Shown here piece by piece: positions 1 through 64,000 of a DNA stretch of 64,000 bases. Made by a program: the position numbers and the translations under genes. Under the pieces are notes generated by a model that searched no databases, was not told where the DNA came from, and saw only the letters and a program-made list of their open reading frames with translations. The stretch comes from Tubiluchus corallicola (taxonomy: Eukaryota > Priapulida > Priapulimorpha > Priapulimorphida > Tubiluchidae), in contig JAQGDQ010000063.1 of assembly GCA_030141605.1 (NCBI GenBank), positions 124,001 through 188,000 of the forward strand, read 5' to 3'. Position 1 is the stretch's first letter; each line of letters begins with the position of its first letter.

Positions 1-433
1 TCTGGTCAGAATGCTGAAATTATTAAAATCAGCTTTGTAGCCAAAGGCACAAATATGGTCCTTAATGCTGGATTAAGGAAATTTTTTTAATTTCTTACCA
101 GTTCTAGACGAAATACCCAAATGTTCACAAATTCTTACTTTAAGGTGTCTGGATGTTTTGCCAGCATAAGCAGCATTGAAGCTGCGGCATTGAAATCTAT
201 AAACAATACCAGACTACAACAGAAGAATGTGGGTATTTTGTCTTTAAATGGGAAGAAAGAGCCTAAATTATTGCCAGATTTTAACACAATGCGTAGCCGA
301 ATATGAGGGTACAGTTGTTTCACAATATGACAGATGGTGCCTCAGTCTATTAAAAAAGAGATTAGTCCTAAATCATGTTACCACTGATGATGACAGCAGT
401 AGCTCTGTCGAAACGTTTGACATGACTTTTTAA
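1..433 (-). mobile_element. Penelope-like retroelement fragment with GIY-YIG endonuclease (degraded)
   Basis: Read on the minus strand the segment gives the C-terminal part of a Penelope-like element: KQLYPHIRLRIVLKSG with SFFPFKDKIP (frame ending near 215), then after a frame change GIVYRFQC, AAYAGKTSRHLKVRICEHLG, ISSRTGKK and IKDHICAFGY ending NFSILTR. These are the conserved steps before and inside the GIY-YIG nuclease of these elements (GxxYxxxC...YxGxTxRxxxxRxxEH). At least one frameshift and in-frame stops show it is dead. It continues beyond the left edge and sits 3' of the last DEK exon found here, probably in the final DEK intron. Confidence 0.8.
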
Positions 434-729
434 CTATGTGAATTAAAAGTTTTAATAAAGTTGCGGTGTTTTGACTATAAATGATTTTATAATACATCCA
501 ATAATGTATACACATCGTTACAAGAAACACACTTCAAAGTACTCTGTATTATCATAAATGAGATTGTGCCTTCCAATAGATAGTGCAACCTGTATAATAT
601 TTTAAACTTTTGTGGGATTTCAATTAAAAATTAAAAGTACGAACCTTCTCTAGGACAATTCGTTGTTGTTAAAAGTGTATAATTTTTGCAAGAAATTGTT
701 ATTGCACACTATATACCAATTATACATAC

Positions 730-3700
730 TCTTTTTCTTAGGTGGTGTAGCCACCTTTTTCCTTGGAGATTTTGCACTGGATTTTTTTGCAGGCGGCGAC
801 TTTTTCACTGGCTTCTTTGTTCCACTTTTACTCTTTTTCTGCTTTTTTTCCTGAAACACCATCTTTCCATTTAAGAACATTTAAGAAATTCTGATAATAC
901 AAATAAGCAAATGAAGATTAATAAGAAAATTATACTTTGTGTGACACAGTTTCAATGTAGCAAATCATCAATGGCTTAGTTGGCAGATCACATGCATTGT
1001 AAGTAGAAGACCCCAGGTGTAACTACACAACATAAATTGTTTAACTTTTCTCCACTTACTGTTCAAAATGAAGGCTTATTTTCTGCCCTTATTAACAGAA
1101 TTTTAACAAATGGCACTCTACACAAAATCTGAGCGACTGTGTGTACTCGATTACTCACGTTTGCCTTACTCAAGCTGTTAAGCCCTGAAATAATTCTTGT
1201 GGTTATTAGAATAAGTAATTTTCATTAATTCCTAACCTCTAAGGACCAACTTATTTTTCAGATGAACTTACTAAGTCTGTTAATCTTCTGTTGCTTGTAA
1301 GAAACTTTCCCAAGGTTAGCTAATTACCCGTTACTCAAAGTAACAAAGTGTTTACCTACTTGACAACTCTTCTTGATCAATGAATAGTAAATACACTAGA
1401 CAACGCTTAATACATGCATTCTAGGATGAAAGCGTTTTGGCCCAATTAACTGACTTGAATCAATTATTGTGCAGCATATTAGTACTAAAGAAGTGCGACT
1501 CATCACTTATTACTTTAGTATGCATTGCAAAGGCTTTAAATGGATTTTAGAAACGAATTAATGTCAAAATTCCTATGTGCAATTATTTAAGAATACTAAT
1601 TTACATAAGTGAATTAAGAAAAAGAGAAAATAAAAAAATCGTACAAATCTGATCATTACCACTAAAAATTATAAATTTCTTCATGAAGAACTTGGTAAAA
1701 CGTTAAAAATATGTTGCTGTATGTGCACATGTTCACTCAAAACACCTAGTCATCTAGCACATGTTCACTCAAAACCCCTGGTCATCTAGCACATGTTCAC
1801 TCAAAACACCTAGTCATCTAGCACATGTTCACTCAAAACACCTAGTCATCTAGCACATGTTCACTCAAAACACCTAGTCATCTAGCACTTGACATATGTG
1901 AGCTGCATTTGGCAATGAGCTGATGACATTGTTTCCCATGTGAAAAGCAGCAGGACCTTCAAAGCAAATCACTGGGCAAGTGATTCAATGTTTAGCTTCC
2001 AGAAACAATGAGGTTAACTGCAGCGGACCAGAGGGTGACAGATTCAAAGCACCACAGCTACGCTAGTATATTAGTGCATGATAAACGTACCTGCTTTCAA
2101 ACAAAACTGTATTTAACATGACTGTTTCTACATATATTATGGTGCACAAAAGTCACACAAAGATGACATAAAAGCTCCTTTGGTCACACAAAAGTGTCTT
2201 ACTTTACGTACATGAAATAGATGTAAAATGGATTGAGTCAATCGTGCTGAGTTATTTGAGTCTATTATCAGTAGTTCTTATATACATTGGAATGTCAGGC
2301 GGCTGATTCTATTAAGTGTGAGTCTAATAAACGGTGCCTACTGTAGTATTATAGCAGCTGCAGGATAAAGCCACAAAACAAGATGTACATATAAACACAC
2401 AAATGAACACACATGTCTATAAATGCATGCAGATGATACACACTACACAGTATATACTGTTCTACCTCTTCTGAATCTACTTCCGAAGACTCAGATTTTT
2501 CCTCTGACTCTTCTTCATCAGCGTCCCCTTCCGACTCCTCCTCATCTTCTTTATAAGATTTCTCTTTTTTTGGTCGCTTGCTTTGCCGTTCACCACTTCT
2601 CACTTCTCTTTTACGTTTTGTGCCTTTTGAGCCTGTAATAATACACATTGCGAGTTATACAAAACTTACAATGTTTTTAGTTCTAGTCACAAAGTGAAAT
2701 ACTTTCCAGTTATATTAACTTGATAACTTGATGAGTAGTTAGGATGAAAGAACGTGAGCAATAAGCCTTTTCAAAGTTCCAGCGATTGATGATCATCGTG
2801 AAAAGGTCAAAAGTGAAGTAATCAGGATAACTCCTTGCAGCTCATGCTATTGTAATAGTAACAGTTCTAACAGCCAGCTAGAACCTTACCTAGTTCATTT
2901 TTTCTTGTTCCCAAGCAAGGTCCTGCTAGTAAATCACTATATGCACAGACTAACGCATAATTAAGAAAAGTCCAGGTAAAACAACTGAAGTTACTGAACT
3001 GATGCGGCATATGGCTTTGCTTTACATATATGCTACATGACGGTTACAGTTAAGACACATTGCTGTGGTACACTTCACCTTTGACCTGCACCAACTGTGC
3101 ATGCTCACAACGAAACTGTGAAAATTCTCATTTTGTAATTACAGCAATGAAGGTAAGCCACGCAAATGAACAATGTTAGTTCACATAGTCGCTGAGCACT
3201 TGTTGTGTGTGTGTGCTCGTCACCTGTAGTATTACGTGAGGAAGGTTTCACTGTGCCATTGTTGCGATCTAAGGGCAATCCAAACATAACGATATCAAGT
3301 TTTCGGCCGATTTTGAGGATCTACCTACCTTGCGTTACAATGTCATTATCATTCGCCCCACCACTTACCTACCCTTAAACTGCTATCAATATCACACTGA
3401 TGTAGCTTTTTGGACATTTTATTCTTCCTCATCCCAAGTACAGGATACAACTTCACTTCTCAATTAACGGGAAACAATCGTTGGATTCTACTGGTATTCT
3501 AAGTCAGATAATGATATCATGACTAGATGACCTACCTAACTTGCATCACAATAGTGTTAGTACGTCTCATGCCACTTAGCTACCCTAAATTGATATTGTA
3601 ATATTTGGATGACTGTCTAACTGTACAACCAGTTATTCAATTTTGCCCTTGCTGTTAACAGTTCTTGTTCAACTTCTACATCCTTGCTCAAGTCTAACAA

Positions 3701-6700
3701 ATGCACATAAGCAAATTTGTTTTAGATGCAGTTTTATCTAGGGCCTGGTCAAATTTACATATGGTGTAGCGGTGCGGAATGTGGAACCGAAATTTTTTTT
3801 ATATAGTCACAGAATAAAAATACAGCTAACACAGCTACAAGCAGCAAATAAAGACGAGTAAATGCTTCAGCACACCTACTGCTTGGTCTTTAGTAGCATA
3901 AATTTAAATATAAAACAACATATCTACACAGGTTATCATTTATAACAAAGAATAGGTTTCACATGGATAAGATGTCAAAACTTAAATTTAAAAATAGTGT
4001 ATCATGCAGGCTAGTCACGTTCAAATTTAAACATTGTACTAAGTGAAAAGCTGCAAATATCATATATATTATATAATATCTTTTAAGTGCATATATCAAT
4101 TCATACTAATATATACATATACTAACATATTCATTTTATGAACAATACACTAAAAATAAAGCAGTCAATCACTATGAATCGTATTTAGACCAATACCATT
4201 ATAACAAATACGTTACGTTTTTTGGACTGTGGCACTGCACGCCCCGACTCCTCGGGCTCCATTAGAAATGTTAATATGCGCTTAATGAGATCATCTTTTG
4301 TGCCACTTTGAGGAATATCTAAAATCTGGCAAACCTTTTTCAATGGCCTCAGTTGTTTGAATCTAAATATATGAATTAAAATGTTGAAAATAGCTAGGCA
4401 GAGAAATACACATAGTCAATTATAACAAAAGAAATGTGTCTGCCTGTCATTACTTGTGTGCTTGCAAACGAAAACCGTCCATAAGTCGGCCTAATTAAAG
4501 CTACATTATTATGCTTCAAAGCAGAATGTACCAAAAATTTGGTCACATGCTGTTTTTTGTTTATTACAAAAACAAACGCTACGCGATGGGTATAAGGAAT
4601 AGTGTAATTGAGTCTTATTTTTGCTATCCGGGTAAACACTAATTTTACAAGACATTTACAATTCAATTTAAATAAAGCTTGCTTCTTTTCTGTCATAGAA
4701 TCTGATCCTACTCTTAAAATCAGCTAATCGTTTGCATATCTGCACATGATAAGAAAATATAAAAATTATGGTCAGTGAAGTTAATTTCTCCTACAGTATT
4801 GGACTATAGCACTATTTTTATCTATGAGAGAAGCAGAGATAGAGTGAGACACATAAACAGTCAGGTTTTTGAAAAATCAATGACAGTGCAATTAACCACG
4901 AATTACACTAGCAGATGGTGCGAAATTTACTTAAAAGCATCTAACAATGACGCAACATAGTGAACCTTGACCACGAGATAAGAATTCAAACTGGGTCTCC
5001 GATTTGTCCGCCAGTTCATTGAGAATGGCTTATAACTTATGGTGTCACAGTTTTGAGTACAGTCAAGTCCTTGTCTATCATCGCAAAAGCTTTCATTTGG
5101 ATTTTATAAACTTAATTTATTGAACAACCAAAATAGGCAGTAGTCATTCTGAATTTGAAAACAAAACAATGCAATTTGCCTTGTTTCATTTTAACTGCAC
5201 TCAAACCGACTTTGTGATAGTCACCTTCAGCATGAGATGTTATAGGACAAAACAACTTTATCAAAAAAATTAAAGATGATGCTATTTGCAGAAAGAACAT
5301 CAAAAACAAGTGCTTTTAACAATTTTTTCTTTCCTAATTTTTTGATAGTGACAGGTCGGATGATTGGTACAGGAAAAGTTTCGGAATGTAAAATTTAGGG
5401 AAAATCAAAACTAAATCAAATGTCATGGATGAAACGAAAATTATTCTTTTCGCCACAAGAAATACAATATAAATCACATTTACCTGTGTAAAGTTAAGAC
5501 TTACTTGTTCAAACTATCTTGTTTTTTCTCATATTCAGCACTATCTTTTGAAAATGTGAATCCACAAAACTTCCGTATATTTCGACGCACTTCAGTTACC
5601 TACAATTTAACAAGCAAAGTCTTAAATTACACGAAGACTAAAAAACTACAAAAATTATAAAAAGGTTTTCTCTGAGCTGAAACTTACCGATCCTGGTCGA
5701 TTATAGAGCAATTTGTGTAAAATTTTGATATCCTCAACTTTAGCTCGTCGTAAGAAAAAATCGACTGTAAAAACACAAAACAAGCATACATTAGTAAAAA
5801 AAACCTTGGCTATATCTATATTTTACCATTACAAATAGGCACATGCTGTATAATGTAAACATGTTAACATCTAGCTTAAAGAGATTAACATGGCTGCAAA
5901 CTTTTTTTGATACAGGACTTTAAATAAGACAGGTTTCAGAAAAAAATGTCATACATTATGCTTATTTTATTAAAGCACAAGAATATCCTCCACTTACATA
6001 AAGCTTAAAAAATTTGTCTTGAAATTTTATACCATTTACATGCCGCCTTTTTGCATACAGGGCTTGTGTCAGCAGTAGTGAGTATAAAACATGTAAATTT
6101 AAACTCCCGCGAAGACCATTAGATACAGCCAGTTTGACGATAAGTCATTTGAAACAAGTTTAGATAACACTGAGTAATTTGAAAAAATAATCAGAGCATT
6201 CGTAACACACACATCAATGATTATTTTAAATTACTTTCAATAAGATTAAAAATGCGTTTTTTGGTTAGTGAGTGGTGCACCTTGGAGGTGAGTCAATGAC
6301 ATTTTACTAATCGGTGAAAACATTTTAAATAATTAATAATTTTCCTTTCTAGTTACATAAGTCTTTCAAGCAGTTAAGTGAAATGCTAAGAAATTCGATT
6401 TTGCGTGGGAAGTTTAAGTTGGGACATAGTTTAACATTTCCTTTTCTTCCCCTGATTTACATTTGTGCATATATGACGTCATGTAATGGCGCGGTCAGAA
6501 TAGCATTGTGGGAAATTTAAAGTGAAAACGAACAAAAAATCCTTTCAACGCAAGTACGATATCCGCATAAAATTGCTGTAAAGTAATATAATTTTTTTTT
6601 AAGGTGATTTTTCCTACTTCGGATTCCCTTTTTCTTGTCCTTTAACTATGTTAAGGTGTTACTGGTAGGCAGGCAACAACTATGAAGTTACAAACACTGT

Positions 6701-9700
6701 AAGATAATATATTTTAATGGTTAATTATTTGAAGAATAAATAACAATTCAGCATACACAGTAAAATGCATAGAAAAATGAAATATTTCTTAGCACAGTTT
6801 GTAAATGAAAGCAAATCAAAGTAAAAATCCATCTAATGTAGATTTACTTCTAGGACAATCTCCTAGTTTCATTCCATGTCCTTCTGGAATGTCAACAGAC
6901 TTGTCGTGCACTGTCGGAGATGCCATTGTCAGGCGTTCAACCTTTTTTCGCACACGTTTTCCTTCCCTTTCAGCAGGCTCATCAAACAAACCAACTACAA
7001 AGTAAAAAACATGAAGAGGTGGCTGCATTAAAACAGTAATCAGCTCATAGGCTGTGCTGATTGGTAGTGACTGATGAGCTCTATCTCATCATTATGTGTT
7101 AGTTAACAAAAAGTTTTTTGTTTAATGACCAGGTTACAACAGGGAATATCCAAGTTTATTATAAAAAATATAAACATGGAAATGGATCTTTTCACAGAAA
7201 ACTTCTACAGAAAAAAATTTCAGAACATGAGCTTAGCACAATATTAGAATTATTGTTAGAGTCCTATAAGTCTCTATACACACTGTTATTGTGTTAAGTA
7301 TATAACTAACATCTGTCTGTGAATACTCTGGTTGAGTGTTCGTTTACACAGTGAGCCTTAACTTGTAATTATCGTATTCGAATGGCTGTTTTTAAAACTG
7401 GAATAAAATTATGCTGTATCTCAGTTACTTTTGTTTGTGGTTATAACTTATAAACTAACTGTGACTAGAACGTCCAAAACAGAAAAACAACAAATACAAA
7501 CTCAGCAAGTCTAAGTAGTGTACAAGGGCACTAACTTTTACCTTTTGTTTTAGTGTCACCTTGTCCCTTCTCCTCTTCTTTGACCTCCTCTTCCTCATCT
7601 TCATCGTCTGAGATTTTCTTTCTACCAGATTTACTAGAAATCTTCTTTAGGGATTTTTCTGTTTTATCTGAATTTCTATTCTCACCACCAGAAACCTTTG
7701 CCTTTTTATTTCTCACCACTTTTGTTTTAAATGAATTTTCTTCTCCAATTGCTTCTTTTGAATCGCTTGCTTTTTTCTTTGGAGTTTTCTTCTTCGGCGG
7801 TGTAGGCTCTGCATCAGAAGAGACCTGAAATTTTTAGGTATTTTTAAAACAAAACTCAAAATCAAATAAACAAAATTTTCATTTACACAGCAATGCACTA
7901 AATATATGAACAAAAAACATGCAACAAGCGGTCAAGCACCCCTTGGCTATATGTGGAGCATACTGTACATTAGCAACTTCAAAGGAGAATTTTATAGATT
8001 TTATGCAGTAGGTTACAGGTCTAAGCATTTACAAATCCTGAAAGCCTACAGGTCTAAACATTTATATTTATTTATAAATACGCAGACCCACAAGCTTAAT
8101 GGTTTATACATCGAGAAATCTAAATAAGACAAAAAACTGCATAGTTTCTATAAAAATACAGAACTCTCTTATGTTCTCGCGGAGCAAATGATTGTATGTA
8201 GGTAAAAGCCTAATGTGCTTTAACAAAATCCCGCACATATAACAAAACTATATATTTCCATTGTCAGTAGCAGCCATGCTTAAAGGCGTGGTTTTTTGTA
8301 TCATGATCATGATTACACAAAGAATTCATAGTTATTATTAAACAAAAGACTCATAATTTTTCTGGCGAATTTCAAATGCAAGCATTGCTGTAAAGATCTT
8401 TGGCGCGAGTATGACGTACGAGGAACAGCAAGCGTCTTTGGTGACCTCATGACTGTACAGATAACGTCATTTGTCTCACACAACGAAAAATGGCGGTTCT
8501 TCAAATTTAATACCGCTAATAACAAAGTAATAAGAAATCAAAAGAAACGAGTTTTACAGTAAGTTTATAATAAAACAAATTGAATATTCATAATGAGAGT
8601 AGGATTTTAAGTTGTAAGCTTATATTACGATGAGCGTTTAGTTTGACTTTAAAGCTTACAGGACTATCTTCTTTTTTTGACACTTCATCTCCAGAGTCAC
8701 TAATTTTATCAGCTTCTTCATCTTTGTCGACCTCCTCATCATCCTGGTCTTCCTGCTTTTCAGCTTCTTCGGGATCACTGCCCTTAAAAGATGAAAAAAC
8801 TTTGCAATTTATGACTAACCGTTTTTTGGAATACCTTGCAAACCTTTCATAACTTTGCATGTATGCAAACACTAAATCAATAAGGCTTCCTTGTAATATC
8901 TGATACCTGCAATATTAAAATTCCTGTGAATCAAATTGTTAGCTTATTGAACTTGGATACTTGCTAGTTGCTACCTTATATTTTTTCTTGATGAACTACT
9001 GTAAATCAAAGTTAAGCTTAAACCACGACACCATACACAATCATAATCACGGGCTGATGTGATCACGAAAAAACTGAGGTGGTTGTTTGCCATTTACTAA
9101 GCTATGCTATCATACAAACTACCCAAACCAGAGAAGAGAGAATAACTTGGAGAATTTTTTTATAGTGCGAAGGAAGCTACGGTTTTAAAAAAAAACTTCA
9201 GAGCAAGATTTTACCAAAGAAACAACATAAACCTGATGAGTGTTCTGTTGGTCCAAGTGAGCGAGGTGTTGCTTAGTAAGGTATAAACGATGTGTATTGC
9301 CTTGACAAGCTCATAATCAAACAACCCTGTTTGCTTTAATTTTGCTGGTCATTCAAATGCTGCTGCAGCATTTGACACCATCAAGGCTTTACTAACTTGA
9401 AAATAAGATAGTGCTCTTCTGAGACTTGCCATGGTCATAATCGTAAGGGAAGTCAAAATACCCAAAAATATCAAAAATTCTTTATTGTTTCAGCAGCTTT
9501 CGTCCCTCGGACTTCATCAGCTGCTCCAGGCACAATCAATCGAAATACCAAAGCGTAATTTGAATAAAACCAAGTCTAGTTTTACAATTTTATTAATTTA
9601 TGAAATGGAGGCAGACAACAATAAATATGTCAGTTTTTTGAAACTTACCAACTTTAACCATAAACACTGTTCTGCTTTTTTGGTTAGCATTTTTTGCTAG

Positions 9701-11505
9701 CTACTTCAATCAAGCTTACATCAGAGCAAAAATAAGCAAACAAGTAAAAACAAAGCATTTTATTTATTTCAAAATTTTTTCAGTTTTATGAGTTTTGATA
9801 GCAGTTGGTTTTGCAAAGGTGATTTCGGTTCTGTTTCGTTTTGGTATATTTTTTCTATGCTTCATAAATTTAGGTTTCGGTTTGTAGTTTTAGTTTCGCT
9901 AACATCCCTGGTTCAAGCTTCTAATCCTAATCAGTTCATCTTGATAAACACTGGAAATATATTGATTCTGGGTCTCCACAATGGCAACAAGAAGTCTTCA
10001 TGAAGAATTCATGATTGCAGTGTAACCACATGTCTTTATTTAAATAAAGTATACAAGGAAAAGTGGAGAGGTTCATAAGCTATTATATTTAACCTACGTC
10101 TTTCAGGGGGAAAGGTAATGATTTCTAAAAAAAGAACATGAAAAGCACTATGAGGCAAAGGGTAAAGCTAAACTAAGTTGGGAATATTAAAATCACCACA
10201 TATCACAGTATAGTACTTATTACATAATTCACTTGCAATTCCAATTTCACAAAGAACGTCAGTATCAACAGCAGCAAATGAACCAATATAATCAGTGTTA
10301 CATGAACGATATGTAGGGAGCCGAGTAAGCCACTAGCCGAAGTAGGACACTTCCGGTAAAACGCCTGTGCTTAATTTGCAGAAAAGCAGTGTCCTACATG
10401 GGTAGCCAAAGTAGGACACTGGCGATTGCTGTCGAGAATTATAACATAATGAAACGTAAAACTAAATTCGTTTTACAAAAAAGTAACTTTATAATAATGA
10501 TGGATACGCCTTGACAATTTACATTTTTACAATAACAGCATCATTATTATTAGCTCCATTAATATCATCATAACATTCAAGTAAGTATCTAATGCTTTAA
10601 AGAGAGGAACTATGTGGGGCACATAGCTCACTAGCCCATTTACTTAGCAGAAAACAATTATTTGTCCAAGAGGTAGTGAGACAGATCACTTGTCTGTGAA
10701 TGGAGACAAAATAAAAATGATATACCTTAAGCAAATGTTGGAATCCCCTAAGAAGTGGGCTTATTTCACTTCAAAAAGATTAATATCGAAGCCAAATTGA
10801 ATATTGGAAATTTTACTAACGCAAAATAAGATTCTTTTATTTTACCAAATATATAATAAATTATTCAACGTTTTTGACGTTTTCAGTCAACGGGTGCTGC
10901 CAGTACGGTTAACGACTCAATTTGTGACCTGCCTCTAGTGTCTTACTTGGGCAGCCCATGTACGACGTGTCCTACTTGGCCTAGCCCATGTACGTAAATT
11001 GTCCTACTTCGGCCAATGGTTTACTCGGCGCCCAACACGATAAACAAATTAAATTTTTATGCGGACATGACAAAAGTTGAACACTGATTTCAGCAGTAAC
11101 ATTTATATCAACTTTTATTAAGTAAAGTAGCATTTAAGGTAGCTTTATACATAACGGCTAAGCCAACTCGATTAACAAAGGGAAATCTGCTTTAGCTATC
11201 GCACCTGTCACTTGGCACTAGGACAAATGAAACTATCACTATCAGTAACTTTATCATCATCCCACGTTTCAGTTATTAAAGGTCATCTATCAGAAACTAT
11301 CCTTTTCGCGAAAAGCCGCCACCAAGTAACAATGGCCTCACACGCTAGGTACTACCATCCAAGTATTAAAGTAATGATACCCTACATCATATGCATGCCT
11401 TATAATTATAATGCTGCACAAATTGCATCAGTTTCGCATACCTACCCTGCCAGGTCCATGCTCAGATTCGGAATCGGACATTTCTTCATTTTTTTCGTCA
11501 GCCAT
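730..11505 (-). CDS. DEK: DEK chromatin protein (nine exons, C-terminal exon(s) off the left edge)
   Basis: Nuclear DNA-binding and histone-associated protein that shapes chromatin and takes part in splicing and repair. Exons on the minus strand: 11446-11505, 8660-8782, 7542-7824, 6848-6994, 5688-5764, 5505-5599, 4217-4362, 2466-2632, 730-850; all phases match, about 406 codons. The call rests on family blocks in order: GKRVRKKVERLTM with LFDEPAE just before, IDFFLRRAKVEDIKILHK followed by LLYNRPGS, EVRRNIRKFCGF, and the SAP-type SGTKDDLIKRILTFLMEPEE. The N-terminus and the region after the SAP box are acidic and Lys-rich, as in DEK. The ATG gives MADEKNEEMSDSESEHGPG. Human DEK has 375 residues; this copy is longer through exon 3 (94 codons of acid/Lys repeats). 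The final DEK_C domain is not found between 1 and 730 and must lie outside the window. Exon limits in low-complexity exons are approximate. Confidence 0.9.
971..1030 (+). repeat. tRNA-like SINE or pseudo-tRNA remnant
   Basis: TGGCTTAGTTGG followed by CACATGCATTGTAAG and CCCCAGGTGTAAC resembles a tRNA with an A box, an anticodon loop reading TGT and a decayed B box. No acceptor stem pairs across the ends, so it is not a working tRNA. It lies in a DEK intron. Confidence 0.35.
1725..1884. repeat. 32-bp minisatellite, five copies
   Basis: Five head-to-tail copies of a 32-base unit that contains ACATGTTCACTCAAAAC and TAGTCATCTA. Copies differ by only a few substitutions (the second has CCCCTGG where others have CACCTAG), so the array is young. 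It lies in a DEK intron and has no coding frame of note. Confidence 0.95.
2320..2345. repeat. Solo terminal repeat of a pogo-like element
   Basis: GAGTCTAATAAACGGTGCCT followed by ACTGTA matches, with a few substitutions, the right end of the pogo-like element at 62279-62307. No partner end is visible in this DEK intron, so it is a truncated or decayed relative of that family. Confidence 0.45.
4217..5764 (-). other. DEK: DEK pseudo-SAP/SAP DNA-binding core (exons 5-7)
   Basis: Three exons (5688-5764, 5505-5599, 4217-4362) encode the most conserved part of DEK, residues about 205-312. Seen in order: KILHKLLYNRPGS, then EVRRNIRKFCGFTFSKDSAE, then FKQLRPLKKVCQILDIPQSG followed by KDDLIKRILTFLMEP. 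The last block is the SAP helix-turn-helix that binds structured and supercoiled DNA in human DEK. There is no frame damage, so the DNA-binding core looks functional. Confidence 0.9.
9431..9560 (-). repeat. Retroelement terminal fragment with hammerhead-like core
   Basis: On the minus strand CTGATGAAGTCCGAGGGACG followed by AAAG (9520-9497) contains the CTGATGA box, a GTCC/GGAC stem and a GAAA box, the core layout of hammerhead ribozymes that occur in Penelope-like element ends. The flanks AGCAGC and GCTGCT pair directly with each other, so the three-way junction is not clearly formed. It sits in DEK intron 1. Confidence 0.4.
10312..11037. mobile_element. 726-bp non-autonomous DNA transposon with 39-bp TIRs and 5-bp TSD
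   Basis: The left end TGTAGGGAGCCGAGTAAG (10312 onward) and the right end, read inverted from 11037, TGTTGGGCGCCGAGTAAA, continue as imperfect inverted repeats of about 39 bases ending in GCCGAAGTAGGACA. CGATA flanks both sides (10307-10311 and 11038-11042), a perfect 5-bp target duplication. Internal copies of the GTAGGACAC/GTGTCCTAC motif lie near both ends, including a palindrome at 10390-10422. No transposase frame is present. TGT termini and a 4-5 bp duplication recall Ginger-type elements, but this assignment is inference. It lies in DEK intron 1. Confidence 0.8.
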
Positions 11506-11582
11506 TATGACAAATATAACCAAATATATTAACAGAGTTTCATTCTTTTCAATTAACACACATTTACAACATACAAACACAG

Positions 11583-11629
11583 AAATGGCGGGATTTCTAC
11601 CGAGTGCCCGTTCGAAGGAATTGGCCAAT
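11583..11629 (-). promoter_or_regulatory. DEK promoter: YY1-like site and double CCAAT box
   Basis: About 80-125 bases upstream of the DEK ATG. AAATGGCGGGA at 11583-11593 fits the YY1 consensus (AAnATGGCGG) and partly an E2F site. ATTGGCCAAT at 11620-11629 is a palindrome giving a CCAAT box on each strand, the NF-Y target. YY1 and NF-Y are reported regulators of the human DEK promoter, and E2F is reported to drive DEK. The start of transcription is not visible. Confidence 0.45.
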
Positions 11630-12479
11630 CACATTTCGTTTAGGTTTTACGCGTTGTTTTCTCTACGACAGTTTGCTAATTCTTTCGGCTGCTGATTATC
11701 ATCATCAAAGTCTCAACTTCCTTTTTACAGACACTAACCTGGAATTTACTTAGAAAGACCTCCAATACCGTCATCACCATCGTCCCTTCAAGGTTATTCA
11801 AGCTTCTTTGCAAAAACTCACTATATAGATGCACATTACAATAAATGTGGCACGTGAACCATTACACAGATATTCCAAATTTGCATATTCCTGCTCTTTG
11901 CTGTGTGGTCCTATTTTGTTCTTAAGTTAATTTATGTTTACAACATCTATTGCAGGTTGCGATAGTCTGTTCAAATAATATATTACTCACTAGGAATAGA
12001 AGCTCTTTCATAGTCTTCAATGGTATTTAAACAATTGCCTGTTGTGTCCTTTTCTTACTGTTAGTAGTATCAACTAGTATGCATAATTGTTGCGGTACTA
12101 CTTTTTATTAGTGATTTGGAAGTTTATTCGAAAATTCTTAGAACTGAACTACATTCGATTCAAATTCGAAAATGCTGAAGTTTGGTTCAGATTTATTGGA
12201 TTCTCACCTACATTTGACATTACTTCATATGTTAAACAATGGAAGCCTAGTACTGTAAAACATATGAAGCTTTAACTTGATTTATGCATGTTAGATTTGA
12301 CAATTTGCCGCCACGGGATAATTTCAAATTTTCTAAACCTAATGTCAGTTTTGTTCGTTGTGCAGCCAAAGCTCATTGCTTCCAACTTGCATATAAAAGT
12401 GCAAGTGTCTCGAGGTCATAGTGAAGCAAACCGCAAGAAAACAAGATTCCATAATGAAAATGCAGCAAATGCAGAAGAT
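11630..12479. other. Intergenic, nothing recognised
   Basis: Upstream of DEK. AT-rich sequence with short frames only; no repeat family, RNA gene or conserved protein segment seen. Confidence 0.5.
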
Positions 12480-13230
12480 GAAAAGAGTCATTGCAGGGAG
12501 TCTGTTTTTATGTGGTCATAGATAATGTAATTGGTGGACTCACAATTCGATTCAATGCTGCGTAGAACATTACTGAGAAATTCAACTTCCTCTGCAAGTA
12601 CCTCACAATGAGGAGATGAAAGAGAAATCTTCACAGTCACTGGTTGATCAATGTCCAGATGATATTACTGAGATGAGACATCTGCCAACAGTTCATCACG
12701 CACATTTCGGAGAGTCAGCTTAGTGCATTAGAGTTCTGCTTAATTGTTTGAGGAAATACAAACTGGAACGGAAAACCAGAAAAAACTGGGTGTCAGTGGA
12801 CCTTTAAAAATGAATTAAGACGTATTATGGTTTATTGTGAAAAGCATAACTATTTCACTTATTAAGAAATAAGGTTTATTGAACATGAATTATTTGTATT
12901 GTATTTTAAAGTCTTCATGCCCATGTACTGGTGAGGGAGGGAACCCCAAAATCTGTCTTGCTTTGGTACATAGAAATTCCCTCAGGGCCACAATTCATGT
13001 GCCTTGACACTACTATATCGAGATTTGCCACAGGATGGATGGTGGTGGTGTTTTCAACACTTTCTGTATGCCGCCGTCCTGTCACATTACCGCTAGGATT
13101 AGGGAGCATGCTGACAATGTAGTCCAGGCGCACTCACTGGAACCAGAGTTCAAGCAGCTGCTGAGCTCTCTTACAGAGCACAAGCATCTGATGACCAATG
13201 TGATAAAACAGAGGTTATGACACAGGCTTT
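12480..13230 (-). pseudogene. Coding-like relic of unknown family
   Basis: On the minus strand 12718-12482 reads as LTLRNVRDELLADVSSQ, a stop, then YHLDIDQPVTVKISLSSPHC, EVLAEEVEFLSNVLRSIES and onward for 20 more codons; composition is protein-like and only one stop interrupts about 75 codons. A second stretch upstream (13121-12915) reads LDYIVSMLPNPSGNVTGRRH and so on in another frame. I do not recognise either. They could be parts of a decayed transposon or a processed pseudogene. Confidence 0.3.
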
Positions 13231-13292
13231 TCCAGGATACTTTCGGAGAAAAAAACGCAAACAGCCAAATGACTGAAACAAACAGACTAACA

Positions 13293-13409
13293 GAGAGATG
13301 GATGGGCGGGTGGATGGATGGACCAAAAGTTAGACAGACAAACAGATGGATGGGCGAGTGGACAGCCGGACCGATGGTCAGACAGACAATCAGACGAACA
13401 GACAGATAA
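13293..13409. repeat. Degenerate GGATG/CAGA simple repeat
   Basis: A run of GATGGATGGGCGGGTGGATG-type words merging into ACAGACAGACAA-type words; a decayed tetranucleotide array. Confidence 0.8.
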
Positions 13410-13410
13410 G

Positions 13411-14549
13411 ATTAAGTTGAGCTGCTAAACCAACAAATTGTAGACATAACTAACAAGGGCTGCAAAATAATGCAGACTGGATCAAAAGACTATAGGCCTG
13501 ACTATGTATTTCGAGAAAATTAATTAATTTTGTAACATCTTGTAAATCTTGTAAAAAAATGGCAAACCTATTTAACGCAGTTAATACTTTAGGCTCTTTG
13601 CTATAAGTTTATTAGGGCGATTAGGCTATTTGAGATCCAAATGGTCCAATGTGTTTAAAGACTTCAGCGTCCTTGTTTCACATGAAACAGCGTACGCGTA
13701 CGCAGTTACTACGCACCCCGAGAGGCTCTCTTCGAATTATGCGGTAACCTACTCGTGTGGGATGCCAGTTGAATCCGGTCACTGTGAGGTTGTGTAAGCT
13801 AGTAATTTCTGTGCAGCTGCATGGTAGCCAGTTGTGTGCTTTGCTTTATTTTGGATTGCTCGTATTTGTTCCATTTTTTCCACTGTGCAGCTACAGTTTA
13901 TTAGACCGAGTGGTGCTTTATTCTGGTACAGTACAGCGTTTGGTACAGAATCTACACTGAAGAAAGGGCCCAACTTGTGAAAATGTAGGACCACGGTATT
14001 TTGTTACAACTCAGTTTTGAGTGTAATTTGGTGTGTCGTTTCTCCTGTCTTCGTGCAAGTTAGAAACAAACTGAACATGGTATAATTAGCACTCATAAAA
14101 CTAGCTAGTCACTTCAGGATGGACGTGCAGTTCAGATTAATAATATACAGCTTTGCAAATAGAAGATTAATTTGGGTATGTAAATGTTCTAGAGTTCATA
14201 ATTGAATTAAAAGTTCTGTCTATATCATACTTTGGACGGCAAATTTTTTCGCCTAATTTCAATTCACAGCAAAAACAACACGTTCATTACTGTTCAACCA
14301 AGTGAACTGTAAGCAATTCACATGCATTCACAATCGACGGTAATCGAAGTGGATTTAAAATTTTCCTTGTTTAAATGCTTTCACTGTCTGTCATCGCAGC
14401 TTGGGGGCCATTTTTCTTCTTCTGTATTCATTTTGCGTCCAACCTATAATTTGGGTATTTGGTTGAACCCGAAATATGCACAGTGATACCAAAATAGTTG
14501 ATTGCAAAATTTTAACATGAAACGTTTGAAAATCATTTTTGTCAAAGTA
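13411..14549. other. Intergenic, nothing recognised apart from one short palindrome
   Basis: No gene or repeat family seen. A 14-base perfect palindrome GCGTACGCGTACGC lies at about 13690-13704. Confidence 0.5.
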
Positions 14550-14988
14550 CCCGTATTTTCCCGTGTATAAGAGACCCCTTCAATTTTTAGGCAAAAATTC
14601 TGGAAAAAAGTTTTTTCAGACGGACATTTTTAGAGGGTAAAGTACAACTTTTTTCAACTCAGTGCGGTACTGAAAACAAAATAAAACCAGTTAATGTGTT
14701 GTAGAAAAAGAGTACTGGTATATATTAAAGTGCGTACCTGCAAACCTGTAACAGGAAAAGAGAAAACGAGGAGATAATGCCTGTGTCACGATGCTTGTAT
14801 TGCTTACAACCGCTTCATAGTCGAACGCGACACGCAAAACAGTTGTAGAGCACTTATTTCTTTAAAATCATTAGTGTCACAATTTATGCATCTTATTGAA
14901 AAGACTTACTCCCATGTATAAGAGACCCCCTATTTTTAAAGTGAAAATTCTGAGCAAAAAAGGGTCTCTTATACACGGGAAAATACGG
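14550..14988. mobile_element. Mariner-type MITE with TA duplication
   Basis: The left end CCCGTATTTTCCCGTGTATA (after TA at 14549-14550) and the inverted right end CCGTATTTTCCCGTGTATAA (before TA at 14989-14990) form terminal repeats of about 30 bases, both continuing AGAGACCC. A third copy (CCATGTATAAGAGACCCCCT, about 14913-14932) faces the right end and makes an internal hairpin. TA flanks suit the Tc1/mariner superfamily. No coding capacity. Confidence 0.75.
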
Positions 14989-14990
14989 TA

Positions 14991-16240
14991 GTTAACTGTA
15001 ACTGGGCTGTCGAGAACATTTTTAAATCATTAAATTTCCAACATTTTTACAATACTGTGTCAATAGCTTATTTTTTCATTGTTTTAGCTTAAAAACTTAA
15101 TTTACTTGGCAAAGTTATAATTATTTGCATTGCACATTTAGCAACGTGTCACAATGTGTTTTCTTTAGATGTCATCAAGAAGTGCCGAATTTGTGTATTA
15201 TAATAATTATTATAGCCTATGTTAAACAGTAGGTTTTACGTACGCGCTGCTCTTTCAAATCACCCAGACGGGCCGAGTTTGTTATTATTTAGCCGTTATG
15301 CACGTATACGCTTGTTCGTACCACTGCGTCTCATGATGTCTGCCAAACATGCCAAGAACATTCTGCACTGCCATGGTTGAATTATCATACGGCCTGGTAC
15401 AGTAGTTTCAACCCAGACTGTTGTTTTTTGGTAAGCGATTTAGTGGTAATTGATGGAAATAACCCGGAATTGTTTGTAATTTCTGGGTCGGCTGTTTGTC
15501 TGGGATGTTGGCGTAGTGCGTTGGACAATATTGTTGTTTGATTAAACAGTACAAACAAATAAGCCTTACTACGCTCAGTACTCTGTTAAGACTGTATTAC
15601 TTGCGGCTGCTGTGGGTACAGCCGTTACACAAATTGGCCCCTACAGCCATCGAGAGCCACATATCTTGAAAATTTCAACGCGCAGCTTGCTTTATAACGT
15701 CTCACTTGCACATTAAAATTACAGATTAAAAACAAATTAATCACAGATTAATTACATATTAAATTTTGAAGATTTGAAAAGAAAAGGTTGAAATTAAAAT
15801 TTTAAGATTTGTGCTTCAGTTTAGAGCTGTTCGGCTGTGGATGATGGAACTGCATTAAACGAGAATCTCAGATTAAACTGAAAGGACGCGTGTCTTTTCT
15901 CAATTAGGCATACAGTGCTGTAAATTTAGTGAAAAATGAATACAGAATTTAAAGTTACGAATATCTGATCAAGTATAACAAGGAGTAGGAGAGATGCTAG
16001 CAAAGAGTCAAGTCACAAAAGCTTTGTGATGAAATTTAAGAAATACATTCTCCGGTTGCATTCTTAATACAACAGCATGCGCTATTGTCTATAAATTCAG
16101 TAAGATTCTGCTTCTGTGACAGGAGATGCTTTAAGTGTCATAAGTTGTACTTACAAAATGTTTTTCAAAATAATTAAGAATTTGTACGTAATTACGGCTG
16201 CCCTTTATATTAATGGTTTAAATGAAATCGGCACTTTTTG
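14991..16240. other. Intergenic, nothing recognised
   Basis: AT-rich, no long frame on either strand and no repeat family that I recognise. Confidence 0.5.
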
Positions 16241-16249
16241 ACAGGTGAT

Positions 16250-16600
16250 CCATGTGTCAAGGGTCAATCAAACACAGATTAACATACACCATTCAATTTG
16301 TCTCATCGAGTCCTTTCATTTGATTTACCACAATATACTGAAATTGAAATGTATCACATTAAACCTATGATCTCGGGTCAGGGGTCAACCAGTGTGACTC
16401 ATACTATCCAGTTCGTCTCGTCGTGACCTTTCATTTGAATACTGCAAGCCACTGTTTCTCCACTCTGGAACGTTGGTGCTTGTCGCCCCAATTTTAGTTT
16501 TTGCCCCCTAGTAGGGATAGGGGTCATCCATTCCAATCTGTGCGTAATTGATACTATTAAATTCGTCTCATTGAGACCTTTCAGTTGATGTACTATGACC
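16250..16600. repeat. Three degenerate dispersed-repeat copies
   Basis: Three segments (about 16256-16335, 16376-16440 and 16519-16590) each begin with GGGTCAA/GGGGTCA, run through TTCGTCTC(A/G)TCG-like words and end in CCTTTCATTTGA. They look like diverged tandem copies of one unit of variable spacing. Confidence 0.5.
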
Positions 16601-17425
16601 ACTATTACTCGACAGTGGCAGCATTTGTCCTCGCACCCCCTGGATTTTAGGTCTTTTGCCCTTCTCAAAAATTTTAACTATGCAAATGGCCCATATTCAG
16701 CCATCCAAAAGATCTCGCCCTACCTAGTCACACACCTAAAATTGCGGGTCTTGCTGAAAAACTGGAGGATAATATCCAACCTAACGCAAAAGTCTTTGCC
16801 TACTCCGTGGCCTTTGACATAGTAGTCATAGATGACATATAAACATAAATCCCCCTACCTGAGGAGTGTGTCTTGCAAGTTTAATGACAACAGCTTTGTG
16901 CGTTTTTGAGTATTAAAGAAACAAAAAAGCACAAATAATAAATAAATATTTAAAAACCGGGGATAAATCAAGGTCTTGCCTTGAAGTTGACTGCAGCATC
17001 ATTGCTTTGCTTAAGGTCTTCATTTGGTAATTCCCTGGTGTTCACCTGTGTGCTGTACAGGTATCTTCGCTAATCAACGCTTAATTAACTGCGGTTCGGC
17101 TGCTTCAGATGTTGCACCTGCTGTAAATTTGCAATTATCGATTGAAAACGTTTATGGCACCAGGCATCTAAGATATGTAAGGTAGTTTAAACGTGTTTTC
17201 ATTGATTTTAATACATATTGAGAACTGCTAGTCAGTAAGCGCAATATTATTATTGCCGGATATTTTGTGTTCTTAGAAAGACATCATAGTTAAATAAAAG
17301 ACAGTCGTCTAAGAAGGGATACTAAACCATCTAAGAAGTATCTAAGACTTTTAGTATTTAGACTTGTGTATAAATTTACGTTCGCCCTTTAGTGGAGTAT
17401 TGTACGCCAACTTGGAATTCTTATT

Positions 17426-18824
17426 CATGGGCGCCGGCAGGCGGACGCAGTGACGCACGTGCGTCCACAGACTTTCTTAAGAAATTTTTTATGGCTAAAA
17501 AAGTTTTTTAGCAGTAAACCAAGACATGCATCAACCCTTGTTTGTTTGCGTAATAGCCGAGCAGTCAGCTGATTTGCATAGTGAAGTTATGTTTATGTAT
17601 GTCACTTACATAGTGTGGTTTTCTAGTGTAGCTAACTGTAACTGCACTTCTGCATTTAGGGGGTGGGCCCAAGGGACCTGGGTCCCCTTTCACGGTAGTA
17701 GTGAAATTATGAGTCACGAGTTTGAGGTGAACTTGCCTGAGGAAATAGCTTCTAGCTACCCCAAAATAGTTCATAATGCAGTAAAAGTGTAAATTAAGCT
17801 TAAGTAATCCGCATTGCAGTGCATTAGGAACTTGCTTTTAAGATATATGACTACTACAATAGAATACAACGAATATTATGTAGGTAAATGTAGGTAAAAT
17901 ACAATTTAAATCTTATTTGAGGCTCCAAAATGCATGGGTGCCGCCAGAGTTTAAAAAAATTGACGTACAAGCAGTTAGGGAGTTTGGGGGAGCGCTGTAA
18001 GCGCCCCCAGAAGGGTCCGGACAGGAGCCCTGGCCACCAAGGCATTTTTCTGTATTTAAGCACATTTTGGAGGCCTCGAATGAGATCCGGTACGTAGACT
18101 CCTCAAACGTGAAAAATTGTGCTTTAATAGATATATTTTACCTACTTTTACATATTTAATGTTCATTGTATTCTATTGTAGTTGTCATATATCTTAAAAA
18201 CAAGTTCGTAATACACTGCAATGCGGATGACCCATTACTTAAACTTAATTTATTTAGTATCAAGATTATCTATCCAACAAAATGTGGATAGTCAAACATA
18301 AAACTGATTTGAGACTATTAAGTTACAGCCCATCAACTGTTCATACAAAATTTAATATGTTTGCGTGCGTGTTTATTTTTCCTACGGGACACAGCTAAAT
18401 GGCAGAACGTCTCGGCCACACATACATTTTACTGCATTCTAGACCATTTTGCGGTTGCTAAAAGCTGCTTCCTCGGGCAACTTCACTAGTTCAAAACTCA
18501 TAATGTCACTTCAAGCTCGTGACTCAATTTCGCTACTACCGTGAAAGGGGGGGGGGTCCCAGGCCCCTTTGGCCCAACTCCTAAAGCAGAAGTGCAATAG
18601 CTAATAACTGTCTAGACAACGGAAATCGAAAGAGAACTATGTAAGTGACATACATAAACATAATTTCATTACGCTTACTCATCAGCTTACTGCTCCGGGG
18701 ATTGCGCAAACAAACAAGGGGTTTATATTATTCTTGGTTATTCTTTATTGCTAAAAATATTTTATTTAGCCATCAAAAAACGTGGGCGCACGTGCGTTAG
18801 TGCGTCCGCCTGCTGGCGCCCATG
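17426..18824. mobile_element. 1.4-kb foldback (large inverted repeat) element
   Basis: The outer ends CATGGGCGCCGGCAGGCGGA (17426) and, inverted from 18824, CATGGGCGCCAGCAGGCGGA match, and the similarity continues inward over about 500 bases on the left (to about 17932) against 18065-18824. Matching landmarks include the ACAAACAAGGG block, the TACCGTGAAAG block, the TGCGGAT block and the ATTCTATTGTAG block. The right arm holds about 200 extra bases (about 18250-18460). A spacer of about 130 bases contains a second GGGTGCCGCCAG-type repeat that recurs inverted at 18816-18911. No transposase seen. Confidence 0.75.
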
Positions 18825-18911
18825 CCAAAATATCCTTAAATACAGGAAAATGCGTTGGTGGTCGGGACTCCGGTGCTTCCAATTTTTTTAACCTCTGGCG
18901 GCGCCCATGCC
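18816..18911. repeat. Short repeat bounded by GGCGCCCATGCC copies
   Basis: A 96-base unit between two GCGCCCATGCC words, directly adjoining the foldback element. It matches, inverted, the spacer at about 17930-18070 (GCATTTTTCTGTATTTAA, CCGCCAGAG and TTTAAAAAAATTG words). Confidence 0.55.
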
Positions 18912-18919
18912 CTCATTTA

Positions 18920-19440
18920 CTAAAATATCTTGATTTGGTTGAAAATGTTCAGCGGTCCTTCACTCCTAGCCTATTTGCTAGGTGCAATCTTGGCAGCATG
19001 TCATATCCTGACCCATTAGCATTTTTAAATCTTGAGCTTCTTGAATTTCCTAGAATACACTGTTACTGGACAATGTATTATTCAATATTACATGGAGACA
19101 AGTGCTATGACAAAGATGCCTTTTTAGCAGCCTTTATCTAATGTAACCAGGGCTTAAAGTTACACCGATTAAAGTTACAACCCATTCACTACCGACTTGA
19201 TTGTTTCAAAAACTTTTACTCTGACAGAAAAATTAAAGCCTGGAATGAACTTCCAGAGTCTGGTGCCTCCTTGGTTTGTGTTCAGAGCAGCAAACGTTTT
19301 ATAAACAGTGTAAAAGGTTTAAATCTCATTGATTATTTATCTTTTAATAGGTACTTATAAGTAAACCTTGCTCTTTGTGCTTTTATCCGTAATCTTTTAA
19401 CTAGCTGTTTTATTTGTAAAATTTTATTCTGTGCTGTATA
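18920..19440 (+). mobile_element. CR1/L2-like LINE, 3' end of the reverse transcriptase frame (degraded)
   Basis: KYLDLVENVQRSFTPSLFAR, YPDPLAFLNLELLEFPR and YYSILHGDK match in order the region after the RT domain of CR1/L2/jockey-type elements (LE.VQR.FT...YP.RL..L.L..L..RR...L...YKILHG). After a frame change LQPIHYRLDCFKNFYSDR followed by KIKAWNELPES matches the final block (R...FF..R...WN.LP). The 5' part is missing, and stops and a frameshift show it is inactive. Confidence 0.75.
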
Positions 19441-19557
19441 TACGTTTTATTCTGTTTCACAGTTTATACTTTCTTGTAAATATTTTTTAAATATTTTTAT
19501 TTTAAATAGATTACGTGTTAAATAAAAAATATCAAGAAAATGTTTCAAATATTTGAG

Positions 19558-19820
19558 AAAATATCTCGAGCTGATCAGGTAATATCTCGAGCTGACCAGG
19601 TAAGATCTCGAGCTTACCAGATAATATCTTGAGCTCACCATACAATATCTCGAGCTAACTGGGTAATAGCTCGAGTTCACCAGGCCAGATTTTATCTCAA
19701 ACTTACCAGGTAATATCTCAAATAACGGAGTTTTTAGATAATACCTTGAGCTCACCAGGTATATCTCGAGCTCACCAGAAAATATATGGAGCTGACTGGG
19801 TTAATATCTCGAGGACCAGG
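19558..19820. repeat. 21-bp minisatellite (AATATCTCGAGCTGACCAGGT type)
   Basis: About a dozen degenerate copies of a 21-base unit with CTCGAGCT at its centre (XhoI-like words recur). Because the unit is a multiple of three, the minus strand stays open for about 100 codons as YYLVSSR heptads; I read this as a by-product rather than a gene. Confidence 0.9.
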
Positions 19821-20449
19821 TAAAAGGCAGCTGAGCAGATGTTCATTATGTACATGGTGCATTTGTGTTATCAATTCTTTTGAATGCTGCCGTTAGTTGC
19901 CCCAATGAAGTGGACAACTATAGAATTATCAGTTCTGTGTATCTGTTCGACTGTTCGTCCATCCGTTTGTCAGCGTTTTTCTCGAGTGTGGAGTAATGTA
20001 GCCTCATTATGTAGGAAGTTGTTATTTGGCATAAGGTTAGGGCACGGCTTGTTTTTTTTGCATCACTGTCCATTTGACGGTTGCAACTTTTTGTCCATTG
20101 TATTGGTACTTTGCATACGGATAGGGTGTGGCTCACGTTGGGAGCCTATTAATTTTTTGGATTATAATGCAACGTAGCACGTTTGACACGAAGTTAAATG
20201 ATCTTTCGAATTTCACATTATATTCGTCATCGTTTCTTTTAGTGCCAGTTTTGGTATTATATATTGAAGACCTGTATTAAAAGGTTTTGACAATTTGATC
20301 AGGACAACTATACCCCTCTATTCAGCGCTCTGTAGTTATTGTGCTGTTGATTAATAGTGTTATTTGGAAGACTAGAACTATTTGGTCTAGAACGCACCTA
20401 AAACGTTTGATAGGCTTTTGCAGACTCGATCAACAGTAGTTTGTTAGTT

Positions 20450-20537
20450 CATCATCATCATCGTCACTATCATCATCATCATCATTATCATCGTCATCAT
20501 CATCGTCATCGTCATCGTTATCGCCATCACCATCACA
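20450..20537. repeat. (TCA/TCG)n trinucleotide array
   Basis: Imperfect CATCATCATCATCGTCACTA-type microsatellite of about 88 bases. Confidence 0.9.
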
Positions 20538-20647
20538 AATTTGTTTACCTTTTATAAATTAGCCGTGAATTTTACTGTGTTAACAACTTTTGCTGCAACC
20601 GATAAGCATTGCGCCCTTTAATAAGTTTATTCGTTAAAACAGTTAAT

Positions 20648-20713
20648 GAAATGCCTAGACAGTCTTTCAGCGTCAAACTAGCTCCTTAGTGAAATGCTTA
20701 GACAGTCTTTCAG
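20648..20713. repeat. Short direct repeat
   Basis: GAAATGCCTAGACAGTCTTT at 20648 and GAAATGCTTAGACAGTCTTT at 20691, both followed by CAG, are near-identical copies about 43 bases apart. Confidence 0.8.
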
Positions 20714-21302
20714 AAAGCGGCGATAGTTGTAAACCATTCAGCCAGTAATCTTCTTTGTCTGATAGCTGGGCTGGCTGACTGCACAGTTAAATTAAGGTGT
20801 TTCAACAACTTTCCCCTCAATGAATCTGCCAAAAAGCATCATATTCGTCGCATTTTTAGCATGGTTTATACCTCCGAGATACATTTTGGAAGATGAGAAA
20901 TGAAAAATTTGCTGTTAGTATACTATTACAATTATTTTTACATTCTCAAGTAATTTACTTGCAGTTGGGACCTGCCCACCGTGAGTTTATTGGGACTCTT
21001 ATAGTAATGGACTTTGAATTGGACGGACTCGGACCAGGAATTTTATTTTCTAGTGAAAAATCATGGTTTACAACAACTGCCAGGTTGGTGAGGGGTTTTC
21101 AGAGGGTTTTGGTGGCTTTGTAGCTTTTGTCGGTGCTTTAGCAGTTTTCTGTAAGTTTGTTTGCCTTTTCTAGTCAATTTTTTACTATTGACTTTTTTGT
21201 ATTTTTCCCGACTTTCTCACTTTCGTTTACACAGTTTCGTTTACAGTTACACAGTAATGATGGATCACTACGCCGATCATGTAATGTTATTATGGTGCGC
21301 TG

Positions 21303-21715
21303 GGAAAATGCCACAGGAAAAATAGCAGAAATGGAAAAGTAGATAAAATGGCACAGGTAAAAATGGCACAAATGGAAAAGTATAAAAAATGGCAAGTATG
21401 TTATATTGATGCAATTGATTTCTATAATAAACAGACAGACAAACAAACAAACTGTGTTGAAGAAACTGTGTTTTTTGGCAGAGGTAAGAATAACTAAAAT
21501 AATTATCCCCCACGGTAATCCTAACCCTAAACTCATATTTTACTAAATGTGCCATTTTTACATACTTTTCCATTTGTGCCATTTTTTCCTGTGCCATTTT
21601 TACCTGTACTGTTTTTCCTGTGCCATTTTTTCCTGTACCATTTTTACCTGTACCATTTTTACCTACTTTTCCATTTGTGCCATTTTTTGCTGTGGCATTT
21701 TTATCTACATTCTGT
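21303..21715. repeat. Inverted array of CCATTTTT/AAAAATGG minisatellite units
   Basis: The left block (21303-21400) repeats AAAATGGCACAGGTAAAAAT-like units, and the right block (21545-21712) repeats the complementary TGCCATTTTTACCTGT units about eight times. Together they form an inverted repeat around a 140-base core. Confidence 0.8.
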
Positions 21716-22039
21716 TATTATAATTCATTTATGCCAAGCAAAGGGATCTCTAATTTCTACTATTTTATGTTGTTGCTTGTTTGGTTGTTTATTTTCAAGC
21801 AGCTGTCACTTGTTATAGAACTGAAAAGATTATAATTTTTGTGATGTAAAATTGTTCACTGATAATGACAAGATTTTGCTTGATTTGAATGACATTAATT
21901 AACGATGCACATTCGTTCAATTCGTATGAGCTGGTAGAATTCGATGGTGAATAGTGATTGCGAAATCAAGCAGCTTAGACATGAATGGCATAATTATTTT
22001 AGACACGTTTGACAACACCTCATTGTCTAATAGATATTG

Positions 22040-22290
22040 TGACTGCTTTCTGTAAGGGAGGTGAATGGGTTCGATACCGCGGCTGGGACACACCAAAGAC
22101 TTTAAAATTGTACCTGCTGTTATACCTGCCTGTGCAGTTTGGTATTTACAGTCGACGATAAAAGCTTCATGGCTTGATTGTTATGTCTGATTGATTTAAA
22201 ACTGAATTTAAATAAAGGTTATTATTATCATCATCATCATCATCAGCAGCAGCAGCAGCATCAGCATCAGCATCATCATCATCATCAATG
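22040..22290 (+). repeat. SINE remnant with trinucleotide tail
   Basis: GGGTTCGATACCGCGG (about 22067) fits an RNA polymerase III B box, followed by a tail region (GGGACACACCAAAGACTTTA), AATAAAGGTTATTATTATCA and a (TCA/GCA)n run to about 22288. This layout is typical of tRNA-derived SINEs; the A box region upstream is decayed. Confidence 0.55.
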
Positions 22291-25200
22291 TAATATTCAT
22301 TGACCGGCATATGTGCAACATGCGCTGTGACTAAATGATCTATGCAGTAATTTTTGTGTGTAAACTGGTCTGTGTCAAGACGTCCGTGCCAAAAAACCAG
22401 TGCAAGTGCGTTTGTAGACCGTAGGATAAATTTTGCCCAAGTTTAAAGTAGTAGAGCTCTTGAACCGTAGAAAAATGCAGAAACGTGCTTTGTAAGACAT
22501 ATGACAGAAATTCAACCGCATAGACAAAATAGACATCAAGATAAGGTTTTGATTAAGGTCAAAATACATGTTAAAGGTGAAAGGTAACTAAAAGATCATA
22601 ATCCAAAATATGCACAAAATAATTTCGGTTATAGATCACTCGACTGGAGTTGAAGACCGAGAGAACATGCCTGATCCCGCGTCATGATAAAAGCCGAACC
22701 ACACCAAACGGGCATTTCCCAAATTTACAAACAAAAGATAAATTTTCGGCCCAATGCAGCCGTGAGTTTAGTCCATGTGACGAGAGGAATAACTACAAAA
22801 TGTCATATGGGCAGATCGACAAAGCTCCGGGAATTTTTGTTACAAATTTATCTATTCATTGTGCCTTTAAACCAAGATATTAACATCTTTTTTACATATA
22901 TGCTGAGAAAAAAAAATTATAAACGCTTGCAAAATGACTTTTATAGGTCTATTGAAGAAGTAATTTTGCTGTACATCCGGTAGTGAGTAAAAATCTGCCT
23001 AGGAAAAGTTTTCTTACATCCTGTTTTTTCTCGACCTTGGTAATTCCGAGGAACCTTCACTTTCCTTTTTATTTAAGAGTCATCAATTCTTTTAATTCAA
23101 AAGTCACGATGTCATCTGGGCCAGATAGCCGCTGAGCAATAATACCCTTCTGTATTCGCTCTAGAAATCCACGCGTAACCGCCACATGTCTTGCTGGTGC
23201 TTAATAAACGCCATTACGAACCACTACCATTATGCAGGCGTCCATTAATCTGTTACTGTAGTACAGTACTTATTTATTGCAACACGTGACGTAGAAGTTC
23301 AGTCTTCTGAATGCGTTATGTTTAGTAGTCGTTGGCTTACATGCATTAATATACTAACTGATCATAATTTCTGGCTTTTTTTGTAAATGTATCAAGAAAC
23401 AGAGGCACAGGGTTGACGAGAGTTCCTTACTCGCTGTAAAAACTCTTGGTCATTTTCAAACAATTAGCTAAAAAGTTTGTGTTTGTTGGAATGGGATTGC
23501 GTTGAGCCAGTGAATTTTTGTAATGAACCAGCCGGTACGGATTGTTACTTTAGTATCGGACTTGCATTGTCATTACCGTATATTGGTTTTTATTATGTAA
23601 TGAAGTGGGAACAAAGCTCGTCGAACTGCTGTATCCTGCGTGCAAAGCGCATTAAGTCTAGGCGTTTGACCACAAAGGAATCTAATTTCGGGATCATACT
23701 ATCGCCTTCAAGTAATTTTACAGCATCAAGAGAATTAGCTAAATGGAAAGCTCGTGTCCAGCCAGTCCTCCAGCAGCAGTTCGTTATTACATAATCAATA
23801 ATGTTCATTTATTTTTCCAGGCTTTCCGTCCGTCACTGTCGTTAATCAGGAATTATTTAGTTTTTTCCAGCTGGCGATATGCTATGTTTAAATAAAACGT
23901 TTGGATAGCAATTTTAGGTGAAAAGATTTTGACACAAGGAAATCGTTTTACAAACATACATGGTCAAACAGATATACTCATGGTTTTCCTTCAAATGCAA
24001 ACAAGATTTTTTTAACTTGGTAAAATGTTATCTTATCTCAATTGTCAGTCGGCAAAATTGAATCAATGAAAGATCTGAAGAGTGCAAACTACTTGTTCTC
24101 AATGGAAGGCTTTGTTTGACAAGCTGAATGCAAAATTTCTCGTCAACTAGCACTACATGTGCATTGATCTGATCTGCGCCGTCAATAATTGTCAGTTTTG
24201 CGAAGTTTTATGTTATGTCTCTCTTTGTTTGCAAAGCAGCAATAACTGAAAACATAAAATTGCTGGTATCTGCCAGAAATGAAAAAATCTGCATCGCTAA
24301 GGGCTGTAAACTTTTGAATTGCTTTGTCGTTTAACCGTTTTTTAACACAAGTGCAGCACAGTACAAGCCGAAACACAGCACCCATTAGCGGCGCCTGCTT
24401 GAAGCAGATGTTTGTGTGTGGCGGAACCGTGACGTAGCTCACTGTATTGATAAATCTGTAAGATGAGATGCTAACTGTCGGTAGTTGTACAGCTGAAATG
24501 TTGGTTCTATAAATCAGAGATTTTTAACCTCGTTCTGATATGCATACATTCTCTCTTGATGACACGTAGCCAGAGACAGTTTGGCAGATTAATCGACCAG
24601 AAGCAGATTTTCCGGTATGCCCTCTTCATTTGTTACACTGCTTGGTATCACTTAACTGTTGTAATAAGTTGCGCATAAAGATCACTTAGTATCTCTTCTG
24701 GCCCGAAAAGTATTGCTTAGTTCTGTTCAAAATCTTAAAAATGTTAAAAAATTACGCAAAAAAGAATAACAAGTTCAGTACAATACCATGTACAATACAT
24801 GTTGTCAGGTATATATTGTGCACACTGTTTTGTTTTTAACGTGTTTTGCAGCCCTGAAAAAAGATATTTTCGGTTTTAAGCCATTTGCAAATTTAACATT
24901 AAATATTGTTGTTTTATCAAATTCCTGCAATAATTTTTACATTGTAGAGTTACAAGAGATGTAAAATCTAGCCCGCTGATACTGTGCATGATAAACGTAA
25001 TGTTGAAATCCCAATGCTTCATCTTTGTAATTCTAGGATGTAATTAGATGCCACGTTGATATTATGTTACCAGGATGAGGCGGATATTTCTAATTGATTG
25101 CCAAAGTACACGCAGAATAGAATCCTTCAAGCACTTTGTTTATCACATATGCTGCCACTATTAATTATGATGGGTGAAGGTAATCATAACATTCGTCATG

Positions 25201-25780
25201 CCGTTTGCTCAAGCGAGAGGTTTCTTTGTTCTCTGTGATTTTAACTTGATTACAGCATGAGAGTTATAAGGCTTCCGAACATGACATCCATATTGGAGTA
25301 ATGCTATTGGAAAGTAAAAAATTATTATTTTAAAAGAATATGCACTTCAGAGTTTGGTTTAGCTGATGCTTGACAGTTGTCAGGTATTGTGCTTTGTTTA
25401 TGTTAAATATAAAATGACTTCGGGTTTCATGCGTTGAACTTGAAGGATTAGAAATGTTTTCCTGTTCTTTCAATTTAACCTTTGTTCGAACTTACACGTG
25501 GCTTATACAGAGTGGCGCTATAGTAATCATGATTTAAGTATAATTGCTTGCTGAATTGCAGTAAAAGACATCGAATTATATAAGGTGAAATGACGTCAGA
25601 GCGAAGTGAAATTAGCAGCAAACTGTCTTGTAATCCTTGTCATTATTCATCAATTCCACTTGACGCTGTTCGTCATGGTCATTATGCAACCATTACATTG
25701 ATTTTGCTGCATCCATCCTATCCATCATTTTTGGCGTACAAGTTTCATATTACGGCACTAGGGCGGCGCAGCATGTTATG
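22291..25780. other. Intergenic, mostly unremarkable
   Basis: No gene can be supported. On the minus strand at 23800-23593 a frame reads GWTRAFHLANSLDAVKLLEG, which faintly recalls an ankyrin repeat, with a possible frame change to CGQTPRLNALCTQDTAV; isolated and unspliced, so left as a note. Confidence 0.4.
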
Positions 25781-25784
25781 CATA

Positions 25785-26900
25785 TAGCATCTCTGTATAC
25801 AGTGACATTGTGCAGTACAGCTGAATAGCGCATTTCGGTACAGAAGAATAGTTGCACAATACAAATACATCGTAATAGTACAGCTCAGTACATTATAACA
25901 GTAATTCAGTGCATCATAACTTAATAGTAAATGAGTGCAACTGAATCGTAACATCATAACAATACTACTGATTGTTACAGCTGAATAGTAACACAGTACA
26001 ATAGAAAAATGCAGCTCTGTACTGTAAACAGTTGAACAGAGCACAGTACATATAGAGCTGAAAAATTCATTTCAGTACAGTTGAACAGAGCACAGTACAA
26101 TGCAGCTGAATAATACAGCTCAGTACAGTTGAACAGAGCACAGTACAATACAACTGAATAATACTGTTCATTACAGTTGAGTAGAGCACAGTACAATACA
26201 GCTGAATAATACAGCTCAGTACAGTTGAACGGAGCACAGTACAATACAACTGAATAAAACTGTTGTTACAGTTGAACAGAGCACAGTACATGTAGAGCTG
26301 AAAAATACAGCTCAGTACAGTTGAACAGAGCACTGTGCAATACGGGTGAATAATGCAGCTCAGTACAGCTGAAAGTAACACAGTACTAGGGCTGAGACGG
26401 TTAACCGTTTAACCGGCCGCTAATTGGCGTAACTGTTTGGAAAATCGCTAACCGTTACTTAGCCAAGTTTCCTACCTATCCGTATTAGTGAAACTTAGTA
26501 TCTTGTAGCTTACATAAAATTGTACTATTTACAACATCGTTTCAATTAATCTGGTTGCCTAAGAAGCATCTAAACCGTAAATTGCAGAAAGTTTTTCACT
26601 CGCGTATGTTACGAGGATGCCGCCATGTTGGACATTCTCACTGGCTCATACTAAATTTGAATCCCACCGCTAATTTGTGCAATCCATCTGTATTTGATAT
26701 GTTCTTATATGTATAGCGTCATCGGGAACGGTTAACCAACCGCAACTAATAACGGTTAAACGGTTAGTTAAAAAGCCTAACCATCTCAACTTTACGCAGT
26801 ACAATGCAGCTGAATAGTACACATAGTACTGCTGAACAGTAATATAGTACAGTTAAGCTATAAAGTAACTTAGGTTGTATTGTGCAGCATAGCAGCAATG
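25785..26900. repeat. 48-bp satellite array (GAACAGAGCACAGTACAATA type)
   Basis: Most regular between 26030 and 26380, where the unit is 48 bases and contains GTTGAACAGAGCACAGTACA and CTGAATAATACAGCTCAGTA. It decays outward and resumes after the inserted element at 26387-26794. The unit is divisible by three and lacks minus-strand stops in several frames, which explains overlapping minus-strand frames with 16-residue Cys/Tyr/Leu repeats; these are not genes. Confidence 0.9.
26387..26794. mobile_element. hAT-like MITE inserted in the satellite, 8-bp TSD
   Basis: The left end TAGGGCTGAGACGGTTAACC and the inverted right end TAAAGTTGAGATGGTTAGGC are imperfect terminal repeats. CACAGTAC (26379-26386) and CGCAGTAC (26795-26802) flank it, 7 of 8 identical, as expected for hAT insertion. 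GGTTAACCG and GGTTAAACGG words repeat near both ends. No transposase. Confidence 0.75.
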
Positions 26901-27825
26901 CTGTGAAATGCAGCTAAACATAGCTGAACAGCAGTATGTTTCTTCAAAGCTTGTTTTTCCAGCCCCCCCCCAAATTTATCTTATCGCAGATAAGTTTTGG
27001 ATGGGATACAAAGTCTTTGATTTTGACTGAGCAGAAATTTTGTATCCTGCTAGTAATATTTGAGAAAGATATATCATTGAATTTGCTCTAATAATAGAAT
27101 ATCCAAATTCAGCTGTTAATCAGACTCAATTTTTCTTCTGCACGATATGTGATTCATTATGTAAGCTTTGTTTACATACTTTTTTTGTAAAATATCTATT
27201 TCTATAGCAGTTTGACAGTCTTTTGTTTTTAGCATACTTGTAAATTTTTTGGAAATTGTACTTCTTAACAAGCACCTGCGTCAGAGATGTTGCTACTATC
27301 ATTTAACATCTTGACATTTACCTGCTAGAAGTTAAGGTTTTATTACATAATTTTCAGAACCCACGCCAACTCTTTATATAGACGCAGCAAGTCACTGGGG
27401 CTGTATTTACCTGCAGACATACCCGATAATGCTGTTAAAAACTGCAGTTTTTATTCGTCTAGACTTGCTTATTTGTAAGCGAAACTCGTCGTTTAAATTA
27501 AGGTCTTGGTGTAGTTTAATTTGAAACTTGAGTTAACTGTCAAGCAACGGAAGCATATTCACAGACAAGAAATAAAAGTAGTATTTTGTCTCAGCTAACA
27601 GTTGTCAGTACATTATTATAGCGCTCAATACTTTATTTGATACCAAGGTAACTGCAGATTGTTTTACCAATATTCCTCCTGTCAGCTACAAATTTCGTTC
27701 ACAGTAAATATTACTTCATTTATTGGCATACTGCGAAATGACAACACTTTTTATTTGCATTTTGGTTTAGGACAATTTCCCTTGTAATTTAATTTAACTG
27801 GTTTTATTTTAGTACTCAATCACAT
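26900..27825. other. Region upstream of the receptor gene
   Basis: No gene seen. It may hold the receptor promoter or the end of a 5' leader intron (TTTTATTTTAG at 27802-27812). No TATA or other site that I would defend. Confidence 0.4.
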
Positions 27826-27855
27826 ATGCTGATGAGGAAAGTACCTGAAGGATGA
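27826..27855 (+). promoter_or_regulatory. Upstream ORF overlapping the receptor start codon
   Basis: A nine-codon frame (MLMRKVPEG) starts at 27826 and its TGA overlaps the main ATG as ATGA. It contains two in-frame ATGs. If present in the 5' leader, such an overlapping uORF would be expected to reduce initiation at the receptor start or allow reinitiation. Whether this stretch is transcribed is not known. Confidence 0.4.
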
Positions 27856-27948
27856 GGTCAGGGACCGCAGTGATGGTCGTACTACTGGTGTGTAGTGTAC
27901 CGTGCATCAGTGATGTAATACCACGCAAGTGTTTTAGAGAAAAGCCAG
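27852..27948 (+). other. First coding exon of the receptor: signal peptide
   Basis: The ATG at 27852 opens 32 codons beginning [20 protein letters not shown], a basic start, a hydrophobic core and a small-residue cleavage region, which is a textbook secretory signal. The exon ends after one base of a codon at a GTGCGT donor (27949). The next recognised exon (35600) begins with two bases that complete a Glu codon and continues as [11 protein letters not shown], so phase and topology both fit. A pyrimidine-rich run ending in AG lies at 27801-27812, so a non-coding leader exon may be spliced just upstream. The 7.65 kb distance and the gap in the intron are the reasons for some doubt. Confidence 0.75.
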
Positions 27949-30900
27949 GTGCGTACAGCTTTCCTTGTTGTGTCTTCCTGCATGAGTACTTGTGTAGATA
28001 GTTGAAATATGTATTAAAGTTTTTACAAAATTGTTCGAATATCCGCTTAGGCTTGTCCATGATACAGATGGAGAGGAAAACAAAGAGTTGCAGTAGTCTG
28101 AATAATTATAGCAGTCCATATTTTGGATATCTGCTTGAAATTTCGTGATATTTTTATCGATTGTCATTACTTGTAATTATTATTTATAATATAGTTGGCT
28201 AAAACTCTCATGAAACAGCTCGATCTTTGTCACTTCTTGTTACCTATATTGTCAGCAGCTAGAACATCAAAATTAAATTTGATTGCATTCAGGTAACATT
28301 ATCTTGTCTAAATTTTAGTTTTTCTAAGTCTGACACAAATATAACGCGAACAGTCATTGACTGAGTAACCTCACTAACCTACTCTTTTTGTATATATTGT
28401 CTGTTAATTTTGTTTGCAACTCTGAGCCATTAGTTTTGTTTCATAACGCGCCTGTGACGCAACTTCACAGTTTACGATGTTCCATTATTGAAAACTCGGT
28501 CATTTTTCTCGAATTGACCGGTTCTCATCAATTTTGCATTAATTACGTAGACGCGTCTTGCTGCACTTGCATGCAAGTACTGGTGCCATTATTACAGTGC
28601 TTAATACTAATTCAAGCAATTTATTTTCTTTGCTATTTATTTAAAACGCAAGCTAATCAATACGAGTAAAAATAATGTACAATAAAAATTCCATCTCGGA
28701 ACGTCTCTTTCCCGTTTTTTGGAATATTTCTAAAAACGAGAGTTGAAAATTGAAATTTAGTGCAATTTTCATAATTTTTCAATTTTCACGTGTTTTAGAG
28801 CACCGTTCTTTTAAAAATGTGATTACTCACCCAGGATAATCAAATATCATTATTTATTTATTTATTAATTACTATAATTTTATATGTTATTAATTAAACC
28901 AAGGGATTTCTAACGATAGTAATGGGTTGGTCGGGATAATGACGTCCATCAAGTAACCGACGTCAAAGTTAAATATAGCCTCCCCGTTAGAAATTACAAG
29001 GTTGACCATGTCCGGGGTACATCCTTCCTTCCGCCTTTTCCGAAGTATCAGTTTCAGAAAGTTTGCTTAGAGCCCGCCATTACTGTGCGAAGTAGCATAA
29101 CCATGGTCTGTAGATCGTACACGTTGAACGAGAATGATCTGGNNNNNNNNNNNNNNNNNNNNNNNNNNNNNNNNNNNNNNNNNNNNNNNNNNNNNNNNNN
29201 NNNNNNNNNNNNNNNNNNNNNNNNNNNNNNNNNNNNNNNNNNNNNNNNNNNNNNNNNNNNNNNNNNNNNNNNNNNNNNNNNNNNNNNNNNNNNNNNNNNN
29301 NNNNNNNNNNNNNNNNNNNNNNNNNNNNNNNNNNNNNNNNNNNNNNNNNNNNNNNNNNNNNNNNNNNNNNNNNNNNNNNNNNNNNNNNNNNNNNNNNNNN
29401 NNNNNNNNNNNNNNNNNNNNNNNNNNNNNNNNNNNNNNNNNNNNNNNNNNNNNNNNNNNNNNNNNNNNNNNNNNNNNNNNNNNNNNNNNNNNNNNNNNNN
29501 NNNNNNNNNNNNNNNNNNNNNNNNNNNNNNNNNNNNNNNNNNNNNNNNNNNNNNNNNNNNNNNNNNNNNNNNNNNGCATACTGGAATTTGGAAACATATC
29601 CGAGACTTAGACAGGCTCCCATTTTACCATGTCGTAATTTTAAGCTTTTTAACCCTTGCAGAATATGGCGAAAGGCTTTTAACAAAAATTGAACATACGA
29701 TGTAAAAATTATAAAGTTTGAATACGTATAAATTCAGCTGTAGCGCTGTTGGCACGATGCCAAGGCGGGTGAATTTGTCAGAACTTACTGGGTCTGGTAG
29801 GTACAGTAGATCAGCGTCTCATTCACGCTCATAGATTTGTTTTCAGTAAATCTGGCAGCTTGCCAACGCTTTATGTTTCATGCCATGTTTTCGTTGCTTA
29901 GTTTCTGGTATGATTACATGCAGCAGCTACTACTGTTCTAAATGTTTTATGTTTCACTTAATTTTAATCTAGTCTCTCCTCAATGTTTTCTATTCAGTTC
30001 ATTAATTATGTAAATTAGGTCGATGGTATTAATTATTGCTGTTAAACTTCACTTCCGTTGTGCAAAAGAACAACAGCTTGTCTGACTGAGAAGAGCTCTT
30101 TTATTATCTCCTACGTGGATTGGTCTTCGAGACGAGTCCAATTAAGTACACTCTGAGAAAAGTGCACTTAATTTGTCGATATTCAGGTTTTCTCGTTTCT
30201 CATCTTAGAAGGCTGTCCAAGCGCTAAAGGTTGCAAATTATTTTTGCTTTTAAAAAGGATTACAACGACAAACAGCCTCGAAATCGTCAAGAAACATGTA
30301 CATTAAAAATAAGGAGTCGTTTTACTTCAGAAGTGTCGGGTAAATACCAAAAATTTGTTCAGAAACATATTTTGAGCAAGAACTCTCACATAACAAACTA
30401 TAATGGTTTAAATAATTGGCATAGAAAATTTTATGTTTAAAATTTTTTGTGGTGGAAATTGTGGCCTTTGCTGTAGCTACAAGATTGTTAGATGGGGGTC
30501 AGTTTACATTTCAATATAGTCTGTTATTTATGTTGAAACTTAGTTTTTAAAGATTTACTATGTTTTTACTCACAATGAAACGCATTATTCGGAATGTGCA
30601 ACTTCGTTACGCCATTTTGCAGCAATATCAACAATATTCGATGTCACAGAAACTCATTTCACGTGATTCTAATCAACTACTTGGTGAAACTGCCTGATTT
30701 AGGTCAACTTATTGTTAATGTTGAATGTGATAGACTGTGTGATTAAATGCGGTTCTTGTTCTTTTATAAGAATGAACTTCCATTTCATTTCTCATCATGA
30801 TTTACTCCCGAGTTACAAATGTCATACCAGCGTTTGTTAAAAGGAAGCCAACTCAACATCGGATGATGGGTGTGATTAGTAATATGGCGTGAATTGGGCC

Positions 30901-31024
30901 AGCATGAATTGGTTGACCTGTATTGTGGTAACCTGGCTAATTGATTTTGTGCAGTGAAATTCTGAACGAAGGCGTTGATGATACTGATAAGTTCATGCGT
31001 TAACTTTCTGTGCATATGTACTCA

Positions 31025-31077
<53 letters not shown>

Positions 31078-34000
31078 ACTTTGAAATAAGTGACTTAGGT
31101 TGGCTGAGAAGTTAAGCAGTGCGGTGCCTGTTCAGTAAATAGATAAGTGACTTCCGGGAAAGCGACTTCCGGAATTGACTAAGACATAACTCCTAGTTGT
31201 TAACTTCGTCTCAGAAACATGTCTTTGATAATGAGACAGGTATTGGTTCTGTCGCAGCCATTAGTATAGGTGCGTACAGTCACAATCGTTGAATTTTAGA
31301 TCCCTGTTTGCAGAATGCTGAGCTGTATTATATCGGGCGGCACAGAAGCTGTATCTGTTGTTGGAAAGACAAAAGGAGGAAAAAGACACTTATTTACCGT
31401 CGCTGACAACAGACAACATTGGCCATAAGCTACAATAAGCGACTCTTAACGAATACAACAACACTGATACGCCACAAATAAATAACACAGATAACAACTA
31501 TTTGCGCCAATGCAGGTGGTTTTGAGATTCGAATTCTGGCTGCAAGCAGAGAAGCACCCACAGCCCGTTACCTTAACCACTCAACCACCCGCAATATCAC
31601 TAAGAATCGTCTTCGACTAGTTTGCAGTGAAAATGGTGGACACATAGAGCGCTTGTTGTAAATTATAACACGAATGACAAAATGTTTTCCGGTATTTATT
31701 ATTTTTTTTAACTTGGTGTTTTAAAACTTTTGTGTCTTTGGAAAAACCTGAGGATGAGACCTAATTTTTGTTTTTGTTTTACGAATGCTATGTAACATCA
31801 GCGTGGTAATTTTCTAGCGATTCGTTTATTTTCTTCTTATAATATGGAGATCAAAACTTCGGCGCATTTGTTTTTATTTTATCAGCTTACTGGCAGTCGT
31901 TTGACTTGTGGTCGCCCATCCATCCCTTGTCAGCTAGTCCTTTGTCCGTGGTAAGCCTTTGACTGGTGGTTCAGCGTTGGCTGTTTGACCGCCCACCCAC
32001 TGCTTCATAGTGTTTCGATATTACCGTCATGTTTATTTATTTACATAAGAAATGGTCTTCTATTCCCTCGTTTTCTATTTTGGCATTTCTTCTTTAGAAC
32101 TTATTCTCTAGCGGATTTCATAACAGCAGCTAATCTTGTCGTTTTTCATTACACATTCACCATGGGAGGCGCACATCCAATTATTAAAATCCCGATAGTC
32201 CTAAATGACGTTTGATATTCTCTATGTAAAGCCAAGGCACCATTGCTAATGGCTGCATTGTATCTGAGTGATATATGCCGTGCGCAGTATCACATTCACG
32301 AATTTTTGTTCGTTTGTTCATTCATTTAGTCATTAAATTATTAATTCATTTATATCCTTTGTTATTTATTTAGTCGTTCGCTTAATCATGAATTTATTCA
32401 CTCTTTGCATTCATCTATGCATCATTTAGTCACAGTCGCTCATTTTGCTTCACACTCAGAGACAATAGATCAAAGGCTTAAGTGCTTTTTCTGCTTGTAA
32501 AAATTGGTACAAATTTACACTGGTTATGATATAGTTGGGGTTTAAAGGATTAATGGCACAGAGAACGGTAATCAGAAATCAAATCTGCGGATTACGTTTA
32601 GCAGAGTCTTTAATTGCAGTCAGGCTAAACACGCACTAGTATACCGTGACAGTGAATATAATGGGTTATTGAGTGACAAGTAGAAACTGAGAACGCTTGT
32701 TCAATGTTAAAGCTTATCAGCTGAATTTAAGTGCAGGGAAGTTGGGAGTTTATCCTTTGTTGCTCTACATTGGGCCTGACCCGTCTATGATGGTGAATCC
32801 TCTTATACTGACATTTTTGATAACTCTGACTTTTTCTAAGTTCTTTTAGTTGTAGTTTTTATTATTTGTTTCTTAAGTTTTTGACGCTGTTAAGATTTTC
32901 CCATGGAAATTGATAGAATTTTCCAACAAATATTACAGTAGTCTTGGTATAAATTTCGTTGTACGCCAGAACGAGAACGCATTGGAGACTAGTATGGGAT
33001 GCGGGAACTAGGAACTGAAAGCGTGTGATCTTGAGTCATGCGCCTTAGTTACAGCATATTGAATAGTTAATTTATTGCTGCAATATGCATTAAAAGCTAT
33101 GTAGTATAGAACATTTTATTTATAAAGGGCCCATGTTTTAGAGAGTAACGTATTCCACGAAAATATTGTTATACCCAAAGTATATCATGGTATCATGCAG
33201 AAATTAGCAAGACGGAATAATCGAATTGTATTGGTATCTTAGTCAAATTCTTATATCACTTTTTCAAGTAGTCGGAGAAAACGTTGGTACAAGCCTACAT
33301 TTTATTAAATTTTGATAACAAACTTGAAAGCGAGGAAATGAAGAAGATGGAATACCGCCAGGATTTAAATAAGATCTTTCTGGTCACAAGGAACACACCT
33401 TAGGCCACTAAGCTACTGTATTCCCAAATGATTAAGGCAGTCCAAAGTTGATCAAGACAAGCTGAGAAAACATTTGCGTGTAAAAATTTTGTCACTATCA
33501 ACGTTAGGTCTATTGCGGTTTGTGTAACTTGTCCCAGGAACAATAGAGAGTCCAAGCAAGCACAGTTTAACTAGTCAATCTAAGACATATTACAAGAACA
33601 AATTCACGGCTGTATTTTTTCAGAAAGAGTGACAAGTCTCACGTCAGGAAAATAAACAAGAGAATATTTTGTGAAACAAGCAAATAAATAAAGTTATTTT
33701 CATGTTGGCTATTAGGCTTCTCACTACCATTTTCAGAGCGTGTTTAATAAATTTTATTATATGAAAACTGTCTACACGGCAGTGACCGTGATGTGCGGTA
33801 CCTGCCAACGAGCTTGATCTACTTTCGATCTGTTCCTAGTTCAGCAATATTGCTAAATTCTCCAGTGAAATTGACGCAAGGAAAATTATCTGCAAATTTC
33901 CGTCCATCTTTTCACGATGAATTTCCTCTAAGATGAAAGTGTTATTATGTTTCCCATTTGTGAAGAAATCGAGTAAAAGTGTAATTGGGTCGAGAGTTTG

Positions 34001-37000
34001 GTTTTTCCCTCTCAAAACCGGATTAAATTTGCGATGGATTTGCTGGCAGAAGCTCAGGTTTTTGTACAACATGCACGTATTTGCTGTCGAGCTATTTTGT
34101 GTGACATGGCAGAAACAGCGATTGAGAATAACTAGATTTTTATAAATACTGTAACATAATGATTTAATCACGTAGATACTTGAAGTGTGCCGATCAAGAA
34201 TTTTTGAAACCGATCCGATCCGATACTTCGCTGTAACTTTTTCCCGATCACCCATAGATCAACAGAAAAATTTGTACTATTGACAGGGACTATAAATTAT
34301 TAATCAGAAACATATTAATTGTTAACATATTAAGAAACATAGGAATTGACATTAATATACCACAATAATTTGTTTCTTATTCTTATTCACCACTAGCGGC
34401 AGTTCTTGTCTATATCTATACCTTTTTACGTCTGATTAAACTTATGGTGTTGAATAAAGCCAACATTTTCCCCTATGTCTTTTTAGTTTCTAACATTTCG
34501 GAAACATTTGCAACAGATGACCAGAACGATCCTTTTACTGTATACACGTTTGTTGTCCGTTTCCTTTACAATCACATGACACAAATACGTGCAGGTACAA
34601 CATCTGTTCAAACACACGCATTCATGGCTGTTGTGGAACCGTCGATTTTTTGCAAAAAAAGAAACATGAAATGAAATTCTAGCGTACCTATTTACAACAT
34701 TAGCAATGCGCTTTATCATAAGGAAGAAAGTGTTTTGTAGCGCTAATGAAATTAAGTTTTGCTGCACGCGTATTCTACATTAAGTTTTGTAGGTGAAAGT
34801 CCGACTATCGATGCCAATCAGTCAACCGAGTTTTCCAATCCAATTTCGGTTCGATGCCGTTTGATCACCGATACTTAGTCGGTAAACCTTTAATTGATCC
34901 AATGTAGGCTATATTTATGGTTAGACTCAGCAGAGGGCTTCCTAAAATTTGTGATTAAAAAGAACAACCTTGAAAACGAACAATGCAAAGTCCTGTCTTT
35001 CCAAATCAGTTAAAGTTAGTGAAAAAGCAATTTTGCAATATCAGGTCTGATGATAACGACGACGTTCAGAGTTTGGATTGTGTAAAGCGGCTCAGGCAAA
35101 GCAAAATTCTAAAATTAAGACAGAAGCCATACATACTTTTCTTTCTGTATTTTAAGTAATCTTATTAGTGCTGACTGACAGCTGTGACTGAGACAAGTTC
35201 CGAGAACAGTCAATTTGCCAAATTTAGTTAGTTTATTCATATCATAGCATTGCAAAATGTTTGTGAACTGTAATGTACTTAGAGGATAGGCACTGAACCT
35301 GTTATTATTACACTCCTGGTATAACTTCAAGAGTAGTGTCGATGAATTATAGTATTATTATTCGACATTTTGGTTGGTTGAATTACAAAGCGTAGACCGC
35401 TGTGTTTATAGGAAAGAAAGAGTTGTTGTACATCATCTTAGTGTCAACTGCCAAATGTTGCCAACCACTCTAGTTTGTTTCAATTTTCAGTAAATCCTTT
35501 TGCCTTAATCTTCTCCTTTCAAGCGCCAAATATATTTTCCATAAAGTGCCAAGTTCCACTGTTTTGGGAACATAATTTAAAATTTTCATTTTTTTACAGA
35601 AGTATTTCCAAAGCGCTATCTCTACCTCGATGGTCAGACTTTGGACATCCGCCTGGAAGGAAGCGACCGCGTGTCTCAGACATTGACCAATCACATAACT
35701 AAGATCTTACTAGAAGAGGTACTAGGATATGCGAATGTCACTATCGTTAACGGCACAAACCCTATAAACCCACTGACTGCGATCAACCGAATACTCGGTT
35801 GCAAACCTAGAAGGTAGTTTTTAAGTTCTAATGATAACAGTTACTAGTGAATAAAAGTTGCCACGGTGTTGCCAGATCGCGTGGTAATTTTATTGGTAGT
35901 GTTGTATAAGTTATAAGTTCTATATTTGGTAACCACGTAAGGTCCTACAAGCAGATTAACAAGTGATTGGGAGTACTGTATATTGTCTTAAAAATACTGG
36001 TTGTCATGGGACAAGGGAGCGCAGGACACTCACTGCTGCAATGATATCATTTAATATTATAACAAATAAACAAAATTTTCAAGGAATACATCAATAGAGA
36101 AAAGGTGCAATTGAAATTTTAGTGATTACAGTGCACTTTTGTTCTACGTATTGCTGGCAAAATGCATCGGTAGATCCCAAATTTTAATGCAAATAATTAT
36201 AGAATGTTATAGCTGAATTTCTAAATTAACTTCTTAAACTTAAAATAATTTGTGGATATTTTTAGATGGTTTCCCTGTACTGCACATTTTACACAAATAA
36301 CAGGTAAATCAAAATGTGCAAAAGTGTATTGCTTGCAATCCGCTATATTAACAGCAGTCGTTTGTGTTGACTAGTGTGCGGATCTATCCATAATTACTTC
36401 TGCATCCAGTTTACCTAAAACTTCCCTTTCATTGGATAGCTGCATAATTATGATTCCAAGCTCTACTCAGGCAGCAAATTTCTCAGCCTTGTTTTTATGA
36501 TCTTTAACTTTGAAATTGCCTATAGCATATTGGACTTGAGAAGACAGAGGAACTGGTGGAAATAAAATAAAATTATGTACATAGTAAATGCACTGCAAGT
36601 TCAGCGATATAGCTTAAAAACTGCATGGGATTAAAATACATGGCATTTAGTGATTTTATGCATAATTTTACATGTTCTCATTTCACCAAGAACCAATTGG
36701 CCACTTGCCATCAGGAAGCTGATAACTGGTCAGTCTGCCACTGGACTGAAGTGAGAGTTTTTGTACAGGATTTACAAATCAAACGTGCAGGTCTGTAAAC
36801 TGAAATGTGACCTGCGATTCTAAAAAACCATTATTTTCAGTTGGTATTCTAACTTTAGTTTTTTTCACATTGTCAGATCTCAGTTTACTAATTACAGGTG
36901 ACTGTAACGTCAATTACATCTGATTTGACATATTGATGCTGATTGGTTCTCCACAATTACAAAATGGTCAGGACAGTCTGTCCCTCAAACAAAGTGGTGG

Positions 37001-40000
37001 TTAAACTGTTGACTACAGCAAGCACTTGAAACTACAAATTGGTTAATAAAGGCCAATGGTGGCTGTCTGAACAACTGACATTGATTTGTACAACTATTAT
37101 CTTGATTAGCAAAACACAATCAGTTTTTGTGCGAGGCCTTTAAATTACTAAATGATTTGTGTTCTAGACGTGAGGGTCGATGCCAGCCTTCACAGGCAAT
37201 GTTGGTACCAGACGCTATGGTTAATCTAGAGGCATGGCTAAGTTCTGGGTTTGGTCCGGTCCTCGATAGCTATGTGAAGTCTAAGCGTCTTATAGATTGG
37301 GGAGCACTTGGTCCATCTGGCAGGTATGACACAACTGGTTTCGACTTAGTGAATGTGCGAGAAAGAACGTTGTACTGTTGTTGTTTTACTAGTTACTAGT
37401 TACCTGTATATGCACAATTTACATTGTTGTTCGAAAGTTTTTGTGTGCAAGAGGTTTTAATGCAAAGTGTATCAGTGTCCGTAACGTTGAATTGCACTTG
37501 GTAACTCGCCAACATGGGTGTGGGTAACCCACATGAGTAAGAAAAACTGGGGTGTTTAATAACAGATTTCCTACAAATATGCCATAAATTAGTAGATTTG
37601 TCATTTGGGGATTTCTTTTGTTGTGCTCCTATTCAGAATTGTTCAAACATTATTCTAGATTAAGTGTATACAAATATTCTTTCACAAATAGAGTAGTGTC
37701 TGGAATGATCTTGATTATGACGTGGTTAATGTACCAAACATAGACAGTTTCAACGTCAGACTATCAAACTGCTCCGTTTTAATAATGGCCTGCTGCCATT
37801 ATTTTGTATAAAAAGTATTTTTATAAATGTTCTTAAATAAAATAATTAAAATAGATAAATATTGTATCACAGCATTTCATGTCTCACTGTGTCTCATCAT
37901 TAAATGAACTAATTAAGTCAATAAGAAAGAAGCAAAGACCACTTGTGCTGCCCGTATGCATAATCTTGCCTTCTGTAGTGCATTGCTCATGTTCAACACA
38001 ATGTAAAAGAGTTGCATTATATACACATTATGTATACACTAATTAATGTCAAAGTTTACAAATGTCTATAACGAAGACGAAACTGTATTCAAGTTCAACG
38101 TATTCAGGTTGTTTTGACAATTGATCCTGCATGTGGTATCATTGACGCATATAAATTTTTTAAAATAAAGCATTTTTTGGAAACTAGTGATGCTACTGAG
38201 TATACCTGTGCATGTAAATGACTATTTGTAGCTACGTTAATTTACAACTTTACATTATATTTATTACAGAGGCTTGAATCGCGTGTATAACAATAGAATA
38301 TAGCAGTTAATTCTGTATTAGTTTCTGTTTGAATTGAATTTCCATTCAGTGTTGCTATTTGGACTGAGATATTGTAAGGTTTTGCCATTTTTTTATATTG
38401 CAGTCATGTAGAATTGGATTTCTTGTAATAAATTTCTTTAGATTTGGTTGGTTTGCACTGACTACTGTTGTTGAACGGCTCTGGGCCAACTACGGTTTCA
38501 TTGTTGACCACTGGCGAGCATTGCAAATGGAAGCTGTTGCTAAACGCTTTGATTTGAACATCATGGATGAACCAGAACTGTTGAAGTATGTGAAGCGAAA
38601 AGTTGACATTTGCAGGAAAGGTCCATATCTGTGCAATGAGTACGGGATTTTATTGTCACCAAATTGCACTGGCAGTTCACCGTGTGCTACTTTATTAGTT
38701 GGTCACTCGGGTAAGTTAAGCTATGTATGTGAGTATCCTTAGTAAAAATCTATCCCTCAGCTCAATTTTTGAATCCTTGTGTAAATGATTTTAGGGTCAT
38801 ATACATGCATATTTATTCATGCATTGCATGAAAATCTGTGCAGTTTGGATTATTTCAGATTGTCTAAAAAGTGCAACATATAGTTTTTATGAAGAAATGG
38901 TGTATTAAATTATAAATATTTATTTGTTCTCTTTTTTGCTGTAAGCCTAGGAGCGAGCCTCTATATATCTGAAAAAATAGTAACTTTTTAGTCAGGCTGC
39001 TCAAAAAATAATCTTGTGTTTTGAGGTAAGGAAGACATATTTAATTTTTGCAGACACTGGTGCAGCCATTGTTGCAGAACAGGTCTACCAGCTACAGCTC
39101 AGGGTCAATGTGGCTTGGGTTGGTTCTAACCTGGAAGCCATTGTCAATAGTCGTTCTCTAGCAGGAGAAGCTACGCTGTTCTTTACAATGCAGCCAAGTA
39201 CTTTAACATCCAAGGCTAACTTTACTCGTATAGCATTTCCATACTGTGAAAGTGTGCTTCTGAGCAGTCATTCAGAATACTGTGATTTTGAAGTAAGTAT
39301 TTTTTGTTGAACTTTTTATTGTGCTTGCTAAGCTTTCTTAAGCATCAAAATTCAGAATGTTGTTATAAAAGTTGGACATAAGTGGGGGTAATAAACTAAT
39401 GAGAATGCTGGCATGTCATGTATGAAAACTTTTCCATTGGGCTGTAGAGAGCTGGTTGGCATAGTTTGGGAGAATTTCCTGCCATGATTGACTGATTTTG
39501 AGAGTGTTCTAGATATGAAATAATTTACAAGACGCAGGACTTTTTAAACCCCTTACCGAATAATTAATTCTCAGGGTTGTTTTATTTTCGTACGTTAAAG
39601 TAATATTTAAATGGTAACAAGCATCTATCTGTTTGCGTTTTTGTATCTAACATGTTAATAGCAGATGAATTTATCACACTAATATTTTCATTTAAATAGC
39701 TATTGCATTTTTAAGTATCTTAACTGATTTCTTAACTTAGCAAAGTAGTGCACTAGAACTGTTACCAAATGTGTTATTTGTTGCATGAAACATTGTTTGT
39801 TAGTTCTCACAGGGTACCAATTATCTTCAGGTCCATCAACTGAGCAAGGTGGGTTGGCCTGCTATACAGGCACATACCCCACAAGCTGCTCATCTTTTCC
39901 AACATCTTACTTTCACCAAGTACCAGTACCAGCAGTTGCTGCAGAACTATGACAGTCGGCAGAACTTTTGGCATACTGCCTGTCGTTGGCTGAAGCAGAA

Positions 40001-43000
40001 CCGTGCTATCTGGGAAGCTTGGATACCAACGAACTTAGAGAACAAAACAAAAATATACCTGGGAGGAATGTTTCCCATATCTGGACCTTCGTGGAAGCAA
40101 CCTGGCATTGTGCCTGGTAAGTAAATTTATCTTTTCTACCATGTTTCAAAAACTAATGAAGCTATTTTATCGTAGCAAAATGTTATTTTATTTATGAAGT
40201 AACAACTAGTCACATTTATGCGTATTTGCTTTTTTAGCTGTTCATATGGGATTGGATGCCGTAAACAGTAACACCAAGATCCTTCCTAATCATGAACTGG
40301 CAGTTCTAGTTCATGATAGTCAATGTCAGCCAGATATAGTTATGAAAATATTCATTCGTTACATCACCAACACTACCCACAAAATAGCTGGTATTATTGG
40401 TGAGTAAATTGTGCTGTTAAACAGTCTATTTGTAATAACAGGAGTATTTATTTATGAGATGTTAAAGAACTTTTTTCAGTAAACGATAATGTCACGGGCT
40501 TTTTTGAACTTTTATTGAAATTCGTTACTTTGAATCCATGATAGCGTTTGCCATGCTAGTGGCCTCCCAACTGTCAACTCAAGTCTTTGATGACTTTTAG
40601 TTGCAGGCAGCATTTTAATCTAGCAATTAAAAGCTGATAATTACTGTTTTGAACCTACTACTGCATCTGCTTTTTTTCAAAATACTCTGAAAGAAGGTGC
40701 CCAGTGTGTTAGTCAGCACTGTTAGGCATGCATCTGATATCCACAACTAGCATGTGAATGTGTGGATTATTTTTATCGATTAGTTTGTAGTTGGGATTAC
40801 AAAAGTTTGTGATCTTGCAGCACACTTTTACATGTAGTCATTTGTTCATTATTGTTGTCAAAACTCATAAAACATTTTTGTTTGAACTGACATTTGGTGA
40901 ATAGGCATTTTGTTTAAGGTTATCAGTTTATCTCTTGCAACTGAGAGGTGGGGAAGAATTGCACTTTACTATAGAACAAGATATTTAGTATACTGCATCA
41001 GTAATTTGATCTATAAATGGTTTGTGACTTGCTTACAAAGCACTACTGTTTCCTAGTTTAATTATTTTTACTCTTCAGGTCCAGGCTGTTCTGATACAGT
41101 GGAGCCCATTGCTGGTGTGGCCAAACATTTTAATACTGTGATTATTAGCTATAGTGCTGAGGGTGGTCTCCTAGATCGTGAGAATTATCCGTACTTCTTC
41201 CGCACATTGCCTTTCAACAGTGTTTACAGGTATGCTTGTAAGGGAGTGCAGTTTTATTGCATTAACTTCTTTACTGTTAAAATGACGCTTGTTCAGAGTT
41301 GGTGTAAGTAGTACTGGAAAGGTAAGTCGGTGTAGCTTATTAACACACCTGTCATTGAGTGTTGACTATTTGTGGTGTAAATTATGTGATGTCATGACAA
41401 GTCTGTAATTCTTTTGACTAAATATGATCTAAAGCATGTTTTAATTCTATATGGCAAACAAATTGCAATATATTGTACTGTTGGAATCGTATTCAGTACC
41501 CAATTTTCCTCTTCTATATAGATTTTAAAGATTAGTAATAATTGTGTATTGAATGATACCATATTTTTGCATCATGTTTTCTCCCACACAAAGTAAGATT
41601 AAATGTACCCTTCTCATGAACAAATTGCTTTAAATTTTCATTTGTTTCCATTTCAATCAAAGCATTCAATAGTAGCTAAACTCTATAAATGCTTTTCAAT
41701 TGTTTTTTTCTTTTTTAAGTTTTATTTCAATTGTACCATGTAGATTTAGATGTACAGTTGAATTTAATTTACAGTTGCAAATTTGTTGCACTAATTTCTT
41801 TTTAGTAATCTGTACAAAGCTGAAACGACAAATTTCATGTATATCTTCTGTAGTATATATGACTATTGACCAATAAAGATGTCTATGTCTATCTCCAAGA
41901 CTGCAGAGTTAAGATAGTCAAATTTGCCAAATCTTCTAACTTAAGATAAACACCTCGTTTCACTTCAAGTGTCTAATCTCACACCTTTCATTTTACATGT
42001 TAAAGTAGGCATTTTCAACCTGCCTATTCACCCTTTGCATTTGTATTCTAACCATGCAGCAGTTTTACTTATTGTAGCATTGCCATAGTTGCTTCTGAAA
42101 ATTCATCTACATTTATTCTTGCATGTATTCATTCTTGCATGATTATTTTCATTTGTCATTTTTTTTTCAGTTATGTGTATTTAAAATTGTTCAAACGGCT
42201 AGGATGGAGGCAGATGGCTGCACTAACTGAAGACGGTAACAAATATCCGGAGTACATCAGCCTTCTTGCCACTGTCATGCGTAAAAATGGAATCAACTTA
42301 GTGTTGAATGGAAAGTTCCCACGTACCAAAGGAAAAGCAAACATGTCAACGGTATTGCCTCATTTTATTTTACAACTTTTAATATTGCAACTTGTAAGAG
42401 ATTGAGTGATTGATTGATTGTTTATTGACTAGAAAGAATTACATAATAAAAACGTATTACATAATAAAGAATTACATAATAAAAATAATTACATAAGAAT
42501 TACATTACATACTTTAATTCAGCAAACACTTAAACAAAATACAAGACTAATATATGTACATTGTACATAGCACTTAGGCTGAATATCACAAACACAACTT
42601 CTGGTTGCAACAAAATATCGAAAAATTCTTTTTATTGCTAAATAGGATTTATTATATTAATAATACTCCTTTTGCATAATATTGTATTTAATTGAAAACA
42701 AAACTGATTTCATACTTATCTATGCAAATCTTAAACATGGGGCACTATACTTAAGGAATGTCGCATTCATAGGCATACCTCATCAGATTTGACTATACAC
42801 CTTCAGACATTCAGAGACATACTGAATAGACAGTTTAACATCTGTCTTTTGGAAAATGTCTGCCAACGAGGTAACATTTACTTGCAAAATCATTAATTTG
42901 ATTTTCTGTAAATTCATATTTGCATCAATCTTGTGACTTTGTGTTCATAGGAGTCAATTACAGTAATTACTATGTGTTTATGAAACTTGTTGGTTTTCTG

Positions 43001-46000
43001 CAAAGCTAGTTTCTGTTTTGTAGTTACTGGACACAGTGAAGCAGAAAAACGCACGTATCATCATAGGTGATTTTCCGGAATATGCTGCCCGAGCTATCAT
43101 GTGCGAGGCATTTAAAAAGGTATTACTATTTTGACTTTGATTACTGAAATATTTCTTTCAATATTTGTTTATGGAATAACATATTTTGTTGTTTAGAATT
43201 ACGCTGTTATTGATGTTGTGCATTTCCATTCTTGTGAAATCTGCTGCTTGCTTCTTTTCATATTTGCTGCTCTTCGAATCAATCTACCAAAACTTCTTGT
43301 GCGTCAAACAGCACACAATGACTTATAAGGGTTTTAACTACAATATGACCTGCTTTAAAATAAAAAAAAGTTTAAAAAAGGCTTTGCATGCTTTGTGGCT
43401 TATATTTATTAAATCGTATTATCTTTATTCACAACGAAATTCTGACTTGAAAATGAAAACAATTTCTTTATAATGGTTTTAGACCGTTATTTAGTCGAAT
43501 ACTACAAACTGCTTGTTGCTGCATTATTGCTGATATAGTACACTTATATTTGGTCACTAGGAGAGATTAATCACTTTCGTTGAACTGTTCCTACTTTCTT
43601 TGAACTATAACTACTTTCACTGAACTGTTCCCTACTTTCATTGAACTGTTCTTACATCTGTTGAACTGTTCCCTACTTTCATTGAACTGTTCCTACTTCA
43701 TTGAACTGTTTCCTACTTTCATTGAACTGTTCCTACTTCATGGAACTGTCCCTACTTTCATTGTATTTTTCCGTACTTTCATTGAAGGTTTTTAAAAATT
43801 ATGCCAAGGCTTTTTTATTCGGTAATACGGTTTGCAATGTGATTAACAGATGTACTACACTGATCACATCTAACACGCTTGATGAGTAAGCATGTTAGAT
43901 TTTGTACAGGTACCTTATTTAATGGAAAATTCCTAACACTAGATGTCTCACAAGTCACCATACATTTTACATTTTGTATTTTTTAAAGTGCAAAGCAAAA
44001 TCTTTGAAGATATGTATAGATAAATTAAACTTTTGAGAATTTTTTTAGTTAAATTAGCTGAAAATACTAAAAGAACTACTTCACTACAAGACTTCTATGT
44101 AAGCCACTTTTTTATATCATTTGAACTAATGATTAACACATGTATTTCCAATGTCAACATTTTAAGTGAAATGTTTGTGTAACAATATAATTATTATTTC
44201 AACTTCATGAAGAAGTCTTGATCTTGTTCTAGAAGCTTCTCTTGATGTAGGTTAGCCTCTAAAAAAATCACGAGAGTCAAACCTGTCAGTTCACAGTGTT
44301 TAACTCTAGAGTGGCTCAGTGACCAACACATCAGTTCTGTGGCCTAGCTAATTGGGGAGCAACCACTCCGCCGAGCACATTTTTCAAAAATGGTGTCTTT
44401 TCAAGAAGCTGCCTTGTTGCTTTATTTGACCAACTTGCCTTTCATGTTTTTGAAAATTAATGAGCATGCTTTTACTCATATGTAAAGGTTGACCGATTGA
44501 ACCAAGGATCAAATTGCACCCTATCCAATTATTATAACATATTCCTGCAACGTGCTGATAATGTCTGTTGTGGCATCGGCAAACGTATAATTGTTACGTG
44601 TCGCAGCACGTCTTTGGTATGTGTCATGGTGCCTCTTTTATGTGCCTGCTCCCCCTAACTTTAGAACCCGGCTGTGCCTCTGCATCAGCTGGGTAAGCAA
44701 AATGTTGAGATATTCTCAATTACAGTTGTTCTGTCATACCAGAGTTTTTTTAGATTAGGGAAAATGAAAACTAATAGACTTCATTGGGTATATTGACATG
44801 AGACATTCTATAATTTTGTGTTTTTTTGTTGTGTATTTTACTTTGGAACATTTTGCTTAGCAGTGGCACTTGTCATTGTTTTGTCAGCCATATTGAGCTA
44901 TGTCTTAGAAGTCGAAGTTTGCTTGCAGTAGCATTACTTTTACTTTTGCAGAAAATGACTGGACACGATGGTTATGTTTGGTTCTTGCCACGGTGGTATG
45001 TTACGCGATGGTTTGATACAGACTTATATAACAACATTGAGGGAGGTTTACGTGAGAATGTAAAATGTAATACCACTGAGATACTGTATGCCATGGAAGG
45101 TCACCTAAGTCTCACCCCAGCATTTTTTGATGAGGATTCGACTACAGTGGCTGGACAGATGACCGTCAAGCAGTTTAAAGAAAAGTATCAGAAACTACTC
45201 GATGCTGAGGTACATAGAGATGATTTGCGTATTGTGTCAAGTGTTTGCAATAGTGTAAAGTAGATAGGTGATAGTTGTCATTTGTCATGAAAAATCCAAG
45301 TTATCTGAACAGTAGATATGGATTAATGGGAACTGAATTATCACAGTTGGATTTTCTGGGCAGTTTTACCACGTTTGCTTCTAGTAAACATGTTTACAGC
45401 ATCAGACTTACTAACCGTTTGACTTAAAAATGAGTGTGAAATGTGAAAAAGTTCCTGGCCGCTGCCATGTGACTAAGGGGACAAATTCTGCGCCTGAAAG
45501 TTTTGCTTTTTTGGGTATCAAAATCAAATTATCAAAAAATTAAGACAAAAAATTAAGGTATTTTTTTGGATATTACTGAGCTTTCTTGTGCTATTATTGC
45601 AGTTCACGATGCTTTATATATTAATACGTTCTTTTGTACACATGAAAAGAATCCAAAAATGCTTAATTTTCAATAATTGTAATACCTTTTAGTGTAACAT
45701 ACATTTGTGAGACTCTTAAATGCTACTGTATTATTAACAGTAGTTCTACTAGTTGTGTTGTTGTAGTTACTGATGGCGAAGGAAGCCAGGCCATTTGTAA
45801 ACTTGCGTGTGAAGTGTGTGAAGTTTTGGAATGCATGTTAACCGAAATTTTGTGTTTGTGCTTGTGTAAAGAACTTGAAGTGCATGTGATGTATAACTAA
45901 TGCTTGAGAGTTGGAAAGTCTGCAGCATTTACAATTTTATAGGATGATAACATCAAGGATGAGAGATCAGAAATTCATTTACAGGTGGACTTTTTCTAGA

Positions 46001-49000
46001 AAGTGTAAGAATAGTAAAGCTTGATTTGCCAAATAGTATAGAATGTTTTTGTAAAATTTAGATTAGAGTTAGTTACTAGTTACTGTGTATTCTGTATTAT
46101 TTACAGGATAAAGATTTTGGTAATTACGCTGGAATGGCTTATGATACAGTCTGGGTATATGCATTTGCTTTACATAAGCTTCTGAACCATGATCCTAGCT
46201 CGCTGGAGTCAATAACTAGTGCCAACACAATCAAGTAAATCTAATATTCATCTTATTATTTTATTATCAAGAGTAGCACAATTTGCAAATTCTGGTTGTG
46301 TTGTTTTTTACAATTGGATACATGTACGAGAAATATTAAATTTTGTTAGTAAGAGCAGCTTTTTAAGTTAGATCTAGAATGTAGAAAGAATGACCAAGCA
46401 GTGGGCATCTGCAGAGTGGCATATGTGCAACGATGATGACTTTTATAAAGGATTATTAATTATGATGAGAAGTTATTTTAATGGCTTTTTAAGTGATTTG
46501 TATGTCTATACAACTTGTTTATATTAAGCGATTTTCACTGTTGTAAGTGAAAATAAGAACCTTTCAAATATGCCACAGTTGTGAACTTTGTATAGTACAT
46601 TGATTTACTAATGACAGTAAGCAAAAGAACACATTTGCTGCTTTATCAGAATCTTTTATTTTGCTTTCTTTCATTGTTATCTTATTTGAGTCATTATTTT
46701 TTTGTTAGAAAGTACATGCAATTTCTCGAGGAGACCAACTTTCAAGGCGTGTCCGGACACGTTATGTTCAATGGTCCTAGCCGTGTGGGTAAAATACAGG
46801 TGCTGCAGAATTGGAAGAATAGCAGTGAGCTGATTGGAACGTGAGTTTTCAATCACTATTGAACCGTCACTATTCGGTATTAATTCGCTAACTTCGTATA
46901 GTGGGTATAAAAAGTTGTTTTACTTCCTACTGAAAACAAGTAGCATTTGTTGCACATTGCTATTTTTTCATAACTTATGCACAGTAACGCGTGAGGTATA
47001 CTGTACATCTCTGGAAATTTAAGTTTTTGTTTGCTGTAATTAAACTATTGTTTTTCGTCTGTTGGAGTCAAATATTACATCACAAAAGTGAGTGAGACTC
47101 CTTCCCCTAGCTTAAATGCAATTAGAAAATTTTTAATAACAAACATTTATACATGTTGATCATAACTCGGCAAACTGAATTACTTCGTACTCTCAGTTTA
47201 ATAAATCTGCTTTTAGTTTTTAAAAGGTTAAATATCTTGTTTTTAAAATTTTCGAAAGATTGCTTATTAGCATAGAGGAAATGAGTTTTTGGAAAAACAG
47301 AAACTGAAGTAATTTGAATTGCAGTTAAATGAGTTGAACTATCAAATTGCCAAGCAAATAACTTGTTTTTGACTTTATTTAAATAAAATATGAGAGATGT
47401 TGTTAATAACGATGCATAAACAGTCAATAATGAAATCCAATATTTCTGTCTCAAAATGAAATTGTAGCTGTAACTAAATTAGCCATAATTTTTGAATGTA
47501 GCTTGTTTCTGTATCTAATTAATAGTTTAATAAATTAATGTATTAAATTAAAATTCAAAAGTTTTATATTATCATTGTTGCTCATTAAACTTTAAAACTG
47601 CCATCATGAGTTGACATTGTTATTCGAGCTTTAAAAGATGCCTGGCAATTCTACTGATTTTGCTGCAAATGCACTTTAACATTATTTTGTACTTTTACTC
47701 TGGAATTATTGTATTATGCATGACAATGTTCTGTGCTTGCACAGACATGTAAAACATATCTGTGTTTCCAGGTATCAAATGGATAAAGGTGAGAAGCAGA
47801 ATGGCACTTTGGAGCTGAATGAATCAAATATTGTGTGGTTAACACCTGACGGTACTGTTCCAACAGACGGGATACCTGGTATGTGTTTGTTAACGAGTTT
47901 GAACTAACTGATCTGAAGTAGATTTCATTCGTTCTCTCAAAAATTACCTTTTCGTACTCTACAATAACTCAGCTTCTTACAGTTTGCTGAGACAGTTTAA
48001 TGATTTATGATAGGGATTTGCAGCAGTTGGCAGTTGCTTTAAAATAAAAGCATTTGAATGTAAAATGATTCATAGTTACAAAGATGTGTAACTTCTCATC
48101 AACTGTGCTGTATTGCTTGCACTAATGTTACCTCTTAAAGCTAACGTTTTGCAAGGCTGTCACATTATACAATGTACTTAGTCTTATGTGTCAAATATAC
48201 TATAGCAAGTTTTGTTTTAATTTTATAGAAGGGGAGGTATGCTCTATAGAAGGTTTTCGGGCGGTACTGGGTGTCAGTTGTGATGTAGCTATTCTTATTG
48301 CCAATATACTTGGTATTGGTTCACTAGCTCTAGTCATGTGTGCAGTATTCTTTGTACTTAAGAAAAGGTAAGTGCTAACATTATACGAAAGCAACATTAT
48401 TCTAATCGTTTGCCTTTACATTTTTGTCTTATACTATAGATTTCAATGTAAAGGTGTTTCTTCATATGAACACTAATTCAACAGTTTACTTATTTAATTG
48501 CAGCACTAAGTATGTGATTTAACTGACGCGTTAGACATGAAATTACTTGAATAAACTGACTTTTTACACATTTTGTCAGATATGAGAAGCAGGTACTTGC
48601 TACACAGAACCGTATGAAGGAGCTTGGTCTAATGTCTCCCGATATGCTAGCACTTGATGAATGGGAGATGCCTCGAGATCACGTAGTCATCAATCGAAAA
48701 ATTGGTGAAGGTGCATTTGGCACAGTCTACGGTGGTGAGGCCTACTTTGACCACATCGGCTGGGTGGGTGTGGCTGTGAAAACGCTCAAGATTGGTTCCA
48801 CTGCTGAGGAAAAGGCAAGTTTTGGGAGGGGGAGTGGTGTTATGATTTGTTGATTAGATAAGAAGGATTAAATGAGTAAGATTTAGCACTTTTGTCAACT
48901 TTCAAATACATTCTTCGTTGATTTCTCTGAAGAAATAGTGTTTTCTCATGTTAAAAAATGGTCATATAACTAGAAAAAAAGAATCACCATTGTAGCAACA

Positions 49001-52000
49001 TCTTTTTACCCTTTGAGAAACACATAATTTATGTCATTTTAATAAGGTTTTTTCTTGAATTTGAAATTTTCTTTTGACTGCTTCTAGCTGGACTTCCTCA
49101 GTGAAGCAGAAATGATGAAGAGATTTGATCACAAGAACATTGTTCAGCTGTTAGGTGTGTGCACTAGGGGTGAACCAGCATACATGATATTAGAACTCAT
49201 GCTGTATGGTATGTAATTCACTTTTTAATATAAGGTCAGCTATTGAGTGTATGTGTGCAGGATGCGTTTTAAGACTTGAAAGAAGCTGCTGCTTTAGGAG
49301 GGACAAAAGAGGGATAGATGCTGGACTTGTGTGGCGGGTTACGCGATAACTACTTGTAGCTCAATAGTGATACTACTTGGCATGCTGCAAAAACTTTTTG
49401 GTGCCTGCAAACATATCTCTGTCTCTGCAAACACAGTGAGTGTTTGTAATGTAGCAGTAGCACCACTAGTTATATAAAAAATAAATAAATTGTTACTTGA
49501 GCACATTTTCACACTTTTTATTTCGAACCTGAACTCTTTTTTTAAATAATTCATGTTTATTTAAAGCTTATCGTGGTCTGTTAACAGTAGGCATTAATCA
49601 AACTGTGTGTAACTTTAAACAAGGGATGTTTCGGGCTTGCACCTGAAATCGGCAAGTCAGAGTAGGTATTAGGCTTCTGTGATGAAATTACTGTGACTAC
49701 AATGTAAGAAATTCTTCAGAATCTTAGTGGAGTTCACATTGCATCTTTTAGTGTAGTGCACCGGATACTTAATTACGTTTGAGTGCTTGCCCGCCCAGGT
49801 GGCTGTGGCAACTAACCTACAGACGGAAAGCTGTTTTACACCACCCAACTCGCCCTTAATATGCCAGAATCTTCATTATTTGGCTACTGCTATGTTCATC
49901 CAATTACATATAATCTGACTGTATGAGTATATGTTGGCTACTAATCAAGCTCACATAGTAAATGTGTTTTGACTACAGTTACTAAAAATCATCATACTGT
50001 TGATAAAATTAAGCCTTTTGTAGGAAAGTGGAAATATAAATACATATCTGGTAAAAAGAATTCCTAACTAATTTGATAGTTATAAGTTGAAGCAGCTAAA
50101 ATCTTGTTGTTAGGTTTGCAATGCAGCAGCTATTAACATAGTTTACTTATTAGGACATGTAATACAGAGTGGATTAACACATTATTTTTAGTTCTATTTT
50201 CTAATTAGTGTTACTTAATTATAGGTGTCAAATGAGGTGACAATTGGCCAAGAGCAGTTTTGCTAAAATCCATAACACACTAGACAAAATCTGTGTGCAA
50301 TAATGTGGATCTGCTAGTGTGTACTCTCATCGAAGGCTGTTTTTCCAGCTTTTCTCTACACAAATTTATATTTAACATGTTCAGTTTTCTGTTTCACACA
50401 AATTCATCCTGCTTCAGCATGCAGGCTGGCACAAAAATTTGCATCGGACAAAACCAGGTCAGATCAATAAAATATCAATTGTTTGTCATGTGGCACGTAC
50501 TAAATGTTTACTGCAGTTCTCCAAACAAAATGGCTTCATACAAAAATTACCGTGCGCATACAAATTTTGTATGAAACAGTTTTCACCACACAGTTTGCTG
50601 CATACAGATTTTTTTGCCATGTCTGACTAGTAGTGTATAATTTGATTGGTCTTCCGTTGTGTAAATAGGTAAAGGCGTACAGAGATGAATAAAAAGCTTT
50701 TTTATTAATAAAGGTGATTTGAAAAAGTACTTGCTGGCTCGGAGACACCTAGTGGACAATCCACACAGTGACGAAGCGGCTGATATTTCTTACCGAAGAC
50801 TCACACAGATGGCACTGAATGTAGCATGTGGGCTCAGCTACCTCGCAAATATTAAATATGTACACAGGTGTGTGATCGCGAAAATGATTAACTTAATGAA
50901 TAGACACAAAAGAATCTTTAAATTCTGTTTTCAGTGTGGCACTCATAGAAATGTTACTGGCTGTTGTGTTCTTTTTCAATTTATTGCATTCCTCATCTGA
51001 AATACAGTAAGTCCTTGTTTAAAGCTGCTAATGCGTTTCAGCAAAATGTGACGTTGAATGATATGTCGTTAAATGAAGTCATGCCTGCATAAGAAGCAGT
51101 GTAAAAGCATGCAATTGCTTTAACAAAATCAAATAGTGCTTAGCTCATAAAAATGCAGGTAACTGTGTGACCTGCGCAACTTGTGACTGATCAACTTTTA
51201 CGATCGCAATTTAATTAATTAATCAAAATTAATTATGATTCTCGTTACCTTCTGTTTTTAAGTGTAGTAACTTTAAATCGCCATCTATTTTGATAAATTC
51301 ATCCATGGGCGTCGCCATACTTAGTGCATTACATACACAACATCTGACTTGTAGAAGCACTTTACTTCAAATTACATGTCTGACTTCTGTCCAACTTATC
51401 TTACCATTGATCTTTACACATTAAAGCCAAACTATGCTAAATGGAGAGTCATCAAGTAGGAAACTGTTCTCCCCAAAATATTTTTATAATGACATGCTTT
51501 GTATTGGTCCTGTTTTAGGGATGTAGCTTGCAGGAATTGTCTAGTAAATGCCGGACGTGCAGTGAAGATTGCTGACTTTGGAATGTGTCGCCCAATGTTT
51601 GATTCAGATTATTACAGATTCAACAGACGTGGTACGTTAAGTCATAGAAATACTAGGTTTTTTTTTTCATGAAAGTGTAATAGATTGCAACATTATGAAT
51701 GCCAAGTTGTGGTATTACTTGATACATTAAGTTTCTTTGTGGAAGAGCGCCTAACAGCTTTGGGGTTTTGAATTGAACACTCATTGTAACCAGTCCTGGT
51801 TGTGGATCCTAGCATTAACAACCATTGGTTGTAATTCATATCAGTGTAAATGTTATTCAAAGGAGAGAATCGTTAGAAGAAATGTGAGCTTGACAGTTTT
51901 GCAGTCGTAAATCTTTTGGGAGATAGTTCATTTGAGCTTTTTAAATTATGATCATTTAAATTGTTATTAGGAATTGTATTCTTGGTAAAAAATGATGATA

Positions 52001-54149
52001 TAATTGGAACAGTTTAAAGCTAATTTGTAATTAGGTTTTATTATTTAGTAATCTGCATATGAGATGTCTATTTCATGTGATCAAAGAGATCATATGTTGT
52101 CAACTGGCAGCTAGTAATTACAACAATTAAAACTGCCAGTAAATCTGATATTTTTAGGGATGCTTCCTGTACGTTGGATGGCTCCAGAAAGTCTTCACGA
52201 TGGTTTATTTACTCCTGCTTCAGATGTTTGGAGTTACGGAGTCTACTTGTGGGAACTTGTTACCTTTTGCAGCTTCCCATATCAAGGTTTTTCTAATAAT
52301 GAAGTTCTTCAGTATGTAAAAGAAGGCGGATGTTTGGATGTTCCAAATGGAGTTGATTTACCCATGTATGTTTTTACATTTTTCTAAACACGTCATTTTA
52401 TTGCTGAATCCCGTTAATAACACACCGTATTTTTGCAACCATTGTCCATCATTGAATCGAATGATGTGTTGGAGTGGGGACATCGATAGTGAAAATCTTT
52501 GTGTTGTGCCCATAAGTTCCAGCTGGGCTAGACCAGTTACCACCTGCATAGTACAAATAGGCAGAAGGTTCATTTATTAGATGCTAGATAATTTTGACAT
52601 TGGCATTGCCTTATCACTATGTCACTTTAATCTATAGCTTTGGAATAAGCTTGAGATTTAAGGTTGTCAAGTGTAATAAATAAATACATAGAGGCCTTTG
52701 CCTGTAATATTTGTGTGGTCTTGGGTATGAGAAGGTCTTGACTTTTTTGGTTCAGCTACTTAAGTTGTCTTTCAAATTTTGTAGCTTGTGTTTGTTTATT
52801 TTGCATGTTTTAGTTTTATGTAAGATGCTGACTTGCGTGTTTTCAAGTTCATAATTTCCCAACTTAGGCTTTATCGAGAAGTATGACGTCTGTATTTTCA
52901 ACTGTGTTTGATATGTGTGCAACTCTTGCATCTAAATACCTGGTATCTTTTCTGGTTATCTGCCTCTTTTAACACATATTATTTAAATATTACAAACTTA
53001 CTATTTGTTGTTCTATTAAAGTGATTGTAGCAAAAAGTTTTCGGATATTTTCTTCAGGGCAAAGCTAATGCGAGCTTGTTGGGAGCGTGATCCAAAAGAT
53101 AGAATAACTGCCATGGAGATTGTGGAAATACTGGGTACGAATCCTGAGATGGTGAAACCTTATTTGGACCAACCTCTGGCTGCCGTTGAAATAGAAGGTA
53201 CACATGGCGATAGAAGAGCTTTTTTGTTGCATCTGATTAATAGTGTTTTGAATTAACACAAAACTGTGCATTTGTGGTTATTTATATACAATTTGTTTCA
53301 CATTCTCATACGCCTTTTGTCTCTATCGCATCAATGAGATCCTAGGATTAGCACAGTGTAAATGAAGCTCAAATAATGATAAGGATTACAAATAACAAAC
53401 TAAACTAACTGAATGAACTTTCACATATAAATTTTGAATTTTAAAACTGACTAAAGCTCAATGAAACTGAGTGAAATCGTTTATTTGTGCTTTGTTTATA
53501 GGTTCTTAGTCATAGGATCTCACTGATGATATAGACGGAAAGGCCTATCAGAGTGTGAAATAAACTGCATATAAATAACCACAAGTGTGCCGTTTTGCAT
53601 TATTTAAAACACGACAATAGAACATTTGTGATTAATGTTTGCTTTTTGGTAACAATAACAACCAGCATGACTAGTCTGTGCACACATTGAGTTCTACAAA
53701 TTTTATTTTGGTGCTTTTGCTTCGGTATGTGCAGCAGTAGAAGAATTTGTCTTAAATTTGACTGCATAGTTTTATGGTTTTCTCTTTTTTCAGGTACGGA
53801 CTCGCTAGAGATGCAGTTACCTGAACGTCAAGACAAAGTGCCTCCAATGTCAAATTTTCACGGTTTTCCAGGGCTCGGGCCATTTGTACGCTCATTCAGT
53901 ATGTCAGTGCCACAAAGGCTTAGAAATCAAAAAACTGAACATCATGGTACCATGGACAACCTGCATTTGCGAACCTTAAGCACGGGTCAAGATGGAAGAC
54001 CAGCACACTCTTGTGATGAAAGTGACCCGCTGCGTGAGCCAGAATCAGATAAAAGTGCTTTTGACCATCACAAACTTGGAACTGTGCGAGAAAGATTAGA
54101 CAGCGACTATTGGAGTGTTACATCCAAAGAAAGAAATACGAATGTTTAA
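27852..54149 (+). CDS. VKR: Venus kinase receptor with extra OpuAC-like binding module (22 exons, 1319 aa)
   Basis: Receptor tyrosine kinase of the cell surface. Coding exons read by eye: 27852-27948, 35600-35813, 37168-37323, 38442-38710, 39054-39292, 39813-40116, 40238-40399, 41079-41229, 42171-42351, 43024-43119, 44952-45209, 46107-46234, 46709-46840, 47772-47878, 48229-48367, 48580-48814, 49088-49208, 50714-50867, 51519-51631, 52158-52365, 53058-53197, 53794-54149. Every junction keeps phase and the total is 3960 nt without an internal stop. Layout: signal peptide 1-20, OpuAC-like module about 33-400, GABA-B-like Venus flytrap about 404-815, one membrane helix 851-875, kinase about 913-1180, tail to 1319. 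Flytrap plus helix plus insulin-receptor-like kinase defines the Venus kinase receptors; known members respond to amino acids or, in mosquitoes, to the peptide OEH. The ligand here is unknown. Intron 1 (7.65 kb) holds the assembly gap, so an extra exon there cannot be excluded. Confidence 0.92.
29143..29575. other. Assembly gap (433 N)
   Basis: Run of N inside receptor intron 1. Frames reported across it are meaningless. Confidence 1.
31028..31075. repeat. (GCT)16 microsatellite
   Basis: Sixteen uninterrupted GCT units in intron 1 of the receptor gene. The perfection suggests a young and length-variable locus. Confidence 0.97.
31512..31592 (-). repeat. tRNA-like element (class II, decayed)
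   Basis: On the minus strand, GCGGGTG at the 5' end pairs with CACCTGC at the 3' end over seven positions with one G-T pair. GAGTGGTTAAGG fits an A box and AATTCGAATCT a B box, and the 81-base length suits a Ser/Leu-type tRNA. The anticodon and T stems pair poorly, so it is a tRNA pseudogene or SINE head. Confidence 0.45.
35600..40040 (+). other. Exons for the OpuAC-like (type 2 periplasmic-binding) module
   Basis: Residues about 33-400 of the receptor, exons 2 to 6. The reading resembles bacterial glycine-betaine/choline ABC-transporter binding proteins: ILLEEVLGY near the N-terminus, then [20 protein letters not shown], then [12 protein letters not shown] followed by VVERL, then [13 protein letters not shown] with FTRIAFPYC. 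These match in order the family pattern of an early LEE.LGY helix, a LEAW segment, a GW(F) turn and the late 'P..L' hydrophobic strand before a charged cleft strand. The module is followed by [19 protein letters not shown], a helical linker that leads into the flytrap. Several N-glycosylation sequons (NVT, NGT, NCT, NFT) fit an extracellular location. Identification rests on remembered family patterns; a profile search would settle it. Confidence 0.7.
41700..41900 (+). repeat. LINE 3' UTR remnant
   Basis: CTGTACAAAGCTGAAACGAC, then GACTATTGACCAATAAAGAT followed by GTCTATGTCTATC, is the usual 3' end and simple tail of CR1/L2-type elements. It lies in receptor intron 8 on the plus strand. Confidence 0.5.
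42400..42560 (-). repeat. LINE/SINE 3' tail, minus orientation
   Basis: GAGTGATTGATTGATTGTTT at 42402 is, inverted, an AATAAACAATCAATCAATC tail, followed on the plus strand by several ATTACATAATAAA words. It is a 5'-truncated retroelement in receptor intron 9. Confidence 0.45.
43574..43787. repeat. About 22-bp minisatellite (TTTCATTGAACTGTTCCTAC)
   Basis: Nine or ten degenerate copies, spacing 20-24 bases, in receptor intron 10. One strand is pyrimidine-rich. Confidence 0.9.
48229..48367 (+). other. Transmembrane exon of the receptor
   Basis: Exon 15 encodes residues 832-878. It has a short extracellular linker with two cysteines, then about 25 hydrophobic residues ([20 protein letters not shown] onward, 851-875) and a KKR stop-transfer signal. 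This is the only hydrophobic helix between flytrap and kinase, so the receptor is single-pass, unlike the seven-pass GABA-B receptors with the same kind of binding module. Confidence 0.92.
48580..53197 (+). other. Exons for the tyrosine kinase domain
   Basis: Exons 16-21. Visible landmarks: glycine loop [12 protein letters not shown] (G920, G922, G925), ATP-anchoring Lys in VAVKTLK (K945), helix-C Glu in FLSEAE (E962), catalytic loop HRDVACRN (D1049, N1054), DFG (1067-1069), activation loop with a YY pair (1079-1080), then [11 protein letters not shown] and [12 protein letters not shown], ending near residue 1180. All catalytic residues are present, so the kinase should be active. The [12 protein letters not shown] and DFGM features place it with insulin-receptor/ROS/ALK kinases, as in Venus kinase receptors. 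Oddities: HRDVACRN instead of the usual HRDLAARN, and Phe in place of the first of the three activation-loop tyrosines of insulin receptor. The junction after exon 16 uses a GC donor. Confidence 0.95.
53794..54149 (+). other. Cytoplasmic tail exon and stop codon of the receptor
   Basis: The last exon encodes residues 1202-1319, a hydrophilic tail rich in Ser, Pro, His and charged residues without a domain I recognise, ending NTNV and TAA at 54147. Tyrosine is nearly absent; the one clear candidate docking tyrosine is in DSDYWSV, about 16 residues from the end. If intron 21 were retained, the frame would read on from exon 21 for about 20 codons and stop at 53256, giving a receptor with a kinase but no tail. 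Confidence 0.88.
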
Positions 54150-54510
54150 TGTTTCTGAATTCTCTGTGTTATGGTATATAGGCATTTTGCCTGGTTTTTA
54201 AAGACCTGATTTGTGAGCAAGGTAAAGAGGTCCTGCATAACTTTTCCCTCTACGAAATGGTTTTTTATCATCAGAATTTCTAATTTTGTGATGAATGGGA
54301 CGTGTTGGTTATTTAGAATCCTAATTTATCCGGATGAATTTAGTCCAAAATATAAAGCATGTGGATTGGACTCACATATCAAACATACATGTGGGAACTG
54401 TGGGAACGATGAACGTCATCCTTTATAACAAAGACGGCAAGGAATTTGTGTTATCATTGAGTTACAAACTGCGGCAAGAATACGCTTAGGATGTTTCGCT
54501 AAAGTTCTGA

Positions 54511-54520
54511 AATAAATAAA
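54511..54520 (+). terminator. Candidate poly(A) signals of the receptor gene
   Basis: Two overlapping AATAAA hexamers about 365 bases past the receptor stop codon, followed by ordinary AT-rich sequence. This is the first such signal after the stop and a plausible 3' end; later AATAAA hexamers exist. Confidence 0.45.
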
Positions 54521-57279
54521 ACAGGATTGAAGACAGTCAGTTGTGTAATATATCAACTTGAATGGAACATGAGGTTGCTGTCCACTATGTTTTTAAATAA
54601 TAACCAGTACGTATTATTTATCTGTATTTTCGGAAGGTTAGCGCATGTTTTTATCTCAGGGTTTTGAGATCGTGACTATTTTAGCACTTTTACACCCAAG
54701 CAGCATCATTTTTCTGTCTATGTTAATCATGCGTGTACCTCATCACGTCTAGAAATTCTATTTAACATTACTGAGATTATGTTAATCTCATTTAGCTTAA
54801 ATGCACCCTGTATTGACAGTTAGGAACAAGATATTGCATGGTACGTGTAACAAAAAAGATATCTGACTGTTAATATTATCGTAGTCATCCGATTAGGAAA
54901 GTAGCTTTGAATTATTTTTGACAATTTTTTTAACTTGATGATAAAAAATGACAATATGCTGAGTCAATAGATGTATTTAAAACATGTTTCAGTTTATTCG
55001 GTAAACCACTCTCAACTGACTCAGCTGTAATAAAAGTAAATTCACATTAAAACTTTTTCTGCAACATTTTTTTTAATTTTTGTTTTGTCATGTAATTTTA
55101 ATTGTCAGGTCATGCGCCGACAGTAATATTCGTCGTTATCGTAATTGCTTGCAGTAGGTATACCTTTAACTAAAGGTTGGTCTTAAATGTAATTTTAACA
55201 GACTATTCTAATACTCATTCATAAATAGCATGTGTGTTTAAGTATAATAGATTTTTTTAGTGTTAATTTTATGCCACAATTGATTTTTGCTGTAATAAAG
55301 AGTTATATATGTTTGTATGTCACAGTGTGTGTTGTTTAATCAATGCAGGGTTACATTTGATGTTCGATGTAATTCCACTTTGTTTACTTACAGTAAAATA
55401 AAGTGAGCTTTGTATGTATTTATAAAATCACTAGGAGCGGTGTTTACTGTAAAACTAAATTGTGGTACAAGGTCTAGATATTAAATTTGCCAAGGAGTGT
55501 TTTATTTTTATATTATCTTGTCTGTACACATCTAATGACATTTTTCAGAGAATGGTAGTGTAGTTATTTTGTTATAAATTTAATCAAGTTCTCCTTAGTG
55601 GATCTGAGATTTACACAGTTGTTTTTTGTACATTGTATTTGTGCTTTCACATTCTGCGTCACTAGTGCAATATTTAGTTGTTTTTGACGTGTTATTTATT
55701 ATAGAGCACTAAATAAAAGGTTTTAGTTAGAACTTTCATTTTAATTATTGTCAGTTAGTTAACTTTTAGTAAGAGGAAGCACTTGATCACTTCTGATGTA
55801 AAAATTCCCATTATCTTCTTGTGGGTGGTAATGTGTGACCACGGTCGTATTTTTTTAAATTCCAATGCAGTTCTCAGCACATTTTATGGCTTCCGATTGT
55901 CCTAAACTCATAAAAGCAGTGATAACTGTTCCAATATTTTTATACAATAAATATGTTGTCTGGCATGCTGCAAGAAGAAATTGATATTTAGTGTTAAAAA
56001 TTTGGAATGTGCGCCATGTTTTTAGTTATCTTATTTTAATATGTATACTTGCTTTGAAATACGGCATTAACAAAACGTCACAACTTCATTGTATTAATAG
56101 CTCTTACATTTGATGCATTTTTTCACTTGATCGTGTATTATATAAATTCAATTGTGAATAATGACAATAATCTAAAAACTATTTTATTTAACATATTTAA
56201 AGTGTATAAAGCAAATCATTGCATTATGAGTGATGTTAATGTTAACAGGATAATCTTATAGAGATTTGTTAAAATGGAACCAGCCTAAAATTAATGGAGT
56301 GAAATTATTTATTGATTATTTACTCTGCAACTCTGTGGCAGAATATGTACAGATAATTCACTTCATTTAGTTTGTTAATATAAACAAGGTAATTATTGTG
56401 TTATGTTGATTTTTTTTAGTGTTTTTAGTAGTTGTTTTACAATCAAGGCTTTGTGCGTCAAGTATTTGCTTAGCAAACTCTTTATAATGGAGTAAACTTA
56501 GAACCCTTTACAAAGGTCTGAAAATGTTAATCAAATTATCAAAAATGTTTATTTTGTTAATCAAACGTTAATAGCCATTGTAATCTGAGTAACCTATCAC
56601 ACGTGACTTTAGTCAGTCCATCTAACTTTTACTTTTATCTTTTATATAATGAACCAAATGTAAAATGATATATTTCTCATTAAATTTATGCAGGTGGTGT
56701 GGGTATGTCTTGCATGTACAAATTATGGACAGTGTAAATAATATGTATAAATTGCCACTAGTTGTGCAATGATGTGGCATTTTTAAATAAAAATAAAAAG
56801 AAACAGTGATCTGTTTTAATATTTTGTTATGAAACTTTGTTCTAAAGCAATTGTCGTCAAGTCTTTATTTAAGTTCTTGTTTCCTTGTTCCTTACATATC
56901 ACCTAAGGAGATAAATCACTTGAGCATTTTCTGCCAAGTTTGATTGTATCTTCATAATTGAAAGAGTTCATAAATCATCCATCTTTTATTCTGTAGCTGT
57001 TGTGCATGACTATAACAGAGTCCCTATAGCAACAAGTTAACAACGAAACTTCATGTTTAACGAAGAATTTATACTTATGACTATTTCGCATTTATATCAT
57101 TCACTCTATAGGAGGAGTAATTACAAGCATCATTTTATCAACAACTGGCATTTATTATGCTTGAGAGAAAAATTCACAGAGGACTCAAAAGGTTCCCCAT
57201 TCAAGCTCAAGCTCAGCTCCGATTTTTCAGCTTTCCTTTTTTGACCATACTTGGATTAAAAAATTAAAAAAATTACAGG
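54521..57279. other. Region between receptor and MARVEL gene 3' ends
   Basis: About 2.8 kb of AT-rich sequence (many AATAAA and TTTTTA words) between two converging genes. Part may be alternative 3' UTR. No frame, RNA gene or repeat family that I would defend. Confidence 0.5.
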
Positions 57280-57285
57280 TTTATT
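57280..57285 (-). terminator. Candidate poly(A) signal of the MARVEL gene
   Basis: AATAAA on the minus strand about 320 bases past the stop codon. Other A/T-rich variants occur nearer, so this is tentative. Confidence 0.35.
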
Positions 57286-57605
57286 CTGTCTTAATAAAAA
57301 ATCTTACAACCATGATACTATATAACTTTAAAAATCCCTTATCACCGTCTCAAAATTGATTGCATTATCACAGGATTTACCAGTCCAAACTCATTCTAAA
57401 GAAAAATATCAGTATACAACATTTCAGTGTTTTCCGTAAATAACAAATTGTAATGAACTAAGCTGTTATGACCTTTATCTATACATGCCACTAAAATATG
57501 AGTTCACAATAAATAAAAACTATATAATTATGCAATAACAAGACAGATCGACAAAAACCTTAGTTGCTTTTCATGAGATAGTATTCCTATAAATGATTAG
57601 AATTG

Positions 57606-60081
57606 TTATGTTGCCGTTCCAACAGGTGACGATGAATGTTGATTTGTATTTGTCTTCCCCTTTCTCCAACTCAATCCTTTAACAATAGAATCTACTGCAT
57701 AGACTGTCATAGCCACATATCCAAAAAACTGAAAATGTAACATAAAAGTTAGTGTGATTTGTACTTCAAAACTGTTGAACGAACACAATAGTAAAAAATT
57801 GCACATCTCGGTTAATCCGACAAACACAACTTCAATTCAAAAAAACAAATTTTGTTTTTTAGGTTTCAGTTAGGCTTCTCATCCTTTATCTGAATGAACT
57901 GCATCATGACAGACATAATGACAAAAAAAATCAGCTACAGATTTCACATCTGTTTAGTTTAGACATAAATATATAAAACAAAGCACAGCTACTTACAGCA
58001 GAAGCTCCAAGAGCGGCCGAATAAAAAGCATTACTTGCCAGAATACATGAACAAACAAAGTAAAGAATACAAACAATGCCACAGTACGTCATCTCCTGCA
58101 AATACAAAAAAACTGAAAATCATATCATATGGATCACAAACATGGGCGGTCCATATGAACTATATGAAATACACATGGACCACACCTCACCAGTATTTAA
58201 ATTTAGAACAGATTTCACAAAACATACAGCCATAAGTTTCCACAATTAGTTTCACTATTAGGTGTTAATTTTATTATTGCATCACATATTTATTATGTCA
58301 GTAATATGTGATATTAGCTGTCAAACACTCAAAAGTTAATATGAGAAAATGCAAATTTTTGCTAAAATTGACAAAATTAATGGTGACAAATAAATTACCA
58401 TAGCAAACATTTATTGTAGTCAGTTTTATAATGTTCCAGAGCAACATATAATTGTATGGTTATTTTTTACATGAAGCAATAGTTTACACTCTTTCAGGGA
58501 TTATCAGGATAACCGCAGGAAACCTCAATTGCTTGGCAAAGTGAACTGCATGCTATAATCATGCCAGAGCTGTTTCGTGGGTGCAAATTCACTACTGTAG
58601 TAGCTGGAAAAATCCTTACCACACTGCTAGGTATAAGAAGTGGTGGAGCTTTTTCAATTTAATAAGAAATCATGTAAGATAAGATAAGATAAGAATTTAT
58701 TCTAACTATCTGTAATTGTTCATTATAATTTCATTTGGCTCAACATTAAAATATACACTACTATAAACAGAGGAAAAAACAGCATGTAGGCTACATATGA
58801 ACAAACATAATCAAAAAATGGGTGAAACAGTCATTGCTGATGGTTTATTAAACTTATCACATAAAACCTTTCATTCTTTATGTAGGCAGCGAAGAGACCC
58901 TTTAAACATAATATGTTTTTGAGAGTGTGAGGGGGTGTGTGGGAATCATGTCGATGTTAATAACACTGATGTTAAAAAAATGAGAGTGAAAAATGTTCCA
59001 GTTGGGCCTACTTCCATCTACTATAATTTATTACCAAGCATCAGAAACATATGTATTTCATTACAAGCAAAACCAGATCAAAAATGATAAAACAGTAACC
59101 AAAACAAAAATTTACTAGACTTCCATTTTTAGCAAAGAAAATTTTAACAAACTTCAGTTGACAAATAAGAAAACTAACTTACCAAGAAAGCCCATGGTAT
59201 GTGGAATGTATCAGGAATATGACAGAGATACAGGCACCCTAATAATGAAGTTAATACCAAAGCTGCTGCAGACAAGAAAAGGAAGAAATTTGCAGCTGGA
59301 AAGTGTGGATAATTTGCCACCTTACAGCAGATAAATGAAAGTATGTCCAGCACCTGTAAGTAGAGAGTAAACAAGAGCTCAATAATCATAATTAAGCAAG
59401 AGAAATGACCCACTTTGAAGATTCAAATCCCTATATTTATAACTTGAAATAAAAATTCATATGAGGCTTGGAAAGATATAGCATGATGTCCACTACTTCC
59501 TGGCAACTGGCCTTTGATTAAAAAATACCTACAGTTAATTTTGACAACGAAAATCATTTTTACTGAAGCACAAACAAACGGAAAAAAGTTTATTTATTAT
59601 TGATATTAATTTTCTTAAAAGCAGCAACAGAGAAGCAAAATGAAAAATAATTTTGAGATACGGCCTACCTAAAATATGTACAATATATTATGCAACAAAA
59701 TGCTTTAGTTAAAAGCAACAATATAAAATGCATTTTTGCCACAACAGCATTTAATATTATCACATTTCATTGCGCCAAAACTTAAAAATGCAGGTCTAAA
59801 ATGTACCTTCTCTCATAACTCTTTTTGCAAAATCATGTTTAGGATATTTATTACTAATTTAAAATACACACCAGACACAACAAGAACACAAAGGAGAAAA
59901 AACAAATGAAGAGTGATTTTAGAACAGTGAATACCTGTACAAGCACAGTCGAGCCTCCCATATATTAATTCCTTAGGTATGCTTATTCACTTACCAACTG
60001 CACAATTTTTAAAATTCCTGAGAGGGTACAAATGCACTTCGGCGAAAAATAAATGCCTCTTTTTCCCCGCGTATCTGACAT
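57606..60081 (-). CDS. MARVEL-domain four-helix membrane protein (159 aa, four exons)
   Basis: Exons 59995-60081, 59183-59353, 57997-58095 and 57606-57728, all in phase 0 with GT-AG limits. The protein has four hydrophobic segments: about 16-39 (ICTLSGILKIVQLVLDILSF), 51-73 (NFFLFLSAAALVLTSLLGCL), 83-106 and 110-132 (FYSAAALGASAFFGYVAMTV). It has short loops and a hydrophilic, Ser/Thr-rich C-terminus. Size, helix spacing and the G-I-L-K-x-x-Q start of helix 1 fit MAL/plasmolipin/CMTM-type MARVEL proteins, which work in membrane apposition and vesicle traffic; I cannot choose a subfamily. An acceptor-like CTTTTTTAG lies three bases before the ATG, so an upstream exon may exist and the start is provisional. 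Confidence 0.8.
58676..58800 (-). repeat. LINE 3' tail with (TCTTA)n, minus orientation
   Basis: GTAAGATAAGATAAGATAAG at 58675, inverted, is a short pentanucleotide tail following AATAAATTC, preceded by AT-rich UTR-like sequence. It is a truncated retroelement in the intron between MARVEL exons 2 and 3. Confidence 0.45.
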
Positions 60082-60104
60082 AATCTAAAAAAGAAAACAC
60101 TTCT

Positions 60105-60515
60105 TTTAATTTGTGTGATGTGATGTTGACTATTTCAAAACATAAGTTCGGAGAGATGACATACAGAAAAAAACCTCAGAAACACAAAGGAAAACTCAGA
60201 AAGCGCTGTGTGGTTCAGCTCATGATCACTGGATTGATGGTAGTTATAATATCTCATATAATAGAGGAAAAGGATTTAGGGGTCCTAGTCAATAATCAGT
60301 TGGAATTTTCAGCACATATTGTACAGCAAGTTTGCAAAGGCAAACTCTATATTGGGACATATTTGTCAATCCTATACTTACTTGGATGCAGATTGTATGA
60401 AACACCTGTTTAATGCTTTGGTAAGACCACACTTAGAATATGCAGCATGCATTTGGAGACCTTGTGGTCCCTGGGAGATCAGTGGAAGATTGAAAACATT
60501 CTCTTGGACTTGATG
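60105..60515 (+). mobile_element. CR1-like LINE reverse-transcriptase fragment (frameshifted)
   Basis: CDVMLTISKHKFGEMTYRKK, then EEKDLGVLVNNQLEFSAHI, then in a second frame KANSILGHICQSYTYLDADC followed by MKHLFNALVRPHLEYAACIW. These match in order the C-terminal RT part of CR1-type LINEs (EKDLGV.VD..L.FS.HI...V.KAN..LG.I.R.F......L...LVRP.LEYA..VW.P). There is at least one frameshift. It lies within 30 bases upstream of the MARVEL start codon, possibly in a leader intron. Confidence 0.8.
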
Positions 60516-61365
60516 ACCACTGGGCTTTTGTTTACTACAACATCCATAACTAGGTTTGCTGTGTCAATGCTTCTGCCAATATGATATTTTCTTTACAATT
60601 GCAATATGTGAGTTAACCAGTCTAAATTTCCAAGAACGAACACTTTGTTACGGACTAATATGCTGATGAGATAGTAAAATGGTAAATAGTTTGTGAGGTT
60701 TCCAGCTTCAAAGATGCAGGAGTTTAATGATAATATCACTGAATGAGAAAAGGAAGAATGACAAAATGAGTGACAAAATCGCTTAATTAATAAGCAGATA
60801 TTCATTTGTCACTTTGTTTTTATAAAAAAGTTTAATCAGTCTTTTGTTGGAAAATACTGTCATGGAATAGTTGCTGCAGCATGTATATTATGTACATAGA
60901 ATCAATGCCTTGAAGCATTCGCTGCAGCATGTATATTATGTATATAGACTCAATGGGCACCTTGAAACAATGCAGAAGCTTTATCTTTGCTGAGCGTGAT
61001 ATTAGCGTGATCCACATATAACCGGAGCTTCTCTAGAACATACCATCATTGATTTGGTAATGTTATAATAATATTTTAATATTTTGAATGATGACACTAC
61101 ATTACGGTCAACTGAAATCTTTTCTGCACCTTCTCGTCAGCTTCTGTGTATTTACTAATGTAGTACACCTGATCATGTTTTTGTTCTGAATGTTCGATTT
61201 AATGTACAGAAATATAACTTCAGTCATTGTGTGATTAGTCCACAGCACAGTCTCCCAAGTTATGTGATAGCTTCAGAGAATATAAGTAAAATTAAAAGTA
61301 TAATGAGACGGGTGCACTCAGGTTATAGCATCAATATAACCCAGTTAACGGTATAGATTTAATGA
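60516..61365. other. Intergenic with a two-copy tandem repeat
   Basis: Otherwise featureless. At 60868-60955 the words GCTGCAGCATGTATATTATG followed by TA(C/T)ATAGA(A/C)TCAATG occur twice, about 51 bases apart. Confidence 0.6.
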
Positions 61366-61367
61366 TA

Positions 61368-62305
61368 CTGTAGGCGCTGCTTAACAGACTTAATCGCTTA
61401 AATAATTCAAAAACACCTGGTATGGGCCGCTTCTATTCAAAGGTACATAAAACTGTCTGTAATTGACTCAATATTTTTGCTTCACATTCTTCAATAAGAC
61501 ACATTCGTGTGACTAATAAGCTTTTATGACTTTTGTATCACCTTAGTTTGCTTATGTTCTATAATACATAGAAACAATCATGTTAAGTACCGTATTGTTT
61601 GTAAGCATGTACGTTTATCATACGCTAATGATGCTAGCCTAATGATTTGCCTTGACCCGCCCGTCCACTGCAATGAACCTCGTTACCCAAAAATTCCTGA
61701 AAGCTAACCTTTGCTAATCATTTGCTTAGCAGTTTGTTTTTGAAGCTCTGGCTGCCTTGCCAGAAAGTTTAATCAATTAGATGTTGCTGTTATGCCAGAG
61801 ACGCAGGTACAGTACAGTAAGTACGTCACAATTATAGCAAGTGGGAGCTTAAGCGAAACTACAGATGAAGCTACTTGCGGGGAAACATGGACATCACTAA
61901 CAGCTTAAGCACGCCAAGCACTAAGTATTTTACGAGACTTTGTACATCATACAACAACAGATTTTCAATGTTTTTATCATTATGAGAAGTTTGTGAGCCA
62001 ACTTAGCGATAAAAAGAAGCAGCCGACTTTGAAGGAACTTTCGTAATTTTTGCAAATAAACAGACTTGTGTGATTTAGAAAAGTATACTTTTTAATTTAT
62101 CGCTAATTCATTTATATAAATTAATATTTTATTTTTAATTGCACAAAGGAATTTAGGCATTACTTCGTTTCTAAAATTCATTAAAAAGCTTTGTAGTGCA
62201 TACTAAGCTGGTGACTTATACTTCTATATTAGTAATACTACACTCATCGGTTAATTGGGTAAAACACTTCGGCCCCAAAGTGAGTCTATTAAGCGGCGCC
62301 TACTG
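61368..62305 (+). mobile_element. pogo/Tigger-like DNA transposon, internally deleted
   Basis: The left end CTGTAGGCGCTGCTTAACAG and the inverted right end CAGTAGGCGCCGCTTAATAG, each followed by ACT, are flanked by TA on both sides (61366-61367, 62306-62307). Inside, 61905-62046 reads ARQALSILRDFVHHTTTDFQ then YHYEKFVSQLSDKKKQPTLK and ELS before a stop, the usual C-terminal end of pogo/Tigger transposases. A stop lies just before this segment and the DDE catalytic region is missing, so the 938-bp copy is dead. Confidence 0.7.
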
Positions 62306-63449
62306 TATAAGCCTAAATTCAATCCATGAGCTTCGGCAAAGAAACATGAAATTACTGTGTGGCAGAAGACATCCCGCAAGTGCGAATATCTCACATAGCG
62401 TTAAGCCTTTGCTGCTTTACCTTTCATATAAATTCAAGAAGAATAGCCTCCTACGGTGCCACTCACAATTTCATACTAGGCAATGGTAATTATCTTAATT
62501 CTCCACGATTATTGTATAACAGGTAATAAAATAAAGCAATCTGCAATTTCTTTGAATCCAGTTACCAGTGTATGCAATGCTAAAAAGGGATATGAATACT
62601 TGGTGTTTACTCACGACTAACGTAGTTCACTTAAGTGTAAGTTTATTTATTTGCACTTTGTAATAACACAAATTTATTTACAACAAAAGACCAGTTGATA
62701 TTAATGCAACATTTTGAAAATTGTGATTTCGAAACACTAGGACATAAAAACCATATTAGTACAACCCACTCATCAAAATTAGACTATGAAGTGCTTTTTT
62801 TGAATAGTATCAGAGATGAAGCACTCACTGCTTCCAAGGGTAACGAATTCCAAATAGAAATGGTCCTGATAAAGAAGAAATTATGCCTCACATTTGAATT
62901 ACATCACGGTAAAGAAGAATTTGTGGGGATGGCCTCTTGTACAGTTAAAGTTTCCAGTAGAACTTGCAAAATCACAAAAAATACCGGTTAAGTTAAGATC
63001 GGTGCATACTATTTTGAAAACTTGTGAGCTAAATTACGCTTCCACACTAAATATTAACAACATGACAGATGTACTCTGTTGATTCACATTTGGTAATACA
63101 TGCAAGGTGTAACATATAATATTTTAAATTTACTAGAAGGGTGCAGTAGCATAGAACAACATCATAATATTGGAGAGTCCATAGAGGATCTGTCATATGC
63201 CCTCCATATTCAGCCATCATAATACTTCCATTACTACATCTGTTTCAGACATTGCATGGGCTGGCAAAATTCTAATAATATAAGAAAGCTGTCCTAAGGT
63301 TGGTTAAACACTACAGTTAATTTGATAAAAACTGTCAGCACCACTTCTAGTTAAGTGTTAATAGAAGCTTAGTCCATCTTGCACAACCTGCAATGGTAAT
63401 TGGATAATTGAAGTATGATTGGAGACTCAAAGAGGTCAGTGTCCAAACA
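62306..63449. other. Intergenic, one unassigned open frame
   Basis: A 98-codon plus-strand frame at 62695-62991 (LMQHFENCDFETLGHKNHIS at its start) has fairly protein-like composition but no family that I recognise and no clear splice context. The rest is AT-rich and featureless. Confidence 0.35.
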
Positions 63450-63720
63450 TACTTCAGTTCAAGATTCTCAAAAGTAAACACATCTTGCAGATGTCTGACA
63501 AGTTTATCCTTTGAATGCCAATCAATGCATCATATGTGCTTGGACCATTGTTGCTCCACTTGGTCCTTTAGGCTATACCAGCTAAAACTGAGGTTGTGGT
63601 CCAGCAAATTTCCAGGCCATTCAGCGCGATCTGCTCTGATAATTGTAATAGTCCTGACTCTTGAAGCTCGCAGCCCATGTGAGATGCATTACACTGCTGC
63701 AATAAATTGTGGACGTGACA
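63450..63720 (-). mobile_element. Tc1-like transposase relic (frameshifted)
   Basis: On the minus strand HNLLQQCNASHM (about 63710-63675) and, about 28 codons later in another frame, EWPGNLLDHNLSFSWYSLKD followed by QVEQQ resemble the Tc1 pair LQQDNA..H and WPxNSPDLNPIENLW..LK..V. The spacing is right for the second and third catalytic acids, but both acidic sites are altered and stops are present. It is a decayed copy. Confidence 0.45.
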
Positions 63721-63789
63721 CATCATCTACTGATTCAGCAATACTGAGATGCCACATGTTCTGTATTGTTACTAGTCTTGTTGTTTAAT

Positions 63790-64000
63790 GTTAACCAACG
63801 GTTGTTATTATGAATTGCACATTGTTTACTGATGTAATAAGTTCTTCTATGTTGATCCTCATTTTTGTACAGTCAACGGTTACCACTCTATGTATTTCAT
63901 TTGCGTAATTCTTTTGATGTAAGAAAAAATATCAGTTCCGTGAGTGATATTGGATTTTCAGCTAGTAACAAAGTATTCATAAATAAAAGTTGTACTACAC
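63790..64000. other. Right edge, nothing recognised
   Basis: AT-rich sequence without a frame, RNA gene or repeat that I can name. Confidence 0.5.

Follow-up and report, generated by a model that had tools for sequence, protein, structure and literature searches.

A type-2 binding-protein module of the OpuAC/TmoX class ahead of the Venus flytrap in a priapulid Venus kinase receptor and its relatives

The single Venus kinase receptor (VKR) of the priapulid Tubiluchus corallicola is predicted to carry two different bilobed extracellular domains, a type-2 module and then a type-1 Venus flytrap (VFT), followed by one membrane helix and a kinase, and the type-2 module appears to be an ancient part of the receptor that descriptions have omitted. 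We give this reading a probability of about 0.9. Papers cited here by PMC number were available in part, and what is said of them refers to those parts. They describe the VKR as flytrap plus kinase (PMC3703292, PMC2680970, PMC4026697, PMC4522560, PMC5601475, PMC6401105, PMC5969738), as a preliminary description of this DNA had already stated, and none mentions OpuAC or a type-2 module in VKRs. Table 2 of PMC3703292 lists many VKR genes in which three to eight exons precede the flytrap and, in the part available, gives that region no domain name. Searches of the open-licence literature that paired VKR or tyrosine kinase with OpuAC, glycine betaine, or periplasmic binding found no paper on such a module in VKRs, and a search for VKR together with priapulids also found no paper.

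Gene model and receptor identity

The window, by which we mean the whole 64,000-nucleotide stretch of DNA analyzed, holds 22 coding exons on the forward strand between 27852 and 54149, assembled from stop-to-stop frames, splice sites, phases, and coding score. This independent assembly returned the same span and the same 1319 codons as the preliminary description; a better acceptor for exon 6 gives 1313 amino acids with one terminal stop. The gene model comes from genomic DNA, and residue numbers refer to the 1319-residue version of the protein. The coding exons are as follows.

27852..27948, + strand: exon 1, start codon, signal peptide (hydrophobic residues 1-25), and conserved KC motif before the module
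35600..35813, + strand: exon 2, first part of the type-2 binding-protein (OpuAC/TmoX-like) module
37168..37323, + strand: exon 3, module; Trp127 (equivalent of TmoX Trp102)
38442..38710, + strand: exon 4, module; G-R-F-G-W-F motif running on from exon 3; conserved cysteines
39054..39292, + strand: exon 5, module; the OpuAC Pfam match region begins here
39831..40116, + strand: exon 6, module end and first strand of the Venus flytrap (start at 39813 in the 1319-codon model)
40238..40399, + strand: exon 7, Venus flytrap
41079..41229, + strand: exon 8, Venus flytrap; CSDTVEP with the probable conserved ligand serine (PMC6401105)
42171..42351, + strand: exon 9, Venus flytrap
43024..43119, + strand: exon 10, Venus flytrap
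44952..45209, + strand: exon 11, Venus flytrap; GYVWFLPRW motif
46107..46234, + strand: exon 12, Venus flytrap
46709..46840, + strand: exon 13, Venus flytrap
47772..47878, + strand: exon 14, end of the Venus flytrap
48229..48367, + strand: exon 15, juxtamembrane cysteines and single transmembrane helix
48580..48814, + strand: exon 16, kinase N-lobe (GEGAFG, VAVK); GC donor
49088..49208, + strand: exon 17, kinase
50714..50867, + strand: exon 18, kinase up to the HRD motif; weak acceptor
51519..51631, + strand: exon 19, kinase catalytic loop, DFG, activation-loop tyrosines
52158..52365, + strand: exon 20, kinase C-lobe (PVRWMAPE)
53058..53197, + strand: exon 21, end of the kinase
53794..54149, + strand: exon 22, cytoplasmic tail and stop codon

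All introns are GT-AG except for the non-canonical GC donor of exon 16 (AAG/GCAAGT, with GC at 48815-48816). Across the 21 junctions, comparison with seven VKR homologues from other animals left the frame unbroken, and only the exon 5/6 junction carried an unshared insert, six residues (GTNYLQ) absent in all seven. Starting exon 6 at 39831, 18 bases downstream of 39813, removes these residues; the 39813 start was rejected because the compared homologues lack them, and alternative splicing between the two acceptors is possible. The homologues also need no additional exon between exons 2 and 3, and the best candidate for one, of 11 residues, was therefore rejected. The first intron contains a run of 433 N (29143-29575), either a gap or sequence that was withheld. 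Tandem repeats lie at 1725-1888 (32-base unit, 5.1 copies), at 26028-26386 (48-base unit, 7.5 copies), and, in the intron between exons 10 and 11, at 43573-43786 (20/41-base unit).

By domain content the predicted product is a Venus kinase receptor, with a VFT, a single helix, and an insulin-receptor-like kinase. Pfam assigned a kinase (2.3e-85) and an ANF_receptor domain (3.9e-54); the closest PDB match of the VFT was GABA-B subunit 1 (2.5e-54), and those of the kinase were IGF1R/insulin receptor (about 1e-79). Hydropathy windows exceeded 1.6 at residues 1-25 and 838-877 only, as expected for a signal peptide and one membrane helix. These results bear out the GABA-B-like flytrap, membrane helix, and insulin-receptor-like kinase named in the preliminary description. 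The catalytic motifs of a tyrosine kinase are present, ADFG included, as are the VFT motifs CSDTVEP and GYVWFLPRW. The serine of CSDTVEP is probably the conserved VKR ligand serine, as placed through the CSETVEP primer site of Ser505 in the Anopheles receptor AgVKR (PMC6401105). In a VFT-plus-kinase tree of 50 rows, the T. corallicola receptor branched just outside all 30 arthropod rows, with SH-aLRT values of 99 on both branches from a short search with no bootstrap, a position consistent with a non-arthropod ecdysozoan such as a priapulid.

The honey-bee receptor AmVKR and AgVKR likewise combine a GABA-B-type VFT, one helix, and an insulin-receptor-like kinase, and they share the conserved VFT serine, the GYVWFLPxW motif, and the kinase motifs (PMC3703292, PMC6401105). 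Their descriptions give VFT and kinase, whereas T. corallicola VKR and its relatives have a type-2 module before the VFT (PMC3703292, PMC6401105). This contrast probably lies in the description only and reflects no real difference between the proteins. Activation by L-amino acids and dimer formation have been reported for other VKRs (PMC2680970, PMC6401105).

A type-2 binding-protein module precedes the flytrap

The module comprises residues 33-405 (~370 residues), between the signal peptide and the VFT. Residues 33-400 had been proposed to form an OpuAC-like type-2 binding-protein domain, and a profile search of PDB, an HMM-HMM comparison, and a fold comparison all agreed with that proposal. 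A profile built from 13 VKR N-termini found (hmmsearch) 4xz6, the trimethylamine N-oxide (TMAO)-binding protein TmoX, at 1.6e-10 and a DMSP-binding protein at 6.5e-6. HMM-HMM alignment of 31 module sequences with 76 TmoX sequences gave a probability of 97.2% over 275 columns; as controls against TmoX, the reversed profile gave 0.1%, eight column shuffles 0.0 to 0.3%, and the VKR flytrap 0.3%. Judged by these controls, the family-level signal is far beyond chance, at a sequence identity between module and TmoX of about 13 to 16%.

The Pfam OpuAC model (PF04069) scored 12.9 bits on the whole T. corallicola protein and 18.0 bits (E=0.0024) on its module alone, below the curated cut-off of 21.2 bits, and the best PDB match of that module alone was 4xz6 at E=0.11. 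Of seven chosen relatives, five of them chosen for their OpuAC flag, six passed the cut-off. Among 13 module sequences, five matched OpuAC at E<=1, together with scattered single unrelated families (best, Rdx at 0.008), and two matched the NCBIfam ProX model; five further VKR relatives gave no OpuAC match at E<=1.

Structure prediction for the homologue P0038 yielded a bilobed type-2 fold whose nearest folds were all quaternary-amine binders; the P0038 gene model is truncated, missing the final portion of the module and running into foreign sequence at its end. For the T. corallicola module itself, the type-2 fold is assigned by profile, the folded model being that of P0038. Foldseek and VIA searches with the full-length model of P0006, which contains the complete module, returned flytrap-type matches only, among the matches listed, and therefore make no statement on the module.

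The known proteins of this class (TmoX, DmpX, OpuAC, and ProX) are bacterial ABC-transporter substrate-binding proteins, whereas the VKR module is the predicted extracellular domain of a single-pass animal receptor; it also differs from them in having six near-constant cysteines and in not keeping Glu131 and two cage tryptophans. When the T. corallicola genome was searched with the module, the five matches at E<=1 were all exons of the 27852-54149 locus. The only Pfam OpuAC gene in the assembly lies on contig C1324, in a bacterial-looking operon encoding an OpuC/ProX-like binding protein, a permease, and an ATPase. This operon is from a symbiont or contaminant and is unrelated to the VKR module.

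The module is a regular part of VKRs in seven phyla

Relatives were collected with two main queries. A search with module plus flytrap returned 37 proteins, 35 of them VKRs, and a search with the kinase N-lobe only, a query unable to favor the module, gave 277 matches, of which 120 were listed. Together with three fragments from a module-only search, these made a sample of 145 proteins. Among the matches listed, 140 proteins had a VKR flytrap, and the module was near complete in 121 (30 from the module-plus-flytrap search and 91 new from the N-lobe search), partial in 14, and absent in 5. It was found in 121 of the 121 listed VKRs with >300 residues before the flytrap. All five module-less receptors start within eight residues of the flytrap, and 11 of the 14 partial ones begin inside the module at residue 1-3. 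The remaining three, P0032, P0089, and P0117, come from odd gene models; the gene that yields the short form P0089 also has a longer product, P0091, with a near-complete module.

Module-bearing VKRs among the matches listed span seven phyla, represented by arthropods, annelids, a brachiopod, a nemertean, molluscs, sea urchins, and a hemichordate. The lineages of four of these species were taken from a database look-up. No cnidarian or flatworm VKR occurred among the matches listed. The hemichordate sequence, P0112 from Glandiceps talaboti, is a VKR with the module; hemichordates are absent from the six phyla of PMC3703292, in the part available.

Judging from this distribution, the module is an old and regular part of VKRs, at least as old as the last ancestor that protostomes and deuterostomes share. 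The suggestion that it might be present but unremarked across the family thus proved apt, and the alternative that it is peculiar to the T. corallicola receptor does not stand. It diverges faster than the flytrap (36% versus 50% identity to Tachypleus). Among module-length proteins, a word-limited search found no standalone or bacterial protein with the module, only three VKR fragments. A precomputed Pfam OpuAC flag is attached to 6 of the 120 listed N-lobe matches and to none of the 37 module-plus-flytrap matches, so that databases already contain a hint of the module.

Comparison of the ligand pocket with that of TmoX

The TMAO site of TmoX is formed by Trp55, Trp102, Phe106, Glu131, Trp177, Phe220, and Trp222, and the equivalent of Glu131 is essential in TmoX of Pelagibacter (PMC8918994). 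These columns were located in 122 module sequences through the HMM-HMM alignment, which is not certain at Trp55 and Trp177. The position of Trp55 (residue 56) is Arg in 107 of 122 and Trp in 2; Trp102 is matched by Trp (Trp127) in 115; Phe106 falls opposite a gap; and at the Glu131 position Glu never occurs (77 have Phe, 17 Tyr, and one Asp). At the poorly anchored Trp177 column, Thr occurs in 67 and Trp in none. At the Phe220 position 56 sequences have Leu and 52 Phe, and the Trp222 position is Trp in 90 and Met in T. corallicola. TmoX Arg130, Asp132, and Trp133 correspond to Arg156, Gly158, and Trp159, found in 108, 114, and 117 of the 122 modules, and in 100 modules Trp127 occurs together with an aromatic residue at 291. 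By conservation percentile, Arg56 and Trp127 rank 9th and 5th, and the positions of Glu131, Phe220, and Trp222 rank 28th to 29th. The aromatic box plus Glu131 of TMAO/betaine binders is thus not found in the module. As aligned here, the bacterial TMAO/amine cage is lost, yet part of the site is highly conserved, which favors a changed ligand or a changed role.

Alternative readings of the module

That the module belongs to a separate gene, joined to the receptor only on paper by our exon joining, is suggested by the 7.65-kb first intron. We give this reading almost no credence and rejected it: phases and junctions fit, the module is present in all 121 long VKRs among the matches listed, and in relatives such as P0003, P0041, P0042, P0070, and P0135 the whole receptor lies in single ORFs of about 1240-1320 amino acids on contigs of 4.1-5.5 kb. 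The case that the preliminary description had named as fatal to its model, exons 2-6 in a separate transcript, thus does not hold in these relatives. A receptor whose module still binds quaternary amines (betaine, choline, or TMAO) and acts as an osmolyte sensor would fit the nearest folds, all of them quaternary-amine binders, as well as the retention of Trp127 in 115 of 122 modules and its pairing with an aromatic residue at 291 in 100. Against it stand the loss of Glu131 from all 122 sequences (one has Asp), Trp in only 2 at the Trp55 position, Thr in 67 and never Trp at the Trp177 position, the gap at Phe106, and Met in T. corallicola at the Trp222 position. Because the TmoX cage is not conserved, this reading, in which a betaine- or TMAO-type osmolyte is the ligand as the preliminary description had envisaged, is unsupported; we regard it as improbable and rejected it.

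The two more credible readings divide over whether the module binds a small molecule at all. The one we favor slightly, though at somewhat less than even odds, holds that it no longer does: the module would serve structure or docking, by setting flytrap dimers or by binding a protein hormone, for example, a neuroparsin (OEH). Loss of the cage residues and faster change than in the flytrap are consistent with such a part, which the six conserved cysteines would stabilize, and the mosquito VKR binds and is activated by OEH, with the site discussed as VFT only in the available part of PMC4522560. Neuroparsins, however, are described there in arthropods only, whereas the module is older and occurs in molluscs, annelids, echinoderms, and a hemichordate; moreover, this reading leaves no need for the conservation of Trp and Arg close to the former pocket. 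Those same residues argue for a living small-molecule sensor with a ligand other than betaine or TMAO (perhaps an acidic or zwitterionic metabolite held on Arg56), so that two solutes would be read at once. Arg56 (107 of 122) and Trp127 (115 of 122) are among the more conserved columns, and Arg156, Gly158, and Trp159 beside the former Glu131 are kept in 108, 114, and 117. This reading, about one step less probable in our view, sits less well with the middling conservation at the Glu131, Phe220, and Trp222 positions, the Met of T. corallicola where most VKRs have Trp, the uncertain alignment at Trp55 and Trp177, and the rate at which the module changes relative to the flytrap (36% versus 50% identity).

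Proposed working of the receptor and implications

In the tandem architecture proposed here, the outermost part would be a type-2 periplasmic-binding-protein module of the OpuAC/ProX/TmoX class, next to it a type-1 flytrap of the GABA-B kind, from which one helix would lead to the insulin-receptor-like kinase. Other VKRs respond through the flytrap to amino acids, to arginine most of all, and they dimerize; the mosquito VKR binds OEH (PMC2680970, PMC6401105, PMC4522560). As reported for those receptors, the T. corallicola flytrap would close on an amino acid and bring kinases together. The type-2 module may cap the outer end of each flytrap and tune this closing or kinase-pairing step, either through a ligand of its own, distinct from the quaternary amines of bacteria, or by holding a partner or hormone. 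The receptor may have two working small-molecule sites. A bolder and rather doubtful extension is that VKRs are a family of two-input receptors, in which the module, rebuilt around a new arginine-containing pocket, would sense a second ligand and gate the flytrap/kinase response to amino acid or hormone.

OpuAC has been reported as the N-terminal domain of other eukaryotic receptors, the fungal class C GPCRs of Allomyces (PMC3251606), which, unlike VKRs, are seven-helix proteins with no OpuAC-flytrap tandem joined to a tyrosine kinase. In schistosomes and mosquitoes, VKRs control reproduction, and they have been proposed as drug and vector-control targets (PMC4522560).

Since the module is common to relatives in seven phyla, the usual picture of the VKR family looks incomplete. 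Ionotropic glutamate receptors are animal receptors that likewise combine a type-1 with a type-2 binding-protein fold; they differ from the VKR in having the type-1 fold first, another type-2 class, and an ion channel in place of a kinase. If our reading is true, the VKR would be a second animal receptor plan, after these glutamate-gated channels, to join both bacterial binding-protein fold classes. Questions of VKR ligands (arginine, calcium, OEH, and the docking place of the hormone) have so far been argued from the flytrap alone, and the arginine and neuroparsin responses of the family have been studied without the module in view. If every full-length VKR has a type-2 module of ~370 residues, that module belongs in constructs, docking models, and ligand screens, and how one VKR answers such different ligands would become directly testable.
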